In this document: positions 1 to 64,000 of the stretch, piece after piece | Numbering within the stretch: position 1 is the first letter of the stretch | Layout: each line of letters begins with the position of its first letter | Assembly: GCF_014207855.1 (NCBI RefSeq) | Contig: NZ_JACHKZ010000003.1 | Location: 186,001 to 250,000 of the forward strand | Source of the DNA: Comamonas odontotermitis | GTDB taxonomy: Bacteria; Pseudomonadota; Gammaproteobacteria; Burkholderiales; Burkholderiaceae_C | Length of the DNA: 64,000 nucleotides | Direction: 5' to 3' | Position numbers and translations under genes: made by a program | The notes under the pieces: model-generated | The model's database searches: none | What the model was told of the DNA's origin: nothing | Seen by the model: the letters and a program-made list of their open reading frames with translations, nothing else

Positions 1-1
1 C

Positions 2-196
2 CGTCTGAACTGGCGGCTGATGCACTACACGCCAGCCATCATCGACTATGTGGTGGCACACGAGCTGGCCCACTTGCGTGTGATGGACCACAGCCCGCGG
101 TTCTGGGACACTGTGGCGGAGGTGGTGCCCGATCACCGGGCGTTGCGCGAGCAGCTCAAATCCATTCCTGCACCCCCCTGGGATCTGGCCGCTTGA
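2..196 (+). CDS. YgjP-like zinc metallopeptidase, C-terminal fragment
   Basis: The window starts inside this gene, leaving 64 codons and a TGA stop. The visible part carries HELAHLRVMDH at about residues 20-30, the HExxH zinc-binding and catalytic motif, followed by HSPRFWDTV. This is the C-terminal half of the YgjP-like (DUF45, SprT-like) metal-dependent hydrolase family, a cytoplasmic group whose substrate is mostly unknown. The missing N-terminus lies upstream of base 1. Family assignment is confident; function is not. Confidence 0.85.
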   Translation, partial: RLNWRLMHYTPAIIDYVVAHELAHLRVMDHSPRFWDTVAEVVPDHRALREQLKSIPAPPWDLAA

Positions 197-375
197 GCAC
201 TGTTTTTCTCATCAAACCATGCGATAGCGCACAACGCAGTCAAAGCGGTCAGCTATCATATTTGTAGTAATTTGTGCGTACGGATGAGGCGTGCACGCGG
301 TGCATCCTCGCCAAGCCAGCATTGTGTGTAGAGCGGGCGCGCCTGGGCCCGCATGGAGACTGAAAAGGTACCGCC

Positions 376-807
376 ATGACATTGACCGCAGAGCAGCAAA
401 CGATCCATCCCGCCACCGGCTATGCCGGCGACATTGCACCAGAGCTGGCGTGGCACTGGGTGCAGAGTGGCGAGGCCGTGCTGGTGGACGTGCGCACCGA
501 TGCCGAGCGCGCCTGGGTGGGGCAGGTGCCGGGCGCTGTGCCACTCGCCTGGAAGCAATGGCCCAGCATGGCAATGAACCCTGACTTTGACGCCCAGTTG
601 CAGGCGGTTGCCCAGAAGGAGGCGGGGAAAAAAGTCGTGCTCCTGTGCCGAAGTGGCGTGCGCTCTGTGGCCGCCGCAAAACGCGCTACCGAGCTGGGGC
701 TAGCGGCATATAACATCCTCGAAGGCTTCGAGGGTGACGCAAACAGCCAGGGCCAGCGAGGCGGATTGGGTGGCTGGCGCCTGCATGGTCTGCCTTGGTT
801 TCAATAA
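376..807 (+). CDS. Single-domain rhodanese-like sulfurtransferase
   Basis: A 143-residue cytoplasmic protein with one rhodanese domain. DVRTDAERAWVG lies near residues 38-49, and the active-site loop CRSGVRS near residues 91-97 holds the catalytic cysteine, which family members use to carry persulfide sulfur. No signal peptide is visible. The ATG at 376 is preceded by AAAAGG. It stands alone: 179 bases separate it from the upstream metallopeptidase and 115 from the ABC permease. The sulfur acceptor cannot be told from sequence. Confidence 0.88.
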   Translation: MTLTAEQQTIHPATGYAGDIAPELAWHWVQSGEAVLVDVRTDAERAWVGQVPGAVPLAWKQWPSMAMNPDFDAQLQAVAQKEAGKKVVLLCRSGVRSVAAAKRATELGLAAYNILEGFEGDANSQGQRGGLGGWRLHGLPWFQ

Positions 808-922
808 AATCAATAATTTGGCAGCATAAGCGTGGCTAGGTGTAACCGCAGCTCCGATAAAGGCCACGCTGGGCTTGTCTCGCCGGTAAACTTGCCCCCT
901 CAATAGTTAACGGAGTTTTACA

Positions 923-1750
923 TTGACAGCTCGTGCTGGCAGCGCAGCGTCTGCTGCGGCCATGGTTGCCAGCGTTCGCACGCATTGGCCATTGATCAAG
1001 AAGATGACGCGCCGCGATGTGAGCGAGCGCTACACGGGTTCGGTCGTGGGGTGGCTGTGGTCGCTCATCATTCCACTGTGCATGCTGGTGATCTATACCT
1101 TTGTGTTCTCGGTGGTGTTCAAGGCGCGCTGGGGTGACCTGAACGAATCCAAGACGCAATTTGCGATGGTGCTGTTTTCGGGCCTCATCGTGTACAGCTT
1201 CTTCTCCGACGTCTTCAACCGCGTCCCGCAACTGATTCTGGGTAATGTGAGCTACGTCAAGCGCGTGGTGTTTCCGCTGGAGATTCTGGTGATCGTGGCC
1301 GTATGCTCGGCGCTGATCCAGTCGCTGGCCAGCCTGGCCGTGCTGCTGCTGGCCTTGCTGGTGCTCAACGGCGGGGTGCCGCCCACGGCCTTGCTGCTGC
1401 CGCTGATCTGGTTGCCGCTGGTGTTGCTGACGTTGGGGGTGGGCTGGTTTTTTGCGTCGCTGGGCGTTTTTGCCCGCGATCTCAAGCAAATCACCGGTGT
1501 GTTGACGACCATGCTGATGTTCGTGTCTCCGATTTTTTTTCCCGTCAAGGCATTGCCGCCAGAGTTCCAGGCCGTGATGTGGCTCAATCCGCTGACCTTT
1601 TTCATCGAACAGTCGCGTGAAGTGCTGATCTGGGGGCGCGCGCCGGATTGGGCAGCGTGGGCCATCAGTGTGGCGGTCTGTGCCATCGTGGCCTGGCTGG
1701 GGTTTGCCTGGTTCCAGAAGACACGCAAGGGATTTGCCGATGTCCTCTGA
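923..1750 (+). CDS. wzm: ABC-2 type polysaccharide export permease (Wzm-like)
   Basis: A 275-residue inner-membrane protein with about six hydrophobic segments and the ABC-2 layout of O-antigen/teichoic-acid exporters: a cytoplasmic N-terminus with RRDVSERYTGSVVGWLWSL before the first membrane span, and LNPLTFFIEQSREVL near the C-terminus. It would form the channel through which undecaprenyl-linked glycan is flipped to the periplasm. The TTG start at 923 has CGGAG eight bases upstream; an in-frame ATG at 962 is the alternative. Its 3' end overlaps the ATPase gene by 11 bases, so the pair is co-translated. Confidence 0.9.
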   Translation: MTARAGSAASAAAMVASVRTHWPLIKKMTRRDVSERYTGSVVGWLWSLIIPLCMLVIYTFVFSVVFKARWGDLNESKTQFAMVLFSGLIVYSFFSDVFNRVPQLILGNVSYVKRVVFPLEILVIVAVCSALIQSLASLAVLLLALLVLNGGVPPTALLLPLIWLPLVLLTLGVGWFFASLGVFARDLKQITGVLTTMLMFVSPIFFPVKALPPEFQAVMWLNPLTFFIEQSREVLIWGRAPDWAAWAISVAVCAIVAWLGFAWFQKTRKGFADVL

Positions 1751-3122
1751 AACGATGGCGCTCGAGATCGACGGCCTGGGCAAGTGTTTTCACGTCTACG
1801 ACAAGCCGGGCGACCGGCTGCGGCAGTTTGTGCTGCCGCGCCTGTCGCGCATGGTGGGGCGCCCTGCGCGGGATTACTACCGGGAGTTCTGGGCGCTGCA
1901 CCACCTCGACCTGCGCGTGCGCAAGGGCGAGACGGTCGGCATCATCGGCCGCAATGGCTCGGGCAAATCCACCCTGTTGCAGATGGTGTGCGGCACGCTG
2001 GAGCCAACCCGCGGCGAGGTGCGCTCGCACGGCCGCATCGCGGCGCTGCTGGAGCTGGGGGCCGGATTCAACCCTGAGTTTTCGGGCCGCGACAACGTCT
2101 ACATGAATGCCGCGCTGCTGGGGCTGTCGGATGCGCAGATCACCGAGCGCTTCGACTCGATTGCAGCATTTGCCGATATCGGCGAGTTCATGGAGCAGCC
2201 GGTCAAAACCTATTCCAGCGGTATGTATGTGCGCCTCGCGTTTGCCGTGATCGCCCATGTGGATGCCGATATTCTGGTGGTGGATGAGGCGCTTGCGGTG
2301 GGCGATGCCGTTTTCACCCAGAAATGCATGCGCTTCCTGCGCAACTTCATGCAGCGCGGCACCTTGCTGTTTGTGAGCCACGATACGGCCGCGATCAAGA
2401 GCCTGTGCGACCGTGCGGTCTGGATCGACAAGGGCCGCGTGATGCAGGTGGGACCGACCAAGGAGGTCTGTGACCGGTACATGCAGGCCTGCTACGAGGC
2501 AGAGCAGGGCGAAAGCGCCGCAGCGGGCCTGGCCGTGCCACAGGCTGAAGCGGTGCAATTGCTCTTTCATGACCAGCGTCAAGATTTTTTCCGCAGCGAG
2601 CCGCTGCGCAACGATATCGAAGTGTTCCGCTTCAACCCCGAAGCCATGTCTTTTGGCTTGGGGGGCGCCCGCATCACCGATGTGTGGCTGATGGACGCGC
2701 AGCGCCGCCCTTTGCACTGGGTAGTGGGCGGCGAGCCCGTGACTTTGCGGGTGCAGGCGCAATGCCTGCAGGCGCTGCAATCACCAATCGTCGGCTTTGT
2801 CGTGAAAGACCGGACCGGCCAGGCTGTATTTGGCGACAACAGCTACCTTACCTACCTGGGCCAACCCGTGGCCTGCGCCGCAGGCGAGCAACTGCTGGCC
2901 GAGTTCAGTTTTGACATGCCGCGCATGCCGGTGGGCCATTACGCCATCGATATTGCGCTGGCCGATGGCTCGCAGCACGACCATGTCCAGCACCACTGGA
3001 TTCAGGATGCCGTGCACTTCAAATCCGAATCCACCAACGTGGCCACGGGCCTCTTGGGGATTCCGATGCGGGGCATCGAGCTGCGTACCGGCAGCGACAA
3101 CGAAAAGAGTTCTTCGACATGA
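1740..3122 (+). CDS. wzt: Polysaccharide export ABC ATPase with glycan-binding tail (Wzt-like)
   Basis: A 460-residue ATPase partner of the preceding permease. Walker A (GRNGSGKST) lies near residue 72, the signature YSSGMYVRLAF near 158, Walker B (ILVVDEAL) near 179 and the H-loop (VSHDT) near 218. About 190 residues follow the nucleotide-binding domain and match the position and size of the Wzt C-terminal domain, which in characterised O-antigen exporters recognises the modified non-reducing end of the finished chain. A terminally modified glycan is therefore the likely cargo. It overlaps the downstream fusion gene by 4 bases (ATGA), linking exporter and chain-modifying enzyme. Confidence 0.92.
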   Translation: MSSETMALEIDGLGKCFHVYDKPGDRLRQFVLPRLSRMVGRPARDYYREFWALHHLDLRVRKGETVGIIGRNGSGKSTLLQMVCGTLEPTRGEVRSHGRIAALLELGAGFNPEFSGRDNVYMNAALLGLSDAQITERFDSIAAFADIGEFMEQPVKTYSSGMYVRLAFAVIAHVDADILVVDEALAVGDAVFTQKCMRFLRNFMQRGTLLFVSHDTAAIKSLCDRAVWIDKGRVMQVGPTKEVCDRYMQACYEAEQGESAAAGLAVPQAEAVQLLFHDQRQDFFRSEPLRNDIEVFRFNPEAMSFGLGGARITDVWLMDAQRRPLHWVVGGEPVTLRVQAQCLQALQSPIVGFVVKDRTGQAVFGDNSYLTYLGQPVACAAGEQLLAEFSFDMPRMPVGHYAIDIALADGSQHDHVQHHWIQDAVHFKSESTNVATGLLGIPMRGIELRTGSDNEKSSST

Positions 3123-5977
3123 AACCAATGACCGATGTCCTGCGCGAGGCCTCTGCGGATTACGAATGGCTGCCTCCTGCAGCCTTGATGGAGCCCCATC
3201 ACCTCACCCACCCCGCCCCATGGGCAGGCCATATTCCGTTTGCGGCCTGGCTGGTGGCAGTGGCACGGCCAGATGTACTGGTGGAGCTGGGTGCGTACTC
3301 GGGTATCTCGTACCTTGCCTTTTGCCAGGCGATTGTGGCGCAGCAGCTGCCCACCCGTGCCTATGCGGTAGATACCTGGGAGGGCGATGCCCATGCTGGG
3401 GCCTATGGCGAGCATATCTACACCAGTCTGCGGCAGCACCACGACCCCCATTACCTGCGGTTTTCCACACTGATGCGCATGCGCTTTGACGAAGCGCTGG
3501 GCAGTTTTGCGGAGGGCAGTGTCGATCTGCTGCATATTGACGGCCTGCATACCTATGAAGCCGTTCGCCATGATTTCGAGAGCTGGTTGCCCAAGCTCAG
3601 CAAGCGCGCCGTGGTGCTCTTCCATGACAGCAATGTCTACCGTGACGACTTTGGCGTACACCAGCTGTGGGCAGAGCTGAAGGATCGCTACCCCAGCCTG
3701 CACTTTCCGCACAGCAATGGCCTGGGCGTGCTGCTGGTGGGGCCTGAGCAGCCAGCGCTGCTGCGAACCCTCTGCGACCCGACCCATGCAGCGCTCCAAA
3801 GCCGGGTGCAGGCGGTGTTTGGTGCGCTGGGCGCGCGGTTTGAATACCGGGCTGAGATGCAGGCGTTGGGTCTCCAACTGGCTGATGCCCAGCAGCAGGC
3901 TCGGCAATTGGAGGCTGCGGGGCAGCAGCGCCATGCCTGGATTGAAAAGCAGGATGGCGACATCCGCGCGCTTGAGCTGACGCGCCAGCAGTGGCAAAGC
4001 CGTGCTGAGCAAGTGCAGGCGACGCTGGATGAGGCTGGCCGTCACACGCAGCAGCAGATACAGGCTCTGGAGCAGGAAGCCGCCCGCAAGCAGCAGCACA
4101 TCGAGCAGCAAACCGCCCAGATGCGGACGCTGGAGCTGGAGGCTGCCCAGAAACAGTGGCAGATCGAGCAGCAAAGCCAGCAGATGCAGGCCATGGCTCG
4201 CCAGTTGACCCCGCTGTGGCAGGTCAAGGATGCGCTGCGCTCGTTGAAAAGTGCGCTTTTCCGCCTGAAGCAAAAGCTGGCGCCGTACGAACCGGCGCTG
4301 GTGCGCAGGGTGCGGCACAGCTTGCGTCGGCGCATCCAGCGTTCACAAGGGGTTGCTCCGCAGCCCATGCCACTGCTGCCCGGGCGCAACCGAAGCTATG
4401 GTGTCCTGGCAACTGCACATACCCAGTTTGTGGCGCATGCACTGGCACAGGTGCTGCGCAAGGCGGGCTTTGAAGTTACCGTGCTGCAGGAAGTGCCCTC
4501 ACAAGGCTACGTGCTGGACATGTACATCGTGGTGTGTCCGCAGATGTTTCGGCAATTGCCTCCGGGTGAAAAGCGCATCGTGTTCCAGATGGAGCAAAGC
4601 GTCAGCCCGCGCTGGTTCACGCCCGAGTACCTGTCGATTCTGGAGAACTCCCTGTCGGCCTGGGACTATGCCCCCGCCAATCTGGCCTTTCTGGAAGGCA
4701 AGGGCGTGCGCTACCCGCACACCTTTCTGGTGCCCATTGGAGGCGTGGCCGATTACTCGCAGGCATTGCAAGCCAGCGGCGAGCCCGCCTTGCAGCCTGC
4801 TGAGCCGGTATGCGATGTGCTGTTTTATGGCGATGTCAACGCGCCGCGCCGCCAGGAGATGCTGCAGCAGCTGCAGCGCCACTTCACGGTTCGCATCGAG
4901 GGAAATCTCTTTGGCGAGGCCTTGCGCCAGGCCGTGCGCCAGGCGCGCGTCGTGGTCAACATCCACTACTACGAAGGCGCATTGCTGGAGACCACCCGCA
5001 TTTACGAATGCCTGAGCCTGGGCACGCCCGTGGTGACGGAAAGCAGTGCCGATATTGACGCCTACCATGCGCTGGTGAACAGCGGCGCCGTGCGCGTGGC
5101 GCCGGTTGGCGATGCGTCGGCGTTGGTCAAGGCGGTGGAGCAGCTGCTGCAGCAAATCACGATTGCACCGGCTGAGGTGCGCCTCGCCGTGGAGCAGGAG
5201 GTGCTGCGCAGCGCCCGGCAGTTTGAGTTCATGGCTTGCCGCGCGCTGTATGCACTGGGCCGGATCGATACCGCCAAATGGGATGCCATGACGCAAAATC
5301 AGCCGTTACCGGGTGAGCGCATGGTGCTGAGCATGCCCGAAACCCATCGCCGCCGCGCGCATTTTGTGCACGAGACGCTGCCTGGCCTTGCGCACGATGT
5401 CACAGTGTTTGACGGTGTGCGCCACAGCCCTGGCTGGCTGGGGTGCGCCATGAGCTACCACTACCTTGCCCGCAAGGCCTTGCAGGCTGGCGTGCCTCGG
5501 ATCGAGGTGATGGAAGATGATGTGGAGATGCCGCCTGATTACGCGCTGCGCCGCGGCAAGGTCGATGCCTGGCTGCAACAGCACGAAGGGGAGTGGGACA
5601 TTTTTGCCGGATTGATTGCCAAGATCCACCCCGACACTCAGGTGCTGGATGTGCAGCAGCGCGACGGCGAAACCTTTGTGGTGCTCGACCGCATGACGAG
5701 CATGGTGCACAACATCTACACCCGCCCGGCGCTGGAGGCGCTTGCCCAATGGGACGCCAATGTCCGTGATCCGCATACCAACACCATTGACACCTATCTG
5801 CAGACCAAGGCGCAGATGCGTGTGGTGACGACCCTGCCATTTTTGGTGGCGCACACGACCGAGATGGATTCGTCGCTCTGGGGTATCAACAACCAGGAGT
5901 ACCTGGCGGTCATCTACAAGGCCGAACAGGACCTGCGCCAATTGGTGGACCGATTTCTGCAGTCCGGAGCTGCATGA
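3119..5977 (+). CDS. Methyltransferase / coiled-coil / glycosyltransferase / GT25 fusion
   Basis: A 952-residue cytoplasmic protein. Residues 35-225 look like a class I SAM-dependent methyltransferase (Methyltransf_24 type): VLVELGAYSG near 53-62 and DLLHIDGLHTYEAV near 136-149. Residues 245-365 are a Gln/Glu/Ala-rich coiled coil. Residues 410-690 resemble a GT-B C-terminal half (CDVLFYGDVNAPRR near 565, then YECLSLGTPVV). Residues 730-900 match LPS glycosyltransferase family 25 (GWLGCAMSYHYLARKAL, then VMEDDVEMPPDY holding the acidic metal site). It is translationally coupled to wzt and probably finishes or caps the exported glycan. The domain order is seen; the sugar donors and the capping role are inference. 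Confidence 0.8.
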   Translation: MKPMTDVLREASADYEWLPPAALMEPHHLTHPAPWAGHIPFAAWLVAVARPDVLVELGAYSGISYLAFCQAIVAQQLPTRAYAVDTWEGDAHAGAYGEHIYTSLRQHHDPHYLRFSTLMRMRFDEALGSFAEGSVDLLHIDGLHTYEAVRHDFESWLPKLSKRAVVLFHDSNVYRDDFGVHQLWAELKDRYPSLHFPHSNGLGVLLVGPEQPALLRTLCDPTHAALQSRVQAVFGALGARFEYRAEMQALGLQLADAQQQARQLEAAGQQRHAWIEKQDGDIRALELTRQQWQSRAEQVQATLDEAGRHTQQQIQALEQEAARKQQHIEQQTAQMRTLELEAAQKQWQIEQQSQQMQAMARQLTPLWQVKDALRSLKSALFRLKQKLAPYEPALVRRVRHSLRRRIQRSQGVAPQPMPLLPGRNRSYGVLATAHTQFVAHALAQVLRKAGFEVTVLQEVPSQGYVLDMYIVVCPQMFRQLPPGEKRIVFQMEQSVSPRWFTPEYLSILENSLSAWDYAPANLAFLEGKGVRYPHTFLVPIGGVADYSQALQASGEPALQPAEPVCDVLFYGDVNAPRRQEMLQQLQRHFTVRIEGNLFGEALRQAVRQARVVVNIHYYEGALLETTRIYECLSLGTPVVTESSADIDAYHALVNSGAVRVAPVGDASALVKAVEQLLQQITIAPAEVRLAVEQEVLRSARQFEFMACRALYALGRIDTAKWDAMTQNQPLPGERMVLSMPETHRRRAHFVHETLPGLAHDVTVFDGVRHSPGWLGCAMSYHYLARKALQAGVPRIEVMEDDVEMPPDYALRRGKVDAWLQQHEGEWDIFAGLIAKIHPDTQVLDVQQRDGETFVVLDRMTSMVHNIYTRPALEALAQWDANVRDPHTNTIDTYLQTKAQMRVVTTLPFLVAHTTEMDSSLWGINNQEYLAVIYKAEQDLRQLVDRFLQSGAA

Positions 5978-5990
5978 CACCCGCCCCAAT

Positions 5991-6027
5991 AAAAAAACCG
6001 CGCAAGAAAAGCCTGCGCGGGTTTTTT
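5991..6027. terminator. Bidirectional rho-independent terminator
   Basis: A CCGCGCA/TGCGCGG stem with a nine-base loop is flanked by an A-run on the left and a T-run on the right. It can end both the rightward exporter operon and the leftward BON-LysM gene. Confidence 0.85.
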
Positions 6028-6049
6028 GATGGGCCTAAAGGCTCTAGCT

Positions 6050-6508
6050 TTACAGCGCAGGAATACGCAGCTTCTGGCCTGGGTAGATCTTGTTGGGGTC
6101 GCTCAACATTGGCTTGTTGGCTTCAAAGATCACCATGTACTTGTTGGCGTCGCCATACATCTTCTTGGAGATGCCCGATAGCGTGTCGCCAGAGACCACG
6201 TCGTAGTACTTGGCTTCGGGTTCGGGGTTGGTGACGGACATCTGGTTGTCCACATCGCTCACGCTCGAGACATTGCCGCAGCACAGGGTTACCTTTTCCT
6301 TGGCAGCCTGCGTGGGGGCAGTGCCGGTCACGGTGACCTTGCCTGCGTCAAAGGCGACTTTGACATCGGTCACGCCCAGGTTCTGGGTGCCGATGTACTT
6401 CTCGATCGCTGCGCCTGCTGTGGCGTTCAGGTCCTGAGGGGCGGCAGCGGCTTCTTTGCCTCCAAACAGTTTTTCACCGGCTTCCTTGATAAAGCTGAAC
6501 AGTCCCAT
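6050..6508 (-). CDS. BON-LysM domain protein, Kbp/YgaU-like
   Basis: A 152-residue protein of the same length class and layout as E. coli Kbp (YgaU), a cytoplasmic potassium-binding protein. A short N-terminal helix (MGLFSFIKEAGEKLFG) is followed by a BON domain at about 25-90 and a LysM domain at about 100-150 (YYDVVSGDTLSGISKKMYGD, ending IYPGQKLRIPAL). No signal peptide is visible, as in Kbp. The start is set by AAGGAG seven to eight bases upstream of the ATG; a longer frame to 6682 has no such site. It is a single gene transcribed toward the shared terminator. Potassium binding is inferred from the family. Confidence 0.88.
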   Translation of the reverse strand: MGLFSFIKEAGEKLFGGKEAAAAPQDLNATAGAAIEKYIGTQNLGVTDVKVAFDAGKVTVTGTAPTQAAKEKVTLCCGNVSSVSDVDNQMSVTNPEPEAKYYDVVSGDTLSGISKKMYGDANKYMVIFEANKPMLSDPNKIYPGQKLRIPAL

Positions 6509-6689
6509 TGATTGACTCCTTGAAGGTTGGTTGCAGGAACTACTCAATATAAACGGCTTTGGCGCCAAGGCAATGTCAGCGAAGGGCGCTTGAAAAAAAT
6601 TCACAGTACCCGCAGTGCGCACTACCGGTGCCAAGCCGGTAATTGCCGTAGATGTTGCAAGTGCAACAAAGGATGAATGCAAAAAGACT

Positions 6690-6695
6690 GATAAT
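6690..6695 (+). promoter_or_regulatory. Candidate -10 box (GATAAT) for coaX
   Basis: GATAAT ends eight bases before the preferred coaX ATG at 6703, so transcription would start at or next to that codon and the mRNA may be leaderless. No good -35 box is seen at the right spacing, so this is tentative. Confidence 0.3.
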
Positions 6696-6702
6696 GCCGC
6701 CC

Positions 6703-7476
6703 ATGCAATTTCTGGCCATTGACGTAGGGAACACGCGCCTCAAGTGGGCAATGTATGACGAGCCGCGCCCGGGTGCGGCCGTGCTTGCCCATGGCGTGGA
6801 GTTTTTGGACAACATCGAACGCCTGGCCGAAGGCAGCTGGGCGGAGCTGCCTGAGCCCCGGCAGATGCTGGGCTGCGTGGTGGCGGGCGATGTGGTGCGC
6901 CGCCGCGTGCAGGAGCAGTTGGAGATCTGGGATGTCTCGCCCCATTGGGTGGTCTCGACCACGCAAGAGGCGGGCCTGACCAATGGCTACGACCACCCGT
7001 CCCGGCTGGGCACGGACCGCTGGATTGCCATGATCGGCGCCTGGCACCATGTGCTGGCACAAGGGCGACAGCGGCCGGTGGTTGTGGTCATGGTTGGTAC
7101 GGCCGTGACGGTGGAGGCCATCGATGCGAGCGGCAGGTTCCTGGGCGGCCTGATTCTGCCCGGCCACGGCATCATGCTGCGCGCGCTGGAAGCGGGCACC
7201 GCTGGCCTGCATGTGCCCACGGGCAATGTCTGTGCCTTCCCTACCAATACCAGTGATGCGCTCACCAGTGGCGGCACTTATGCCATTGCGGGAGCGGTGG
7301 AGCGCATGGTGCAGCACGTGATTGCGCACTGCGGCGAGGAGCCTGCGTGTGTCATGACTGGCGGCGCTGGCTGGAAAATGATGCCCAGCATGACGCGTCC
7401 GTTCGAGCTGGTGGAAAACCTGATTTTTGACGGCTTGCTGCACATTGCGCAGAGCCGCTTCGGTGCTGCAGCCTGA
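6703..7476 (+). CDS. coaX: Type III pantothenate kinase
   Basis: Catalyses ATP-dependent phosphorylation of pantothenate, the first step of coenzyme A synthesis. The 257-residue product starts [15 protein letters not shown], the phosphate-binding DxGNT motif of the ASKHA fold. GTDRW lies near residue 102, the second nucleotide motif ([13 protein letters not shown]) near 130 and [12 protein letters not shown] near 147. ATGs at 6652 and 6694 are in frame, but 6703 places the DVGNT motif where the family has it. No Shine-Dalgarno is visible, consistent with a leaderless message. It has no operon partner here, and its usual companion birA is not in the window. Confidence 0.93.
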
Positions 7477-7497
7477 GTAGCCGGTGAAAAATCCAGC

Positions 7498-7542
7498 TTT
7501 TTTGACAGCGGTGTCAGGAAAAAATAGACGTCTATAGCTATA
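7498..7542. repeat. Cluster of short palindromes between coaX and rfbB
   Basis: TTTTTTGACA-GCGG-TGTCAGGAAAAAA is a quasi-palindrome, followed by the perfect palindromes TAGACGTCTA (7525-7534) and TATAGCTATA (7533-7542), which share two bases. The first could terminate coaX; the TATAGCTATA core recurs in other gaps of this window. Confidence 0.4.
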
Positions 7543-7670
7543 AAAATAGTAGTAATCCGGGGTATTGGTCAACCTCGTTACAAGTGGGCTGAGGCTTTGC
7601 GAATGCTCGCGGTCCGCTGGGGAAGGGCAGTGCGATAATGGGCGGTTATCGTTCACTACCCATATTGCCC

Positions 7671-8726
7671 ATGATTCTCGTCACCGGAGGCGCCGGCTTT
7701 ATCGGCTCGAATTTTGTGTTGGACTGGCTGGCTGGCTCTGAGGAGCCTGTGGTCAATCTCGACAAGCTGACCTACGCAGGCAATTTGCACAATCTGCACA
7801 GTTTGCAGGGTGATGAGCGCCATATCTTCGTGCAAGGCGATATTGGCGATCGAGCGCTGCTGGACAAGCTGCTGGCCGAGCACAAGCCCCGCGCCATTGT
7901 GCATTTCGCGGCCGAAAGCCATGTGGACCGTTCGATCCACGGACCTGAAGACTTCATCCAGACCAATGTGGTGGGAACCCTGCGCCTGCTGGAAGCAGCG
8001 CGCGCCTACTGGAATGGCCTGGAGGGCGACGCCAGGAGCGGCTTCCGCTTTCTGCACGTATCGACCGACGAAGTCTATGGCAGCCTGGAAAAGGCCGACC
8101 CGGCCTTTACCGAGACCCACAACTTCGAGCCCAACAGCCCTTACAGCGCAAGCAAGGCGGCCAGCGACCACCTGGTGCGTGCCTGGTACCACACCTACGG
8201 CCTGCCGGTGCTCACCACCAACTGCTCTAATAACTACGGCCCGTATCATTTTCCTGAAAAACTAATTCCATTAATGATTGTGAATGCACTGGCAGGGAAA
8301 AGCCTGCCTGTGTATGGCGATGGCATGCAGATCCGTGACTGGCTCTACGTCAAGGACCACTGCAGCGCGATCCGCCGCGTTCTGCAAGGCGGCCAGTTGG
8401 GCGAGACCTACAACGTCGGTGGCTGGAACGAAATGCCCAACATCGAAATCGTCCAGCGTGTATGCAGCCTGCTCGACCAGCTGCGCCCCCGGGCTGATGG
8501 CAAGCGCTATGCCGAGCAGATCACCTACGTCAAGGATCGCCCGGGCCATGACCGCCGCTATGCCATCGACGCGCGCAAGCTCGAAAAGGAGCTGGGCTGG
8601 AAGCCTGCCGAAACCTTTGACAGCGGTATCCAGAAAACCGTGCAGTGGTACCTGGACAACCAGGACTGGGTGCAGCAGGTGCAATCAGGCGCCTACAAGG
8701 ACTGGGTCAATCAACAGTACGCTTGA
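7671..8726 (+). CDS. rfbB: dTDP-glucose 4,6-dehydratase
   Basis: Second step of dTDP-L-rhamnose synthesis: oxidation, dehydration and reduction of dTDP-glucose to the 4-keto-6-deoxy sugar. The 351-residue short-chain dehydrogenase fold starts [15 protein letters not shown] (NAD-binding GGxGxxG); STDEVYG and the catalytic YSASK follow, then [14 protein letters not shown]. An ATG at 7638 would add 11 residues before the Rossmann motif, so 7671 is preferred. A GATAAT box at 7634-7639 could be its -10. First gene of the rfbBDAC run. An AT-rich stretch at about 8223-8290 uses codons (CTA, TTA, AAT, AAA) unlike the rest of the gene. Confidence 0.96.
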
Positions 8727-8813
8727 GATTTGCTATGAAAACAAGACTGCTTGCGCTTGACAGGATTGTGCCAGCGGTCGTTTTTATATTCATCGACGGC
8801 GAAAGGTAGTGGA

Positions 8814-9707
8814 ATGAAGATTTTGTTGCTCGGCAAGAACGGCCAGGTCGGTTGGGAGCTGCAGCGCAGCCTGCAGCCTCTGGGCGAGCTGGTGGCACTG
8901 GATCGCAACAGCAGCCCGCTGTGCGGCGATCTGCTGCAGCCGGTCGCGCTGGCCGAGGCTGTGCGGGCGATCAAGCCCGACGTCATCGTGAACGCTGCGG
9001 CCTATACCGCCGTCGACAAGGCGGAAAGCGATGCGGATGCCGCCCGCACCATCAATGCCGAAGCGGTGGGTGTGCTGGCGCGCGAGGCCAAGGCTTTGGA
9101 GGCCTGGCTGGTGCACTACAGCACCGACTATGTTTTTGACGGCAGCGGCTCCCGGACTTGGCAGGAGAGTGATGCTACTGGCCCGCTGTCGGTCTACGGC
9201 CAGACCAAGCTGGAAGGCGAGCAGGCGATTGCCAAGAGCGGCGCCAGACATCTTGTCTTTCGCACCAGCTGGGTCTATGCGGCGCGCGGCGGCAACTTTG
9301 CCAAAACCATGCTGCGTCTTGCGCAGGAGCGTGACAAGCTGGCGGTGATCGACGACCAATGGGGTGCACCCACAGGGGCTGAGTTGATTGCCGATGTGAC
9401 CGCCCATGCGCTGCGTGCAGCCATGGCGGGCGAGCAGGATCTGAGCGGCATCTACCACCTGGTGGCTGGCGGCGAGACCACCTGGAACCGCTATGCCCAG
9501 TTTGTGCTGGCGCAGGCCCGGCAGATCAATCCGGCACTTGGCATCACGGCGCGCGAAGTGCAGGCGGTGGCGACTTCGGCCTTCCCTACACCCGCCAAAC
9601 GCCCCAACAACTCTCGCTTGAATACCCAGAAATTACAGCAAAGCTTTGGCTTGGCGCTGCCTGACTGGCAGGTCGGCGTACAGCGCATGCTGCGGGAAAT
9701 TTTGTAA
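8814..9707 (+). CDS. rfbD: dTDP-4-dehydrorhamnose reductase
   Basis: Final step of dTDP-L-rhamnose synthesis, NAD(P)H-dependent reduction at C4. The 297-residue protein begins MKILLLGKNGQVGWEL (nucleotide-binding GxxGQVG) and carries STDYVFDG and the catalytic YGQTK. The ATG at 8814 follows a GAAAGG-like site; a longer frame to 8751 is unlikely. It lies 87 bases after rfbB and directly abuts rfbA, whose ATG follows its stop codon without a gap. Confidence 0.96.
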   Translation: MKILLLGKNGQVGWELQRSLQPLGELVALDRNSSPLCGDLLQPVALAEAVRAIKPDVIVNAAAYTAVDKAESDADAARTINAEAVGVLAREAKALEAWLVHYSTDYVFDGSGSRTWQESDATGPLSVYGQTKLEGEQAIAKSGARHLVFRTSWVYAARGGNFAKTMLRLAQERDKLAVIDDQWGAPTGAELIADVTAHALRAAMAGEQDLSGIYHLVAGGETTWNRYAQFVLAQARQINPALGITAREVQAVATSAFPTPAKRPNNSRLNTQKLQQSFGLALPDWQVGVQRMLREIL

Positions 9708-10598
9708 ATGACAATCCAACAACGCAAAGGCATCATCCTCGCGGGCGGCTCGGGCACCCGTCTGCACCCGGCCACTCTGGCTGTCAGCAAGCAATTGCTG
9801 CCGGTGTATGACAAGCCGATGATCTATTACCCGCTTTCCACCCTGATGCTGGCCGGAATCAAGGAAATCCTCATCATCAGCACGCCGCAGGACACGCCTC
9901 GCTTCGAGCAGTTGCTGGGCGACGGCAGCCAGTGGGGCATCCGTCTGCAATATGCTGTGCAGCCCAGCCCGGACGGGCTGGCGCAGGCCTTCCTGATCGG
10001 TGAATCGTTCCTGAACGGCGCGCCCAGTGCGCTGGTGCTGGGTGACAACATATTCTACGGCCATGATTTCTACAAGCTGCTGGGCAGTGCAATGCAGCGC
10101 GGCGATGGCGCGAGCGTGTTTGCCTACCACGTAACCGATCCGGAACGCTATGGGGTGGCCGAGTTCGACCAGGCGGGCAAGGTGCTGTCGCTGGAAGAAA
10201 AGCCTGCCAAACCCAAGAGCCATTACGCGGTCACCGGCCTGTATTTCTATGATGGCCAGGTGGTGGAACTGGCCAAGAGCCTCAAACCATCGCCGCGCGG
10301 CGAGTTGGAAATCACCGACCTGAACCGGCTGTACCTGGAAAAAGGCCAGCTCAGTGTGGAGATCATGGGCCGCGGCTATGCCTGGCTGGATACAGGTACG
10401 CACGACAGCCTGCTGGAGGCAGGGCAGTTCATCGCCACTCTGGAAAGCCGCCAGGGCTTGAAGATCGCCTGTCCGGAAGAGATCGCCTGGCGCAGCGGCT
10501 ACATCAACAGCGAGCAACTGGCGGCGCTGGCCAAGCCGCTGGCCAAGAATGGCTATGGCCAGTACCTGCAGCGCCTGTTGCAAGAAGCCAGGGGATGA
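9708..10598 (+). CDS. rfbA: Glucose-1-phosphate thymidylyltransferase
   Basis: Makes dTDP-glucose from dTTP and glucose-1-phosphate, the committed step of the rhamnose pathway. The 296 residues match family length. [21 protein letters not shown] near residues 11-31 is the nucleotidyltransferase signature; LGDNIFYG holds the metal-binding Asp, and [19 protein letters not shown] follows. It starts at the base after the rfbD stop and ends seven bases before rfbC. Confidence 0.97.
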
Positions 10599-10605
10599 GC
10601 ACGAC

Positions 10606-11154
10606 ATGCAAGTGATTGATACCAGGATTGCCGACGTCAAGCTCATCGAGCCCCGGGTTTTTGGCGACGCGCGCGGTTTCTTCTTTGAAAGCTTCAACCA
10701 GAAGGCATTTGATGCGGCCGTGGGGAAGCACTACGAGTTTGTGCAGGACAACCACAGCAAGAGCAGTCGTGGCGTGCTGCGCGGCCTGCACTACCAGCTG
10801 CAGCAGGTGCAGGGCAAACTGGTGCGGGTGACCCAGGGCGCGGTTCTGGATGTGGTTGTCGATATCCGAAAAAGCTCGCCCACCTTTGGCCAGTGGGTAG
10901 CGGTAGAGTTGTCCGGAGACAACAAGCGCCAGCTGTGGGTGCCGCCCGGCCTTGCCCATGGTTTCGTTGTCTACAGCGAGACGGCAGAATTTCTCTATAA
11001 AACAACGGATTACTATGCGCCTGCGCACGAGCGCTGCATTGCATGGAATGATCCCGATCTGGCCATTGACTGGAACCTGGGTGATATCGTGCCGCAGCTG
11101 TCTGCCAAGGACCAGCAGGGCGTGCCCTTTGCCCAGGCCGAGGTTTTTGTCTGA
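10606..11154 (+). CDS. rfbC: dTDP-4-dehydrorhamnose 3,5-epimerase
   Basis: Epimerises C3 and C5 of the 4-keto-6-deoxy sugar before RfbD reduces it. The 182-residue cupin carries DNHSKSSRGVLRGLHYQ near residues 46-62, with the catalytic His in LHYQ, and VPPGLAHGFVV near 111-121. The ATG at 10606 begins MQVIDTRIADVKLIEPRVFGD, the normal N-terminus. Last gene of rfbBDAC; 107 bases separate it from gspE. With this set complete, L-rhamnose is almost certainly a component of the locus glycan. Confidence 0.96.
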   Translation: MQVIDTRIADVKLIEPRVFGDARGFFFESFNQKAFDAAVGKHYEFVQDNHSKSSRGVLRGLHYQLQQVQGKLVRVTQGAVLDVVVDIRKSSPTFGQWVAVELSGDNKRQLWVPPGLAHGFVVYSETAEFLYKTTDYYAPAHERCIAWNDPDLAIDWNLGDIVPQLSAKDQQGVPFAQAEVFV

Positions 11155-11261
11155 TCTTTGCAGTTCCTCCCAAATGTCTCCCATGCCTGCCTCCTACACT
11201 AGAACGCTATGGCATGGAGGGGCGACCATTCGCCTGTGACAGGCCTTGAAAAACGACAAGC

Positions 11262-13001
11262 ATGACGACCAGCACTCTGAATGAGCCCATCTTTGCAACC
11301 GCCGCCGGCCAGGCTGAGGTGGCGCGACCCCTGCTGGGCGAAATGCTGGTGCAGGCGGGCAAGCTATCGCCGCGCGATCTGGAGCGGGCCTTGCAGGCGC
11401 AGCAGGAGATGGGCAGCCTCATCGGGCAGGTGCTGGTGCAGTTGGGCCTGGTCTCCGAGATGGACCTGATGCAGACGCTGGCGCGCCAGCTGCAGATTCC
11501 GTTCACGCTCGGCACGGATTTCCCCCCCGAAGCCATTGAAGTGCCCGGCCTGCTGCCGGAGTTTCAGCATGCCCAGCACGTATTTCCACTGAAACTGGAA
11601 AACGGCGTGCTGGATGTGGCCATGACAGCGCCGCAGGATCCATTTGTGATCAAGGCACTGCAGATGTCCACGGGGCTGGTGATTCAGCCCCATCTGGCGC
11701 TGGAAGCCGATATTGAGAAGGCGCTGCAGGAACCCGAGCCCGAAGTGGCCGAGGAAGACGATGACGGCCTTTTCGGCGATGGCGCGGATGTCGGCGATTT
11801 TGTCGAACACCTGAAAGACCTGGCGAGCGAAGCTCCGGTGATTCGTCTTGTCAATAGCATTATTGGCAAAGTAACGGATTTGCGGGCTTCCGATATTCAC
11901 CTGGAGCCTTTTGATGACGGGCTGCATGTGCGCTACCGCGTGGACGGCGTGATTCACCCAGGCGAGCTGGTGCCGCCGCGCCTGTCGGCGGCAGTGGGCT
12001 CGCGTGTCAAACTGATGGCGCATCTGGACATCGCCGAGCGCCGCTTGCCACAGGATGGCCGTATCAAGACCCGCGTCAAAGGGCGTGAGCTGGATCTGCG
12101 TGTCTCCACCGTGCCCACTGTGCATGGCGAGAGCATCGTGATGCGTGTGCTGGACCGTGCCAGCGTGCGCCTGCAGCTCGAAACCATGGGCTTTTCCAAG
12201 GACACCCTGGCCAAGTTCAACGATCTGCTGGCGCGCCCGCATGGCATTTTGCTGGTGACGGGGCCCACGGGTTCGGGCAAGACCACTACGCTGTATGCGG
12301 CCTTGTCGAAGATCGATGCCGAGGCCAACAAAATCATCACCGTGGAAGACCCGGTGGAATACCAGCTCGAAGGCATCAACCAGATCCAGGTGCATTCGCA
12401 GATCAACCTGACCTTTGCGAACGCATTGCGCTCCATTCTGCGGCAGGATCCGGACATCATCATGATCGGTGAAATGCGTGACGGCGAAACCGCGCAGATT
12501 GCCGTGCAGTCTGCACTGACTGGTCACCTGGTGCTGTCCACTCTGCACACCAATACCGCAGCAGGTGCCATCACCCGTATGCAGGACATGGGGGTGGAGA
12601 GCTACCTGATCACCTCTTCCGTCAATGGTGTGCTGGCGCAGCGCCTGGTGCGTACCCTGTGCAGCAACTGCAAGGAAGAATACGAGCCCGGCGAAGAAGT
12701 TCGCCAACGGTCCGGTCTGGCACGTTTCAGCCAGACTGGTCAACCCATCTATCGCGCCGTCGGCTGCAATGCCTGCCGCCAGACGGGCTACAAGGGGCGT
12801 ACGGGCATCCACGAGCTGTTCGTGCTGGATGAGCCGATGCGCAATGCCATCAATGCGGGCAAGGATTCGAACGAGCTGTTTGCGCTGGCGTCCAGGGCCG
12901 GCATGCTCAGTCTGTATGAAGACGGCTTGCGCAAGGTGGCTTCGGGCATGACCACGCTGGACGAAGTGGCCCGCGTAACGCAGGACCAAGTCGATGGCTG
13001 A
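11262..13001 (+). CDS. gspE: Type II secretion ATPase GspE
   Basis: Hexameric cytoplasmic ATPase that powers pseudopilus assembly. In the 579 residues, a GspE N-terminal domain covers about 25-150 and the ATPase core about 190-560. Walker A (GPTGSGKTT) lies near 333-341, the Asp box (VEDPVEYQLEGINQIQ) near 363 and Walker B (DPDIIMIGEMRD) near 397. The zinc-binding pairs CSNC (467-470) and CNAC (502-505) are both intact. First gene of the operon; TACACT at 11195 could be a -10 box but the -35 is unclear. It overlaps gspF by 8 bases. Confidence 0.96.
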   Translation: MTTSTLNEPIFATAAGQAEVARPLLGEMLVQAGKLSPRDLERALQAQQEMGSLIGQVLVQLGLVSEMDLMQTLARQLQIPFTLGTDFPPEAIEVPGLLPEFQHAQHVFPLKLENGVLDVAMTAPQDPFVIKALQMSTGLVIQPHLALEADIEKALQEPEPEVAEEDDDGLFGDGADVGDFVEHLKDLASEAPVIRLVNSIIGKVTDLRASDIHLEPFDDGLHVRYRVDGVIHPGELVPPRLSAAVGSRVKLMAHLDIAERRLPQDGRIKTRVKGRELDLRVSTVPTVHGESIVMRVLDRASVRLQLETMGFSKDTLAKFNDLLARPHGILLVTGPTGSGKTTTLYAALSKIDAEANKIITVEDPVEYQLEGINQIQVHSQINLTFANALRSILRQDPDIIMIGEMRDGETAQIAVQSALTGHLVLSTLHTNTAAGAITRMQDMGVESYLITSSVNGVLAQRLVRTLCSNCKEEYEPGEEVRQRSGLARFSQTGQPIYRAVGCNACRQTGYKGRTGIHELFVLDEPMRNAINAGKDSNELFALASRAGMLSLYEDGLRKVASGMTTLDEVARVTQDQVDG

Positions 13002-14265
13002 TTTCGCCTGGCACGCCATCAACGCCAGCGGCGAGCAAGTCCGCGGCACATTCCAGGCGCCGAGCGTGGCGGCGGTGCAAAAGCATTTGCGTGCGCAAAG
13101 GCTCACGCCGGTGCGCATTGTCGATGCGGCCGACGCGGCAGCCCTGATGCCCACAGGGGGCAAGGCCGACAAGAAGGCCGATGCTGCCAACGCCATTGTC
13201 AAAGCCAAGGCCACCAAATCTCAAAAGGGGCCGGCCAAGGCCGCAGATGTGCTGGCGATGACCTCCGAGCTGTCCATCATGCTCAAGGCGGGTCTGGCGC
13301 TTGACAACGCGCTGCGCGTGCTGATCGACATGTCCTACAAGGACAGCATGCGCGAGCTTCTGACTGGCGTGCTTGAAGCTGTCAAGGGCGGTGTTCCGCT
13401 GTCCAAGGCGCTGATGCAGCACCAGGAGCTGTTTGGAGACTTTTATATCAACATGGTGCGCTCGGGCGAAGCCAGCGGCCAGATGTCGGCGGTGCTTGGT
13501 CGGCTGGTGGAGCATCTGGAGCGCCAACGCGCCCTGAAGGAAAGCGTCATTTCCGCCACCATCTACCCGATGATTCTGGTTGCGGTGGCCATTTTGTCGC
13601 TGGTTGCCATGCTGGGCTTTGTCGTGCCGCAGTTTGAAAAGCTGTTCACTGACATGGGTGATGCGCTGCCTACGCCGACCAAGATCGTGATGACGATCGG
13701 CCAGGCCTTCCGCAAGAATGGGTGGATCATCCTGATCGTGGTTGCATTGGCGGTCTATGTGCTGCGCCGCTGGTTCCAATCCCCCAAGGGGCGGATGTGG
13801 TGGCAGGGCGTTTTGCTGCGCATGCCGGTACTCGGCCGTCTGGCGCTCAAGTACCAGTTAACTTTGTACTCCCGCTCACTTGGCACTTTGCTGGGGAACG
13901 GTGTACCGCTGCTCACGGCGCTGCACATTGCGACTGATACGGTCAGCAACCGCATCATCCAGACCGAGCTGGCCAAGATTCCGCCCATCGTCAAGGAGGG
14001 CGGCAAGATGGTGCAGGCCATGAATACGACCACCGTGTTCGAGCCTCTGGCTGTCAATCTGGTGCGGGTGGGTGAGGAGACGGGGCGGCTCGGTCAGATG
14101 ATGCTGGAGCTGTCGAATATCTTGAACCGCGAGGTGGAAACCGGAATCAAACGTGCCTTGACCATGATCGAGCCCGTATTGATTTTGGTGCTGGGTATCC
14201 TGATCGCCTCCATTATTGTGTCGATCTTGATGGGCATCTTGTCCGTCAATGATCTGGCCGTCTAA
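12994..14265 (+). CDS. gspF: Type II secretion inner-membrane platform protein GspF
   Basis: Polytopic platform protein contacting GspE and GspL. The 423 residues contain two T2SSF repeats (about 85-205 and 290-410), each starting with the Leu-rich pattern seen in TSELSIMLKAGLALDNAL and YSRSLGTLLGNGVPLLTAL. Three membrane spans lie near 186-208, 242-260 and 393-418. An Ala/Lys-rich linker at 45-80 (GGKADKKADAANAIVKAKAT) is longer than I expect for the family. It begins inside the end of gspE, implying coupled translation. Confidence 0.95.
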   Translation: MADFAWHAINASGEQVRGTFQAPSVAAVQKHLRAQRLTPVRIVDAADAAALMPTGGKADKKADAANAIVKAKATKSQKGPAKAADVLAMTSELSIMLKAGLALDNALRVLIDMSYKDSMRELLTGVLEAVKGGVPLSKALMQHQELFGDFYINMVRSGEASGQMSAVLGRLVEHLERQRALKESVISATIYPMILVAVAILSLVAMLGFVVPQFEKLFTDMGDALPTPTKIVMTIGQAFRKNGWIILIVVALAVYVLRRWFQSPKGRMWWQGVLLRMPVLGRLALKYQLTLYSRSLGTLLGNGVPLLTALHIATDTVSNRIIQTELAKIPPIVKEGGKMVQAMNTTTVFEPLAVNLVRVGEETGRLGQMMLELSNILNREVETGIKRALTMIEPVLILVLGILIASIIVSILMGILSVNDLAV

Positions 14266-14293
14266 TATTTTGATTCAACAAGGAGTGCCTGCC

Positions 14294-14725
14294 ATGAAGG
14301 CTTTATTTACCCAAAAACTGCAACGTAAAAGCCGCGGCTTTACGCTGATTGAACTGCTGGTGGTGCTGGCGATCCTGACCTTGCTGGCTGGCCTGGTAGG
14401 TCCCAAGGTGCTGAGCCAGTTGGGCGGCGCCAAGTCCAAAACCGCCGGTGTCCAGATTGCCGACCTGCAAAAGGCACTCGACATTTATAAGCTGGACGTG
14501 GGCCGTTATCCCACCACGGAAGAGGGGCTGGAGGCGCTGGCCAAGCAGCCTGGCAATGTCCGCGGCTGGAATGGCCCGTATCTGACTGGCGGCGTGCCCT
14601 CTGACCCATGGGGCAATCCATACCGCTATGGCTATGCCAATGGCAAGGTGGAATTGCTGTCCCTCGGCTCGGATGGCCAGCCCGGCGGTGAAGGCGAGGC
14701 CGCTGACATCCGCAACGCGCAATAA
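14294..14725 (+). CDS. gspG: Major pseudopilin GspG
   Basis: Major subunit of the type II secretion pseudopilus. The 143-residue precursor has a short basic leader ending in G before FTLIELLVVLAIL: cleavage by prepilin peptidase after G, Glu at +5. The C-terminal half holds the typical GspG core (YPTTEEGLEALAKQPGNVRGWNGPYL, DPWGNPYRYGYANGKVELLSLG, then DGQPGGEGEAADI), including the calcium-site region. The ATG at 14294 has AAGGAG upstream. No prepilin peptidase gene (gspO/pilD) lies in the window, so it must be elsewhere. Confidence 0.97.
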   Translation: MKALFTQKLQRKSRGFTLIELLVVLAILTLLAGLVGPKVLSQLGGAKSKTAGVQIADLQKALDIYKLDVGRYPTTEEGLEALAKQPGNVRGWNGPYLTGGVPSDPWGNPYRYGYANGKVELLSLGSDGQPGGEGEAADIRNAQ

Positions 14726-14755
14726 GCGCCAGGCAGCGCTCGACCGGAAACGTCC

Positions 14756-15256
14756 GTGCCCATTCTTCTGCCGTGGTTGCATCGCCCTTTGCGCACTTCG
14801 GTGCGCAGAACATCAGCACATCGGGGGTTCACTCTGATCGAGCTGATGGTGGTGTTCGCCATCATGGCCTTGGTGGTGGCCATGGCGCCGGTCGCCTATG
14901 ACCGGCTCAAGGAGGGTGTGCAGTACCGTGATACGGTGCGCAGCCTGATCACGCAGTTGCGTTCTGCCAGATACTCCGCAGTTTCGGAGGGCGTGCCGGT
15001 GCGCTTCACGGTGGATTTGAAGTCCCGCGAGTACGGCGTGCCCGGCGCTGTCAAGGAAATTCCTGAAACCGTTGACTTGCGCACCATTGTGGCGGACCGG
15101 GAGTTTGTTCCTGGCGGCTCTGCCTCCATCGTGTTTCTGGCTTCCGGCGGATCGACGGGTGGCAGCGTTGAAATCCTGCGTAAGACAGGCGCAGGCACGC
15201 GCCTGCGTGTTGACTGGCTGTCGGGGCGCGTCACCCAGGAGCCCCTGCTGCAATGA
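14756..15256 (+). CDS. gspH: Minor pseudopilin GspH
   Basis: Minor pseudopilin of the pilus tip. The 166-residue frame begins with GTG at 14756; no ATG lies between this codon and the prepilin motif. A basic leader of 23 residues precedes the G/FTLIELMVVFAIMALVV cleavage and helix motif. The C-terminal domain (YRDTVRSLITQLRSARYSA, later GGSTGGSVEILRKTG) matches the GspH fold. It lies 30 bases after gspG and overlaps gspI by 4 bases. Confidence 0.9.
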   Translation: MPILLPWLHRPLRTSVRRTSAHRGFTLIELMVVFAIMALVVAMAPVAYDRLKEGVQYRDTVRSLITQLRSARYSAVSEGVPVRFTVDLKSREYGVPGAVKEIPETVDLRTIVADREFVPGGSASIVFLASGGSTGGSVEILRKTGAGTRLRVDWLSGRVTQEPLLQ

Positions 15257-15693
15257 TGACGCGCACCGTACCCTGTCCTGCCAATCGCCGGGCGCAGCGA
15301 GGCATGACCTTGCTTGAACTGCTCGTGGCACTGGCCATCATGGCGATATCCCTTGGCATGATCTATCGTGCAACTGGCAGCAATGCGCGCAGCGTGGGTG
15401 ATCTCGGTCATCACCAATATGCAGTGCAACTGGCCGAATCATTGATGGATTCACGGGATTCGGTGTATGAAAGTGGCTGGAACGAGTCTGGAGAAAGCAA
15501 TGGCTTTCAATGGAGCATTCAAAGCGCACCCTTCAAAACCGACGTGGGCGAGGCTCCCAATATTCCTCTTCTGCACGAGGTGCGCATCGTTGTCAGTTGG
15601 AGCGATGGCGACAAGCCCAAGAGTTTTGAGCTGAGCACCCTGCGCGCCCAGCGCCGTCCGCCAGACCCGGCAGAAAACAGGGGTGCTCCATGA
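15253..15693 (+). CDS. gspI: Minor pseudopilin GspI
   Basis: 146 residues with a 17-residue leader and G/MTLLELLVALAIMAISLG. Methionine rather than phenylalanine at +1 is tolerated in minor pseudopilins. The remainder (QYAVQLAESLMDSRD, then SWSDGDKPKSFELSTLRAQRRP) resembles the T2SSI domain. It overlaps gspH and gspJ by 4 bases each, so translation is coupled. In characterised systems GspI forms the tip complex with GspJ and GspK. Confidence 0.92.
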   Translation: MMTRTVPCPANRRAQRGMTLLELLVALAIMAISLGMIYRATGSNARSVGDLGHHQYAVQLAESLMDSRDSVYESGWNESGESNGFQWSIQSAPFKTDVGEAPNIPLLHEVRIVVSWSDGDKPKSFELSTLRAQRRPPDPAENRGAP

Positions 15694-16418
15694 TGGATGG
15701 ACGCCGCTCTTTTGCACACCACGACCACGGCACAAAAGCTGAGCGCCGTGCCTACGCCGGTTTCACGCTGGTGGAGATGCTGGTTGCGCTTTCGCTGCTC
15801 TCGCTCATCATGCTGGGTTTGGCCGGTGCCATGGGCACGATGGGGCGAACGGAAACGAGTATCGACAACCGGCTTGACCGCATGGACGAAGCTCGCTCCA
15901 GCACAGACTTCCTGCGTTCTGTGCTGTCGCGCATTTCGGCTAAAAGGGTGCAGGGCCTGCAGGAGCAGGGGATGGGCGATGCAGCCAAGTCGCAGTTCTT
16001 TTTTTCAGGGGCTGCCCAGACCATGACCTGGGTGGGCATCATGCCAGCGCGTTATGGGGTGGGTGGCCGCTATCATTTTCGATTGGCCATGGGAGATTAT
16101 CTGGGCGCTCCTGCCGTGGTTCTGAGCTATACGCCGTGGATCGACCAACAAACCTTGCCCAACTGGGCAACTGCCGAGAGCTATCCGGTGCTCGCCCATG
16201 CAACAGGGGTTTCCTTTCAATATCTGAATGCGGTTGTCGACCCTCCGCAATGGGGCAGTGACTGGGGCGTCGTGGATCAACTGCCTCAAGCGGTGCAGAT
16301 ATTGATGAGCTCCGAGCAGGGTGTATTGCCCCCCCTGGTCGTGCAAATGCGCGTCATGCCCGCAGGAGACCCGCGCGGGGGCGGCGGCGGTGCCTCTTTG
16401 GGGGGCAGTGCATCATGA
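15690..16418 (+). CDS. gspJ: Minor pseudopilin GspJ
   Basis: 242 residues. The leader is about 24 residues (MMDGRRSFAHHDHGTKAERR...), followed by G/FTLVEMLVALSLLSLIMLG. The body carries the family-type segments RLDRMDEARSSTDFLRSVLS and a C-terminal region ending RGGGGGASLGGSAS. The glycine-rich tail is unusual. It overlaps gspI and gspK by 4 bases each. Confidence 0.9.
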   Translation: MMDGRRSFAHHDHGTKAERRAYAGFTLVEMLVALSLLSLIMLGLAGAMGTMGRTETSIDNRLDRMDEARSSTDFLRSVLSRISAKRVQGLQEQGMGDAAKSQFFFSGAAQTMTWVGIMPARYGVGGRYHFRLAMGDYLGAPAVVLSYTPWIDQQTLPNWATAESYPVLAHATGVSFQYLNAVVDPPQWGSDWGVVDQLPQAVQILMSSEQGVLPPLVVQMRVMPAGDPRGGGGGASLGGSAS

Positions 16419-17305
16419 GACTTGGGCGCAAGCGATCCCTTCAGCAGGGTAGCCAGGCATACAGCGCTGGCCAGCACGCCGGCATGGCGTTGATTGCCGT
16501 ATTGTGGCTCGTGGCCGCTCTGAGCCTGATGGTGACTGGCGTCAGCGGAGTGGTGCGGCAAGAGGCGCGCATGGTGGGTGTCGCCAAGGACCGCGTCACA
16601 GCACATGCCATGGGCGATGCTGCGGTCATGCTGGTGTTGCAGCAGCTTGTGGCAGACCGAAACGTGGTTTGGAAGTGGACGGATACGTCGGTGAATTACC
16701 AAGGCGCGGAGATTTCGGTCAGCGTAATGCCCTTAAGCGGCCTGATCAATATCAATGGTGCATCGTTGCCTCTATTGACGGCATTGCTGACCATTGGGGG
16801 CGGGGTTCCCGAAGGGCCTGCACAGGAAATCGCCATCAGCATCCTGGATCGGCGGGAGCGATCTTCGCTCGATGGCCGCAGACCGGAGCGCTTCGAGGCG
16901 ATTGAGGATCTCATGCAAATCCCGGGGATCGATTACGACCTCTATGCTAGACTCGCGCCGCTGATCACCGCCTCCAGTTCGGGCTCGGGCGGTGCAGCTG
17001 TCAATCCGTTGGCGGCGCCGCCCGAGGTGCTGCGCATTCTGGCCAACGGCAATGAGGGAGTCGTCAATCAGATTCTGGCCGCTCGCGCCTCTGGCGATGG
17101 GGCCAGTGTGGATACGACCGGATTGGACGGCAATCTCTCTCGCGCAGGTAGCGCACAGCGCCGTTACCGTGTAACGGCCAAGGTTCCCATGGCCGACGGC
17201 CGATTTTTTCTCGTGGATCGCAGCGTCTACTTTGGCTCCCGCACCCGTGACGGACTGCCTTGGTACACGTTCGAAGCACGTCAGATGTTGCAGCCCGCGT
17301 CCTGA
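16415..17305 (+). CDS. gspK: Pseudopilus tip protein GspK
   Basis: 296 residues. A basic leader precedes G/MALIAVLWLVAALSLMV, the variant pseudopilin motif of GspK, which lacks the +5 Glu and sits at the pilus tip. SGLININGASLPLL near residue 110, RPERFEAIEDLMQIPGID near 155 and the C-terminal VSVYFGSRTRDGLPW-type region fit the T2SSK domain. The length is near the family norm. It overlaps gspJ by 4 bases; gspL begins 18 bases later. Confidence 0.92.
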   Translation: MRLGRKRSLQQGSQAYSAGQHAGMALIAVLWLVAALSLMVTGVSGVVRQEARMVGVAKDRVTAHAMGDAAVMLVLQQLVADRNVVWKWTDTSVNYQGAEISVSVMPLSGLININGASLPLLTALLTIGGGVPEGPAQEIAISILDRRERSSLDGRRPERFEAIEDLMQIPGIDYDLYARLAPLITASSSGSGGAAVNPLAAPPEVLRILANGNEGVVNQILAARASGDGASVDTTGLDGNLSRAGSAQRRYRVTAKVPMADGRFFLVDRSVYFGSRTRDGLPWYTFEARQMLQPAS

Positions 17306-17323
17306 TTCAAACAAAGAAACGGT

Positions 17324-18667
17324 ATGGCACTTTCCACAGACTCGCGCTTTTTTGGACTGGATTTGAACCAGTTGAAAGCCGATGTATTAAAAACTTGGCA
17401 AAAGGCTCCGCAATGGCCGCCTTTGAGCTGGCTGCGTCCAGAGCAGGCGCTGACGCTGGTGCCAACACAAGGCGATCCGGTGGTTGTATGGGAGAGCGGA
17501 TCACCGGCGCCTGACGGCAAGCGGGCTCCGGAATTCTGGGCGGTTGAAATCCCTGAAAGCATGGTGTTGCGCAAGACCTTGCAGCTGCCAGCACTGGATC
17601 CGCAGGACTGTGCCAGTGCTGCGCAGCTGGAAGTGCAGGCCATCAGCCCTTTTGCGGCAGCAGATGTTCTGTGGGGATACGCGGAGCTTTCACGAAGCAG
17701 TCAGGCTGTGCGCATGCAACTGGTGCTGGCATCTCGCACCCAGGTAGAGCCATATATCCAGAGCAAGATAGCGGAGCGCCAGCAGACCCTGGCCGAGAAC
17801 GCCAAACCATTGCTGCAGCCGGAAGTCTGGGTGTTTGCTCCGCAGCGCCAGCCTATCGTGATCCACGGGTTTGGCGAAGGCGCCCGCGCCGCCGCTGGCC
17901 GAAAGAAGTTGATGCTCAACGCGGTGGGCGTTGGTGTCGCAGCTCTTCTGTGTATTGCCCTTGCCCTTACGCCAACGGCACAGTTGCGCTTGCGCGCGAT
18001 TGAGGCTGTTCACGCCTACGAAGGCATGGCAGCCAAAACGACAGATGTAGTGGGCAAGCGTGAACAATTGATGCAGAGCGCCGATAAGGTCGCTGCACTG
18101 TCGGAGTTGCTTGCCGAACGAGTGGACAGTGTCAAGGTGCTGAGCATGCTGACAAAAATACTTCCAGACGACACGGCGTTGCAATCGGCGCGAGTCCAGG
18201 GCAACAAGGTCACCCTGGTGGGCCTCACGGAAAACTCGTCAACGCTCATGCAAAAGCTGAGCAATGAAGAGGGCGTGAAGGATGTTCGTGCGCCCAGTGC
18301 GGCAACTCGCCTGGCAGGTGCCAACAGAGAGTCTTTCACGATTGAGCTCACACTGGATAACCGGGTATTTGGGCCAACCCTCAAGGTTGAGGATCCGCCG
18401 CCACCGAGCCAGCCGGCACCGGCCGATGGAGCGGGGGCGCAGCCGGCGGCTGCAAGCAACGAGGCTCCCGCCGCAGCGCCAGCGGCGCTCAGTGCGGCTC
18501 CTGCGCCTGCTCCTGCAGCTGCTCCCGCAACTCCGCAGCCAACTCCCCCACAATCTGCGCCGCCTTCCAGCGCAAACGCGCCCAAAGGGCCGACCCTTGG
18601 CGGCTCCAGATCGGGGCCTAGTCTTGGCGGCTCCAAGCCTGCGCCTGCACAGGAGACGCGCAAATGA
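17324..18667 (+). CDS. gspL: Type II secretion platform protein GspL with long Pro/Ala tail
   Basis: Bitopic inner-membrane protein linking GspE to the periplasmic parts. In the 447 residues, a cytoplasmic actin-like domain covers about 1-190, one membrane span about 197-217 (VGVGVAALLCIALALTP), and a periplasmic ferredoxin-like domain about 240-350 (LLAERVDSVKVLSMLTKILP, then LTLDNRVFGPTLKVE). An extra tail of nearly 90 Pro/Ala/Gln-rich residues ends with two copies of a P(T/S)LGGS(R/K) motif. The same motif ends the GspN-type protein three genes on. Overlaps gspM by 4 bases. Confidence 0.92.
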   Translation: MALSTDSRFFGLDLNQLKADVLKTWQKAPQWPPLSWLRPEQALTLVPTQGDPVVVWESGSPAPDGKRAPEFWAVEIPESMVLRKTLQLPALDPQDCASAAQLEVQAISPFAAADVLWGYAELSRSSQAVRMQLVLASRTQVEPYIQSKIAERQQTLAENAKPLLQPEVWVFAPQRQPIVIHGFGEGARAAAGRKKLMLNAVGVGVAALLCIALALTPTAQLRLRAIEAVHAYEGMAAKTTDVVGKREQLMQSADKVAALSELLAERVDSVKVLSMLTKILPDDTALQSARVQGNKVTLVGLTENSSTLMQKLSNEEGVKDVRAPSAATRLAGANRESFTIELTLDNRVFGPTLKVEDPPPPSQPAPADGAGAQPAAASNEAPAAAPAALSAAPAPAPAAAPATPQPTPPQSAPPSSANAPKGPTLGGSRSGPSLGGSKPAPAQETRK

Positions 18668-19233
18668 CACATTTCATCAAACCTACCCGCAAAGAGTGGC
18701 TGATCTTGCTGGGAACCTTGGTGCTGGTTCTTGCACCGTTGGTGTTGCTGGGTGGATATATCGCCAATAAACACCATTGGGCGCAATCCAAGCTCTCGGA
18801 GCTGGAGCCTCGCTACGCACGCCTCAAAGGCCTTGACATGCAGCGCGAGGAAATCGACCAGGCACTCGAGCGGGCATTGCGCATTCGCGCCGAGTACGTA
18901 TATCCAGCCTCCCAGGATGTGGCCCAGACGGGTAACGCAGTGCAGCAAAAACTGAGGGATTTGCTCACACAGGCGGGGCTGACGGTTGTGAGCAGCCAGG
19001 TATTGCAGGCCAAGGAGGAAAAGGGTTTTGACCGTATTCCGCTCACGGTGCGCGCCGAAGGCGAGTTGCTTGCTGTGGACAGTGCGTTGGCGGTATTGGT
19101 CGAACAGCTTCCCGTCATGCTGCTTGGCGATGTTGAAGTACGCAATCAGGGTAATTTGCAGACGATGAATGAAAAAATAGCGCCGCGGTTGACACTGCAA
19201 TTGAACCTGAGCGTGCTGCGGGAGCGTACATGA
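18664..19233 (+). CDS. gspM: Type II secretion platform protein GspM
   Basis: 189 residues. A short cytoplasmic N-terminus (MTHFIKPTRKEW), one membrane span at about 13-33 (LILLGTLVLVLAPLVLLGGYI), then a periplasmic coiled region and small domain (LTQAGLTVVSSQVLQAKEEK, then ALAVLVEQLPVMLLGDVEVRN). Matches the T2SSM class that pairs with GspL. It overlaps gspL and gspN by 4 bases each. Confidence 0.92.
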   Translation: MTHFIKPTRKEWLILLGTLVLVLAPLVLLGGYIANKHHWAQSKLSELEPRYARLKGLDMQREEIDQALERALRIRAEYVYPASQDVAQTGNAVQQKLRDLLTQAGLTVVSSQVLQAKEEKGFDRIPLTVRAEGELLAVDSALAVLVEQLPVMLLGDVEVRNQGNLQTMNEKIAPRLTLQLNLSVLRERT

Positions 19234-19862
19234 AGCGCTATCTAGGCTGGGCCCTGGTGGCCCTCAACGTTGTTCTGACCCTGGTGTTGGCGTGGCTGTG
19301 GTTCAAACCCAATGGTGAATTGCGTAATGCACACTGGGAAGCGCCGCGGGCACAGAAGTCCAATTTTGATGATGTCGTCCCTCATCTTGGCAAGCCCCAG
19401 CCCATGGACCAAAGCCAGTTTCTGGCAATGCTGGATCGGCCGCTTTTTTCGCCGACCCGCCGGCCTCCACCTCCACCTCCGCCGCCTCCCGTCGAGGCAC
19501 CTCCACCACCGCCCGACTACCTGGCTGATGCTGTCCTGACGGGCGTATATATCAGCGACCAAGGCAAATCAGGCGGAATCATCATCCACTTCCAAGGCAA
19601 AGACAAATCCTTGCCGTTGCGTGGTGTTCTGGATGGCTGGACGCTCAATTCAGTGGCCGAAAACAGGGTTTATTTCACGCGCAACGGCATCACCAAGGAG
19701 ATCACCTTGCAAAAGGCCAAGCTGCAGACGGGGTTTGGCCCCAGCGCAGAGACGCCCGAGGCACAGAGGGGATTGCCTGCGCCCAATGCCGAGGGACAAG
19801 AGCCAAAGCCGCAACGCCGAGGCCCCACCTTGGGTGGCTCCCGCTCTGCAAGCAGACCATGA
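19230..19862 (+). CDS. gspN: Type II secretion GspN/GspC-type protein (XpsN-like position)
   Basis: 210 residues: one N-terminal membrane span (about 5-25), a Pro-rich linker at about 77-98 including nine consecutive prolines, then a domain resembling the GspC homology region (LTGVYISDQGKSGGIIIHFQ, then SLPLRGVLDGWTLNSVAENR). No PDZ or coiled-coil domain follows. It sits where Xanthomonas has xpsN and probably bridges the inner-membrane platform to the secretin, because no separate gspC exists here. The tail RRGPTLGGSRSASRP repeats a GspL tail motif. Domain assignment beyond the membrane span is moderate. Confidence 0.8.
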   Translation: MKRYLGWALVALNVVLTLVLAWLWFKPNGELRNAHWEAPRAQKSNFDDVVPHLGKPQPMDQSQFLAMLDRPLFSPTRRPPPPPPPPPVEAPPPPPDYLADAVLTGVYISDQGKSGGIIIHFQGKDKSLPLRGVLDGWTLNSVAENRVYFTRNGITKEITLQKAKLQTGFGPSAETPEAQRGLPAPNAEGQEPKPQRRGPTLGGSRSASRP

Positions 19863-19917
19863 CGCGGGCCGAAATTGGCTGGCAATGATGTATTGATCGA
19901 TTTTTGGGTTTAAAACT

Positions 19918-22374
19918 ATGACGACTTCCACTTTGCGTCGCACCGCGCTCTTTTTGGCACTTGGGCAGGTGCTCATCCTGCAATCAGGGTATGCCCAGAC
20001 TCCAGCAGCTGGAGGTGCTGTCGCTGCTGCGCCCGCTGGAAACGCGCAGGTGCCGGTACTGCAGGCGCCTGCGATCCTGGTTAACGGCAAGCAGCCTTCG
20101 AGTGGTGATGACGAGCAATCCACCGAGCCCCGTATCATGCGCGGGACTGACAAGGTGCTCAATATTGACAAGTCGGAGCCCATTCCCAAGGGGGCGCCGG
20201 TGACTTTCCGCTTTGAAGAAGCTCCTGTCGCGGAGGTGGTACGCACCATCCTGGGCGATATGCTGAAGCTAGACTTCGTCATGCACCCACCCTTGCAGGG
20301 AACGGTTACCTTGACCACTCGCAATGCCATCGAGCCAGATACTGCGGTGTTCCTGCTGGAAGCTGCGCTGCAGGCCAACGGGCTGGCGATGGTGCGTGAT
20401 GCGCGTGGTGTATACCAGGTAGGCAAGCCAGAAGTGCTGCGCAGCCTGGTGGGTGCCGTGCGCGTGGCTGGAGCTCCAGGCTCCATGGCCCCAGGTTATG
20501 GCGTGATTGTGATTCCTCTTCAATATATTGGTGCCAATGAAATGGCCAATATCCTGAAGCCCATTGCACCTCCCGAAGCTGTCGTCAAGGTGGATGCAGT
20601 GCGCAATGTCATCATCATGCAAGGAAATCGCACCCAGTCCGAAGGTTGGATGGAGATGGTGAAAACCTTCGATGTGGACCTGCTCAAAGGCATGTCGGTG
20701 GGCATTTATCCCCTCAAGCATGCTTCCATTGAAGAGGTTTCTGCGGCCTTGCAGATGGTCAACAGCGGTGGACAAACCGGTGGAGCAAATCAGCAATCGG
20801 CCGGAGGCAGCGGTGGAATTGCCGGCAACTCTGCCAGCGTTGCGGCTGGCCGGCGTCCCGGGCAGGCAGCCTCACCTTCAGCCACTGGAACAGCGGGGTC
20901 GAATACCCCATTGAGTGGCAATGCGGCAGCTGCTGCAGCATTGCTGTCGTCTCTGGGGGAATCCAATCCGCTTTATGGCGCGTTGCGCGTTTTACCGATT
21001 CCGCGACTGAATGCCCTCATGGTCATCACGCCGCGGGCAGCTTATCTGGACGAGGCCGAGAAGTGGATTCGCCGCCTGGATGTTCCAGGCTATGGCGGCA
21101 GCGAGCCTGAGCTGTATGTTTATCGCGTCCAGAACGGCAATGCAAAATACTTGGCGCAAGTACTGAACGGCATTTTTGGCGGGCAGCAAGCGGGTGCTGC
21201 AGGCAATATGACCTCTGGTGTAGCCCCTGGATTGAACAACAACGTGAACCGCACACCTGGCTCTTTCAGCAACCTGGGCACCTCTTCGGGCCTGGGCTTC
21301 AACAGTGGCAACCGATTTGGCTTGAACCAGAACGCCCAGCAGCAAGCGAACGCTCCAACCATCACGGCAACTGCGATTGGTGATATCCGCGTTGTGGCTG
21401 ACGAATTCAACAACACCATCCTGGTCTGGAGTACTGGTTCTCAATACCGCAAGATCGAGGCGTCGCTCAAGCGCCTTGATGTGGCGCCGATTCAGGTGCT
21501 GATCGAGGCCAGCATCATCGAAGTCACCTTGAACGACAACTTGCAATATGGCGTGGAATGGCTGTTCAAGAACAATGGCATACGTGCCAATGGGCAGAAT
21601 TACACGGGTTTCGGTAATTTCGGTAGCCTGTCCGCCGACAATGCAGGTGCCAACAATGGCGCTCTCTGGGGCGGCAGTGGCAGCCAGTTCTTTACCTATT
21701 CGCTCTTTAGCGGGCAAGGCATTGCCGCACGGTTGAGTGCGATTGCGGGCAATGGGCAGGTAAAAATGCTCTCCAGCCCTTCTGTGATGGTGATGGACAA
21801 CCATCCGGCCACTATTTCCGTGGGCGAGCAGATCCCGGTGAGAACGGCGGATTACATCAACAACTCTGGTAGCAACTACATTACCCAAAACTACCAGCTG
21901 AAAGATACTGGCGTGATTTTGAACGTCACGCCCTCCGTCAACTCCGGCAACATGGTCAGCTTGCAGATTGACCAGTCTGTCATCGACAGCGCGGGTATTG
22001 ACACAGCGTCCAACCAAACCAAATTCTCGAACCGGCAACTCACCAGCAAGCTGGCTGTCCGCTCTGGCGAATCGATTGTGATGGGTGGCCTCATCAAGGA
22101 CAGAACGGAAGATTCGGATAGCGGTATTCCGCTGCTCAAGGACATTCCTGTGATTGGAAAGGCATTTAGCAGTACCAAAAAGAGCACCGCCCGCACGGAA
22201 CTATTGCTGGTCATGACGCCTCGTGTAGTACGTACAGACGTCGACGTGCGAGAAGTCAGTGAGGAGCTGCGTGATCGCTTGCGTGGTTTGAACGATGATG
22301 ATCTGCTGGGTAGCCTCAAGAAGGCGGAGCCTCGCCGCCCTGCTTCGACGATCCAACCGTTGGTAACTCAGTAA
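19918..22374 (+). CDS. gspD: Type II secretion outer-membrane secretin GspD
   Basis: 818-residue secretin forming the outer-membrane channel. The signal peptide ends near SGYAQ at about residue 27. N-terminal N0-N3 domains span roughly 90-510, with an Asn/Gly/Ser-rich insert at about 280-350 and another at about 420-480. The secretin core lies at about 530-755 and contains VKMLSSPSVMVMDNHPATIS, VGEQIPV and VMGGLIKDRTEDSDSGIPLL. It follows gspN by 55 bases and has only a weak ribosome site. No lipobox is present, so outer-membrane targeting probably needs a pilotin. Confidence 0.96.
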   Translation: MTTSTLRRTALFLALGQVLILQSGYAQTPAAGGAVAAAPAGNAQVPVLQAPAILVNGKQPSSGDDEQSTEPRIMRGTDKVLNIDKSEPIPKGAPVTFRFEEAPVAEVVRTILGDMLKLDFVMHPPLQGTVTLTTRNAIEPDTAVFLLEAALQANGLAMVRDARGVYQVGKPEVLRSLVGAVRVAGAPGSMAPGYGVIVIPLQYIGANEMANILKPIAPPEAVVKVDAVRNVIIMQGNRTQSEGWMEMVKTFDVDLLKGMSVGIYPLKHASIEEVSAALQMVNSGGQTGGANQQSAGGSGGIAGNSASVAAGRRPGQAASPSATGTAGSNTPLSGNAAAAAALLSSLGESNPLYGALRVLPIPRLNALMVITPRAAYLDEAEKWIRRLDVPGYGGSEPELYVYRVQNGNAKYLAQVLNGIFGGQQAGAAGNMTSGVAPGLNNNVNRTPGSFSNLGTSSGLGFNSGNRFGLNQNAQQQANAPTITATAIGDIRVVADEFNNTILVWSTGSQYRKIEASLKRLDVAPIQVLIEASIIEVTLNDNLQYGVEWLFKNNGIRANGQNYTGFGNFGSLSADNAGANNGALWGGSGSQFFTYSLFSGQGIAARLSAIAGNGQVKMLSSPSVMVMDNHPATISVGEQIPVRTADYINNSGSNYITQNYQLKDTGVILNVTPSVNSGNMVSLQIDQSVIDSAGIDTASNQTKFSNRQLTSKLAVRSGESIVMGGLIKDRTEDSDSGIPLLKDIPVIGKAFSSTKKSTARTELLLVMTPRVVRTDVDVREVSEELRDRLRGLNDDDLLGSLKKAEPRRPASTIQPLVTQ

Positions 22375-22395
22375 TCCAATCAGCTAATTCATTTT

Positions 22396-22830
22396 ATGAA
22401 AGAAATTGTAATGAAGACTCGCTTTTCTGCGAAGGGTGCGATGCGTGCAGGCGCCATGATCATGGCTGCCTTGTCGCTGGGCGCATGCGCTACCATGGAT
22501 TCGGGGACACCGGAGCAAATCGTGACCAAGCGTGCGCAAGCCTATTGGGATGCGCGCCTGAAGGGCGATGCGACCACCGCCTATGGGTTCGCCAATGATG
22601 CCTTCCGGCAAGCTGTGAGCGAGCAGAAGTTCAAACAGGGGCACATGGCCACCTTTGCTGTTGGAGCAGAGGTGCAAAAGGTGGAGTGCGATGCGCAAAA
22701 ATGCGACGTCGGCACCAATTTAAAGGTCAATCCGCCGCTGCCTGGTAAAAAGATCGGTACCATTGATGTGTATTCGAAGCAAACTTGGTTGCTCGAAGAC
22801 GGTCAGTGGAAACTGTTCATGGAGCCTTGA
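22396..22830 (+). CDS. Small NTF2-like lipoprotein following the secretin gene
   Basis: A 144-residue predicted lipoprotein: positively charged N-terminus, hydrophobic stretch MIMAALSLGA, then Cys31 in an LGAC lipobox. The mature part (TPEQIVTKRAQAYWDARLKG, then YSKQTWLLEDGQWKLFMEP) resembles NTF2-like folds seen in periplasmic proteins of unknown function. VECDAQKCDVG could form a disulfide. It starts 21 bases after gspD on the same strand, so it is probably in the same transcript. That position is typical of secretin accessory proteins. A start at 22411 is equally plausible. Role unknown. Confidence 0.7.
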   Translation: MKEIVMKTRFSAKGAMRAGAMIMAALSLGACATMDSGTPEQIVTKRAQAYWDARLKGDATTAYGFANDAFRQAVSEQKFKQGHMATFAVGAEVQKVECDAQKCDVGTNLKVNPPLPGKKIGTIDVYSKQTWLLEDGQWKLFMEP

Positions 22831-22908
22831 GACGGGTCGTGCATGGCAAGTTGGTTTAGGATTGTTGTAATTAGTCTACAGCTATCTCCAAAAAACAGCG
22901 AACTTGCT

Positions 22909-22938
22909 TTGCATCCGGTCGGAGCGCTATGCTATTAT
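22909..22938 (+). promoter_or_regulatory. Predicted sigma-70 promoter of the abundant exported protein
   Basis: TTGCAT (22909-22914) and TATTAT (22933-22938) are separated by 18 bases. The predicted start is near 22945, giving a leader of about 55 bases that ends in GGAG, seven bases before the ATG at 23000. No gene precedes it within 78 bases, so this unit is probably transcribed independently of the secretion operon. Confidence 0.55.
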
Positions 22939-22999
22939 TTCTTAGCGTAAACAATCGTGGTAGTTGCGCTGACTAACTTTTTTTAACTGGAGTGTGTTT

Positions 23000-24532
23000 A
23001 TGAAGAAAAATGTTCTGGCCCTGAGCATTGCTGCCATGATTGGCGGCTTTGCTGGCTCCGCCAACGCTTTGACCGCTGCTACGGCAACCGCGTTCGAGCA
23101 AAACGACGGTGGCGCAGGTCACATTTTGGTGGTGCCTTACTTCACCACGCAAAACAACAACATGTCTGTGATTCACGTGGTGAACACCGACACGCAGAAC
23201 GGCAAGGCTCTGAAGGTTCGCTTCCGCGGCGCTGCTAACTCTGACGATATCTTGGACTTTACCGTGTTCCTGTCGCCATACGACGTGTGGACCGGTTCCG
23301 TTCAAGCTGATGCCAACGGTTCGTACTTCATGACCGCTGACAACAGCTGCATGTACCCAGACATCCGTAAGGTGAAGCAGTCGTTCATTCAAGACCGTCT
23401 GTCTGACAGCTGGTCTGCTGAAAAGCGTGTGAACAACACCAAGGAAGGCTACATCGAAATCCTGAACATGGCTGACATTCCTCCCAGCACTGTTTCGGGC
23501 ACGCTGTACCCAGCCATCAAGCACAAGAGCGGCGGCGCACCTTCTTGCGACGAAGCAGTGCTGGCTAAGACCCTGTCGATCAACCCAGAAAAGGCAGCTG
23601 ACGCTACCGCCCTGGGCTACGACACGCCTACCGGTGGTCTGACTGGTGACTGGTACATCCTGAACGTGAACCAAACCACCACGTTCTCGGGTGCTGCTAC
23701 CGCCATCAAGGCTGTGGACGCTAACGGTGCTAACGCCCGCGGTAACTTCGTTGCCTTCCCTCAAGACAACCTGTCGCCAGCAGTTGGTAACACCGACCTG
23801 TACACCGCTGACCCACTGTTCATCTCGACCGCAGTGGACAAGGGTAACGTCGCTCAGAACAAGCTGATCCAGATCGCTAACTACGACCTGCCAGACCTGT
23901 CGACCCCATACCTGACCAACAACGTTGGCGTTCCTGCACAACAAGCTTCGACCTTGACCGCTGCAGTGGCAAACAATGGCGTGGCCAACCAGTTCGCAAC
24001 CGACACCCTGATCGATGCGAAGACTGACTGGGTGCTGTCTATGCCTCTGCGTCGTTACAGCGTTGGTGCAAACTACGCTGCAGCTACCAAGGACAACGCT
24101 TACCAAGTGTTCAACCCAGCTGTGTTGAACCCTGCTAACGGTCAGCCTTTCTTTGCTCGTAGCATCACCTCTGTTGACGCTGATGGCAACATCTGCGTGG
24201 ACACCGCAAGCAACACCTTCTACGATCGTGAAGAATCGTCGGTGACCAACGGTGCTGTTGTGTCTCCAGGTACCGCTAAGAAGATCCGTCTGTGCGGTGA
24301 AGTGAACGTGCTGGCATTCAAGGATGCAGGTGCTTCCGTTCTGGGCGCTACGGTTGCTCGTCAAACCGCTGCTGTTCAATACGAAAACGGCTGGGGCAAG
24401 GTCAACTACGGTTCCAACAATGCATTCCCAGTGGTTGGTTCTTCGTTCATCAAGCTGACCAACAGCGGTGGCGCTGCTAACGGCTTCAGCGGTACCTACG
24501 GTATCACCTGGCCTCACCGTTTCTCTAAGTAA
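23000..24532 (+). CDS. Abundant exported protein, candidate surface-layer or type II cargo
   Basis: 510 residues. A clear Sec signal (MKKNVLALSIAAMIGGFAGS, cleavage after ANA near residue 23) precedes a mature chain of about 487 residues that is Ala/Asn/Thr/Val-rich and almost Met-free, with four cysteines (SCMYPD, SCDEAV, ICVDT, LCGEV) that could pair. HILVVPYFTTQNNNMSVIHV, then FTVFLSPYDVWTGSV recalls a family of proteobacterial surface proteins, but I cannot name it with certainty. Codon choice is sharply biased (GCT, CGT, AAC, ACC, CTG, AAG), unlike its GCC/GCG/CGC-rich neighbours, which marks high expression. It has its own promoter and strong terminator. The gspD operon lies upstream and a periplasmic prolyl isomerase downstream. 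Confidence 0.75.
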   Translation: MKKNVLALSIAAMIGGFAGSANALTAATATAFEQNDGGAGHILVVPYFTTQNNNMSVIHVVNTDTQNGKALKVRFRGAANSDDILDFTVFLSPYDVWTGSVQADANGSYFMTADNSCMYPDIRKVKQSFIQDRLSDSWSAEKRVNNTKEGYIEILNMADIPPSTVSGTLYPAIKHKSGGAPSCDEAVLAKTLSINPEKAADATALGYDTPTGGLTGDWYILNVNQTTTFSGAATAIKAVDANGANARGNFVAFPQDNLSPAVGNTDLYTADPLFISTAVDKGNVAQNKLIQIANYDLPDLSTPYLTNNVGVPAQQASTLTAAVANNGVANQFATDTLIDAKTDWVLSMPLRRYSVGANYAAATKDNAYQVFNPAVLNPANGQPFFARSITSVDADGNICVDTASNTFYDREESSVTNGAVVSPGTAKKIRLCGEVNVLAFKDAGASVLGATVARQTAAVQYENGWGKVNYGSNNAFPVVGSSFIKLTNSGGAANGFSGTYGITWPHRFSK

Positions 24533-24541
24533 TTTGCCCCG

Positions 24542-24557
24542 CAGGTCGTAAGACCTG
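24542..24557 (+). repeat. Small hairpin after the exported-protein stop
   Basis: CAGGTC-GTAA-GACCTG, a perfect six-base stem ten bases after the stop. With the stronger hairpin that follows it could protect the 3' end of an abundant mRNA. Confidence 0.5.
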
Positions 24558-24586
24558 TTTGGTAAGTGCTTAGGAAACTAGCCAAC

Positions 24587-24620
24587 AGGGCGGAGAGCAA
24601 TCTCCGCCCTTTTTGTTTTT
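24587..24620 (+). terminator. Strong rho-independent terminator
   Basis: AGGGCGGAGA-GCAA-TCTCCGCCCT, a perfect ten-base stem with a GNRA-type tetraloop, followed by TTTTGTTTTT. It ends the exported-protein transcript before the isomerase gene. Confidence 0.93.
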
Positions 24621-24709
24621 CCTTTTGTTGCCAATCGCTTTGTGGTCAATGCCAGGGGCGGTTGGTGCTTTTTTGCTATCCTTGCAGTTTTGGTTAAAGG
24701 ACAGTGCTC

Positions 24710-25609
24710 ATGCGTAATTGGTTGAAGTCGGTAGGTATTGTTGTGGCATTGGGAGGCGCCAGCGTGGCTGCGATTGCCCAGGGCAACAACAACGCCGTGT
24801 TGTTGCAAGGGCCTGCGACTGCGATATATGAGAGCGATGTATTGAACGATGCCAAGCGCATGCCTGAAGAGATGCGTAGCAGCTTTTTGGCCAAGCCAGA
24901 AAGCGTGGCGCAGATGGTCGAAGCGCTGTATGTAAGGCGAGCTATCGCGGAAACGGCACGATCCAGCGGCCTGGCAGACCAACCTGAGATCGCGGCCGCG
25001 ATCAAGATTGCAACAGACAAGATACTGTCAGATGCCTATCTGCAAAAATTCAATGCCGAGCACAAGCCGGATAACAAGCTGGCTGAGGCACAAGCCAAAG
25101 CTGCGTATGCCGCGAAAAAAGAGACTTTCAAGGCTCCTGAGCAAGTGCACATCGCGCATATTCTGGTGATGAACCAGGAAGATGATGCCGCAGCCAAGGC
25201 CAAGGCCGAAAAGCTGCTGGCAGAGGCACAAGCGGGTGCAGATTTCGCGCAATTGGCCAAAGACAATTCCTCTGATGCATCCAGCGCCGTCAAGGGTGGC
25301 GATCTGGGTCTGGTTTCACATGGCAGAATGGTGCCTGAATTCGAGGCTGCAGCCTTCGCGCTGGAAAAACCCAATCAGCTGAGCCCGGTGATCAAGAGCC
25401 AGTTCGGCTACCACATCATCAAGTTATTCGAAAAGAAGCCAGCCCGCACCATGTCTTTTGAAGAAGTGCGTCCTGAGCTGGAAAAGCAGTATGTGCAGCA
25501 GTCCCTGCAAACTGCACGTCAGGGCGAGGTGGAAAGAGTGCTGAAGGCAGCAAGCTGGAACCGTGCCAATATGGAGGCATTTTCTGCCCGTTTTGCCGAC
25601 AAGAAGTAA
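24710..25609 (+). CDS. Periplasmic PpiC/parvulin-type peptidyl-prolyl isomerase
   Basis: 299 residues. A signal peptide (MRNWLKSVGIVVALGGASVA, cleavage near AIAQ) is followed by a SurA/PrsA-like helical N-domain at about 30-125 and a rotamase domain at about 130-240: EQVHIAHILVMNQ, FAQLAKDNSSDASSAVKGGD and FGYHIIKLFEKKPA are the parvulin hallmarks. It should assist folding of exported proteins. AAAGGA lies eight bases before the ATG at 24710; a GTG at 24704 is too close to it. The gene is flanked by terminators on both sides. Its position next to the abundant exported protein suggests that as a client (inference). Confidence 0.92.
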   Translation: MRNWLKSVGIVVALGGASVAAIAQGNNNAVLLQGPATAIYESDVLNDAKRMPEEMRSSFLAKPESVAQMVEALYVRRAIAETARSSGLADQPEIAAAIKIATDKILSDAYLQKFNAEHKPDNKLAEAQAKAAYAAKKETFKAPEQVHIAHILVMNQEDDAAAKAKAEKLLAEAQAGADFAQLAKDNSSDASSAVKGGDLGLVSHGRMVPEFEAAAFALEKPNQLSPVIKSQFGYHIIKLFEKKPARTMSFEEVRPELEKQYVQQSLQTARQGEVERVLKAASWNRANMEAFSARFADKK

Positions 25610-25652
25610 GCTGCGTTCTTTATTGAGCCGATACAAATTTTGACGCAACAAG

Positions 25653-25681
25653 AAGGAGAGGGCAGGGCCTTCTCCTTTTTT
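25653..25681 (+). terminator. Rho-independent terminator after the isomerase
   Basis: AAGGAGA / TCTCCTT stem with an 11-base loop and a following T-run. It separates the isomerase from the second ABC exporter. Confidence 0.75.
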
Positions 25682-25722
25682 ATGCGCTGGCTCCGGCCGC
25701 ATGGGCGGGCCTTGGAAACCAT

Positions 25723-26523
25723 ATGCATTCGCTTTTGCAGAATATTCGTGAGCTCGTAGCCAGTCGCCAGTTGATTGGCGTAATGACGCGGCGAGAGGTT
25801 GCGGCCCGCCATGCGGGAACGGCTTTGGGGGTTCTGTGGCCCTATCTGCAGCCGCTGCTGTCGGTAGCGGCCTATTACCTGGTATTTGACATTGTGTTTT
25901 CCATGCGCCTTGGAGACGGTGCCAAAACCCATGCCGTAGGCACATTTCTGATCGTCGGAGCATTGCCCTGGATGGCCTTTTGCGACGCCGTTGCGCGTGG
26001 AATGGGCAGCCTTCTGGAGGCGGGGGCCATGCTGCAAAAGAATCCTCTGCCTCCTGTCTTGTTTCCTGTGCGGTCGGTGCTGGCCAGCTCCATCATCTTT
26101 GGTCCGCTGATGCTGCTGGTGGCGTTGTGCTACACGCCGTTGCACCACATGCAATGGGGCGTACTGGCCTTGCTGCCGCTGATGGCGATGCAGCTGCTAA
26201 TGACGATGTTGCTGGCCTACGCTCTGGCAATCTTTGCAGCAGCCTTGCGCGATACCGTGCAGTTGGTCGGTTTTGCGCTGTCCGTGGGTATCTATCTGAC
26301 GCCGATTCTGTTTCCTGTTTCCATGTTTCCAGCGGAGTGGCGCTGGCTGCTGTGGCTCAATCCGATGGCATCGTATGTGCAAGGCTATCAGTCGATATTG
26401 CTGCAAGGACAGTGGCCCGAGTGGCCGGTATGGCTTGGCGGGTTGGTATGGATCGGTCTGCTTGCCGTGGTCGTGAATTTGCTGGTGCGCAGAAGCCGGG
26501 ATCAACTGGTGGATTGGCTATGA
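25723..26523 (+). CDS. Second ABC-2 polysaccharide export permease
   Basis: 266-residue inner-membrane protein of the Wzm/KpsM/TagG class with about six spans. The N-terminal motif TRREVAARHAGTALGVLWPY aligns with RRDVSERYTGSVVGWLWSL of the first permease, and the C-terminal WLNPMASYVQGYQSILLQ with its WLNPLTFFIEQSREVL. The two are clearly divergent paralogues, not a recent duplication. The 4-base overlap (ATGA) with the next gene couples it to its ATPase. Confidence 0.9.
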   Translation: MHSLLQNIRELVASRQLIGVMTRREVAARHAGTALGVLWPYLQPLLSVAAYYLVFDIVFSMRLGDGAKTHAVGTFLIVGALPWMAFCDAVARGMGSLLEAGAMLQKNPLPPVLFPVRSVLASSIIFGPLMLLVALCYTPLHHMQWGVLALLPLMAMQLLMTMLLAYALAIFAAALRDTVQLVGFALSVGIYLTPILFPVSMFPAEWRWLLWLNPMASYVQGYQSILLQGQWPEWPVWLGGLVWIGLLAVVVNLLVRRSRDQLVDWL

Positions 26524-27848
26524 CAACAAACGAGACAACCGCCCAGCCTGTACTGGTGATCAAGAACCTGGGCAAGGAATACAAGCTCTATGATTCACCG
26601 CGCCAGCGTGTGAAGGCGTTGCTGACGGGACGCGCCACCCATCGCAGTCACTGGGCCTTGCGCGATGTGAGCTTTACCTTGCAGCGTGGCCAATGCATTG
26701 GCGTGATTGGCGACAACGGTGCAGGCAAGAGTTCGCTGCTGAAGTTGCTTGCCGGCACGATGCAGCCTTCTACCGGCACCATCGAGCGCACCGGGCGGAT
26801 CACCGCCATTCTGGAGCTGGGTGCGGGGTTCCATGGTGATTTCACTGGGCGCGAGAATCTGTACTTTGCCGGCAGCTTGATTGGAATCAACCAACACGAG
26901 ATGCGCCAGCTGGAGCCGGAGATCATTGCTTTCTCCGAGCTGCACGATGCCATTGACCGACCGGTGAAGACCTATTCCTCCGGGATGAATGTGCGCCTTG
27001 CATTCGCGCTGGTGACCGCCGTGCAGCCGGATGTATTGATCGTCGACGAGGCGCTGGCCGTGGGTGACCAGAGCTTTCAGAAGAAATGCATCGAGCGGAT
27101 TCTCGACTTTCGCAAGAAGGGGTGCACGATCCTGTTCTGCTCCCACAGCCCCTACCATATCCGCCATCTGTGTGATGCTGCCCTGTGGCTGGAAAAGGGC
27201 CAGGTGCAGATGTTCGGGGAGACCGAGGCGGCGCTCGCTGCCTACGATGTGCGCACCCGCCAGTTGAAGGAAGAAAAGGATCGGCTGCAGTGGGGCGATG
27301 ATGCGCCAGCCGGCGTTGCGAACCTGGGCCTGCCGCCCATGGAGCAGACTGCCGAGCTGCCAGAGGCAGGCGCCCCGGAGGGCTGTGTCAAAGAGGCAGA
27401 GCCTTACGTCGTTCAGCGACCCAATGCGCCTCAGGCGCAGGAGACGGGCAATGCCTGCCTGCTGTCCGTCGAGATCGCCCACCTGAGCGGTGATACGCCG
27501 CCGGTGCTGCAGGGCAATGATCTGGTCGTCACCATCCGCGCGCGTGGCAACGGGTCGGAGTGTCCCCACATCGGGTTCATGATCGAGCAAAACAAGGGCG
27601 TGGGCATTGCCTGCCTGGCCACCCATGAAGACGGCGCGCTGCCGGTGCTGCAGCCCGATGGCACTTGGCAGTCGGTCCTCACCTTCCCCGATTTGCCGCT
27701 GCACAGCGGTGACTATGTGGTGAGCGCGTTTCTGTTCGATGGGTCGGGTCTGGCCGTGTACGACCAATGGTTCCAGTACACGGTGTTTCGCTTCATCTAC
27801 CCGAAGCCCCTTCCCGGGCTGGTACGATTGCCGCACGAATGGAGCTGA
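26520..27848 (+). CDS. Second polysaccharide export ABC ATPase with C-terminal extension
   Basis: 442 residues. Walker A (GDNGAGKSS) lies near 64, signature YSSGMNVRLAF near 151, Walker B (VLIVDEAL) near 171 and the H-loop as CSHSPYHI near 210. About 150 residues after the nucleotide-binding domain (from about 290) form a beta-rich Wzt_C-like domain (LQGNDLVVTIRARGNG, then FPDLPLHSGDYVVSAFLFDG). Like the first Wzt it is therefore predicted to recognise a specific glycan end. Two methyltransferase genes follow directly, which could make that end group. Confidence 0.9.
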   Translation: MTTNETTAQPVLVIKNLGKEYKLYDSPRQRVKALLTGRATHRSHWALRDVSFTLQRGQCIGVIGDNGAGKSSLLKLLAGTMQPSTGTIERTGRITAILELGAGFHGDFTGRENLYFAGSLIGINQHEMRQLEPEIIAFSELHDAIDRPVKTYSSGMNVRLAFALVTAVQPDVLIVDEALAVGDQSFQKKCIERILDFRKKGCTILFCSHSPYHIRHLCDAALWLEKGQVQMFGETEAALAAYDVRTRQLKEEKDRLQWGDDAPAGVANLGLPPMEQTAELPEAGAPEGCVKEAEPYVVQRPNAPQAQETGNACLLSVEIAHLSGDTPPVLQGNDLVVTIRARGNGSECPHIGFMIEQNKGVGIACLATHEDGALPVLQPDGTWQSVLTFPDLPLHSGDYVVSAFLFDGSGLAVYDQWFQYTVFRFIYPKPLPGLVRLPHEWS

Positions 27849-27865
27849 TGCTTCGGATATGAATG

Positions 27866-27898
27866 GCAGCAGGCGCTTACCCAGAAAGCGCCTGCTGC
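27866..27898. repeat. Inverted repeat between ATPase and methyltransferase
   Basis: GCAGCAGGCGCTT and AAGCGCCTGCTGC form a perfect 13-base stem. No T-run follows on the + strand (TATAAAAAATAG does), so it is probably an mRNA hairpin or a dispersed repeat rather than a terminator. Confidence 0.7.
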
Positions 27899-27914
27899 TA
27901 TAAAAAATAGAGAT

Positions 27915-28811
27915 ATGACCACCACCACATCCACCCATGCCAGCACCGGGCAACACCTGCTGGAGCAAGCCCGGCAATTGCTGGCGGCTGGCGATCCCGT
28001 AGCGGCTTCGCCTCTGCTGCTGAGCGCGCGGGCCGAAAAGGACACCATGCTTGCAGCGCATGCGCTGATCGAGCAGCACGGTCTGAGCGGATCGTTCCAC
28101 AACATGACGGGCCTCGATTGCACCATTTCGGGCTCAGACGATATCTTCGGTTTTTTTGCCGGGCACCCAAGCAGCATCAACCCGTTGCGCGATTACTTTG
28201 CCGACGGCTGGCGCACCCTGGCCGAGCTGATGACCGTGATGGAACGTGTGGGCGAGCCCCTGGTGCAAAGCCAGCACTTTCTGGAGTTTGCGAGCGGCCA
28301 CGGCCGTTTTACCCGCCACCTGGTCAAGCTGCTGGGGGCGGGCAAGGTGACGGTATCCGATGTGGTGCCGGACGCCGTGGAGTTTGCGACCCGCACCTTT
28401 GGCGTGCAAGGCTTTCTGTCTGCCAGCGTTCCCGAAGATCTGGCGGCCCCGCGCAGCTACGACACGGTGTTCGTTCTCTCGCTGTTCAGCCACCTGCCGC
28501 GCAGCACCTGGGCACGCTGGCTGAAGGCCCTGTACGCGGTCGTCGCCCCCGGGGGCGTGCTGGTATTCAGCACCCACGGCATCAAGGCGGCCCATTTTGA
28601 CCGTGTGCCTCTCGACGAAGAGGGCTTTTTCTTTGCCCCGTCCAGCGAATCGCATGCGATCGATGCCAACGAATACGGCACGGCCTTCACGACTGAGGCC
28701 TTTGTGCGCGCCCGCATTGCAGAGACTGTAGGCGCGGACAAGCTCGAATACTTCGCACCCGTGCAGTTCTGGAATCACCAGGATGTGTACGTGCTGCGCA
28801 AACCGCTATGA
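27915..28811 (+). CDS. SAM-dependent methyltransferase
   Basis: 298 residues. The Rossmann motif appears as FLEFASGHGRFTRHLVKLLG near 118-137, followed by VTVSDVVPDAVEFA and DTVFVLSLFSHLPRSTWARW (motif IV and the loop after it). An N-terminal helical region of about 100 residues precedes the catalytic domain. No membrane segment is visible. It overlaps the next methyltransferase by 4 bases. Context suggests O-methylation of the exported glycan, but the acceptor cannot be read from sequence. Confidence 0.85.
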   Translation: MTTTTSTHASTGQHLLEQARQLLAAGDPVAASPLLLSARAEKDTMLAAHALIEQHGLSGSFHNMTGLDCTISGSDDIFGFFAGHPSSINPLRDYFADGWRTLAELMTVMERVGEPLVQSQHFLEFASGHGRFTRHLVKLLGAGKVTVSDVVPDAVEFATRTFGVQGFLSASVPEDLAAPRSYDTVFVLSLFSHLPRSTWARWLKALYAVVAPGGVLVFSTHGIKAAHFDRVPLDEEGFFFAPSSESHAIDANEYGTAFTTEAFVRARIAETVGADKLEYFAPVQFWNHQDVYVLRKPL

Positions 28812-29692
28812 ACCGCGGAAGCCGCATGCGCCGGCTGGCCCAGCTGCACGAGCGGCGGTTTGGCCTGCCCGCCTATAACGATGGCCTCATCACCGATGAA
28901 TGGTTTCGCTCCCACTTCCACTATGCGGCCGATGTGGTGCAGCAGTGGCTGGGCGGCGCGCTGGATTTGAAAAATGCGCGGCTGCTGCAGTTTGGCTGCG
29001 GAGACGGCATCACCGATCTTGCGCTGGTGCTTCGGCACGGTGCCAATGCCATTCATGGCATTGATGTGAGGCAGGAATACACCAAGCTGCCGCGCATTGC
29101 GCATGAACAGTTGGGCATGCAAGCCATCCCCAAGGCCCTGAGCTTTCAGACCATCGAGCCTGGCGCGCCGCTGGCCGGGCAGGCGCCGCTGTATGACGGC
29201 ATCATGAGTTGGTCCACCTTCGAGCACGTGCAACGCGACCAGTTGCTGCCCATCCTGAAGGATCTGCGTGCCTGCCTCAAGCCGGGCGGCTACTTCTTCC
29301 TGCAGATCGAGCCGCTGTTTTACTCGGCCTATGGTTCGCACCTGCGCCGCTATGACGAAATCCCCTGGCACCACCTGCAGGTGGATGAAGAGGCGCTGTG
29401 GCAGGTGATTGAGGCCTATGACGGTGCGCTCAGCCCGGACGAGGTTGATTTCGGCTTTGCCGATTTTGGCCCGGCCGGGTACAAGCGTTTTGTGTTCAAG
29501 GAATACCAGGAACTCAACCGCCTGACGGCCGATGAGTTGGTGGCGATTGCGGTGGAGGCAGGTTTTGGCGTGGCGCGTGAGGAGCGCCGCCACTATGAGC
29601 CAGCGCCGGTGCCGCAGGCGCTGCTGCAGCATTACCCGCGCGATATTCTGACCAACAACGAAATCTTCCTGCTGCTGCAAAGGCCTGTTTGA
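28808..29692 (+). CDS. SAM-dependent methyltransferase
   Basis: 294 residues. Motif I is LLQFGCGDGITDLALVLRHG near 59-78, then IHGIDV; GIMSWSTFEHVQRDQLLPIL is the motif IV/loop region and LKPGGYFFLQIEPLFYSAYG follows. These belong to the Methyltransf_11/23-like group. It shares a 4-base overlap with the preceding methyltransferase, so the two may act on the same glycan in sequence. Last gene of the rightward block; convergent with the 670-residue glycosyltransferase. Confidence 0.86.
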   Translation: MNRGSRMRRLAQLHERRFGLPAYNDGLITDEWFRSHFHYAADVVQQWLGGALDLKNARLLQFGCGDGITDLALVLRHGANAIHGIDVRQEYTKLPRIAHEQLGMQAIPKALSFQTIEPGAPLAGQAPLYDGIMSWSTFEHVQRDQLLPILKDLRACLKPGGYFFLQIEPLFYSAYGSHLRRYDEIPWHHLQVDEEALWQVIEAYDGALSPDEVDFGFADFGPAGYKRFVFKEYQELNRLTADELVAIAVEAGFGVAREERRHYEPAPVPQALLQHYPRDILTNNEIFLLLQRPV

Positions 29693-29720
29693 GGCGGTTT
29701 TTTCAGTGATTTTGATAGCT

Positions 29721-29754
29721 ATCGGCGCTTATCCCGTATGGGTTAAGCGCCGAT
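29721..29754. repeat. Inverted repeat between convergent genes
   Basis: ATCGGCGCTTATCCC-GTAT-GGGTTAAGCGCCGAT: a 15-base stem with one mismatch and a 4-base loop. It lies between two convergent stop codons and could act as a bidirectional terminator even though T-runs are poor. GATAGCTATC precedes it, as in other repeats of this window. Confidence 0.65.
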
Positions 29755-29757
29755 TTC

Positions 29758-29788
29758 TATTTGAATGCACTGGTATTTGAATGCACTG
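29758..29788. repeat. Tandem 15-base direct repeat
   Basis: TATTTGAATGCACTG occurs at 29758-29772 and again at 29774-29788, separated by one G. It is intergenic and ends three bases before the stop codon of the 670-residue glycosyltransferase. Confidence 0.85.
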
Positions 29789-29791
29789 ATT

Positions 29792-31804
29792 TCAGGCCGC
29801 TTCAGCGGTGGATTGGGATTCGCTCAAGCTGTAGCTCAGATGCTGCATGCGCTGGGCCAGCCCGCTGCGGTTGAAGAGGCGGCGGTTGATCGACGGCTCG
29901 CAGCGCATGGGGGTGCGTACCAGCCAGCAGGTATGGCGCACTTCGAACGCGGGGTGGTGGTAGGGGTCGCCTGCGTCGAGAAAATCGCGCCAGCGGCTGG
30001 CGAACAAGGCGGAATCCTCGGGGTGGGGATCGTAGCCTTCGGCCTTGCCGCGGGTAATGGATTCATGGTGGATCAGTGTGGCCTGCGGGCAGTAGAGCAC
30101 ACGCCAGCCCAACTGCAGGGTGCGTAGGCACAGATCCACATCACCAAAGCCCACTGCCAGCTTTTCGTCATAGCCGTCGATGGCATCAAAGGCCTCCTTG
30201 CGCATCAGCAGGCAGGCTGCGGTAACGGCCGAGACTTCGTGCGTGCAGACCAGGCGGCCCATGAAAGCGATGTCCACCCGATCCGGCGGCAGCTTGAGGA
30301 ACTTGCCATAGTGCTCGGCAATGCCGAAAGCGCCCACGCAGACGCCTGCGTGCTGGATAGAGGTGCGGTCGGGGTAGAGGAGCTGGGCGCCCACCATGCC
30401 GACGCTCGGGTCCTGGCATTGGGACAGCATCTGCTCCAGCCAGCCTTCGTGCAGGGCTTCGATGTCGTTGTTGCAGAACAGGTAGTGCGTATAGCTGCGG
30501 GTGAGCTGGCGCACCGCCCAGTTGTTGATCGCCGAGAAGTTGAACGGCCCCTTGTAGCGCAGCACCGTGGCCGTGCCGTCCTGGGCGAGCTGCGCAAAGT
30601 AGTCGAGGCTGGCCGCTTCGGTCGATTCGTGATCGATGACGATCAGGTCGTACTGCGCCTGCTTGACGGTGGCACGAATGCTGTCCACGCACTGGCGCAC
30701 CAGATGGCCGTAATTCTTGGTGGGAATGATGATGGCGATGCGCTGGTCTGCCGCAATCTGGTGGTGGGTTTCGAAGAAGTTGAACGACACGCCGGGCGCC
30801 GAGCTTGCCTGCTGGCCGGTGCGATCGAGGTGGCGCTGCAGCACGGCGGTGGAGGTGGCCATCACCTGCGCCATCTTTTCATGCCCGGCAGACCCGGTGT
30901 GGGTGCGCCATTGGTACAGGATTTCGGGAATGTGGGCGATGCGGCTGGCGGCCTCGCTCACGCGCAGGATCAGGTCGTAATCCTGCGAAATCGTCAGGGC
31001 TTCGTCAAAGCCGCCCAACTCGCGGAGCAAGGCAGTGCGAAAGCCCACCATGTGCACGATGTAGGGGTGGCTGCGCAGGTATTCGGGCGAGAAGGCCGGG
31101 CGGTGAAAGTACTGCAGCACCTGGCTGGCATCGGGGCTGACCAGTACTTCGTCCGAATACAACATGTCCGGATCATCGGCCAACACGCACTGTGCCACCC
31201 GGTAGATGGCCTGGGGCTGGAGCAGATCGTCATGGTCAAGCAGCACGACGAATGGCGAGCTTGCCAGCGCCAGCGCCTGGTTGGTGGCGTGTGAGACGCC
31301 GCGGTTGGTCTCTCCCAGGTGCAGCTTGATGCGCGGCTCCTGCGCCGCCAGCTCCTGCAGCATCTGGCGCACATGCGGCTTGGGCGATGCGTCATCGGCA
31401 ATGCACAATTCCCAGTGCGGATAGATCTGGCTGCGCACCGACTCCACCATGGCGGTCAGCATGGCGGGGTCGGTGTTGTAGGTGGGCACCAGGATGGAGA
31501 TGGAGACGGGCTGCGCCATGGCCGCAATCTCGGCGCGCAGCACGGGCAGCACGTCATCGTTCAGGCGCTGCTGGTAATCCTGCCAGGCGTCGGTCGGTGC
31601 CACGGGGATGGTGGGTGCATCCGGGTGGCCCAGCGACAGCAACTGGTGCTTGAGCATTTGCGTGCCGCCAGCGCGCCAGGCGTGCCACAGTTTGCGGCTG
31701 TTGCTGCCCAGCTGGCGTGGATCGGCGGCCAGCAGGTACAGGCTGCGGCCAAGCTGGCGCAGCTTGTGGGGCAGCCTGCGCAAGGTGGAGAGTGGAGAGG
31801 ACAA
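29792..31804 (-). CDS. Tandem two-domain GT2 glycosyltransferase
   Basis: 670 cytoplasmic residues with two GT-A domains. The first starts VSISILVPTYNTDPAML near 99 and holds IADDASPK and LLDHDDLLQPQAIYRVA (DxD-type site). The second starts IAIIIPTKNYGHLVRQCVDS near 355, holds CNNDIEALHEGWLEQM and ends with FGDVDLCLRTLQLGWRVLYC. An N-terminal helical stretch of about 95 residues has no recognised domain. Both metal sites look intact, so the enzyme may add two sugars or polymerise a disaccharide repeat. It is transcribed leftward, 70 bases after the 1235-residue fusion gene. Confidence 0.88.
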   Translation of the reverse strand: MSSPLSTLRRLPHKLRQLGRSLYLLAADPRQLGSNSRKLWHAWRAGGTQMLKHQLLSLGHPDAPTIPVAPTDAWQDYQQRLNDDVLPVLRAEIAAMAQPVSISILVPTYNTDPAMLTAMVESVRSQIYPHWELCIADDASPKPHVRQMLQELAAQEPRIKLHLGETNRGVSHATNQALALASSPFVVLLDHDDLLQPQAIYRVAQCVLADDPDMLYSDEVLVSPDASQVLQYFHRPAFSPEYLRSHPYIVHMVGFRTALLRELGGFDEALTISQDYDLILRVSEAASRIAHIPEILYQWRTHTGSAGHEKMAQVMATSTAVLQRHLDRTGQQASSAPGVSFNFFETHHQIAADQRIAIIIPTKNYGHLVRQCVDSIRATVKQAQYDLIVIDHESTEAASLDYFAQLAQDGTATVLRYKGPFNFSAINNWAVRQLTRSYTHYLFCNNDIEALHEGWLEQMLSQCQDPSVGMVGAQLLYPDRTSIQHAGVCVGAFGIAEHYGKFLKLPPDRVDIAFMGRLVCTHEVSAVTAACLLMRKEAFDAIDGYDEKLAVGFGDVDLCLRTLQLGWRVLYCPQATLIHHESITRGKAEGYDPHPEDSALFASRWRDFLDAGDPYHHPAFEVRHTCWLVRTPMRCEPSINRRLFNRSGLAQRMQHLSYSLSESQSTAEAA

Positions 31805-31874
31805 GATGATTGCTCTTTATTTTATAGCTAATGGCGCTGTATAGGTCGGCGCCAGAGGCATATTTTATTGAAAA

Positions 31875-34800
31875 TCAAGGGGCTGCAATACCTGTCAGGT
31901 AATCGTGCGTGTAGCTCCAGGGTTGCAGGCGCGGGCCAAAGAGCTCGGCAGGCGCAGCGGGCGCAGGCAATGGCGGCGTGCCTTGCACGAAGTGGCGTTC
32001 GCGGATGCTCTGGAACAAGGCCAGCCATTCGTCGGCCGAGGTGCTCCAGGGCTGCACCCAGGTCCAGGGGCGGTTGGCCAGGCGCTCGGGGAAGGCGCCG
32101 ATGTCGGGTGCGATCACCGGCACGCCCGCTTGCAGGCAGGCGCTCAGGGTGTAACTGTAGGTTTCGGGCCACAGGGCGGGGAACCAGATCACATCGGGCT
32201 GCAGGCGGGCCAGCAGCGCGGGCAGGTCGGCATCGTCATAGGGGCCGTGGATGGTGAGGCTTGCCTGCGGCTGCGTGCGCATGCGGCGGTGCGGGTAGCC
32301 CAGCAGATGCAGCTCCACCGGCGTGTTGGCGCGTGCAGCCGCCAGCGCCACGGCCTCCATCACATCGCCGCCTTTGGCGAGGCTGACGCCGCCCAGAATG
32401 AAGACGCGCAGATGGCTGTGCGCGGCCAGCGGCTTGCCCTGCGGCACGGGCAGCACGGCCGGGTCGGCGATGTCGTGGTGGGTGACGTACCGCACGGGCG
32501 CATCGGGAAAGTACTGCAGCATGCGTTCTGCGGCGTCACGGCTTGGCGCCAGAACATAGCGTGCCTGGTTGAGGAACAGACGGTGGCGCATGCGCCATGC
32601 GTCGATGTACTCGCCTGTCGGTGCGGGGTGCTCGCCCGAGCATTGCGGGCACTGCGCCACGCCCAGCGCGGCATAGCGCGGGTTGTGCGTGGGCATCATC
32701 AGGTTGATCTGCGGGCAGATGGGGTAGTAGTCGTGCGCCGTGAAGTCGTAGCGCACGCCCAGCAGCTGGGGCAGGCGCATGATTTCGAGGTTGAGCCCCA
32801 TCAAGTGGTGGAAGTGGACATGGCGCACGCCCAGCTCGCGCAGCAGCGCCACCACTTCCTGCGACTGGGTGGGCCAGTGGAACTCCTCGTCATAGCCCTC
32901 GGCGGCGTCCAGCCACTGCAGGCGGATGTAGTTGTCTTCCAGCGGCGTCAAGGCCAGCGAGACGGCCTGGTCGCGCAGGCTGTGCGCCAGTTCGTGCACA
33001 TGGCGCAAGGTGCCGCCGCCTGCGTTGTGCAGCACCATCAGAATGCGGGGCAGCGGGTGCTGGCGCAGGCGCGCCTTGTCGATGGCATTGCGCGCGGCCT
33101 GGGCGGGATTGGCTTTGAGGTGCGCCTGCACCTGCGCGTCGTATTCGGGGTGCAGTTGCAGCAGGGTCTGGTAGGCGGCCTGCTCGCGGGGCGTCTTGCT
33201 GTCGCCAAAACTGACTCCGCCGGTGTGCAGGACGAAGGTGTCCAGCGCCAGCAGGTGGCGCCAGCCCAGGTGGTGGGCGCGCATGCAGAAATCGTTCTCT
33301 TCGCCATAGCCCTTGCCGAAGTGCTCGACATCGAACAGGCCGGTCTGCGTGAGGCAGTCGCGCCGGATGTACATGCAAAAGCCCACGCCGGTCGGGATAT
33401 CGACAGTGCGGCCTGCATTGGCTGCAGCGCTCAGGTGGTTGAGGCGCACCAGGTCGGCATCTGCGGGCAGGGCGTTCTTCTCGCAGAAGCGGGGATAGCT
33501 GCAGATGGTGGCGTTGTTGGACAGCGGCGTGACGCTGCCAATGGCGGGCTGGCTGTAGGCGGCGGCGCGCAAGCGGTCCAGCCATTCGTGCGAGACTTCG
33601 GTGTCGCTGTTGAGCAGTACGAGGTCATGGTCAGGGTGCAGGGCCATGCCGCGGTTGACCGTGGCCACGAAGCCGAGATTGCTTTCGTTTTCGAGCAGGG
33701 TGACGCGGCTGTCCTGCGCCGCCAGCGCACGCAACCACTCGCTCAAGGCGGGTTCGGGGCTGGCGTCGTTGATGACGATCAACTGGCAATGGGTTTGCGT
33801 GGCGGCCTGCAGCACGGATTGCAGGCAGCGCTGGGTGTCCGCAAGGCCCCGGTAGACGGGAACGATGATGTCCACAGCGCTGGCTGGCTGGCTGGCTTCT
33901 GCCGCAACAGGGCGTGCGGCATCGTGCAGCAAGGCTTCGGGCACTGGCTCCTGGGCTGGTTCGGCCACGATGGAGGCATTGATCTCGATCTCGTTTTGTA
34001 CTTCATCGCCCAGGCTCGCAACTTCTTCTGCCAGTACGGCAGGGGCGGCCGCAGCGGGAATGGACACAACGGCTGCCGGAGGCGGCGTTCTGCCGCGCAG
34101 CCTTGCCTTGGCGCGGGCGAGCTTCTGGCCTATGCGGTAGGCCTCGGAGCCTTCAATATTGTTCAGGTGCGTCTGCAGGTTGCCAATGTGGGTCTGCTGC
34201 GCCTGAATGTGTTCCTGCTGCTGCCCGATACTCGCTTCCAGGTTGTGCCGCTGGTCCTGGATATGGGCCTGCAGTTCGCGCATGTGTTCATGCGCCCGGC
34301 CTTCGGCGTGCTGGGCGCGGATCACCTCGGTATCGGCGTAGCGCAGGCGGGTTTCCAGCTGCTGCGCGCTGTCTGCCAGCACGGCGTAGTCGGCAGACAT
34401 GGGCCAGCCTACCGTCACTTCCAGCACGGCGCCTGCAGTTTGCAGGCATTGGTGCAACACATCTGCGGGTATCGGCAGGCGCAGGTAGGGATCGTTGCCA
34501 GTTAGCAGGGCGAGGGCGGAGCCCGGAGCGCTCGCTGGCGCGGGCTGCCACACCATTTCGCTGTGCGGAGCCTGGGCGAAGCTCTGGTCGCCAGCGCCGC
34601 CCCAGCGCCAGCGCAGGCCAGCACTGGCATCGAACAGGCGGATATCGTGGATGTGCAGAAAACCCGGGCGGTCCGCCGGGTCCCAGCGCAGGGTGGGTGT
34701 GGGCGCGTCGTACCGGGGCAGCGTGAAGCGGATGCTTTGCTGCGGCTTGCCGATATGGCCTTTCTGAATGAGCTTGCGGTCTTCGCTGTAGCCATCCGCA

Positions 34801-35582
34801 TCGGCCCAGTACAGGTTGGTGGTAAAGCTCGCTTGCGCCGCATTGTTCTGGTTGCCCATGGCCAGCAGTGCATGCGACTGAACGGCGGCGGGGTCATCGG
34901 CAGGGCGTACGCTGGCAACAAATTGGTAGGCGAGCGCGTCGGGCTGCGAGAGCAGGTACTGCATGACTGCCGGCGGCAGGCTGTCGGCGGTGGTGCGTGC
35001 GAACTCCGATTCATCCAGCGGGCGGTCGATGGTCTCCAGCGACTCCACACACCATTGCTCGGCATGGAGCAGGCGCAGCAGCGACTGGCGGGTGAAAAAC
35101 CGCAGGTGCGTGGCATCCAGCAGCCCTTCCTCGCGGTAGCGCAATTCGCCCTGCATGAGCTCCATCACCAGACCGCAGTACCCGGCATTGGGGATTGAGA
35201 CCAGAATCTGGCCGCCATCTGCCAGCAACGCACGGCAATCGGCCAGAATCTGCTCGGGATGGCGCAGGTGCTCCAGAACATCGGCGCAGACGATATAGTC
35301 GTACTGGCGCAGCAGGAATGCCTCTGCAAGATTGATCTGTTCCAAATCTGCCACAGCGACATCGTGATAATAGGGCCTGGCCAGCTCGGCCTCTTCAGCG
35401 CTGAAAGTCACACCGTCGACGGTGCAGGCCAGATGCTGCTGCAGGTGCTGGCCCAGCACACCAGGGCCGCAGCCCAGATCGAGCACACGTGAGCCTGGAC
35501 GTATTTTGCCGGCCAGCACAGACAGCGACGTCCGCTCTTGTGGATCGATGTGACGTGTGTAGACGTGGTGTTCGCGGGTCAT
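31875..35582 (-). CDS. Methyltransferase / coiled-coil / GT2 / GT4 fusion
   Basis: 1235 residues. Residues 1-230: class I methyltransferase (VLDLGCGPGVLGQHL near 33-47, YIVCADVLEHLRHPEQIL). Residues 235-400: a Trp-rich, probably beta-sheet segment I cannot assign. Residues 400-495: coiled coil rich in Gln, His and Glu. Residues 495-565: Ala/Pro/Glu linker. Residues 568-830: GT2 (VDIIVPVYRGLADTQRCLQS, LLNSDTEVSHEWLDRL, GYGEENDFCMRAHHLGWRH). Residues 845-1190: GT4-like GT-B (PRILMVLHNAGGGTLRHVHE, VFILGGVSLAKGG, LSACLQAGVPVIAPDIGAFP). All in one frame with no sign of frameshift. It probably builds and methylates part of the exported glycan; the specificity is unknown. Confidence 0.85.
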   Translation of the reverse strand: MTREHHVYTRHIDPQERTSLSVLAGKIRPGSRVLDLGCGPGVLGQHLQQHLACTVDGVTFSAEEAELARPYYHDVAVADLEQINLAEAFLLRQYDYIVCADVLEHLRHPEQILADCRALLADGGQILVSIPNAGYCGLVMELMQGELRYREEGLLDATHLRFFTRQSLLRLLHAEQWCVESLETIDRPLDESEFARTTADSLPPAVMQYLLSQPDALAYQFVASVRPADDPAAVQSHALLAMGNQNNAAQASFTTNLYWADADGYSEDRKLIQKGHIGKPQQSIRFTLPRYDAPTPTLRWDPADRPGFLHIHDIRLFDASAGLRWRWGGAGDQSFAQAPHSEMVWQPAPASAPGSALALLTGNDPYLRLPIPADVLHQCLQTAGAVLEVTVGWPMSADYAVLADSAQQLETRLRYADTEVIRAQHAEGRAHEHMRELQAHIQDQRHNLEASIGQQQEHIQAQQTHIGNLQTHLNNIEGSEAYRIGQKLARAKARLRGRTPPPAAVVSIPAAAAPAVLAEEVASLGDEVQNEIEINASIVAEPAQEPVPEALLHDAARPVAAEASQPASAVDIIVPVYRGLADTQRCLQSVLQAATQTHCQLIVINDASPEPALSEWLRALAAQDSRVTLLENESNLGFVATVNRGMALHPDHDLVLLNSDTEVSHEWLDRLRAAAYSQPAIGSVTPLSNNATICSYPRFCEKNALPADADLVRLNHLSAAANAGRTVDIPTGVGFCMYIRRDCLTQTGLFDVEHFGKGYGEENDFCMRAHHLGWRHLLALDTFVLHTGGVSFGDSKTPREQAAYQTLLQLHPEYDAQVQAHLKANPAQAARNAIDKARLRQHPLPRILMVLHNAGGGTLRHVHELAHSLRDQAVSLALTPLEDNYIRLQWLDAAEGYDEEFHWPTQSQEVVALLRELGVRHVHFHHLMGLNLEIMRLPQLLGVRYDFTAHDYYPICPQINLMMPTHNPRYAALGVAQCPQCSGEHPAPTGEYIDAWRMRHRLFLNQARYVLAPSRDAAERMLQYFPDAPVRYVTHHDIADPAVLPVPQGKPLAAHSHLRVFILGGVSLAKGGDVMEAVALAAARANTPVELHLLGYPHRRMRTQPQASLTIHGPYDDADLPALLARLQPDVIWFPALWPETYSYTLSACLQAGVPVIAPDIGAFPERLANRPWTWVQPWSTSADEWLALFQSIRERHFVQGTPPLPAPAAPAELFGPRLQPWSYTHDYLTGIAAP

Positions 35583-35639
35583 GGATAGGAAATGGCTAGA
35601 GATTCTGCCGAAGTAGGCCTGCCAGGCAGGTAGGGATGA
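35583..35639. promoter_or_regulatory. Divergent intergenic region of 57 bases
   Basis: The only gap between the leftward fusion glycosyltransferase and the rightward GT2. Any promoters for both directions must overlap within it or lie inside coding sequence; no clear -35/-10 pair is seen. Confidence 0.3.
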
Positions 35640-36566
35640 ATGACTGACAAGAAAAATCGAGTGGCAATTCTATTGTCTACATTCAATGGCGAGCAGTTTC
35701 TGTCAGCGCAACTGGATTCACTGCTGGTGCAAACCCATGCAGCATGCGATCTCTGGGTGCGCGACGATGGCTCGTCGGATGCGACGCTTGCCATTGTCCA
35801 CCGATATGCGGCGGCGCACCCCAACATCCGTGTCACGGCGGGTGGCAATCTTGGTTTTGTCGGCAGTTTTCATGAGTTGTTGCAAATTGCGGGCAATGAC
35901 TACGATTTCTACTTTTTTTGCGACCAGGACGATGTCTGGCTTCCCGGCAAGGTCGCCAGCGCCTTGGCCGCACTGGCGCCACAGAGCGGCCCGGCGCTGT
36001 ACTGCTCGCGCACCCAGTACACCAATAGGGAGCTGCAGGCGATCGGCCCGTCGCCCGACTATCCTGCTGACAAGATCGGCTGGGGCAACGCCCTGGTGCA
36101 GAACATCGCCACAGGCTGCACCGTAGCACTGAATGCCTCTGCGCGCCAATTGGTGCTCTCGTCGTTGCCCAGGTACTGTCTGGCGCATGACTGGTGGGCC
36201 TACCTCGTTGTTTCTGCCTTTGGCACGGTGGTGTTCGATACGCAAAGCCACATTCTTTACAGGCAGCACGCAAGCAACACCATTGGAATGCAGCAGCAGG
36301 GCCTGCGGGGACAGTGGGCGCGCGTGCAGCGCTTTGCGCGCCGCTTGCGCCAGGCCGGCCCCGGCTGGCTGGACCAACTGGCGGAATTCGATCGCGCCCA
36401 TGGAGCCCGCTTGAAAGACGAGCAACGAGCCCAACTGCAGATGCTGCTTCGATCGCGCAGGCAATGGCTAGCCGCATTTCGCGTGGCTATCCAGGGCTTC
36501 TACTGGCGCATGAGTGCCGTGGATACCTTGATTTTGCGCATATTGCTGGCGCTGCGCCTGTACTGA
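35640..36566 (+). CDS. GT2 family glycosyltransferase, rhamnosyltransferase-like
   Basis: 308 residues. Single GT-A domain with RVAILLSTFNGEQFLSAQLD at 7-26, VRDDGSSDATLAI near 40 and YFFCDQDDVWLPGKV near 90, the pattern found in bacterial rhamnosyltransferases and other O-antigen GT2 enzymes. No membrane span. dTDP-rhamnose from the rfb genes is a plausible donor (inference). It heads a rightward set with two more glycan genes. Confidence 0.86.
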   Translation: MTDKKNRVAILLSTFNGEQFLSAQLDSLLVQTHAACDLWVRDDGSSDATLAIVHRYAAAHPNIRVTAGGNLGFVGSFHELLQIAGNDYDFYFFCDQDDVWLPGKVASALAALAPQSGPALYCSRTQYTNRELQAIGPSPDYPADKIGWGNALVQNIATGCTVALNASARQLVLSSLPRYCLAHDWWAYLVVSAFGTVVFDTQSHILYRQHASNTIGMQQQGLRGQWARVQRFARRLRQAGPGWLDQLAEFDRAHGARLKDEQRAQLQMLLRSRRQWLAAFRVAIQGFYWRMSAVDTLILRILLALRLY

Positions 36567-36615
36567 GGCCCGCCATGGCCGCTGCCCCTGCAACGGCAGG
36601 GGATAATACGAGGCC

Positions 36616-37401
36616 ATGCCGAATCCGCCACACCAGCATCCTGCCATTGTCCTGTCCGTCGTCAGCCACGGGCATCGGGACATGGTGCAGCGCCTGCTGG
36701 AAGATCTCGCCCGCCTGGGTGAAGACGGGGTAAGCCGTGTCGTATTGACGCTGAACCAGCCTGAGGCGCCGCTGCAGGCGCCCCCGGGTGGCTGGCCATT
36801 TGTGCTGGAGATTCGGCACAATCCCGCGCCCCTGGGCTTTTCGGCCAACCACAATGCGGCCCTTGCAGGCGCCAGCGAGCCTTTTGTCTGCATCGTCAAC
36901 CCGGATGTCATGCTGAGCCGGGACAATCCTTTCCCCGCGCTCATCGAGGCGGCGCGTCGCCCCGGCGTCGGCCTGGCCTATCCCACGCAGGTTGATGGAA
37001 CAGGCGCGGTGCAGGACAGCGAGCGCGAGGTTCCCACGCCCTGGTCGCTGCTCTTGCGCTATGCGGTGCGCCGACGGGAAACACGTGCGGAATGGGTCAA
37101 CGGCGCCATGTGGATGCTGCCCGCCGAGGCGTGGCGTGGCATTGGCGGATTGAACCCCGCCTACTTCATGTACTGTGAGGATGTAGACCTCTGCCTGCGC
37201 CTGCGCCTGGCCGGTTTCACGCTGGCGCGTGCAGACGCCACGGTGGAACATGCAGGTCAGAGGGCCAGCCACCGGCGCATGCGCCATGCTTTGTGGCATA
37301 TTCGCAGCCTGCTGCAGTTATGGACTTCGGCGGTGTTCTGGCGCTCGCGCCCTTTGTTGCGGCGCCTGCCGGCTGCGGCACTCACGATGACGAAACAATG
37401 A
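36616..37401 (+). CDS. GT2 family glycosyltransferase
   Basis: 261 residues. LSVVSHGHRDMVQRLLEDL near 13-31, LGFSANHNAALAG near 74, CIVNPDVMLSRDNPFPALIE (metal-site region) near 92, then WVNGAMWMLPAEAWRGIGGL and YCEDVDLCLRLRLAGF. The layout is that of WbbL-like rhamnosyltransferases. The preceding 49-base gap contains a CCCCTG/CAGGGG hairpin (36585-36602). Its stop overlaps the start of the WecA-like gene by 4 bases. Confidence 0.87.
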   Translation: MPNPPHQHPAIVLSVVSHGHRDMVQRLLEDLARLGEDGVSRVVLTLNQPEAPLQAPPGGWPFVLEIRHNPAPLGFSANHNAALAGASEPFVCIVNPDVMLSRDNPFPALIEAARRPGVGLAYPTQVDGTGAVQDSEREVPTPWSLLLRYAVRRRETRAEWVNGAMWMLPAEAWRGIGGLNPAYFMYCEDVDLCLRLRLAGFTLARADATVEHAGQRASHRRMRHALWHIRSLLQLWTSAVFWRSRPLLRRLPAAALTMTKQ

Positions 37402-38498
37402 TTCTCTTGGCAGTGGTGGCTTTTCTGTTCGCGCTGATTGGTGCGGGCTTCATCGTGCGCCGGGTACGCGGGCACGCCAAGCGCTACGGCAAAGATCTGC
37501 CCCAGCGCTTTCACATGGGTCACATCCCCCGGCTGGGCGGCCTGGCCATGTTTGTCAGCATGGTGCTGACGGTGGGTGTGGCGGGGGTGCAGAACTGGTG
37601 GGGCTACTACAGCAATGCATTGCATTGGAACACCTGGGTGCTCTACTTTTTCATAGCGATGCTGCCAGCGGTGGCGGGTGGTATCGCCGAGGATATGACC
37701 CAACGCATGACGGTGCGCTACCGCCTGGTGCTGACACTGGCCACCGGCTTGCTGGCGGTCTACCTGTTGGGCATGACCGTGCCGCGCCTGGGTCTGGGCT
37801 GGCTCGATGCCCTGTTGAGTGCTGCCCCCTGGCTGGGCATGGCGCTCGCAGTGCTGGCGATCGCGGGCCTGCCCCATGCCTTCAACATCATCGATGGCTA
37901 CAACGGCCTGGCCGGCATGGTGGCCCTCATCATCTGTGCGGCGCTCACCCATGTGGCGCTGCAACTGGGCGACCGCGAGCTGGCTGCCATGCTGGTGATC
38001 ACTGCGGCCGCCACGTTGGGCTTCATGTTCTGGAACTACCCCATGGGCCAGCTGTTCGCCGGTGACGGTGGCGCCTATGTCTGGGGCATCGTGATCGCGT
38101 TCTGCAGCATCACCCTGGTGCAGCGCCACCCTATCGTCTCTCCCTGGTTTCCGATGCTGCTGCTGATCTATCCGGTATGGGAGACCATGTTCTCCATCTA
38201 CCGCAAGCTGGCGCGAGGCGACTCGCCGGGCATGGCAGATGCCCTGCATTTGCACCAGCTGATCTATCGCCGCATCGTGCGCAGTGTGCTGGACGAAAAT
38301 GCCGCCCGTCAGATGCTGCGCCGCAACAACCGCACGGCACCCTATCTATGGGCCTTCACCTTGTTGACGGTGGTGCCTGCGGTGCTGTTCTGGCGCAACA
38401 CCTATGTGCTGATTGCGTTCTGTGCGCTGTTCTGCATCTCTTATGTGGCCGCGTACCTGGTGATTGTGCGCTTCAAGCTGCCCGGCTGGATTCGTTAA
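37398..38498 (+). CDS. WecA/MraY-family polyprenyl-phosphate sugar-1-phosphate transferase
   Basis: 366 residues with about ten hydrophobic spans. It transfers a sugar phosphate to undecaprenyl phosphate, starting lipid-linked glycan synthesis. Family motifs: GHIPRLGGLAMF near 41-52, AGGIAEDMTQRM near 94 (the acidic Asp pair region), FNIIDGYNGLAGM near 163 and GDGGAYVWG near 223. The start at 37398 is set by the ATGA overlap with the preceding GT2; a frame running back to 37293 lies inside that gene. An initiating enzyme of this type fits the two Wzm/Wzt exporters in the locus. The sugar (GlcNAc, QuiNAc or other) is not predictable. Confidence 0.88.
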   Translation: MILLAVVAFLFALIGAGFIVRRVRGHAKRYGKDLPQRFHMGHIPRLGGLAMFVSMVLTVGVAGVQNWWGYYSNALHWNTWVLYFFIAMLPAVAGGIAEDMTQRMTVRYRLVLTLATGLLAVYLLGMTVPRLGLGWLDALLSAAPWLGMALAVLAIAGLPHAFNIIDGYNGLAGMVALIICAALTHVALQLGDRELAAMLVITAAATLGFMFWNYPMGQLFAGDGGAYVWGIVIAFCSITLVQRHPIVSPWFPMLLLIYPVWETMFSIYRKLARGDSPGMADALHLHQLIYRRIVRSVLDENAARQMLRRNNRTAPYLWAFTLLTVVPAVLFWRNTYVLIAFCALFCISYVAAYLVIVRFKLPGWIR

Positions 38499-38500
38499 TC

Positions 38501-38529
38501 TTCGTCGGTGGCATAGATTGGGGCACAAT
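38501..38529 (+). promoter_or_regulatory. Candidate argB promoter
   Basis: TTCGTC and CACAAT are separated by 17 bases and lie 44 bases upstream of the argB start. Moderate match to sigma-70 consensus. Confidence 0.35.
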
Positions 38530-38560
38530 GCGCGTTTTGAACCTTCCCGTCCTGCTATAA

Positions 38561-39466
<906 letters not shown>

Positions 39467-39490
39467 TACATTTGATTGCGTAATTCATGG

Positions 39491-39508
39491 GCTTATCCAG
39501 TGATAAGC
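39491..39508. repeat. Small hairpin between argB and slmA
   Basis: GCTTATC-CAGT-GATAAGC, perfect seven-base stem, 25 bases after the argB stop. No T-run directly follows, so termination there is doubtful. Confidence 0.5.
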
Positions 39509-39667
39509 GCGATTTCAGCCATGATTTTGCAGGTTTTTTGCAGTAAGATGTTACAGGCTCCACAGGCTGATACACAGTCTCTGAGAGTAAAAAAAGCATG
39601 ATTGCTGCCTAGAAAAAATAGCCTGGCGATGTTGGGAGACTACGCCGGGCACAGCCTCAAACAACGC

Positions 39668-40348
39668 ATGTCCGATCAAGAATCTTCATTCGCCGCCGAC
39701 GTTATTGAAGCGCCGGTAGACGACGCCGCGCCGGTGCCAACCCGCAAACGCCCAAAACCCGGAGAGCGCCGGATCCAGATTCTGCAAACGCTGGCCGCGA
39801 TGCTGGAGCAGCCGGGTGCTGACCGCATCACCACGGCGGCCCTGGCGGCGCAGATGTCGATCAGCGAAGCTGCGCTCTACCGTCACTTCGCCAGCAAGGC
39901 GCAGATGTACGAAGGACTGATCGACTTCATCGAGCAGTCCGTATTCACCCTGGCGGTGCAGATCACGGGCCGCGAGGTACCTGACCCTGCCAAGACCGTG
40001 GAGCAAGGCATTGCCCAGGCGCAGCGCGTCGTCTCAATGGTGCTGCAGTTTGGCGAACGCAACCCGGGCATGGTACGGGTGATGATGGGCGATGCCCTGC
40101 AGTCCGAGCATCCGCGTCTGCAGCAGCGCATGCAGCAATTTTTTGAACGCATCGAAACCACCTTGCGCCAGTGCCTGCGCACCGTGCCGGGGGCAGACGG
40201 TTCAGCCACGCCCACCGTCGATGCGAATGTGCGTGCCAGCGTCTATATGTCTTTCCTGATCGGCCGCCTGCAACGCTTTGCGCGGTCGGATTTCCGCAAG
40301 CTGCCTACCGAGCAGATCGATGCGTGCCTGGGACTGATGGCACACTGA
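39668..40348 (+). CDS. slmA: TetR-family nucleoid occlusion factor SlmA
   Basis: 226 residues. After a disordered acidic and Pro-rich lead (MSDQESSFAADVIEAPVDDA), an N-terminal helix-turn-helix covers about 35-85 (ERRIQILQTLAAMLEQPGAD, TTAALAAQMSISEAALYRHF). The C-terminal dimer domain has VVSMVLQFGERNPGMVRVMM, as in SlmA, which binds DNA and blocks FtsZ ring assembly over the nucleoid. Starts at 39602 and 39629 are in frame but would only extend an unconserved tail. The argB neighbour supports the call. Confidence 0.88.
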   Translation: MSDQESSFAADVIEAPVDDAAPVPTRKRPKPGERRIQILQTLAAMLEQPGADRITTAALAAQMSISEAALYRHFASKAQMYEGLIDFIEQSVFTLAVQITGREVPDPAKTVEQGIAQAQRVVSMVLQFGERNPGMVRVMMGDALQSEHPRLQQRMQQFFERIETTLRQCLRTVPGADGSATPTVDANVRASVYMSFLIGRLQRFARSDFRKLPTEQIDACLGLMAH

Positions 40349-40382
40349 CCACGCCCGTTCCACGGGTTGCATCAAAAAATAT

Positions 40383-40424
40383 AGCTGCCAGCGCTGATTA
40401 GAAAAGCGCTGGCAGCTTTTTTAT
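40383..40424 (+). terminator. Rho-independent terminator after slmA
   Basis: AGCTGCCAGCGCT / AGCGCTGGCAGCT perfect 13-base stem, nine-base loop, then a TTTTTT run. It is one member of the window's AGCGCTGGCAGCT repeat family. Confidence 0.92.
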
Positions 40425-40536
40425 TGTGTTTTTGAGCGGTGCTGCAAACGCGTTGCGCGCCTTTTGCCATTGGGGCCTGTGGTTTACCCTTGCTTTGCAA
40501 AACAGGCATTGGCAAGGGGCAGGGATTGTGCAAAAA

Positions 40537-40567
40537 TCAAAAAATAGAACGACCGTGCTATTTTTGA
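40537..40567. promoter_or_regulatory. Inverted repeat, probable operator of the beta-oxidation regulator
   Basis: TCAAAAAATAG - AACGACCGTG - CTATTTTTGA: arms of 11 and 10 bases around a ten-base centre, ending three bases before the TetR-family start codon. Position and symmetry suggest autoregulation by that repressor. Confidence 0.55.
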
Positions 40568-40570
40568 TGT

Positions 40571-41335
40571 ATGTCCAAAATCACCACTGAAAACAACGAA
40601 ACCACGAAACTTGCCAAAGGGGCGCAAACCCGCGCAGCCATTCTGGATGCAGCGCTCGCACTGTCCGCACAGGAAGGGCTCGATGGCCTGTCGCTGGGCA
40701 TGGTGGCCCTGGCCATGGGCATGAGCAAATCGGGCGTCTTTGCCCATTTTGGCTCACTGGAAGAGCTGCAGTGCTCGGTCGTGCGTGAATACCACACCCG
40801 TTTCGAGCGCGAGATCTTCGGTCCCGCCCTGGCAGCCCCGCGCGGCCTGCCCCGTCTCCTGCACATGGTGACGGGCTGGATGGGCAGCACCGCCCAGCAG
40901 GGCGAAGCCAGTCGCCTCTATGGCAGCCTGTACATCAGTGGCGCGGTGGAGTTCGACGATCGCCCGGGCGATGTGCGCGATGCATTGGCTGAATCGGTCA
41001 GCATCTGGATGGACGCCATGCGCCGCGCAATTGCCCAGTCCCAGAAGGAGGGCCAGCTGCTGACCGAAGTCGAGCCCGACCAGGTGCTGTTCGAGCTGCA
41101 CGGCATCATCCTCTCCCTGCACTACGAAACCCGTTTTCTGCACGGCCCGCAGGCCTTGCAGCATGCCACGCGCGCACTGCGCAGCGTGCTCCATCGCTAC
41201 GCGGTGGACAGCGAGCGCGATGCGCCGCTGATCGACGCCGCATTGGCGCCTTTGCTATCCGTCTCCTCTCCAATCCCTCCGGTACTGCCCGCATCCCCTG
41301 CTGTGGCGGCTTCCGAATCTGCGTTGATTTCATAA
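40571..41335 (+). CDS. TetR-family regulator of the beta-oxidation operon
   Basis: 254 residues. Helix-turn-helix at about 18-65 (TRAAILDAALALSAQEGLDG, LGMVALAMGMSKSGVFAHFG), then an all-helical ligand domain to about 215 and a disordered Pro/Ala/Ser tail (VSSPIPPVLPASPAVAASES). No Shine-Dalgarno precedes the ATG; the inverted repeat ends only three bases before it, so the message may be leaderless. It is 13 bases upstream of the acyl-CoA dehydrogenase gene and probably senses acyl-CoA (inference). The ligand is not identifiable. Confidence 0.88.
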   Translation: MSKITTENNETTKLAKGAQTRAAILDAALALSAQEGLDGLSLGMVALAMGMSKSGVFAHFGSLEELQCSVVREYHTRFEREIFGPALAAPRGLPRLLHMVTGWMGSTAQQGEASRLYGSLYISGAVEFDDRPGDVRDALAESVSIWMDAMRRAIAQSQKEGQLLTEVEPDQVLFELHGIILSLHYETRFLHGPQALQHATRALRSVLHRYAVDSERDAPLIDAALAPLLSVSSPIPPVLPASPAVAASESALIS

Positions 41336-41348
41336 AAAAGGACATTCC

Positions 41349-43151
41349 ATGCCTCAGTACACCCCACCACTGCGCGACATGCAGTTCCTCATGCAAGAAG
41401 TGCTGGGCCTGCCCGCGCGCTTTGCCCAGCTGCCAGCCTATGCCGATGTCGACACCGGCACCATGGATGCCATCCTGGAAGAGGCTGGCAAGTTCGCCGC
41501 CGAAGTCCTGCAGCCGCTCAACCTGTCGGGCGACGTTGAAGGTTGTACCCGCAACCCTGAGGATTCGAGCGTGGCCACGCCCAAGGGGTTCAAGGAGGCT
41601 TACGCCAAGTATGTGGAAGGCGGCTGGGCAGCCTTGTCGTGCGACACCGCCTACGGCGGCCAGGGCCTGCCCTTTGTGCTGAACCAGTGCCTGTACGAAA
41701 TGCTCAACAGCGCCAACCAGGCCTGGGCCATGTACCCCGGTCTGTCGCACGGCGCCTACGAGGCGCTCCATGTGTATGGCTCGGACGAGCAGAAAAAGCT
41801 CTACCTGCCCAAGCTCACCAGCGGCGAATGGACTGGCACCATGTGCCTGACCGAGCCCCATTGCGGCACCGACCTGGGCCTGCTGCGCACCAAGGCTGAG
41901 CCCCAGGCCGATGGCACCTACAAGATCACCGGCAACAAGATCTTCATCAGCGCCGGTGAACACGACATGACGGACAACATCGTGCACCTGGTGCTGGCCC
42001 GCCTGCCCGATGCGCCCAAGGGCAGCAAGGGCATCAGCCTGTTCCTGGTGCCCAAGTTCCTGGTCAATGCCGATGGCTCGATCGGTGCCCGCAACCCCAT
42101 CAGCTGCTCAGGTCTGGAGCACAAGATGGGCATCCACGGCAACGCCACCGCGCAGATCGCCATCGATGGCGCCGTGGGCACCCTGGTAGGCCAGCCCAAC
42201 AAGGGCCTGCAAGCCATGTTCGTGATGATGAACGCCGCCCGCCTGGGCGTGGCCAACCAGTCGCTGGGCCTGATGACCGTGGCCTACCAGAACGCGCTGG
42301 CCTATGCCAAGGATCGCGTGCAGATGCGCAGCCTCTCGGGCACCAAGGCCAAGGACCTGCCCGCCGATCCGATCATCGTGCACCCCGATGTGCGCCGCAT
42401 GCTGCTGACCGCCAAGGCCTACAGCGAAGGCGGCCGCGCCATGATGGTGGCGACCTCGGCCCTGGTTGATGAAGAGCTGAACCACCCGGACGAAGCCGTG
42501 CGCAAGGCCAATGCCGCACAGGTGGCGCTGCTCACGCCCATCCTCAAGGCTTTCCTGACGGACAAGGGCTTTGATGTGACCGTGCTGTGCCAGCAGGTGT
42601 TTGGCGGCCATGGCTACATCCACGAAACCGGCATGGAGCAGTTCGTGCGCGATGCGCGCATCAACATGATCTACGAAGGCACCAACGGCATCCAGGCACT
42701 CGACCTGCTGGGCCGCAAGGTGCTGGGCGACCAGGGCGCGGCGCTCAAGGCGCTGGGCAAGCTGGTGCAGGGTCTGGTCGAAGAAGAAGGCGTGAACGAG
42801 CGCATGGCCGATTTCATCAACCCGCTGGCGCAACTGGCTGGCCAGATGACAGGCATCACCACCGAGCTGGGCCTCAAAGCACTGCAAAACCCTGACGAAG
42901 TGGGTGCGGCCTCGGTCGACTACCTCTGCGTCATGGGCCATCTGGTGATGGGCTACTGGTGGGCGCGTATGGCGCAAACCGCGCTGCGTGCGCTGGCAGG
43001 CGGCGACGCGGCAGACAAGACCTTCTACGAAGGCAAGCTGCAGACGGCACGCTTTTACTTTGCGCGCCTCTTCCCCGAGGCTGGCCTGCGCGTGCGCACC
43101 ATGCGCACCGGCAGCAAGCTCTTGATGAACACCGACGCAGCGCTGGCTTAA
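41349..43151 (+). CDS. FAD-dependent acyl-CoA dehydrogenase, about 600-residue type
   Basis: First step of beta-oxidation: FAD-linked 2,3-dehydrogenation of acyl-CoA. 600 residues: an N-terminal cap (about 1-40), acyl-CoA dehydrogenase N, middle and C domains (40-470), and an extra helical C-terminal domain of the FadE-like long class. MCLTEPHCGTDLGLLRTKA near 157 is the flavin-contact motif; INMIYEGTNGIQALDL near 438 holds the catalytic Glu. AAAAAAGGAC precedes the ATG. Probably a membrane-peripheral or cytoplasmic dimer feeding the electron-transfer flavoprotein, which is not in the window. Confidence 0.95.
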   Translation: MPQYTPPLRDMQFLMQEVLGLPARFAQLPAYADVDTGTMDAILEEAGKFAAEVLQPLNLSGDVEGCTRNPEDSSVATPKGFKEAYAKYVEGGWAALSCDTAYGGQGLPFVLNQCLYEMLNSANQAWAMYPGLSHGAYEALHVYGSDEQKKLYLPKLTSGEWTGTMCLTEPHCGTDLGLLRTKAEPQADGTYKITGNKIFISAGEHDMTDNIVHLVLARLPDAPKGSKGISLFLVPKFLVNADGSIGARNPISCSGLEHKMGIHGNATAQIAIDGAVGTLVGQPNKGLQAMFVMMNAARLGVANQSLGLMTVAYQNALAYAKDRVQMRSLSGTKAKDLPADPIIVHPDVRRMLLTAKAYSEGGRAMMVATSALVDEELNHPDEAVRKANAAQVALLTPILKAFLTDKGFDVTVLCQQVFGGHGYIHETGMEQFVRDARINMIYEGTNGIQALDLLGRKVLGDQGAALKALGKLVQGLVEEEGVNERMADFINPLAQLAGQMTGITTELGLKALQNPDEVGAASVDYLCVMGHLVMGYWWARMAQTALRALAGGDAADKTFYEGKLQTARFYFARLFPEAGLRVRTMRTGSKLLMNTDAALA

Positions 43152-43190
43152 CACCTGCGGCACTGCCAAAAAAGACCCAAGGAGACCGTG

Positions 43191-43640
43191 ATGCAAACCT
43201 TGCTGAAACCGTTGCTGATGGCGGCTGGCAGCTTGGCGGTGGCACTGCCAGCGCTCGCTGCCGAAATGTCGCCGGTGGGCCTGTGGCGCACCTTCGACGA
43301 GAAAAGCGGCGAGCCCAAATCCGAGGTGCGCATCAGCGACAGCGGCGGCGTGCTCAGCGGCAAGGTGGAAAAGCTGCTGCGCAAGGGTGCTGACCCCAAG
43401 GCGGTATGCGACCGCTGCACCGACGACCGCAAGGGCCAGCCACTGGTGGGGCTGGAGATCATTCGCGGCGCCAAGAAGGCAGAAGGCAAGGCTGTGTGGG
43501 AAGACGGCCGGATCCTTGACCCGGAAAACGGCAGCACCTACAGCCTGAAGCTCACGCCTGCCGACAACGGCAGCAAGCTCGATGTGCGCGGATCGATCGG
43601 CCCGTTCGGCCGCACGCAGACCTGGTCGCGTGTCGAATAG
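43191..43640 (+). CDS. DUF2147 family periplasmic protein
   Basis: 149 residues. A signal peptide (MQTLLKPLLMAAGSLAVALP, cleavage after ALA near 24) is followed by the DUF2147 core: MSPVGLWRTFDEKSGEPKSE, PLVGLEIIRGAKKAEGK and WEDGRILDPENGSTYSLKL. A lipocalin-like beta-barrel is likely; function unknown. AAGGAG with six-base spacing selects the ATG at 43191 over the GTG just before it. It interrupts a beta-oxidation operon, suggesting a role in exogenous fatty-acid handling at the envelope (inference). Confidence 0.88.
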   Translation: MQTLLKPLLMAAGSLAVALPALAAEMSPVGLWRTFDEKSGEPKSEVRISDSGGVLSGKVEKLLRKGADPKAVCDRCTDDRKGQPLVGLEIIRGAKKAEGKAVWEDGRILDPENGSTYSLKLTPADNGSKLDVRGSIGPFGRTQTWSRVE

Positions 43641-43656
43641 ATTTTGAATGAAACTG

Positions 43657-43690
43657 GTTGCCAGCGGCTAACTAGAAAGCGCTGGCAGCT
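43657..43690. repeat. Imperfect inverted repeat, AGCGCTGGCAGCT family
   Basis: GTTGCCAGCGGCT and AGCGCTGGCAGCT with a short loop, in the 68-base gap before the bifunctional gene. No T-run follows, so it is not an obvious terminator. Confidence 0.55.
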
Positions 43691-43708
43691 ATCAAAAGTG
43701 GAGTAACC

Positions 43709-46117
43709 ATGTCCCGATTTGTGGTGAAAAAAGTGGCGGTGCTCGGCGCCGGGGTGATGGGGGCGCAGATTGCGGCCCACCTCGTCAATGTGCGCGTGCC
43801 GGTGGTGCTGTTTGACCTTTCGGCAAAGGAAGGCACCAAGAGCGCGATTGCCCAGAAAGCGATTGCCAACCTGAAAAAGCTCAAGCCTTCGCCGCTGGGC
43901 GTATCGGCAGAAGCGGATCTCATAGCGGCTGCCAACTACGAAGAGCACCTGGAGTTGCTCAAGGACTGTGACCTGGTGATCGAGGCGATTGCCGAGCGCA
44001 TGGACTGGAAGCGCGATCTGTACCACAAGATCGCGCCGTTCGTCGCACCCCATGCGATCCTGGCATCCAACACCTCGGGCCTGTCGATCACCGCGTTGTC
44101 GCAAGCCCTGCCCGAGCAGCTGCGCCATCGCTTCTGCGGTATCCATTTCTTCAATCCGCCGCGCTACATGCAGCTGGTGGAGTTGATCCCCACTGCGGCT
44201 ACCGAGCCTCAGGTGCTCGATCAGCTGGAAACCTTTGCCACCACCCAGCTGGGCAAAGGCGTGGTACGCGCCAAGGACACGCCCAACTTCGTGGCCAACC
44301 GCGTGGGCGTGGCGGGCATGCTGTCCACCATTGCCGAGGCCGATCGCTTTGGCCTGACCTATGACGTGGTGGACGACCTGACTGGCAAGAAGCTCGGTCG
44401 GGCCAGCTCAGGCACTTTTCGCACTGCCGATGTGGTGGGCCTCGACACCCTGGCCCATGTCATCGGCACGATGCAAACCCAGCTGAGCGCGCAGACCGAT
44501 TCGTTCTACGCCAGCTACGCAACGCCTGCCGTCATTACCAAATTAATAGCAGATGGCGCGCTGGGGCAAAAGACCAAGGCGGGTTTTTACCGCAAGACCA
44601 AGCTGGGCATCGAGCGCTTCGATCCCGAGCACCAAGCGTATGTGCCCTCGGGCGAGAAGTGCAACGACGTCTACACCCGCATGCTGAAAAAGCCTGCAGG
44701 CGAGCGCCTGCAGTTGCTGCGGGGTAGCGAGGGCGCGCAGGGCCAGTTTCTTTGGGCCATTCTGCGCAACAGCTTTCATTACGCTGCCGTGCACCTGAAG
44801 GATATAGCGGACAACGCACGCGATGTGGACTTGGCCATGCGCTGGGGCTTTGGCATGCAGCAAGGCCCGTTCGAGCTGTGGCAGGAAGCGGGCTGGCTGC
44901 AGGTCGCCAAGATGGTGCAGGAAGACATCGACGCGGGCAAGGCGCTCAGCACCGAGCCCCTGCCGCAATGGGTGTTTGAAGGCCCGGTGGCCGATGCTGG
45001 CGGCGTGCACACGCCCCAGGGATCGTGGAGCGCAGCCGAAAACCGCTTTGTGCCGCGCCGCGATCTGCCGGTATATGCGCGCCAGATCTTCCCCGAGCGC
45101 GTGCTGGGCGAGGCGGGCGACGCCGCGCAGGATTGGCGCACGGCAGGCCGAACCTTGACCGAGAGCAAGGCCTCGCGCACCTGGACGCTGGATGACCAGG
45201 TGCTGGTCTTCAGCATCAAGACCAAGATGCACGCCATCAGCCCCGATGTCATGGAAGACCTGCAGGCCGCGCTGGCGCTCGCGGAGAAGGATTTCGACGC
45301 CATGGTCGTCTGGTCGGGCGATGCGCCGTTCAGCGTGGGCGCCGATCTGCAGGCCATGATGCCCGCCTTTGCACTGCAGGGCCCCATGGCCATCGACCAG
45401 ATCGAGCAGGTGATGCAGCAGCTCTTCCTGGCCGTGCGCTATGCGCAGATCCCCGTGGTGGGAGCGGTGCATGGCATGGCGCTGGGCGGCGGCTGCGAGC
45501 TGCTGCTGCACTGCGCACGCCGCGTGGCGCACATGGAAAGCTACATTGGCCTGGTGGAAATGGGCGTGGGCCTGGTGCCCGGCGCTGGCGGCCTCACCAA
45601 CGTGGCCTACCAGGCCGCGCGCCATGCCCAATATTCGACCGGCAACGATCTGCTGCCCTTCCTGGCCAACGGCTTTACGGCCGCCGCCAAGGCCACAGTC
45701 GGCACCAGCGCGCTGGAGTCGCAAACCCTGGGCTACCTGCAGGCTGACGATGTGATCGTGCCGCACCGTGACGAGCTGCTGTTTGTGGCGCTCACCCAGG
45801 CCAAGGCCATGGCGCAGTCGGGCTGGCGCCCGCCGCAGCGCAAGCCTTTCCCGGTAGCGGGCCGCAGCGGTGCTGCGACCCTGCGCAGCACCCTGGTCAA
45901 CATGCGCGAAGGCGGCTTCATCACCGAACACGACATGCTGATTGCCAGCCACATGGCCGATGTGGTGTGCGGCGGCGATGTGGACGCAGGCACGCTGGTG
46001 AACGAGGAATACCTGATGGCGCTGGAGCGCAAGGCCTTCACCGACCTGATCGTGAAGGAAAAGACCCAGGAGCGCATTCTGGGCATGCTGAGCACCGGAA
46101 AACCGGTTCGTAACTGA
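43709..46117 (+). CDS. 3-hydroxyacyl-CoA dehydrogenase / enoyl-CoA hydratase (FadN-like order)
   Basis: Bifunctional beta-oxidation enzyme of 802 residues. The dehydrogenase half comes first: KVAVLGAGVMGAQIAAHL at 8-25 (NAD-binding GxGxxG), IHFFNPPRYMQLVELIPTA near 147, KDTPNFVANRVG near 189 and a C-terminal HAD domain. The crotonase fold follows at about 505-720: MVVWSGDAPFSVGADLQAMM, then VVGAVHGMALGGGCELLLHC. This order matches Bacillus FadN and is the reverse of E. coli FadB. Both active regions look intact. The thiolase gene lies 166 bases downstream. Confidence 0.93.
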   Translation: MSRFVVKKVAVLGAGVMGAQIAAHLVNVRVPVVLFDLSAKEGTKSAIAQKAIANLKKLKPSPLGVSAEADLIAAANYEEHLELLKDCDLVIEAIAERMDWKRDLYHKIAPFVAPHAILASNTSGLSITALSQALPEQLRHRFCGIHFFNPPRYMQLVELIPTAATEPQVLDQLETFATTQLGKGVVRAKDTPNFVANRVGVAGMLSTIAEADRFGLTYDVVDDLTGKKLGRASSGTFRTADVVGLDTLAHVIGTMQTQLSAQTDSFYASYATPAVITKLIADGALGQKTKAGFYRKTKLGIERFDPEHQAYVPSGEKCNDVYTRMLKKPAGERLQLLRGSEGAQGQFLWAILRNSFHYAAVHLKDIADNARDVDLAMRWGFGMQQGPFELWQEAGWLQVAKMVQEDIDAGKALSTEPLPQWVFEGPVADAGGVHTPQGSWSAAENRFVPRRDLPVYARQIFPERVLGEAGDAAQDWRTAGRTLTESKASRTWTLDDQVLVFSIKTKMHAISPDVMEDLQAALALAEKDFDAMVVWSGDAPFSVGADLQAMMPAFALQGPMAIDQIEQVMQQLFLAVRYAQIPVVGAVHGMALGGGCELLLHCARRVAHMESYIGLVEMGVGLVPGAGGLTNVAYQAARHAQYSTGNDLLPFLANGFTAAAKATVGTSALESQTLGYLQADDVIVPHRDELLFVALTQAKAMAQSGWRPPQRKPFPVAGRSGAATLRSTLVNMREGGFITEHDMLIASHMADVVCGGDVDAGTLVNEEYLMALERKAFTDLIVKEKTQERILGMLSTGKPVRN

Positions 46118-46283
46118 TGAAGCTACTGCGCAGGCCTCATGCGGCGTTGGGCGGTGCTCGCCATCCTCACGCACAGCAAGTGCGCTCCGGTGGCTGTGCT
46201 CCGTCCGCCTTGCCTGAGTCCTGCTCGCTACGCTTCCTCAGCCACGAACCCAAGAGCATTGTTTGGATCATTGAGAGATCGAT
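46118..46283. other. Intergenic stretch with CCTCACG...GTGCGCTCCGG element
   Basis: 166 bases between the bifunctional enzyme and the thiolase. It contains ATCCTCACGCAC-AGCAA-GTGCGCTCCGG (46164-46190), a short hairpin whose flanks resemble a dispersed intergenic motif seen in various proteobacteria. No gene is visible. GAGAGATCGAT precedes the thiolase ATG. Confidence 0.45.
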
Positions 46284-47480
46284 ATGAAACAAGTACAAGA
46301 CGCCTACATTGTTGCTGCCACGCGCACGCCGATTGGCAAGTCGCACAAAGGCTATCTGCGCAACATGCGCCCCGACGATCTGCTGGCCACCACGATGAAA
46401 GCCGTGCTGGCGCAGGCGCCCGGGCTCGATCCGCAGGCCATCGAGGATGTGGTGTGCGGCTGCGCCATCCCCGAGGCGCAGCAGGGGCTGAATGTGGCCC
46501 GCATCAGCGCGGTGCTGGCAGGCCTGCCGGTAGGAGTGGGAGGCGTTACCGTCAACCGCTTCTGCGCGTCGGGCCTCACAGCGCTGCAGATGGCGGCAGA
46601 CCGCATCCGCGTGGGCGAGGCCGATGTGATGATTGCCGCCGGTGTCGAGAGCATGAGCATGGTGCCCATGATGGGCAATTCGCCATCGCTGTCGCCTTCG
46701 ATCTTTGAGCGCGAAGGCGACGTGGGCATTGCCTACGGCATGGGCCTGACGGCCGAGAAGGTGGCGCAGCGCTGGAAGGTGAGCCGCGATGCCCAGGACG
46801 CATTTGCGCTGCAATCGCACCAGCGTGCGTTGGCTGCGCAGCAGGCGGGCGATTTCACGGCAGAAATCACGCCGATCACCGTGACCGACCGTGGCGTGGA
46901 CATCGCCAAGGGCGAAGCGGTGAGCAGCTCGCGCACCGTGAGCCTGGACGAAGGGCCGCGTCCCGATACCTCCATCGAGGGCCTCGCCAAGCTCCGCACC
47001 GTGTTTGCGGCGCGCGGCTCGGTCACCGCCGGCAACAGTTCGCAGACCAGCGATGGCGCAGGTGCGCTGCTGGTGATGAGCGAGGCGGCCCTCAAGCGCT
47101 TCAATCTGACGCCGCTGGCGCGCTTTGTCAGCTACGCCAGCAAGGGCGTGCCGCCCGAGATCATGGGCATTGGGCCAATCGAGGCGATTCCCGCTGCGCT
47201 GCGCAATGCAGGCCTGTCGCTGCAGGACATGGACTGGATCGAGCTGAACGAGGCTTTTGCCGCGCAGTCGCTCGCCGTCATGGAGCAGCTGGGCATGGAC
47301 CCGGCCAAGGTTAACCCCATGGGCGGCGCGATTGCACTGGGCCACCCGCTGGGCGCGACCGGTGCCATCCGCGCGGCCACGGTGGTGCATGCACTGCAAC
47401 GCAACAAGCTCAAGTACGGCATGGTGACCATGTGTGTGGGCATGGGGCAGGGAGCTGCCGGTATTCTGGAACGCGTGTAA
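46284..47480 (+). CDS. Acetyl-CoA acyltransferase (3-ketoacyl-CoA thiolase)
   Basis: Last step of beta-oxidation, thiolytic release of acetyl-CoA. 398 residues, family length. NRFCASGLTALQMAADRI near 90 holds the acyl-enzyme Cys; GGAIALGHPLGATGAIRAAT near 349 holds the catalytic His; CVGMGQGAAGIL near 386 holds the second Cys. Cytoplasmic. Partner of the upstream bifunctional enzyme as in fadNA-type operons. Confidence 0.95.
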   Translation: MKQVQDAYIVAATRTPIGKSHKGYLRNMRPDDLLATTMKAVLAQAPGLDPQAIEDVVCGCAIPEAQQGLNVARISAVLAGLPVGVGGVTVNRFCASGLTALQMAADRIRVGEADVMIAAGVESMSMVPMMGNSPSLSPSIFEREGDVGIAYGMGLTAEKVAQRWKVSRDAQDAFALQSHQRALAAQQAGDFTAEITPITVTDRGVDIAKGEAVSSSRTVSLDEGPRPDTSIEGLAKLRTVFAARGSVTAGNSSQTSDGAGALLVMSEAALKRFNLTPLARFVSYASKGVPPEIMGIGPIEAIPAALRNAGLSLQDMDWIELNEAFAAQSLAVMEQLGMDPAKVNPMGGAIALGHPLGATGAIRAATVVHALQRNKLKYGMVTMCVGMGQGAAGILERV

Positions 47481-47501
47481 GTGCGCTGACAGATTCCAGC
47501 G

Positions 47502-47532
47502 CAGGCGTGCTGTCCCGCAGACGGCACGCCTG
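47502..47532. repeat. Hairpin after the thiolase gene
   Basis: CAGGCGTGC and GCACGCCTG form a perfect nine-base stem around a 13-base loop, 21 bases after the stop. Without a T-run it is a weak terminator candidate. The 196-base gap up to the thioesterase shows no gene. Confidence 0.5.
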
Positions 47533-47676
47533 GCGGGGTGGGAGTGGTACAAATCAGGTGTTGCTGAAAGTGGCAGAAAATGCAACTGCCAATTGCCATA
47601 AATAGGCAGCTAGCGCGCGATGGGTGCGCGCAAGGCTCTGGAGCCTTTCTTCACTTTTCTTGCGAAAACTGTCCCA

Positions 47677-48519
47677 ATGAGCAACCTCTTCACTTCTGTA
47701 GGCGACCATCCCTTTGACCGGGCGATGGCGATGGAGCCTGCTGGCGCCAACCAGTTCGCCACACGCGCCAGCAAGGATTACTGGAACATGGTCGGGCCCT
47801 ACGGCGGCATCACCGCGGCGCAGATGGCGCAGGCGGTGCTGCAGCACCCGGATCGCCTGGGCGAGTTGGTGGCGATCACGGTGAATTTTGCTGGGGCCGT
47901 GGGTGAGGGCGAGGTGGTGATTGAAGCCATTCCCGCGCGCACCAACCGCTCCACGCAGCACTGGATCATCACCATGCGCGAAAAGGACGCGCAAGGCCAT
48001 TGGTCCACAACCACGACTGCCACCGCGATGACGGCGCTGGCGCGCAAGACCTGGTCGGACGACGAATGCGCCATGCCGCAGGTGCCGCCGTCTGGCGAAG
48101 TGGCGCGCTACGTCACCGATTTTCGCGTGGAATGGCTCTCGCGCTACAACGTGCGCCCGCTCCTGGGCAGCTACCCGGAGCAGTGGGACGGTGCAATCAG
48201 CCCGAGCCTGACCCGCATGTGGGTCAGTGACGAGCCGCCGCGCCCCTTGGACGTGCAGGCGCTGACGGCGCTGTGCGACGTGTTCTTTCCGCGCATCTGG
48301 CTGCGCCGCGCCAAGCGGGTGCCGATTGGTACGGTCACATTCAGCGTGTACTTCCACGCCAGCGAGGACGAGTTGCGGCAGGTCGGCAGCGAGCCGGTGC
48401 TGGCGCAGGCGCAGGGCCAGGGCTTTCGTGACGGCTTTTTCGACCAGACGGCGCAGATCTGGGCGCCGGGCGGCACCTTGCTCGCAACGAGCCACCAATT
48501 GGTCTATTACAAAGAGTAA
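47677..48519 (+). CDS. Acyl-CoA thioesterase, double-hotdog TesB-like
   Basis: 280 residues. N-terminal hotdog: YWNMVGPYGGITAAQMAQAV near 33, the substrate-binding helix region, then LGELVAITVNFAGAVGEGEV. C-terminal hotdog: VRPLLGSYPEQWDGA, then FDQTAQIWAPGGTLLATSHQ at the end. It should hydrolyse acyl-CoA to free acid, releasing CoA during fatty-acid breakdown. The start at 47677 is chosen because earlier codons in the frame (from 47620) lack a hotdog match. No membrane signal. Confidence 0.82.
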   Translation: MSNLFTSVGDHPFDRAMAMEPAGANQFATRASKDYWNMVGPYGGITAAQMAQAVLQHPDRLGELVAITVNFAGAVGEGEVVIEAIPARTNRSTQHWIITMREKDAQGHWSTTTTATAMTALARKTWSDDECAMPQVPPSGEVARYVTDFRVEWLSRYNVRPLLGSYPEQWDGAISPSLTRMWVSDEPPRPLDVQALTALCDVFFPRIWLRRAKRVPIGTVTFSVYFHASEDELRQVGSEPVLAQAQGQGFRDGFFDQTAQIWAPGGTLLATSHQLVYYKE

Positions 48520-48606
48520 ATGGAGGGCGCAGGATCGGTTAGCATCGGCGCCCGAACAGAGGCAAGCGCCCGGCGCGCGTGCCTCTTAGATATTGGAGAG
48601 ATAACT

Positions 48607-49389
48607 ATGAGCATTCAATCCACCTGCGACGACATCCTGGTGCTGGCCGAGAACGGCATCTGCACCATCACCTTCAACCGCGTTGCCAAGAAGAATTCGA
48701 TCACCGGCGCCATGTACCTGGCCATGGCCAGCGTGCTGCAGCAGGCCGCCACCAGCGGCGATGTGCGCGTGGTGCTGTTTCAGGGCGATGCCACGGTATT
48801 TACCGCAGGCAATGACCTGGGCGATTTTCTGAACGGCCCCAAGCCGGACGAGAATGCGCCGCCTTTCCAGTTTCTGCAGGCACTGGCCGCCTGCCCCAAA
48901 CCCATCGTGGCGGCGGTCTGCGGCCCGGCGGTCGGCATTGGCACGACCATGCTGCTGCACTGCGATCTGGTCTACGCGGGCGACAACGCCATGTTTTCGC
49001 TGCCATTCGTCAACCTGGGCTTCTGCCCCGAAGGCGCATCGAGCCTGTTGCTGCCCCAGTTGATGGGCCACCAGCGCGCCAGCGAGGCCTTGCTGCTGGG
49101 CGATCCGTTCATGGCAGAGGCCGCACTGGAAGTGGGCCTGGTCAACCGCGTGGTGCCACCCACCGAATGCAACGCCATCGCCCAGGCCCAGGCGGCCAAA
49201 CTGGCAGCCAAGCCCATGGGCTCGCTGCTGGCGAGCAAAAAACTGCTCAAGAGTGGCCAGATGGCAGCGGTGCAGGCACGCATTGCCGAAGAAGGCAAGC
49301 TGTTTGCCGATCTGCTGCAGCAACCCGCAGCCAAAGAGGCAATGAGCGCTTTCCTCGAGAAAAGAAAGCCGGATTTCAGCAAATGCTGA
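48607..49389 (+). CDS. Enoyl-CoA hydratase/isomerase family protein
   Basis: 260-residue crotonase-fold protein. ICTITFNRVAKKNSITGAMY near 18 and TVFTAGNDLGDFLNGP near 62 form the oxyanion region; PIVAAVCGPAVGIGTTMLLH near 101 is the signature. The Glu pair of true hydratases is not obvious: Pro-Glu-Gly appears in LGFCPEGASSLLLP near 140, an arrangement more common in delta-3,delta-2-enoyl-CoA isomerases. Could therefore help degrade unsaturated fatty acids. GGAGAG precedes the ATG. Confidence 0.87.
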   Translation: MSIQSTCDDILVLAENGICTITFNRVAKKNSITGAMYLAMASVLQQAATSGDVRVVLFQGDATVFTAGNDLGDFLNGPKPDENAPPFQFLQALAACPKPIVAAVCGPAVGIGTTMLLHCDLVYAGDNAMFSLPFVNLGFCPEGASSLLLPQLMGHQRASEALLLGDPFMAEAALEVGLVNRVVPPTECNAIAQAQAAKLAAKPMGSLLASKKLLKSGQMAAVQARIAEEGKLFADLLQQPAAKEAMSAFLEKRKPDFSKC

Positions 49390-49449
49390 AAGCCATGGCG
49401 CCGCGCAGCGGCATCAGGCTCAAAGAGACGATATATTGCTCATAAAAGC

Positions 49450-49492
49450 ATAGCTGCTGGCGCTTGATGAAAGGGCGCTGGCAGCTATTTTT
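49450..49492. terminator. Terminator between convergent operons
   Basis: ATAGCTGCTGGCGC...GCGCTGGCAGCTAT, 14-base stem with two G-U-type mismatches, followed by TTTTTA. Lies between the enoyl-CoA hydratase and the leftward YdjC gene; member of the AGCGCTGGCAGCT repeat family. Confidence 0.8.
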
Positions 49493-50306
49493 ATGAAATG
49501 ATGCGATCCGCCTGCCAGATGCTGCACTTCTGCGCTGCCAGCGCATCGGCAAACGCTGGCGATTGAAGGTAAGCGAACTCCACCGGCCGCTGCCTGCCGA
49601 TGGCGTCGCCCTCTACCTCTGCATTGGCAGGGTGGCACATGAGCAGGCTTGCGTCAGCGCAGGCCGTCAGCCATTGCGCCATGTGCGCGCCATACGCGGC
49701 AGGCGTGGGCGCATCAAAGCCATAGACGCCGCCAAAACCCCGGTTCATCCGCCAGTGCCGTGCATGCAGCTGGCGCGTGAGCGTGTAGCCGCCCAGCAGC
49801 GCAATCACCGCGGCCTTGGGCTGCCAGCGCAGGCGGCCTGCTGGTGCCGTGGAGCGAATCCAGAGCTGCTGCCCGGCGTCTGCGCCGTAGCGGCGCTGCA
49901 GCTCATCCACCATGGCTGCGCGCACGCTTGGCAACTGGTGCACATGCTGGTGGCCATCGACATAATCGGGCGGCATGCCCAGGGCATCTTCAAAAGCGTC
50001 GAGCTGCTCGCGCCAGGCATCGCGCAAGCGGGCTGCGGGCAGACGACGGGTGTAGGCCTGCGCGATGACACTGCCGATGGTGGTGCCGGGCTGCACGCCG
50101 TGGCCTTCGGTCAGGTTGAAGTGCAGCCCCACGTCCAGCCTGCTGCGCAAGGCGGGCAGGGCCCGCGCCGCTTCGCGCCAGCGCGGTGCGGTGGTCATGC
50201 AGCTGGTGGCAGACAGACGGCCCTGCTCGGCCAGTTGTTGCACGGCGGCGTCGACGGCGGGGTGCAGCGCATAGTCGTCTGCGCACAGCACAATGGTGCG
50301 GCTCAT
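49491..50306 (-). CDS. YdjC/ChbG/HpnK-type carbohydrate deacetylase
   Basis: 271 residues. TIVLCADDYALHPAVDAAVQ near the start supplies metal-binding Asp residues; LDVGLHFNLTEGHGVQPG near 66 and DYVDGHQHVHQLP near 120 supply histidines; LLMCHPANAEVEGD lies near the end. The family removes N-acetyl from sugars; NaxD of Francisella, a member, deacetylates undecaprenyl-phosphate GalNAc. The 4-base overlap with the GtrA-like gene upstream makes an equivalent lipid-linked substrate likely (inference). A longer frame to 50408 would lie inside gtrA. Confidence 0.87.
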   Translation of the reverse strand: MSRTIVLCADDYALHPAVDAAVQQLAEQGRLSATSCMTTAPRWREAARALPALRSRLDVGLHFNLTEGHGVQPGTTIGSVIAQAYTRRLPAARLRDAWREQLDAFEDALGMPPDYVDGHQHVHQLPSVRAAMVDELQRRYGADAGQQLWIRSTAPAGRLRWQPKAAVIALLGGYTLTRQLHARHWRMNRGFGGVYGFDAPTPAAYGAHMAQWLTACADASLLMCHPANAEVEGDAIGRQRPVEFAYLQSPAFADALAAQKCSIWQADRIIS

Positions 50307-50716
50307 GCGGCGCTCCTGGCAAAGGCCCAGAACTTGGCGGCCACAAAGGTGACGATGGCCACGATCAGCAGCACGGCAAACAGGCTCCACAGATAGTGCA
50401 GGTGCCACTGGTGCAGGGCGATGTAGTACAGCACTTCATTCAGCAAAAACGAGCAGCAGGCGACCAGAAAAAAACGCGGTAGTGCTTGCCGATGGGGCGC
50501 TTGATGCTCTGAAAAGGTGAGCATTGCATGGCCACCATAGCTCACGCAGAATGCCACCAGAAAACCCAGCACGTTGGCTGCCAGTGGTGCCCAGGCCAGG
50601 CCCTGCACCAGCAGGGCCACTACCAGTAGATGGGTGAGCGCCGCTGCGCCGCCCACGCAGACAAACTGCAGGCTCTGGGGCAGACGGCGCAGCAGCGAAA
50701 GCAAGGCCGCCATCAT
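50303..50716 (-). CDS. GtrA-like four-span membrane protein
   Basis: 137 residues with four hydrophobic helices (FVCVGGAAALTHLLVVALLV, LAANVLGFLVAFCVSY, FFLVACCSFLLNEVLYYIAL, LWSLFAVLLIVAIVTFVAA). GtrA proteins are thought to flip polyprenyl-phosphate sugars. It overlaps the upstream GT2 and the downstream YdjC gene by 4 bases each, so three genes are translated as one unit: glycosyltransferase, GtrA, deacetylase. Confidence 0.88.
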   Translation of the reverse strand: MMAALLSLLRRLPQSLQFVCVGGAAALTHLLVVALLVQGLAWAPLAANVLGFLVAFCVSYGGHAMLTFSEHQAPHRQALPRFFLVACCSFLLNEVLYYIALHQWHLHYLWSLFAVLLIVAIVTFVAAKFWAFARSAA

Positions 50717-51759
50717 GCCTGCGGCGGACGCGAGGCGGCTGGCGCTGCGCCTTCACCACCGGTGCCAGGGGCTGCAACGGGCAGCGCATGGGTGGCCACA
50801 TGCTGGTCCACCACATACAGCGGTCGGCGCTTGACTTCGTCGTAGATGCGGCCGATGTATTCGCCCAGCATGCCGATCGACAGCAACTGCACGCCCGAGA
50901 ACAGCATCAGGCTGGCCGCCAGGGTGGGCCAGCCGTCGGTGGGATTGTCAAAGATCAAGGTTTCGACGGTGATGTAGACGCCGTAGAAAATGGCTGCAAG
51001 CGAGATGCAAAAGCCAATGAAGCTCCAGACCTTGAGCGGAATGGTTGTGAACGAGGTCAGCCCCTCGAACGCCAGCGCCCCCAGCCGGTGCAGGTTGAAA
51101 GTGGATTGCCCGCTGCGGCGTGCATCGGGCACAAAGGGCAGGGCCGCGCTTTTGAAGCCGACCCAGGCATACAGCCCCTTCATGAAGCGGTTGCGTTCGG
51201 GCAGTTGGCGCAGCACATCCACCACCTTGCGGTCCATCAAGCGGAAGTCGCCCGCATTCTCCGGAATGCGGAACCGGCTGTCCCGGTTCATCAGGTAGTA
51301 GAACAGCTGCGTGCCACGGCGTTTGGCGGCGCCCTCGGCGGTCCGGTCGGCGATCACGCCATACACCATGTCGTAGCCGCTGTTCCACAACTGCACCATC
51401 TCGGCGATCAAGGGCAGCGGGTGCTGAAAATCGGCGTCGATCAGCAACACGGCATTGCCGCGCGCGTAATCAAGCCCCGCGCTCATGGCCGCCTCCTTGC
51501 CAAAGTTGCGCGACAGTTGCACGTACTGCAGCGGCAGGCGCTCGGCCATGTGCAGTGCGAGTGCCTGCGTTTCGTCCTTGCTGCCGTCATCGACCAGCAC
51601 GATCTCGCATTCTGCCGACAGCAGACGCACCGCTTCGTACAGGGCGGGCAAAAAGGTTTCCAGATTGGCTGCCTCGTTGTAGGCGGGCACGACGCAGCTC
51701 AGCCGCAGCGGTGGGCGCTGCATGGCAAGAGGGGCAGGGGAGGCGGGAGGTAGTGGCAT
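50713..51759 (-). CDS. GtrB/ArnC-like polyprenyl-phosphate glycosyltransferase
   Basis: 348 residues. GT2 domain with LSCVVPAYNEAANLETFLPA, IVLVDDGSKDETQALAL and LLIDADFQHPLPLIAEM (metal site); two C-terminal membrane spans (VWSFIGFCISLAAIFYGVYI, LAASLMLFSGVQLLSIGMLG) anchor it to the inner membrane. It transfers a sugar from a nucleotide donor to undecaprenyl phosphate, as GtrB, ArnC or FlmF do. The start at 51759 is chosen among several; 51723 is also possible. Head of the three-gene leftward module. Confidence 0.88.
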   Translation of the reverse strand: MPLPPASPAPLAMQRPPLRLSCVVPAYNEAANLETFLPALYEAVRLLSAECEIVLVDDGSKDETQALALHMAERLPLQYVQLSRNFGKEAAMSAGLDYARGNAVLLIDADFQHPLPLIAEMVQLWNSGYDMVYGVIADRTAEGAAKRRGTQLFYYLMNRDSRFRIPENAGDFRLMDRKVVDVLRQLPERNRFMKGLYAWVGFKSAALPFVPDARRSGQSTFNLHRLGALAFEGLTSFTTIPLKVWSFIGFCISLAAIFYGVYITVETLIFDNPTDGWPTLAASLMLFSGVQLLSIGMLGEYIGRIYDEVKRRPLYVVDQHVATHALPVAAPGTGGEGAAPAASRPPQA

Positions 51760-51967
51760 GGCAAGTCTGCGGAATGGCAGGCAGTCTAGCGCAACGCAGG
51801 GCAGGGCGGGCGATGAAGCACCGCTTGCGCAGTAGGTTCCTCCATCTACGGTGGCCTGTCTGGTACGTCTCATGAGTGAAAACCTGGGCGAATGCGTGAT
51901 TGCTCCGCAGCGCGGTTTGTATGCATACTCACTCAAGGATCTTTTGCCTTTTCAACCACGGAGATGT

Positions 51968-52492
51968 ATGACCGCTGCCGCCTCGCCTGCCCACTTACCG
52001 GCCCATTCCCCCAGCCCCGCCTACGTATCGATGCAAGGGCTGGACGAGCCCTATATCGCTGGCCTGCGCGAGATCTTTGAAGAGCGCATCGTGTTCAACC
52101 AGTTGCTCGGGCTCAAGCTCGTGGGGGTCAAGGACGATGCACTGCTCGCCTCGCTGGAGATGCGGCACGAGCTGATCGGGCACTTCGGGCTCAAACGCAT
52201 CCACGGCGGCGTGATCAGTGCCAGCCTGGACGCACTGGGCGGGATTGCAGTCATGGCAGCATCGGGCGCCAAGCATGTGGGCGAGCCGGTCATGCAGCGG
52301 CTGATGCGCTTTGGCAAGCTGGGCACCATCGACCTGCGGGTGGATTACCTGCGCCCCGGCACGCACGGGCCGTTTGCGATGCAGGCGCGTGTGCTGCGCC
52401 TGGGCTCGCGCGTGGCGACGACGCGCTCGGATTTCTGCGACAGCACCGGCCAGGTGCTGGCGACGGCCACGGCGGCTTACATCGTCTCCTGA
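51968..52492 (+). CDS. PaaI-type hotdog thioesterase
   Basis: 174 residues with a low-complexity lead, then a single hotdog domain at about 45-170: LGLKLVGVKDDALLASLEMR, GHFGLKRIHGGVISASLDAL and LGTIDLRVDYLRPG. The HGGVISASLDALGG segment is the PaaI/thioesterase-superfamily core with the catalytic Asp-type position. The 51968 ATG follows CGGAG closely; a start at Met21 is possible. Substrate not predictable. Confidence 0.83.
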   Translation: MTAAASPAHLPAHSPSPAYVSMQGLDEPYIAGLREIFEERIVFNQLLGLKLVGVKDDALLASLEMRHELIGHFGLKRIHGGVISASLDALGGIAVMAASGAKHVGEPVMQRLMRFGKLGTIDLRVDYLRPGTHGPFAMQARVLRLGSRVATTRSDFCDSTGQVLATATAAYIVS

Positions 52493-52752
52493 CGATTATT
52501 TATATGGACCTAGGTGTTTGTTGGGAATTGTGAAATCTGTCGGTGCTATGAAAATATTGATAGCAAACGAGGCAATACGCGTGCCTTGTTACGACTAGTG
52601 TCAAATTTTGTTAACACAATAGCTATAAATTGAATAGCATTGATCTGTTTTTTCATCGCCGGGCCGCCCAGGATGAAAAACGCCCCTCGTGGAGGGGCTA
52701 CGAACCGCACGCAATGGGAAGCGTGGGGTGTCATTTTCTACAAGGAGATCCG
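52493..52752 (+). promoter_or_regulatory. AT-rich leader region of the bactofilin gene
   Basis: 260 bases clearly richer in A and T than the flanking genes, with several TATAAA/TTGTTA-like boxes but no single convincing promoter. At 52682-52698 a GCCCCTC-GTG-GAGGGGC hairpin has its T-run on the minus strand. An AAGGAG site precedes the bactofilin ATG. Confidence 0.5.
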
Positions 52753-53361
52753 ATGGCTGTACAAAACCCTTTCTTCGGCGGACGCCGTGACAACGACAAT
52801 TCCGCATCCAAGTTCATGGGCGGCTCGTCATCGAGCTCTTCCGGCAGCACCCTGCCCAGCACGGCCGCTGGTTCGGCCAGCTCGGTGTTGGGGGGCAATC
52901 TGTCCAACAAGTCCGATGACTCCACCACTTCTTCGTATTCCAGCGCCGTGACCTCTACCGATACCACCGCCGGCACCGGCAGCAAACTGACTGTTGGCCC
53001 CAATATCAAGCTCAAGGGCGTCGAGATCACCGATTGCGACACCCTGGTGGTGGAAGGCACGGTCGAGGCCACCATGGATTCGCGCGTGATCCAGATTGCT
53101 GCCGAGGGCGCGTTCCGGGGCTCTGCAGAGATCGACATTGCCGAGATTCACGGCGAATTTGAAGGTAATCTGACGGTGCGTGACAAGCTGGTGATCTTTG
53201 GCAGCGGCCGTGTGCACGGCAAGATCCGCTACGGCAAGGTCATCATCGAAGAAGGTGGCCAGTTGACCGGCGAGATCGAATGCTCAGGCAGCACGCGCAA
53301 GCCCACTGCGAGCACGGGCAGCACCGCCAAGACCGAAAAGGCTGCAGAAAGCGTGGCCTGA
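52753..53361 (+). CDS. Bactofilin family cytoskeletal protein
   Basis: 202 residues. A Ser/Thr/Gly-rich disordered N-terminus (about 1-80) precedes the DUF583 beta-helix at about 80-180: LTVGPNIKLKGVEITDCDTL, AAEGAFRGSAEIDIAEIHGE, LVIFGSGRVHGKIRYGKVII. The short C-terminal tail is Thr/Ser-rich. Bactofilins self-assemble into filaments on the inner membrane that position wall or envelope enzymes. AAGGAG six bases upstream fixes the start at 52753. No partner peptidase or flagellar gene adjoins it. Confidence 0.93.
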   Translation: MAVQNPFFGGRRDNDNSASKFMGGSSSSSSGSTLPSTAAGSASSVLGGNLSNKSDDSTTSSYSSAVTSTDTTAGTGSKLTVGPNIKLKGVEITDCDTLVVEGTVEATMDSRVIQIAAEGAFRGSAEIDIAEIHGEFEGNLTVRDKLVIFGSGRVHGKIRYGKVIIEEGGQLTGEIECSGSTRKPTASTGSTAKTEKAAESVA

Positions 53362-53442
53362 TACGGCTTATGGTCAGTACAGCCTGCGGCGCCTGTCTGA
53401 TAAGCGCTGGCAGCTGCTGATTGAATGATTGAATAGCCATGA

Positions 53443-53468
53443 AAAAGCGCTGCCTCGGCAGCGCTTTT
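53443..53468. terminator. Bidirectional terminator between bactofilin and YciA-like gene
   Basis: AAAAGCGCTGCC-TC-GGCAGCGCTTTT: perfect 12-base stem flanked by A/T ends, serving two convergent genes. Confidence 0.88.
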
Positions 53469-53489
53469 GCATTGGAGCAGCTCTGGTCA

Positions 53490-53903
53490 TCAGGCAGACA
53501 GCGGCGGCACCTTGCGAGGCTGTCCTTGCTCGTCGATCGCCACATAAGTCAAGGTCGCTTCGGTCACCTTGATGAACTGGCCCTGCTTGGACAGGCGCTC
53601 TGCCACCACTTCCACGGCCACGGTCATCGACGTGGTGCCAACGCGGGTGAGCTTGGCATAGAACGACAGAATGTCGCCCACGCGCACGGGTTGCTTGAAG
53701 ATGAACTCATTGACGGCCACGGTCACCGTACGGCCGCGCGAGTGGCGCAGGGGCAGCACCGAGCCTGCCAGATCGACCTGCGACATCACCCAGCCACCAA
53801 AGATATCGCCATTGGCATTGCAATCGGCAGGCATGGGGATGACGCGCAGCACCAGCTCCTTGTCAGTGGGCAAATCGGAGGACGTGGTGCGGACGGTATT
53901 CAT
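53490..53903 (-). CDS. YciA-like acyl-CoA thioesterase
   Basis: 137 residues. Single hotdog domain: LRVIPMPADCNANGDIFGGW, then VMSQVDLAGSVLPLRHSRGR (helix with the catalytic Asp in NGDIFGGW). VAVNEFIFKQPVRVGDILSF matches the beta-strand core. YciA hydrolyses a broad range of acyl-CoAs. ATG at 53903 is the family start; upstream codons in the same frame run through the divergent gene's leader. Convergent to the bactofilin. Confidence 0.92.
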   Translation of the reverse strand: MNTVRTTSSDLPTDKELVLRVIPMPADCNANGDIFGGWVMSQVDLAGSVLPLRHSRGRTVTVAVNEFIFKQPVRVGDILSFYAKLTRVGTTSMTVAVEVVAERLSKQGQFIKVTEATLTYVAIDEQGQPRKVPPLSA

Positions 53904-53944
53904 GGGCACAATCAGGGGATACAACAATCCCACAATTGTCCCCC

Positions 53945-55813
53945 ATGCGCCGTTTTCAGGAAGCCTCTCTCCCCGCAAGCCCTAGCGAAACCAAGGGTAA
54001 ACCCGAATCTCGTGATGGAGAAACCCTCAAGCGCCTGCTGCCCTATCTGTGGGCTTACAAATGGCGCGTGATGGCGGCCCTGCTGCTGATGGTGGGGGCC
54101 AAAGTTGCCAATGTGGGCGTGCCGGTGCTGCTCAAGCATGTGGTGGATGCACTGGGCATCCAGCCCGGCAGCGCCCAGGCGCTGCTGGTGGTACCCGTTG
54201 GCCTGCTGCTGGCCTATGGCGGCCTGCGGTTGCTGACTTCGGTGTTTGGCGAGCTGCGCGAGCTGGTGTTTGCCAAGGCTACGCAGGGCGCAGCGCGCTC
54301 CATTGCCCTGCAGACCTTCGAGCATTTGCACGGCATGAGCCTGCGCTTTCATCTGGAGCGCCAGACCGGCGGCATGACGCGCGATATCGAGCGCGGCGTC
54401 AAAGGCGTCGAGTCGCTCATCTCCTATTCGCTCTACAGCATCGTGCCCACCTTCATTGAACTGGTGCTGGTGCTGGGCATTCTGGCCATCAAGTTCGATG
54501 TCTGGTTTGCGCTCATCACCATCGTGGCACTGGTGGTCTACATCACTTTCACGGTTACGGTCACGCAGTGGCGCACCCAGTACCGGCGCGAGGCCAACCT
54601 GATTGATTCCTCGGCGCACAGCAAGGCGATCGATTCGCTGCTGAACTACGAAACCGTCAAATATTTCAACAACGAGCGCTTTGAAGCCGTGCGTTATGAC
54701 GAGGACCTGGAAAAGCTGCGCCGTGCGCGGCTGAAAAGCCAAAGCAGCCTGAGCGTGCTCAACAGTGGCCAGCAGCTGATCATTGCCGTGGCGCTGGTTG
54801 CCATGCTGTGGCGCGCCACCCAGGGGGTGGTGGATGGCCGGCTGACGCTGGGCGACCTGGTGATGATCAACGCCTTCATGATCCAGTTGTACATCCCGCT
54901 CAATTTTTTAGGCACGCTGTACCGCGAGATTAAGCAGAGCCTTACCGATCTGGACCGCATGTTCACGCTGATGGACAAGGAGCGCGAGGTGGCCGATGCG
55001 CCCGGCGCGCAGCCACTGCAACTGCAGGGCGAACCCGAGCTGCGGTTTGACGATGTGCACTTTGCCTACCACCCGGACCGCCCCATCCTGCAAGGCCTGA
55101 GCTTTGCTGTACCCGCGGGCAGGACGGTTGCTGTGGTGGGGCCTTCCGGCGCGGGTAAATCGACGCTGGCGCGCCTGCTGTTCCGTTTTTACGATGTGCA
55201 GGCGGGCGCCATCCGCATTGCGGGCCAGGACATTCGTGAGATCACGCAGGACAGCCTGCGCCGCGCCATCGGCATCGTGCCGCAGGACACGGTGTTGTTC
55301 AACGACACGGTGGAGTACAACATTGCCTATGGCCGCCCCGGGGCCACGCACGACGAGGTGGTGCAGGCTGCCCAGGCTGCGCGCATCCACGGCATGATTG
55401 CTGCTACGCCGGACGGCTATGCCACGCGCGTGGGCGAGCGGGGCCTGAAGCTGTCGGGCGGCGAGAAGCAGCGCGTTGCCATTGCCCGCACCCTGCTCAA
55501 GAACCCGCCGATCCTGATTTTTGACGAAGCCACCTCGGCACTCGACTCCGCCAATGAGCGCGCCATCCAGCAGGAGCTGCAGCAGGCCGCGCGCGGCAAG
55601 ACCACCCTCGTGATTGCGCACCGCCTGTCAACGGTGGTGGATGCCCACGAGATTCTGGTGATGGATGCAGGCCGCATCGTCGAGCGTGGCACCCATGCAA
55701 GACTGCTGGCGCAAGGTGGGCGTTACGCGGATATGTGGGCGCTGCAGCAGAACGAAAAGCAGGAGCAGATGGCCGAAGAGCGGCAGGAGCAGGAACAGCC
55801 TGAAAATTCCTGA
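53945..55813 (+). CDS. Atm1/HMT1-type half-size ABC exporter
   Basis: 622 residues. About six membrane spans (30-330) fused to one nucleotide-binding domain (370-600): GPSGAGKST Walker A near 397, LSGGEKQRVAIAR signature near 502 and ILIFDEATSALD Walker B near 521. The membrane domain has HLERQTGGMTRDIERGVKG and SLLNYETVKYFNNE, both typical of the Atm1/heavy-metal-tolerance class that exports glutathione persulfide or metal conjugates. The C-terminus is Gln/Glu-rich. The TTG at 53936 is in frame but the ATG at 53945 is preferred. Confidence 0.92.
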   Translation: MRRFQEASLPASPSETKGKPESRDGETLKRLLPYLWAYKWRVMAALLLMVGAKVANVGVPVLLKHVVDALGIQPGSAQALLVVPVGLLLAYGGLRLLTSVFGELRELVFAKATQGAARSIALQTFEHLHGMSLRFHLERQTGGMTRDIERGVKGVESLISYSLYSIVPTFIELVLVLGILAIKFDVWFALITIVALVVYITFTVTVTQWRTQYRREANLIDSSAHSKAIDSLLNYETVKYFNNERFEAVRYDEDLEKLRRARLKSQSSLSVLNSGQQLIIAVALVAMLWRATQGVVDGRLTLGDLVMINAFMIQLYIPLNFLGTLYREIKQSLTDLDRMFTLMDKEREVADAPGAQPLQLQGEPELRFDDVHFAYHPDRPILQGLSFAVPAGRTVAVVGPSGAGKSTLARLLFRFYDVQAGAIRIAGQDIREITQDSLRRAIGIVPQDTVLFNDTVEYNIAYGRPGATHDEVVQAAQAARIHGMIAATPDGYATRVGERGLKLSGGEKQRVAIARTLLKNPPILIFDEATSALDSANERAIQQELQQAARGKTTLVIAHRLSTVVDAHEILVMDAGRIVERGTHARLLAQGGRYADMWALQQNEKQEQMAEERQEQEQPENS

Positions 55814-55829
55814 ATGCTATAAAAATAAG

Positions 55830-55870
55830 AGCTTTTGGCGCTTTTCCATGAGGCGCCAGAAGCTTTTTTT
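55830..55870. terminator. Terminator shared by ABC exporter and phasin-like gene
   Basis: AGCTTTTGGCGC / GCGCCAGAAGCT stem with one G-U pair, then TTTTTT. Located between two convergent stops. Confidence 0.87.
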
Positions 55871-55874
55871 CGGA

Positions 55875-56321
55875 TCAGGGCTTGCGTGTCCGCGACAGAC
55901 GCTTTGCGTTGCTTACCGCCTTGGCGTGCACGGGGGTGATGCCTGCATTCAGTACATCGGTCACCGCATGCACCTGCTGCTTGACGATGCGCTTGGTGGC
56001 CTTGCCGACGCCGAATGGTGCGAAGGGGTTGCTGGCCGTGGGCGTCAGCAGTTCAGGGGTTGCGACCATGCTGGCAGCGGCCTGCCAGTACGAGGTGCAG
56101 GCCTGCGTCCACATGCCCATCCACGATTCGTAGAAGGCAACGACCTTCTCGCTACCCATGCGGTAGAACTCCTGCTGGTCGCGCACAGAAGGGCTTGGGC
56201 CCGCTGTCATCATGCGGCTCACCCGCTGGGCCACCACTTGGGGCGCAGCCCAGGAGAGCTCCAGACTTTTCGCTGCCAGCGACTGGGCGCTGGAGTTGCT
56301 ACGGCGGGAGGAGGTGGACAT
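55875..56321 (-). CDS. Phasin-like small protein
   Basis: 148 residues, amphipathic and helical, with no signal peptide. RDQQEFYRMGSEKVVAFYES and WMGMWTQACTSYWQAAASMV are of the phasin type, which coats polyhydroxyalkanoate granules, but this is weaker than a full Phasin_2 match. A basic C-terminus (AKAVSNAKRLSRTRKP) could bind DNA or granules. A possible operator, AGAAA-CCGA-TTTCT, lies at 56360-56373 upstream of it. Confidence 0.6.
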   Translation of the reverse strand: MSTSSRRSNSSAQSLAAKSLELSWAAPQVVAQRVSRMMTAGPSPSVRDQQEFYRMGSEKVVAFYESWMGMWTQACTSYWQAAASMVATPELLTPTASNPFAPFGVGKATKRIVKQQVHAVTDVLNAGITPVHAKAVSNAKRLSRTRKP

Positions 56322-56664
56322 GGTGAACTTTCTCTGAAAAAACGCTGATCCGATTTTAGAGAAACCGATTTCTGATAGTTTCTACAAATTGTCAGGGAAA
56401 GCTCAACAATGCTGACAGAGGCGAGCGGAGAAGGGGCATTCATGCCTATCGCAGGAGGAAGCCAGGGAGTTGGCCGCGCTATGTCAAAATCTCCCAAGAT
56501 ACTGCCTGGCCACGACAGCAGCATGAAAGCCCCCGGGCTGGCCGGTTGCCGCGTACCGGCGCTGGTGCTTGCTGCATGGCAGCGGCCCATGGCCTTCGCT
56601 GCTGCGCCGCATGGAGCGCAACAGGCAGGATGGCCGCGATTGAATGACCAACGGAGACCCTTGC
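56322..56664. other. Divergent gap of 343 bases without a supported gene
   Basis: Lies between the leftward phasin-like gene and the rightward tautomerase. It holds the palindrome at 56360-56373 near the phasin start and an AT-rich stretch at 56340-56400 that suits a leftward promoter. Open frames exist on both strands over 56409-56671 but their composition is shadow-like and none has a ribosome site or recognisable domain. Confidence 0.5.
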
Positions 56665-56871
56665 ATGCCAACCATTCGTGTAGAACTGTTCGAGGGCCGT
56701 ACCGTGGAGCAAAAGCGCGCGCTGGCCGAAGCCTTGACCGAAGCCACCGTACGCACCCTGGGCGGATCGCCTGACGGCGTTGATATCGTCTTCTTCGATG
56801 TACCGCGCCACAACTGGGCCACGGGCGGGCGGCTCTGGAGCGATCAGCAGCAACAGCAACAGCAGCAGTAA
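56665..56871 (+). CDS. 4-oxalocrotonate tautomerase family protein with poly-Gln tail
   Basis: 68 residues. MPTIRVELFEGRTVEQKRAL exposes Pro at position 1 after Met removal, the catalytic base of the family; Arg11-type residues follow. The normal 60-residue fold ends near HNWATGGRLW, and then eight consecutive Gln close the protein. The stop is directly followed by the ATG of the creatininase gene. GGAG precedes the start at a suitable distance. Substrate unknown; family members isomerise keto-enol acids. Confidence 0.87.
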   Translation: MPTIRVELFEGRTVEQKRALAEALTEATVRTLGGSPDGVDIVFFDVPRHNWATGGRLWSDQQQQQQQQ

Positions 56872-57705
56872 ATGAGCACCGTCAACTGGTCATCGCGCTG
56901 GTGGAAAGACATCAGCACCCGAGAATTCACTGACAGCGAGGCCGTTGGCCTGGCTGCGCGCACCGTGGCGGTGTTGCCGGTGGCGGCCATCGAGCAGCAT
57001 GGCCCGCACCTGCCCGTGTCGGTCGATGCCACTTTGCTGAAAGGCATTGTGGATGCAGCCATGCCCTTGCTGCCCGCCGATGTGCCGGTGCTGGTGTTGC
57101 CCGCGCAGAACGTGGGCCTGAGCACGGAGCACCTGAGCTTTCCAGGCACCCTGAGCCTGCCGCCTCGGCTGATCATCGATCTGTGGACGGCCATGGGCCA
57201 GGCCGTGGCGCGCGCGGGCATCCGCAAACTGCTGATGTTCAACACGCATGGCGGTCAGGTGGCGGTGATGGACATCGTGGCGCGCGAGCTGCGCATGGCG
57301 CACGGCATGCTGGTGTATAGCAGCAGCTGGGGTGGTTTGCCGCTGCCCGCTGCGGTCACCGGGTTGTTCAGCGCCGATGAGCACCGCTTTGGCATCCATG
57401 GCGGCGAGATCGAAACTTCGATGATGCTGCATCTGGCACCTGCGCAGGTGCGCATGGAGCATGCAGGCTGCTTTCATTCCACATCGCAGGACCGCGCGAG
57501 GCGCTTTCCCATTCTGGGTAACGGCAAGAGCGCCAAGATGGGATGGGCCATCGAAGATTACAACGCCTGCGGGGCCGTTGGCAACGCGGCGGGCGCCACG
57601 GCTGAAAAAGGCAAGGCCGTGGTCGATGCTGCGGCGCAGCAACTGGCCCTGCTGCTGCAGGAAATACACCAGCTGGATTGGCGCGTTACCCAGCCGCCGC
57701 GCTGA
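56872..57705 (+). CDS. Creatininase family amidohydrolase
   Basis: 277 residues. EQHGPHLPVSVDATLLKGIV near 42 (metal-ligand Glu, His, Asp), STEHLSFPGTLSLPPRLIID near 84, MFNTHGGQVAVMD near 123 and FGIHGGEIETSMML near 174 (Glu metal ligand) are the family hallmarks. Substrates across the family include creatinine and various cyclic or formyl amides, so the name is generic. It abuts the tautomerase gene without a gap, suggesting a shared catabolic step. Confidence 0.92.
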   Translation: MSTVNWSSRWWKDISTREFTDSEAVGLAARTVAVLPVAAIEQHGPHLPVSVDATLLKGIVDAAMPLLPADVPVLVLPAQNVGLSTEHLSFPGTLSLPPRLIIDLWTAMGQAVARAGIRKLLMFNTHGGQVAVMDIVARELRMAHGMLVYSSSWGGLPLPAAVTGLFSADEHRFGIHGGEIETSMMLHLAPAQVRMEHAGCFHSTSQDRARRFPILGNGKSAKMGWAIEDYNACGAVGNAAGATAEKGKAVVDAAAQQLALLLQEIHQLDWRVTQPPR

Positions 57706-57720
57706 GATCGCCCGCAGGCG

Positions 57721-57777
57721 CTTAGAACGTGTTTACGATCTCTACGCAGCGCGAGGAGATCGTAAACACGTTCTAAG
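57721..57777. repeat. Perfect 22-base inverted repeat
   Basis: Arms 57721-57742 and 57756-57777 (CTTAGAACGTGTTTACGATCTC and its exact complement) enclose a 13-base loop. The right arm contains the stop codon (TAG on the minus strand, 57773-57775) of the leftward GT2. Arm length and perfection exceed the usual terminator, so it may be a dispersed palindromic element. Confidence 0.9.
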
Positions 57778-58762
57778 GCAGTGCCCCTGTGCTGCGCTGC
57801 GAATTGGTAGGTTCCGCCGCTACATCAAAGGCAATGAAGGCCAGGCACAGCTGCACACCCAGAATGAGGGGCAGCGCGCTGAACATGACGGTACCCGCAG
57901 GCGTGACCATGCCCATTGCAAGCGATTTGCCCCACTGGTACAGGCCAAACCCCATTCCCCAGCCAATCAGGCCCAGGCCCAATGGCAGCTCCAGGGATGC
58001 GACCGACATGCCGCGCAGGTAGTAGTTGTAGAAAATGCGTTTGCAGAAGTTGCGGATATGGCCCGCGAAGAATTCGCCCAGGATCTGGGTGATCTTGAGG
58101 TTGCTGAATTCCGTCTCGTATTTGGCGTCCATGGGCACGTCCACAACAACGGCGCGCACGGTGTTCAGCCGGAACAGCATGTCGGTTTCAAAGAAATAGC
58201 TGCGACTGATCTTGTGCAGGGGCAACTGGGCCGCAGTGCTGGCAGCGATGGCGGTGTAGCCATTGGTTGGGTCAAAACTGCTCCAGTACCCCGACGAGAA
58301 CTTGGCCATGAAAGACAGCACCGCATTGCCCAGGATGCGGATCTTGGGCATGCGCGATATCTTCTCCAGGTTGTAGAAGCGGTTGCCCTTGGTGTAATCG
58401 GCCCGGCCACTGACAATGGGCGCCACAAAGCGCGGCAGCAGGCTCGGGTCCATCTGTCCGTCGCCATCGATCTTGACGATGATGTCAAAGCCATCATCGA
58501 TCGCCGCGCGGTAACCCGCCATCACCGCGCCGCCCACACCCAGATTCACCTCGTTGAACAGCACGCTCACGCGGGGATCGCGGTTGTTCTCCTGCACGTA
58601 GCGGCCACTGCCGTCGGGGCAGCAATCGTCAACGACATAGATGCGATCCACCTCCGGGCCGATGGCCTGGATGACCGCAAGGATGTGCCGCGTAACCTTG
58701 TAGCTGGGAATGACGACAGCAATGGTGGAGGCGGGAGGGGGCGATGTGGTGGATAGGCTCAT
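57773..58762 (-). CDS. GT2 glycosyltransferase with C-terminal membrane spans
   Basis: 329 residues. IAVVIPSYKVTRHILAVIQA near 14, IYVVDDCCPDGSGRYVQEN near 41, IIVKIDGDGQMDPSLLPRFV near 92 (metal site), and two C-terminal spans (LPLGLGLIGWGMGFGLYQWG, VMFSALPLILGVQLCLAFIA). Resembles dolichyl-phosphate mannose synthase-like or undecaprenyl-phosphate glycosyltransferases. The start at 58762 (MSLSTTSP) is preferred to 58774. Its stop lies inside the 22-base inverted repeat. No glycan genes flank it directly. Confidence 0.86.
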   Translation of the reverse strand: MSLSTTSPPPASTIAVVIPSYKVTRHILAVIQAIGPEVDRIYVVDDCCPDGSGRYVQENNRDPRVSVLFNEVNLGVGGAVMAGYRAAIDDGFDIIVKIDGDGQMDPSLLPRFVAPIVSGRADYTKGNRFYNLEKISRMPKIRILGNAVLSFMAKFSSGYWSSFDPTNGYTAIAASTAAQLPLHKISRSYFFETDMLFRLNTVRAVVVDVPMDAKYETEFSNLKITQILGEFFAGHIRNFCKRIFYNYYLRGMSVASLELPLGLGLIGWGMGFGLYQWGKSLAMGMVTPAGTVMFSALPLILGVQLCLAFIAFDVAAEPTNSQRSTGALP

Positions 58763-58880
58763 GGTGGGTCGCAAGGTCTGCCGCTGCGGTGGGCAGATCC
58801 TCGCTGCTGGCGTGCTACGCGTCTCTCAAGCGCCCGATTGTTGCACAGCTGGGCCCGGCTAGCGGCTGCGGCCGCTTGTG

Positions 58881-59849
58881 TCATGGCGCCAGTACCTGTG
58901 CAAACACCGCCGCATCGACATTGCCGCCCGTCAGGGCCAGGCCCACCGTCTGCCCTGCAATGGCGGCTCGCTCCTGCAGTGCGGCGGCCAGCGCAGCGGC
59001 GCCCGCGCCTTCAGCCACGTTGTGGGTGCTGGTGAACAGCAGTTGCATGGCGGCGGCGATTTCATCGTCGCTGACCGCCACCACGCGATCGAGGTGCTGG
59101 CGCAGGATGGCGAGCGCCTGTGGGTCGGCCCGGCGCACGGCCATGCCGTCGGCAATCTGTGTGGTGACCGCAGCCTCCACCACCTCGCCAGCGGCAATGG
59201 AGTCGCGGTAGGTGGTGGCACCCGTGCTGACCACGCCGACGATGCGCACCGGGTGCTGCAAGGCCAGCTTGGCTGCCACCGCCGCGCAGGCGCCGGAGCC
59301 CAGGCCAATGGGCACGTAGGCCGTATGCATATCGGGCACGGCGCGCAGAAACTCCCACCAATAGGTGCTGACGCCGCTCACCAGGTCTGCATGGAAGCTG
59401 GGCACCATGTGGGCGCCACGCTGCTCCGCCAGCGCAATGGCATGCTCGCGCGCAGCCTGAAAATCATCCCCATGCTCGATGAGGCTGGCGCCCAGCGCAC
59501 GCATGGCGGCATTCTTTTCGACGGAGTTGCCATGCGGCACCACGATGGTGCAGCGCACGCCATGGCGGCGCGCAGCCCAGGCGATGCTCTGGCCGTGGTT
59601 GCCCCGGGTGGCGCTGATCACTTCGGCAGGCAAGGTGTTGCGGACGGCCATCTGCGCGAAATAGGTCAGACCGCCGCGGATCTTGAAGGCACCCACCGGC
59701 GTGTGGTTTTCATGCTTGAGCCAGCAATGGGCGCCGAGTTTTTCGCTCAGCAGCTGCCAGTGGTATTGCGGCGTAGGCTGAAACTGGTCGTAGACCACGC
59801 GGGATGCGGCTTCGATATCGGCGAGGCTGGGCAAGGCGGAATGCGGCAT
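58881..59849 (-). CDS. Threonine/serine dehydratase-like PLP enzyme
   Basis: 322 residues of the fold-type II PLP family. HTPVGAFKIRGGLTYF near 49 holds the Schiff-base Lys, ATRGNHGQSIAWAA near 79 is the phosphate/substrate loop, and GLGSGACAAVAAKL near 184 binds PLP phosphate. The C-terminal regulatory ACT-like domain of biosynthetic IlvA is absent, so a catabolic dehydratase or racemase-type function is more likely. A longer frame to 60170 has no matching sequence. GGAG precedes the ATG. Confidence 0.9.
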   Translation of the reverse strand: MPHSALPSLADIEAASRVVYDQFQPTPQYHWQLLSEKLGAHCWLKHENHTPVGAFKIRGGLTYFAQMAVRNTLPAEVISATRGNHGQSIAWAARRHGVRCTIVVPHGNSVEKNAAMRALGASLIEHGDDFQAAREHAIALAEQRGAHMVPSFHADLVSGVSTYWWEFLRAVPDMHTAYVPIGLGSGACAAVAAKLALQHPVRIVGVVSTGATTYRDSIAAGEVVEAAVTTQIADGMAVRRADPQALAILRQHLDRVVAVSDDEIAAAMQLLFTSTHNVAEGAGAAALAAALQERAAIAGQTVGLALTGGNVDAAVFAQVLAP

Positions 59850-59863
59850 GGAGGCTCCGGCTG

Positions 59864-60604
59864 TCATTGTGGCTGGGGCAGGGCTGTGGCGCGACTGCGT
59901 AGCGTTACCCGCCCTTTGGGGGTTTGCAGGTGTGCGGCCAGGGCAGGCTGGGCGCTGATTTGCACCTGTATCGGGGTATTCACCGGCAGATTCAGCGCCA
60001 GCAGGGCGGCGCGCAGTGCATCGGCCTGCGGGTGCTGCAGCTCCAGGCCCAGCAGTTGCACGCCTTGGCCCTGCATACTGGCTTCGGGGTGGATGGCGCC
60101 CCAGCGGATCAGGGTGGGCAGGCAGCCGCCCAGCAGCCGCTGTCCGTCGCTGCGCAGCCCGATCTGCCATTCGAGCAGGCCGCGTGGCGTCTGCCTGCTG
60201 GCCGCCTGCGGCGCGCCCGCAGGCAAATCCAATGCGTGCAGGGCCTCGGTGCTGGCAGCGATATCGGGTACGCGCGCCACCCAGTGGATCAGCTGCGGGC
60301 CATGCTGCGCGACCGACGCATGCAGCCAGGCGGCATCCATGTCGAACCAGCGCTTGTCAAACGGGGCGGAAGGTGGAGCGCCCTCGGGATCGATCGCAAT
60401 GATTTCGAGGTACGAGGCCGCAAACGCCTCGCTGCTGGTGCGCAGGAGGCGGTTGTGCGTGCCCATGAAGGCGTGGCGGCCGCCCGCCGCGGGCGTGACG
60501 CCCAGCGTGTCTTCGCACCACTGCACGCCTTCTTCCAGCGTGGCGGCCATGACCACCAGATGGTCGAGTTGAGCGATTCTCGAAGTGGAGGTGGGTGGAT
60601 TCAT
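59864..60604 (-). CDS. VOC/glyoxalase-like protein
   Basis: 246 residues. IAQLDHLVVMAATLEEGVQW near 11 is the first beta-alpha-beta unit of the VOC fold; YLEIIAIDPEGAPPSAPFDK near 67 follows. It resembles the Glyoxalase_3 (DUF4936/PF13468) group whose function is unclear. The C-terminal half (GLELQHPQADALRAALLALN) fits a second VOC module. It overlaps the upstream PhzF gene by 4 bases. Confidence 0.82.
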   Translation of the reverse strand: MNPPTSTSRIAQLDHLVVMAATLEEGVQWCEDTLGVTPAAGGRHAFMGTHNRLLRTSSEAFAASYLEIIAIDPEGAPPSAPFDKRWFDMDAAWLHASVAQHGPQLIHWVARVPDIAASTEALHALDLPAGAPQAASRQTPRGLLEWQIGLRSDGQRLLGGCLPTLIRWGAIHPEASMQGQGVQLLGLELQHPQADALRAALLALNLPVNTPIQVQISAQPALAAHLQTPKGRVTLRSRATALPQPQ

Positions 60605-61554
60605 AGCTGCACCGTGCCGCTGATGCAGGCAGTGACCTGACCGCCAACCCAGACCTGGCCGCCCCCGTCCTGCGTGATGAATACCTGGCCTGCCCGGTCC
60701 ATGTTGATGCCCTGGCTGGCGGTGTAGGGCGCTTCGATGTGGCCGTCGGCCAGCAGCCATTGCGCGAGGCTCGCGTTCAGGCTGCCGGTGATGGGGTCTT
60801 CGCTCATCGTGGTGCCGGTGTCAAACCATACGCGTACTTCCAGGTCGGGGTCGGCCGCGGTGGCGGGATTGGCGGGCGCACTGCTTGAAAACGCACGGGC
60901 TTCGCGGCTGGCTCGGCCGATCAGGGCCCGGCCAGCCTGGGGGTAGCGCGCTGCCACGGCCAGCTCTGCGCCCAGTGCATGCAGGGCTGTCACATCGGGT
61001 TGCAGCGCAAACACGGTATCGGGTTCATCGACCAGAAGGGCCCAGAACAGCGGGCCGTTGTTCAGCTTTTGCCGGGCGACGACCTGGTCCGCACGCAAGC
61101 CAGCAGCCTGTAGCAGGGACATGAACTCGGCATCGCTGATGCTGCTGCGTTCAAGTGAGGGCGCGGCAAAGGCCAGCTGGCCGCCTGCGTCTGCGTCTGT
61201 GGCGTCGGTTTGCGGATTCATCCGCAATGGCACCAGCCCCTTGGCGCATTCCTGTACCACGGTGCCGGGTTTGCGGGGCTTGCCGCCCGCAGCCAGCCAG
61301 GCGTAGCAGCTGCCCAGGGTGGGGTGGCCCGCAAAAGGCAACTCGCCGCCCGGCGTGAAGATGCGCACGCGGTAGTCGGCTCCTGCCTGGGTGGGCGGCA
61401 GCAGAAATGTGGTTTCTGACAGGTTGGTCCAGCGGGCAAATGCCTGCATGGTCTCGTCGCTCAGGCCTTCGCCGTTGAGCACCACGGCCAGCGGATTGCC
61501 GCGGTACGCGGTTTCGGAAAACACATCGACCTGCATGAAGGCGCGTGTACGCAT
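60601..61554 (-). CDS. PhzF family isomerase, paralogue 1
   Basis: 317 residues. MQVDVFSETAYRGNPLAVVL near 7, FARWTNLSETTFLLPPTQAG near 39 (catalytic Glu region), IFTPGGELPFAGHPTLGSCY near 65 and DPITGSLNASLAQWLLADGH near 270 are PhzF hallmarks. PhzF proteins are cofactor-free isomerases, mostly uncharacterised. AGGGAG lies before the ATG at 61554; a longer frame to 61581 is unlikely. It lies 23 bases downstream of paralogue 2. Confidence 0.93.
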   Translation of the reverse strand: MRTRAFMQVDVFSETAYRGNPLAVVLNGEGLSDETMQAFARWTNLSETTFLLPPTQAGADYRVRIFTPGGELPFAGHPTLGSCYAWLAAGGKPRKPGTVVQECAKGLVPLRMNPQTDATDADAGGQLAFAAPSLERSSISDAEFMSLLQAAGLRADQVVARQKLNNGPLFWALLVDEPDTVFALQPDVTALHALGAELAVAARYPQAGRALIGRASREARAFSSSAPANPATAADPDLEVRVWFDTGTTMSEDPITGSLNASLAQWLLADGHIEAPYTASQGINMDRAGQVFITQDGGGQVWVGGQVTACISGTVQL

Positions 61555-61577
61555 GGGGAACTCCCTTTCTTGAAGAT

Positions 61578-62492
61578 TCAAAGAGTGACGTGGCCCGTCA
61601 CAACGCTGTGCACCTGGCCTTGCACCCAGATCTGGCCGCTGGCATCGGCCATATTGGCCATATCAGCGATAAGGCGCATACGGCCTGCACGGCCAATCGC
61701 TGCGCCTTGCTGCACGCGGTACGGCAAGGCAATGTGCCCGGCAGCGCTGAGCCATTGGGCCAGGCTGGCGTTCAGGCTGCCGGTGGCGGGGTCTTCGGCA
61801 ATGCCATGGGCGGTCAGTGTGATGCCGCGCACTTCCAGTACGGGCTCGGCACTGTCGTCTGCGCCACTGCCCTGCGGGTGGATGGCGCACAGCCCGGCTT
61901 TGACGCCCAGCGCACGCAGCGCAGCCGCATTGGGCAGGGCGCGCGGCAGGATATCGATATGGCGCATCAGTAGGCCCATCCAGCGCGATCCGTTGTCCAG
62001 CCACTGGGCGGCGATCAGATCATCGGCCTGCAATTGCAGAGCAGCGAGTACCTGTGCCTGCAGATTGGCAGGCACGTCGCTGCGCTGCAGTGGCGGCGCG
62101 GCAAATGCCAGACCCTCCATGCCCGAGCTACCGGGGGCAGCAGCGCGCGCAATGGTGACGAGGCCCTTGGCGCATTCCTGCACCACGACCTGGTTTCGGC
62201 GCGGCGTGCCGCCCGCGTTGAGCCAGGCCTGGCAACTGCCCAGGGTGGGATGGCCCGCAAAGGCCAGCTCGCCCGCCGGGGTGAAGATGCGCACACGGTA
62301 GTCGGCGCCAGCGGCTGCGCCTTCAGCCGTAGGCGGCAGCAGAAAGGTGGTTTCCGACAGGTTGGTCCAGCGTGCGAAATCCAGCATGGCTGCATCGCTG
62401 ATGCCTTCGCCATCCAGCACCACGGCCAGCGCATTGCCTTGCAGGGCATGATCGGCGAAGACATCGAGCTGGGTGAATCGGCGTGGGTGCAT
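61578..62492 (-). CDS. PhzF family isomerase, paralogue 2
   Basis: 304 residues. FTQLDVFADHALQGNALAVV near 6, FARWTNLSETTFLLPPTAEG near 39, IFTPAGELAFAGHPTLGSCQ near 69 and DPATGSLNASLAQWLSAAGH near 252. These segments match paralogue 1 almost residue for residue, while the middle parts diverge and this copy lacks one of its inserts. Tandem duplication is likely, but old, given the divergence. No phenazine genes are present. Confidence 0.93.
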   Translation of the reverse strand: MHPRRFTQLDVFADHALQGNALAVVLDGEGISDAAMLDFARWTNLSETTFLLPPTAEGAAAGADYRVRIFTPAGELAFAGHPTLGSCQAWLNAGGTPRRNQVVVQECAKGLVTIARAAAPGSSGMEGLAFAAPPLQRSDVPANLQAQVLAALQLQADDLIAAQWLDNGSRWMGLLMRHIDILPRALPNAAALRALGVKAGLCAIHPQGSGADDSAEPVLEVRGITLTAHGIAEDPATGSLNASLAQWLSAAGHIALPYRVQQGAAIGRAGRMRLIADMANMADASGQIWVQGQVHSVVTGHVTL

Positions 62493-62572
62493 GGCGGTAT
62501 GTTTTTTTTTGCTATGGAAATTGAATAGATGGCGCGTACCAGTCGTGCGCTGCTGGCTAATTTTCTTTGAAT

Positions 62573-63214
62573 TTACTCAAGGGTGACATCGAGCACGCCC
62601 CGCGTGGATGGCCGGGCCAGAAGTGCGGCAAACCAGCGTTCCACCTGTGGGTAGTGGGGGCGCTGGTAATCGGCGGCGGGCAGGTTCCACCAGCGGTGCA
62701 CGTCGCAGGCTACGGGGATGTCGGCCATACCGAAATGGTCGCCCTGCAGGTAGGCGTGGGTGGCCAGATGCCGGTCCAGCAGCTGCAGCAAAGGCTCCAT
62801 CGCGGCAATGGATGCAGCGATCTTCTGCGCATCGCGCTGCGCCGGGGCTACGCGGATGAGCTGGATGAAGGCATCGCGCCCGGCGGGGTTCAAGGTGGTC
62901 TGTTGCCAATCCATCCAGCGCTCGGCATCAAAGCGCTGGGCCAGGGCTGCCGGATACAGCACGCCGGGCGAGTAGCGGGCGCACAGGTAGCGCACGATCA
63001 CGTTCGACTCGAACAGGCTCACCTGGAAGGCGCCTTCGCCGTCTTCGATGGCTGGCACCATGGCATTGGGGTTGCGGGCCAGAAACTCGGGCGTATGCGT
63101 TCCACCAAATTTGCCGCCGGTGTCGATGCGCTCGAACGGCACCCCCAGCTCTTGCGCGGCCCAGACGACTTTGCGCACATTGATGGATGAGATGCGGCCC
63201 CAGATTTTCAGCAT
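62573..63214 (-). CDS. Glutathione S-transferase family protein
   Basis: 213 residues. The thioredoxin-like N-domain (about 1-80) has ISSINVRKVVWAAQELGVPF near 8 (catalytic Ser-containing loop) and MVPAIEDGEGAFQVSLFESN near 52 (cis-Pro and Glu-Ser GSH site). The helical C-domain ends with HPLY-type packing (ADYQRPHYPQVERWFAALLA). Cytoplasmic dimer expected; conjugates or reduces electrophiles with glutathione. Third of the leftward enzyme run. Confidence 0.92.
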   Translation of the reverse strand: MLKIWGRISSINVRKVVWAAQELGVPFERIDTGGKFGGTHTPEFLARNPNAMVPAIEDGEGAFQVSLFESNVIVRYLCARYSPGVLYPAALAQRFDAERWMDWQQTTLNPAGRDAFIQLIRVAPAQRDAQKIAASIAAMEPLLQLLDRHLATHAYLQGDHFGMADIPVACDVHRWWNLPAADYQRPHYPQVERWFAALLARPSTRGVLDVTLE

Positions 63215-63326
63215 GAGTGGCTTTCGGATGGTGATGGGAGAGGCTTTGCCCGGCGCTCAAGGCTGGGCCCTGGGCAAAGCAGTGGCCAGGCCTTTGCAAG
63301 GCAATCTGGCCAAATGGGTGCAGAGT

Positions 63327-64000
63327 CTATTGCTGCGCCAAGGTGGCGCGCACGGTGTCGGCCAGGGCCTTGATGGCGATGTGGATCTGCTCCTCGGAGG
63401 CCGTCACATACGACAGGCGCATGGTGCGGTGGTCCGGGTTGGCCGCGTAGAAGGCAGAGCCGGGCACATAGGCCACGTTGCGCTCCACGGCGGCGGGCAG
63501 CATCTTCACGGTATCTATGCCTTGGGGCATGCGTATCCACAGGAACATGCCGCCGATGGGCCGGGTCCATTGCACATCGAGGCCCGCAAAATGCTGCTCC
63601 AAGGCGGCCAGCATGGCGTTGCGCTGTTTTTTGTACATCGCGCGAATGGTGGGCACATGCCGGTCCAGGAAGCCGTCCTTGATCACTTCTGCCACCATGC
63701 GCTGGTTGAAGCTCGGGGTGTGCAGGTCAGCGGCCTGCTTGGCCTGCAACAGCTTGGGGTAGATGGCCTTGGGCGCCACGATGTAGCCCAGGCGCAGGCC
63801 CGGAGCCAGCACCTTGGAGAACGAGCCCAGGTACAGGCCGCCTTCCGGGTTGCGGGCGGTCAGCGGCGCGGCGGGCTCCTCGTCGTACCACAGGTCGCCA
63901 TAGGGGTTGTCTTCCAGAAACGGCACCCCCAGCTGGGCAAGGCGCTCCACCACGGCCTGGCGACGGACGTCATCCATGGTGCGGCCCGTGGGATTCTGGA
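63327..64000 (-). CDS. PLP-dependent class I/II aminotransferase, C-terminal part
   Basis: The gene continues beyond the window; only about the last 224 residues are present, starting QNPTGRTMDDVRRQ (the QNPTG motif ahead of the PLP aspartate). FLEDNPYGDLWYD holds the PLP Asp-Tyr region, and GSFSKVLAPGLRLGYIVAPK holds the Schiff-base Lys. The C-terminal WIRMPQG-type segment follows. Resembles PLP aminotransferases of the 2-aminoadipate/aromatic type (MocR-like fold without the DNA-binding domain). An ATG at 63977 lies inside the domain, so it is not the true start. Confidence 0.9.
   Translation of the reverse strand, partial: QNPTGRTMDDVRRQAVVERLAQLGVPFLEDNPYGDLWYDEEPAAPLTARNPEGGLYLGSFSKVLAPGLRLGYIVAPKAIYPKLLQAKQAADLHTPSFNQRMVAEVIKDGFLDRHVPTIRAMYKKQRNAMLAALEQHFAGLDVQWTRPIGGMFLWIRMPQGIDTVKMLPAAVERNVAYVPGSAFYAANPDHRTMRLSYVTASEEQIHIAIKALADTVRATLAQQ

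Follow-up and report, generated by a model that had tools for sequence, protein, structure and literature searches.

The S-layers of Delftia acidovorans Cs1-4 (PMC3110197) and Paracidovorax citrulli (PMC10765051) are made of NpdA, and npdA mutants were published for both. Reassembly of the Delftia layer was reported to need LPS (PMC3110197). The 2023 paper has Comamonas koreensis on its NpdA list and leaves T2SS dependence to future work; in its main text LPS, lipopolysaccharide, O-antigen, polysaccharide, wzm, isomerase, chaperone and anchor do not occur, and its figure S5 may draw these genes (PMC10765051). In the A-layer system of Aeromonas salmonicida, the T2SS genes (sps) and vapA are lodged between wzm and wzt of the wbsalmo O-antigen cluster, with rml genes nearby, and the VapA layer is tethered by LPS (PMC4483657). 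The parallel that the earlier note had drawn to Aeromonas is thus borne out. The Aeromonas insert lies between wzm and wzt, whereas here wzm-wzt follow the PPIase gene. The gene for the SLP Slr4 of Pseudoalteromonas tunicata also stands beside a T2SS cluster, an arrangement conserved in relatives, but Slr4 bears another name and comes from marine Gammaproteobacteria, and neither O-antigen nor isomerase occurs in the text of that paper (PMC7821379). RsaA of Caulobacter likewise builds a Gram-negative S-layer, but leaves the cell by type I, not type II, secretion (PMC7821379, PMC10765051).

Here, we describe a locus in a stretch of 64,000 nucleotides from Comamonas odontotermitis (the window), which shares with the published NpdA systems an orthologous abundant surface protein, a gsp cluster upstream and the bacterial group. 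It is probably the export and anchoring locus of an NpdA S-layer, in which NpdA made in bulk would be handled by Sec, a PPIase and a dedicated T2SS and be anchored to LPS exported by Wzm/Wzt. The genes are as follows (exponents are E values).

923-1750, + strand: second wzm, upstream pair (ABC2_membrane, 3e-22)
1668-3122, + strand: second wzt, upstream pair (Wzt_C, 8e-38)
7638-8726, + strand: rmlB, dTDP-rhamnose pathway (TIGR01181, over cut-off)
8814-9707, + strand: rmlD, same pathway (TIGR01214, over cut-off)
9708-10598, + strand: rmlA, same pathway (TIGR01207, over cut-off)
10606-11154, + strand: rmlC, same pathway (TIGR01221, over cut-off)
11262-22374: T2SS gsp cluster as a whole
11262-13001, + strand: gspE, T2SS ATPase (PF00437, 1.5e-144)
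12994-14265, + strand: gspF (TIGR02120, 1e-104, 351 bits, below the cut-off of 424)
14294-14725, + strand: gspG, major pseudopilin (TIGR01710, 151 bits, above the cut-off of 88.9)
14756-15256, + strand: gspH, minor pseudopilin (best match NF047827, 5e-21, below cut-off)
15253-15693, + strand: gspI, minor pseudopilin (best match NF047828, 1e-12, below cut-off)
15690-16418, + strand: gspJ, minor pseudopilin (best match PRK08808, 1e-13, below cut-off)
16415-17305, + strand: gspK (NF037980, 2e-10, below cut-off)
17324-18667, + strand: gspL (PilN, 3e-10, over Pfam cut-off)
18664-19233, + strand: gspM (T2SSM_b, 5e-20, over Pfam cut-off)
19230-19862, + strand: gspN/gspC-like gene (PF11356 T2SSC, 0.0016, 18.7 bits, below the cut-off of 27)
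19918-22374, + strand: gspD, secretin (TIGR02517, 445.8 bits, above the cut-off of 351)
22414-22830, + strand: small putative lipoprotein, 138 aa (LGAC motif by eye)
23000-24532, + strand: npdA, S-layer protein by orthology, 510 aa (signal peptide at about residues 1-23 by eye)
24587-24610, + strand: intrinsic terminator 3' of npdA (10-bp stem and T tail)
24704-25609, + strand: parvulin-type PPIase (foldase), putatively periplasmic (PF13616, 8e-31; signal-like N-terminus)
25723-26523, + strand: wzm, ABC-2 glycan exporter permease (PF01061, 6e-13)
26520-27848, + strand: wzt, ATPase with Wzt_C glycan-recognition domain (ABC_tran, 1e-20; Wzt_C, 34.1 bits, above the cut-off of 30.4)
27915-28811, + strand: first of two methyltransferases
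28808-29692, + strand: second of two methyltransferases
29792-38498, mixed strands: glycosyltransferase region as a whole (Pfam)
29792-31804, - strand: glycosyltransferase region, gene 1 (Pfam)
31875-35582, - strand: glycosyltransferase region, gene 2 (Pfam)
35640-36566, + strand: glycosyltransferase region, gene 3 (Pfam)
37293-38498, + strand: glycosyltransferase region, GT4/WecA-like gene (Pfam)

Within the glycosyltransferase region, 36616-37401 had no Pfam match at 1e-5.

Judged by sequence, the 510-residue exported protein is an NpdA orthologue, so that the comparison with known S-layer proteins, which the earlier note had asked for, gave a direct match. The homology spans the full length; identity is 51% with the protein of P. 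citrulli DSM 17060, 49% with the one from D. acidovorans NBRC 14950 and 75% with the one from Comamonas koreensis. The gene is single copy in the genome. DSM 17060 and NBRC 14950 stand here for the published strains; removal of 25 residues leaves the DSM 17060 protein, which is encoded next to gsp genes, with a mature mass of 52,399 Da, and the published value for the AAC00-1 SLP is 52,394 Da (PMC10765051), a difference of 5 Da. Translation probably starts from the ATG at 23000, and the N-terminus, signal-like by eye, is conserved in alignment A1 (a cleavable export signal of about 25 residues would be expected of an NpdA). NpdA matched no family in Pfam at E 1 and none in NCBIfam at 0.1.

The strong codon bias claimed for this gene is real: its CAI of 0.784 is the highest among 43 window genes, a subset chosen as likely coding ORFs. 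Eleven ribosomal-protein genes range from 0.67 to 0.78 in the reference set and from 0.64 to 0.77 leave-one-out, which puts npdA level with the best of them. As proposed, the gene is also followed by a terminator of its own, and 73 of 77 relatives have a terminator-like site after the npdA stop, versus 2.7 in shuffles. The claim of a separate promoter found no such backing, since a consensus scan of the + strand between 22831 and 22999 returned none.

An alignment-based model of NpdA, used in place of a discarded single-sequence AlphaFold model (pLDDT 32), has a pLDDT of 92.6 and predicts mostly short strands. A Foldseek search of the PDB with this model had no match down to E 0.001, and no solved relative was found by sequence at E 10. 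VIA-align paired residues 299-487 (mature numbering) with 1nc7_B (Thermotoga maritima 1070), with 106 residues aligned at an rmsd of 2.5 and a Z of 9.0. For residues 14-196 it gave 2ii8 (Z 5.1) and, at a Z of about 4-5, galectins. These best matches are weak and to small beta-sandwich domains; they may reflect only the common sandwich.

For the T2SS, the earlier note had announced a complete gspEFGHIJKLMND operon. ORFs do lie at all these positions, but the protein in the gspN slot matched T2SSC only weakly. GspD and GspG pass the curated NCBIfam cut-offs and GspE carries PF00437; GspF, H, I, J and K have best matches at E 2e-10 or better, yet below NCBIfam cut-offs, and GspF, H-K, L and M stand in canonical T2SS order. 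A prepilin peptidase GspO was not among the annotated genes of the gsp cluster. Since a second canonical GspD is encoded in the genome, the one in the window is free to be dedicated, and the adjacent system probably serves NpdA alone. The small lipoprotein has no significant family match. Of the 72 named loci that were evaluable, 54 have its gene next to npdA. Among the 299 family genomes, 35 encode it, and npdA is present in 33 of these. As a partner of npdA it was nevertheless rejected and is placed with the secretin, because it adjoins gspD where gspD lies away from npdA (L052, L089, L117, L124).

Several genera share the gene order gsp - lipoprotein - npdA - PPIase - wzm - wzt. For the gene-order survey, 80 of the 129 npdA relatives found were retained as named loci, 77 of which form alignment A2 together with the window (L081, whose frame ends early, L083, a near copy, and L111, with an overlong frame, were dropped); each count excludes loci on contigs that stop short of the genes in question. 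Sixty-four were evaluable at both ends. There, gspD, PPIase and wzm/wzt accompany npdA in 44, PPIase and wzm/wzt without gspD just upstream in 4 and gspD with PPIase only in 6; 3 have the PPIase only, 2 gspD only and 5 nothing. Taken alone, gspD is missing from the position just upstream in 16 of the 72 loci evaluable for it, and wzm/wzt are absent within reach in L096, L100, L104, L118, L119, L122, L125 and L129. Extra npdA copies without locus partners are seen in L095, L114, L116, L123 and L131.

The same association is found genome-wide. Among 299 sampled family genomes, the Wzm subfamily (at least 53% identity) occurs in 30 of 36 npdA-positive and 0 of 263 npdA-negative ones (Fisher 1e-35, a value overstated by kinship among the genomes), and the PPIase at E 8e-34 or better in 31 of 36 and 0 of 263; both thresholds were chosen after inspection of the match lists. 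The gap to the next match is clear for Wzm (E 4e-84 to 1e-33) and narrow for the PPIase (7.6e-34 to 7.4e-31). Four genomes (G256, G188, G263, G086) keep the Wzm subfamily though it is not adjacent to npdA. It is missing in six npdA-positive genomes: of these, G009, G178 and G210 have weak partial NpdA matches only, G063 and G249 have a divergent pair beside npdA, and in G012 the contig ends. The upstream Wzm, taken as a control at E 1e-40 in 80 genomes, is much more loosely tied to npdA, with 16 of 36 npdA-positive genomes versus 7 of 44 negative ones (taken by handle number from the 263).

NpdA would be synthesized in bulk from 23000-24532 and cross the inner membrane by its Sec signal peptide. 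The neighbouring PPIase could help it to fold in the periplasm before it leaves through the adjacent T2SS, with the small lipoprotein perhaps as an accessory of GspD. The lattice would then be assembled on LPS whose polysaccharide is exported by the adjacent Wzm/Wzt, and the LPS-dependent reassembly of the Delftia layer fits such glycan anchoring. The RsaA S-layer of Caulobacter is bound to LPS.

That the 510-residue protein is instead an ordinary porin or periplasmic enzyme is scarcely credible. A major porin would also show high codon bias, but orthology to an experimentally proven SLP, the lack of any Pfam or NCBIfam match and the confident model with its short strands and weak sandwich matches argue otherwise, and for the orthologues the published npdA mutants of Delftia and P. 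citrulli already contradict the idea (PMC3110197, PMC10765051). We also consider it very improbable that the gene order is mere inherited linkage in a large surface-glycan region and that NpdA uses the other T2SS and another anchor molecule. The second GspD, the loci with gspD not just upstream and the related gspD genes that occur in the absence of npdA would agree with this; against it, PPIase and wzm/wzt stay beside npdA even in loci that have their gsp genes at another place (L087, L089, L117, L124), the Wzm subfamily is retained when not adjacent, and the control Wzm follows npdA far less strictly.

A third explanation, somewhat less remote but still unlikely, is that Wzm/Wzt and the products of the rml and glycosyltransferase genes provide a glycan attached to NpdA itself rather than an LPS anchor. 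Gram-positive S-layer glycans involve ABC exporters and rml genes, which counts in favour of this idea. NpdA has been called a glycosylated SLP (PMC3958437). Genome-wide, a single Wzy_C protein passes the cut-off; it sits on another contig, and its one NCBIfam match is a putative O-glycosylation ligase of the exosortase system (46.6 bits versus a cut-off of 188), so that it may serve either LPS or protein. Against the idea, the genome search placed no Wzy_C ligase gene on the contig of the window. Further points against are the LPS-dependent reassembly in Delftia (PMC3110197) and the Aeromonas precedent, which is LPS O-antigen (PMC4483657).

We therefore favour the export and anchoring locus, and the proposal that type II machine, foldase and glycan genes serve one surface protein draws support from NpdA orthology, the recurrent layout and the tracking by PPIase and Wzm. 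The earlier note had inferred an analogous betaproteobacterial module here; an S-layer locus it probably is, but of the published NpdA type and no unknown analogue. The gsp-npdA neighbourhood was already published; the PPIase-wzm-wzt linkage is measured here. The prolyl isomerase expected beside the exported protein is there (PF13616), and Wzm/Wzt pairs were found at both 25723-27848 and 923-3122, but the upstream pair, 8 kb before gspE, falls outside the coordinates given in that note (11262-27848).

SLPs diverge so fast that sequence searches easily miss them. Should the chassis be conserved rather than the coat protein, its assembly genes could reveal new S-layers, and the old LPS-dependent reassembly gains a deletable gene pair, wzm/wzt. 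A candidate is at hand: 12 of the 263 npdA-negative genomes encode an exported protein of about 310 residues (alignment A3) with Wzm 3-6 kb downstream, and in the loci examined the gene order is similar to that of the npdA locus. A divergent NpdA was considered, since a signal and a VVP stretch open both proteins in much the same way, and was set aside: the profile comparison aligned the signal peptide only (probability 10%) and detected no homology, though the two may be distantly related. From its sequence and setting, the protein is a candidate for a second S-layer protein on an npdA-type chassis. It is tempting to speculate, at scarcely better than even chances, that T2SS, lipoprotein, PPIase and Wzm/Wzt form a general S-layer module of the family with swapped cargo, either NpdA or this apparently unrelated new SLP family; if so, the question arises of what the T2SS reads in its substrate.

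The downstream Wzm/Wzt has the make-up of an exporter, an ABC2_membrane permease and an ATPase with Wzt_C over cut-off, and the best NCBIfam matches of its Wzt are polysaccharide/teichoic-acid export ATPases, below cut-offs. Relatives of the Wzt recognition domain occur in 55 of the 80 named npdA loci with a median identity of 60%, a count without a control for the usual conservation of such domains. The methyltransferases at 27915-28811 and 28808-29692 have relatives in 34 and 31 of these loci, respectively.

Judged by its sequence, the 510-residue exported protein is NpdA, the S-layer protein published for Delftia and Paracidovorax. Pfam and NCBIfam searches gave no family for it and a sequence search gave no relative of solved structure. 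When genomes were scanned with an alignment of its relatives, 129 loci emerged; of the 80 kept, Comamonas koreensis (75%) and then Comamonas sp. BIGb0152 (72-74%) have the best matches; the proteins of P. citrulli DSM 17060 (L072) and D. acidovorans NBRC 14950 (L075) stand at 51% and 49%. Minus 25 residues, the DSM 17060 protein has a computed mass of 52,399 Da; for the S-layer protein of P. citrulli AAC00-1, 52,394 Da and a signal peptide of 25 residues are reported (PMC10765051). Mutation of npdA led to loss of the S-layer in Delftia Cs1-4 (PMC3110197) and in P. citrulli (PMC10765051). The AlphaFold model of NpdA from 78 sequences (pLDDT 92.6, pTM 0.93) is dominated by short strands with few helices and bears no sign of a porin barrel. 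Structural matches were weak (best Foldseek E 0.004), and the C-terminal part of the model resembles 1nc7 (Z 9.0).

The gene lies in the following surroundings:

923-3122: second wzm/wzt pair
6652-7476: type III pantothenate kinase gene, within the surface-glycan region
5' of gspE: rmlB, D, A and C, all above NCBIfam cut-offs
11262-22374: type II secretion cluster, order gspE-F-G-H-I-J-K-L-M-N-D
22414-22830: putative lipoprotein gene, 138 residues
23000-24532: npdA, exported protein, 510 residues
24587-24610: strong terminator
24704-25609: parvulin-type PPIase gene
25723-27848: wzm/wzt pair, 3' of the PPIase gene
extending to 38498: methyltransferases, glycosyltransferases and a WecA-like GT4

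Since rml genes, two wzm/wzt pairs, methyltransferases and glycosyltransferases surround it, the gsp-npdA block sits in a large surface-glycan region. The gsp cluster, the prolyl isomerase and a Wzm/Wzt pair on either side are present as the earlier note had described them. The fatty-acid beta-oxidation genes and TetR regulator at 40571-48519 have no relation to the S-layer finding. Elsewhere in the same genome (G000), L001 (C25), L002 (C7) and L004 (C20) hold a second canonical GspD, PilQ and a secretin under every NCBIfam cut-off.

The strong codon bias claimed for npdA was recovered. Against a reference set of 11 ribosomal-protein genes from this genome, npdA has a CAI of 0.784. No other of the 43 window genes examined scores as high, and the value is on a par with the top of the reference set (0.67-0.78; leave-one-out 0.64-0.77). 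The effective codon number is lower for npdA than for gspD in 30 of the 39 loci with a long gspD match. Separate termination also holds: beyond the terminator in the window, 73 of 77 loci have a terminator-like site 3' of npdA, versus 2.7 in shuffles. A consensus scan lists no promoter upstream of npdA, so the claim that it is separately promoted is not borne out.

That NpdA forms a layer and has gsp genes as neighbours is already published (PMC10765051). In the main text of that paper the terms LPS, lipopolysaccharide, O-antigen, wzm, isomerase, chaperone and anchor do not occur, and the titles and abstract beginnings listed by searches of open-licence papers gave no pointer to a PPIase or Wzm/Wzt link for NpdA. 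What is added here is a quantification of the npdA partners and a parallel module.

In the 80 kept loci, counting only those with sufficient flank, the PPIase gene is immediately 3' of npdA in 65/73, wzm and wzt are downstream in 51/67, gspD is immediately 5' in 56/72 (and in 23/33 regions from the 299 family genomes) and the lipoprotein gene is adjacent in 54/72. The misses include five solitary extra npdA copies (L095, L114, L116, L123, L131). Also among them are L094 and L112, where a few kb separate npdA from the PPIase-wzm-wzt trio, and L135, where the wzm/wzt pair is inverted. At L093, L110 and L137 a divergent pair (28-34%) occupies the same position. Where gspD is elsewhere on the opposite strand (L087, L089, L117, L124), npdA-PPIase-wzm-wzt is still intact. 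Five loci (L096, L100, L104, L122, L129) have gspD, npdA and PPIase with no wzm/wzt within reach, and at L118, L119 and L125 the PPIase is the sole partner found.

Other arrangements were also seen. G018 has four tandem npdA-like genes (L042:5722-12359), with no gsp, PPIase or wzm/wzt within the 20 kb read; its main npdA copy is elsewhere in the genome. G035 has about five (L034:11029-14639 and other places; nine matching pieces in the genome search), with PPIase and wzm on a different contig. In G210 (L153:5124-15169) a weak relative (37%) is followed by an exported-looking protein of about 495 residues and by genes that by eye resemble an ABC/HlyD/TolC set for type I secretion; a comparable neighbour of about 400 residues is present in L152. 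A divergent NpdA relative may be exported there by a different route.

Genome-wide, npdA-like genes occur in 36 of the 299 family genomes, weak and partial in G009, G178 and G210. Relatives of the downstream Wzm (25723-26523) at 53% identity or more occur in 30 genomes, every one npdA-positive, and the next matches reach at most 38%. Four of these genomes (G256, G188, G263, G086) have this Wzm away from npdA. This Wzm is missing from six npdA-positive genomes: the three weak cases; G063 and G249, in which a divergent wzm/wzt pair adjoins npdA; and G012, in which the contig ends. For the PPIase, 31 genomes have relatives at E 8e-34 or below, again all npdA-positive, with a narrow gap to the next match (E 7e-31, npdA-negative). 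In genera with both kinds, npdA-negative members also lack the Wzm subfamily (e.g. G128; G190; G222 and G292). Fisher tests that ignore relatedness of the genomes gave 1e-35 (Wzm) and 3e-37 (PPIase). As a control, the upstream Wzm (923-1750) was found at E 1e-40 in 16/36 npdA-positive genomes versus 7 of the 44 examined among 263 npdA-negative ones; it is associated with npdA but far from exclusive. Two exporters near the npdA block are a recurring arrangement. In G020:C22, G232:C17, G148:C239 and G079:C1, npdA and a relative of the upstream Wzm are some 16-19 kb apart.

Gene order, what is known of the protein families and the Aeromonas precedent lead us to infer that NpdA would cross the inner membrane via Sec, fold with help from the PPIase and exit via GspD. 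The layer may then be anchored on LPS. The Wzm co-occurrence suggests this, and reassembly of the Delftia protein into cylinders and sheets is reported to need added LPS (PMC3110197, citing Engelhardt). Relatives of the Wzt recognition domain in 55/80 loci, at a median of 60%, and methyltransferase relatives in 34/80 and 31/80 point the same way, both without control for the usual conservation of such domains. For the LPS of Delftia Cs1-4, contents of 49% rhamnose and 38% glucose are reported (PMC4572682), in keeping with the rml genes. The leading alternative is that NpdA itself is glycosylated, since one paper describes it so (PMC3958437).

Among npdA-negative genomes, gspD finds matches of E 1e-80 or better in thirteen, mostly at 42-50% identity (54% in G175). 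Inspection of the DNA 3' of gspD in all 13 revealed an exported protein of 287-340 residues in ten; in G142 the contig stops at gspD, and in G069 and G175 an unrelated gene on the opposite strand follows. By eye, a putative lipoprotein (139-173 residues) separates the exported protein from gspD in 9/10, and a second lipoprotein-like ORF (362-405 residues) lies 3' of the exported protein in 9/10. An alignment of these proteins of about 310 residues matched 12 of the 299 family genomes, all npdA-negative, and in 12/12 a Wzm relative (28% identity in G141 and G234) lies 3-6 kb 3' on the same strand. The protein has no significant match in Pfam or NCBIfam, and in a profile comparison its alignment with NpdA is confined to the signal peptide. 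A terminator-like site follows its gene in 9/10 (0.25 in shuffles). In 7/9 the gene is more strongly biased in codon use than gspD. We propose the protein as a candidate second S-layer protein; a codon bias less extreme than for npdA counts against this. A PPIase-type domain (Rotamase_2) in 8/8 downstream proteins tested (six above the Pfam cut-off), a family-2 glycosyltransferase in 2/2 and ABC2_membrane plus Wzt_C in the L139 exporter pair lift this candidate reading marginally, from even to just above even. A related gspD (~50%) at L148 and L149 is followed by neither S-layer candidate. Of 114 genomes from the class, a single one, G360, has this protein family; G360 is a 2.7-Mb genome of another family, and its 14 matching stretches (L158-L161 and other contigs) are reminiscent of a variable surface-protein repertoire.
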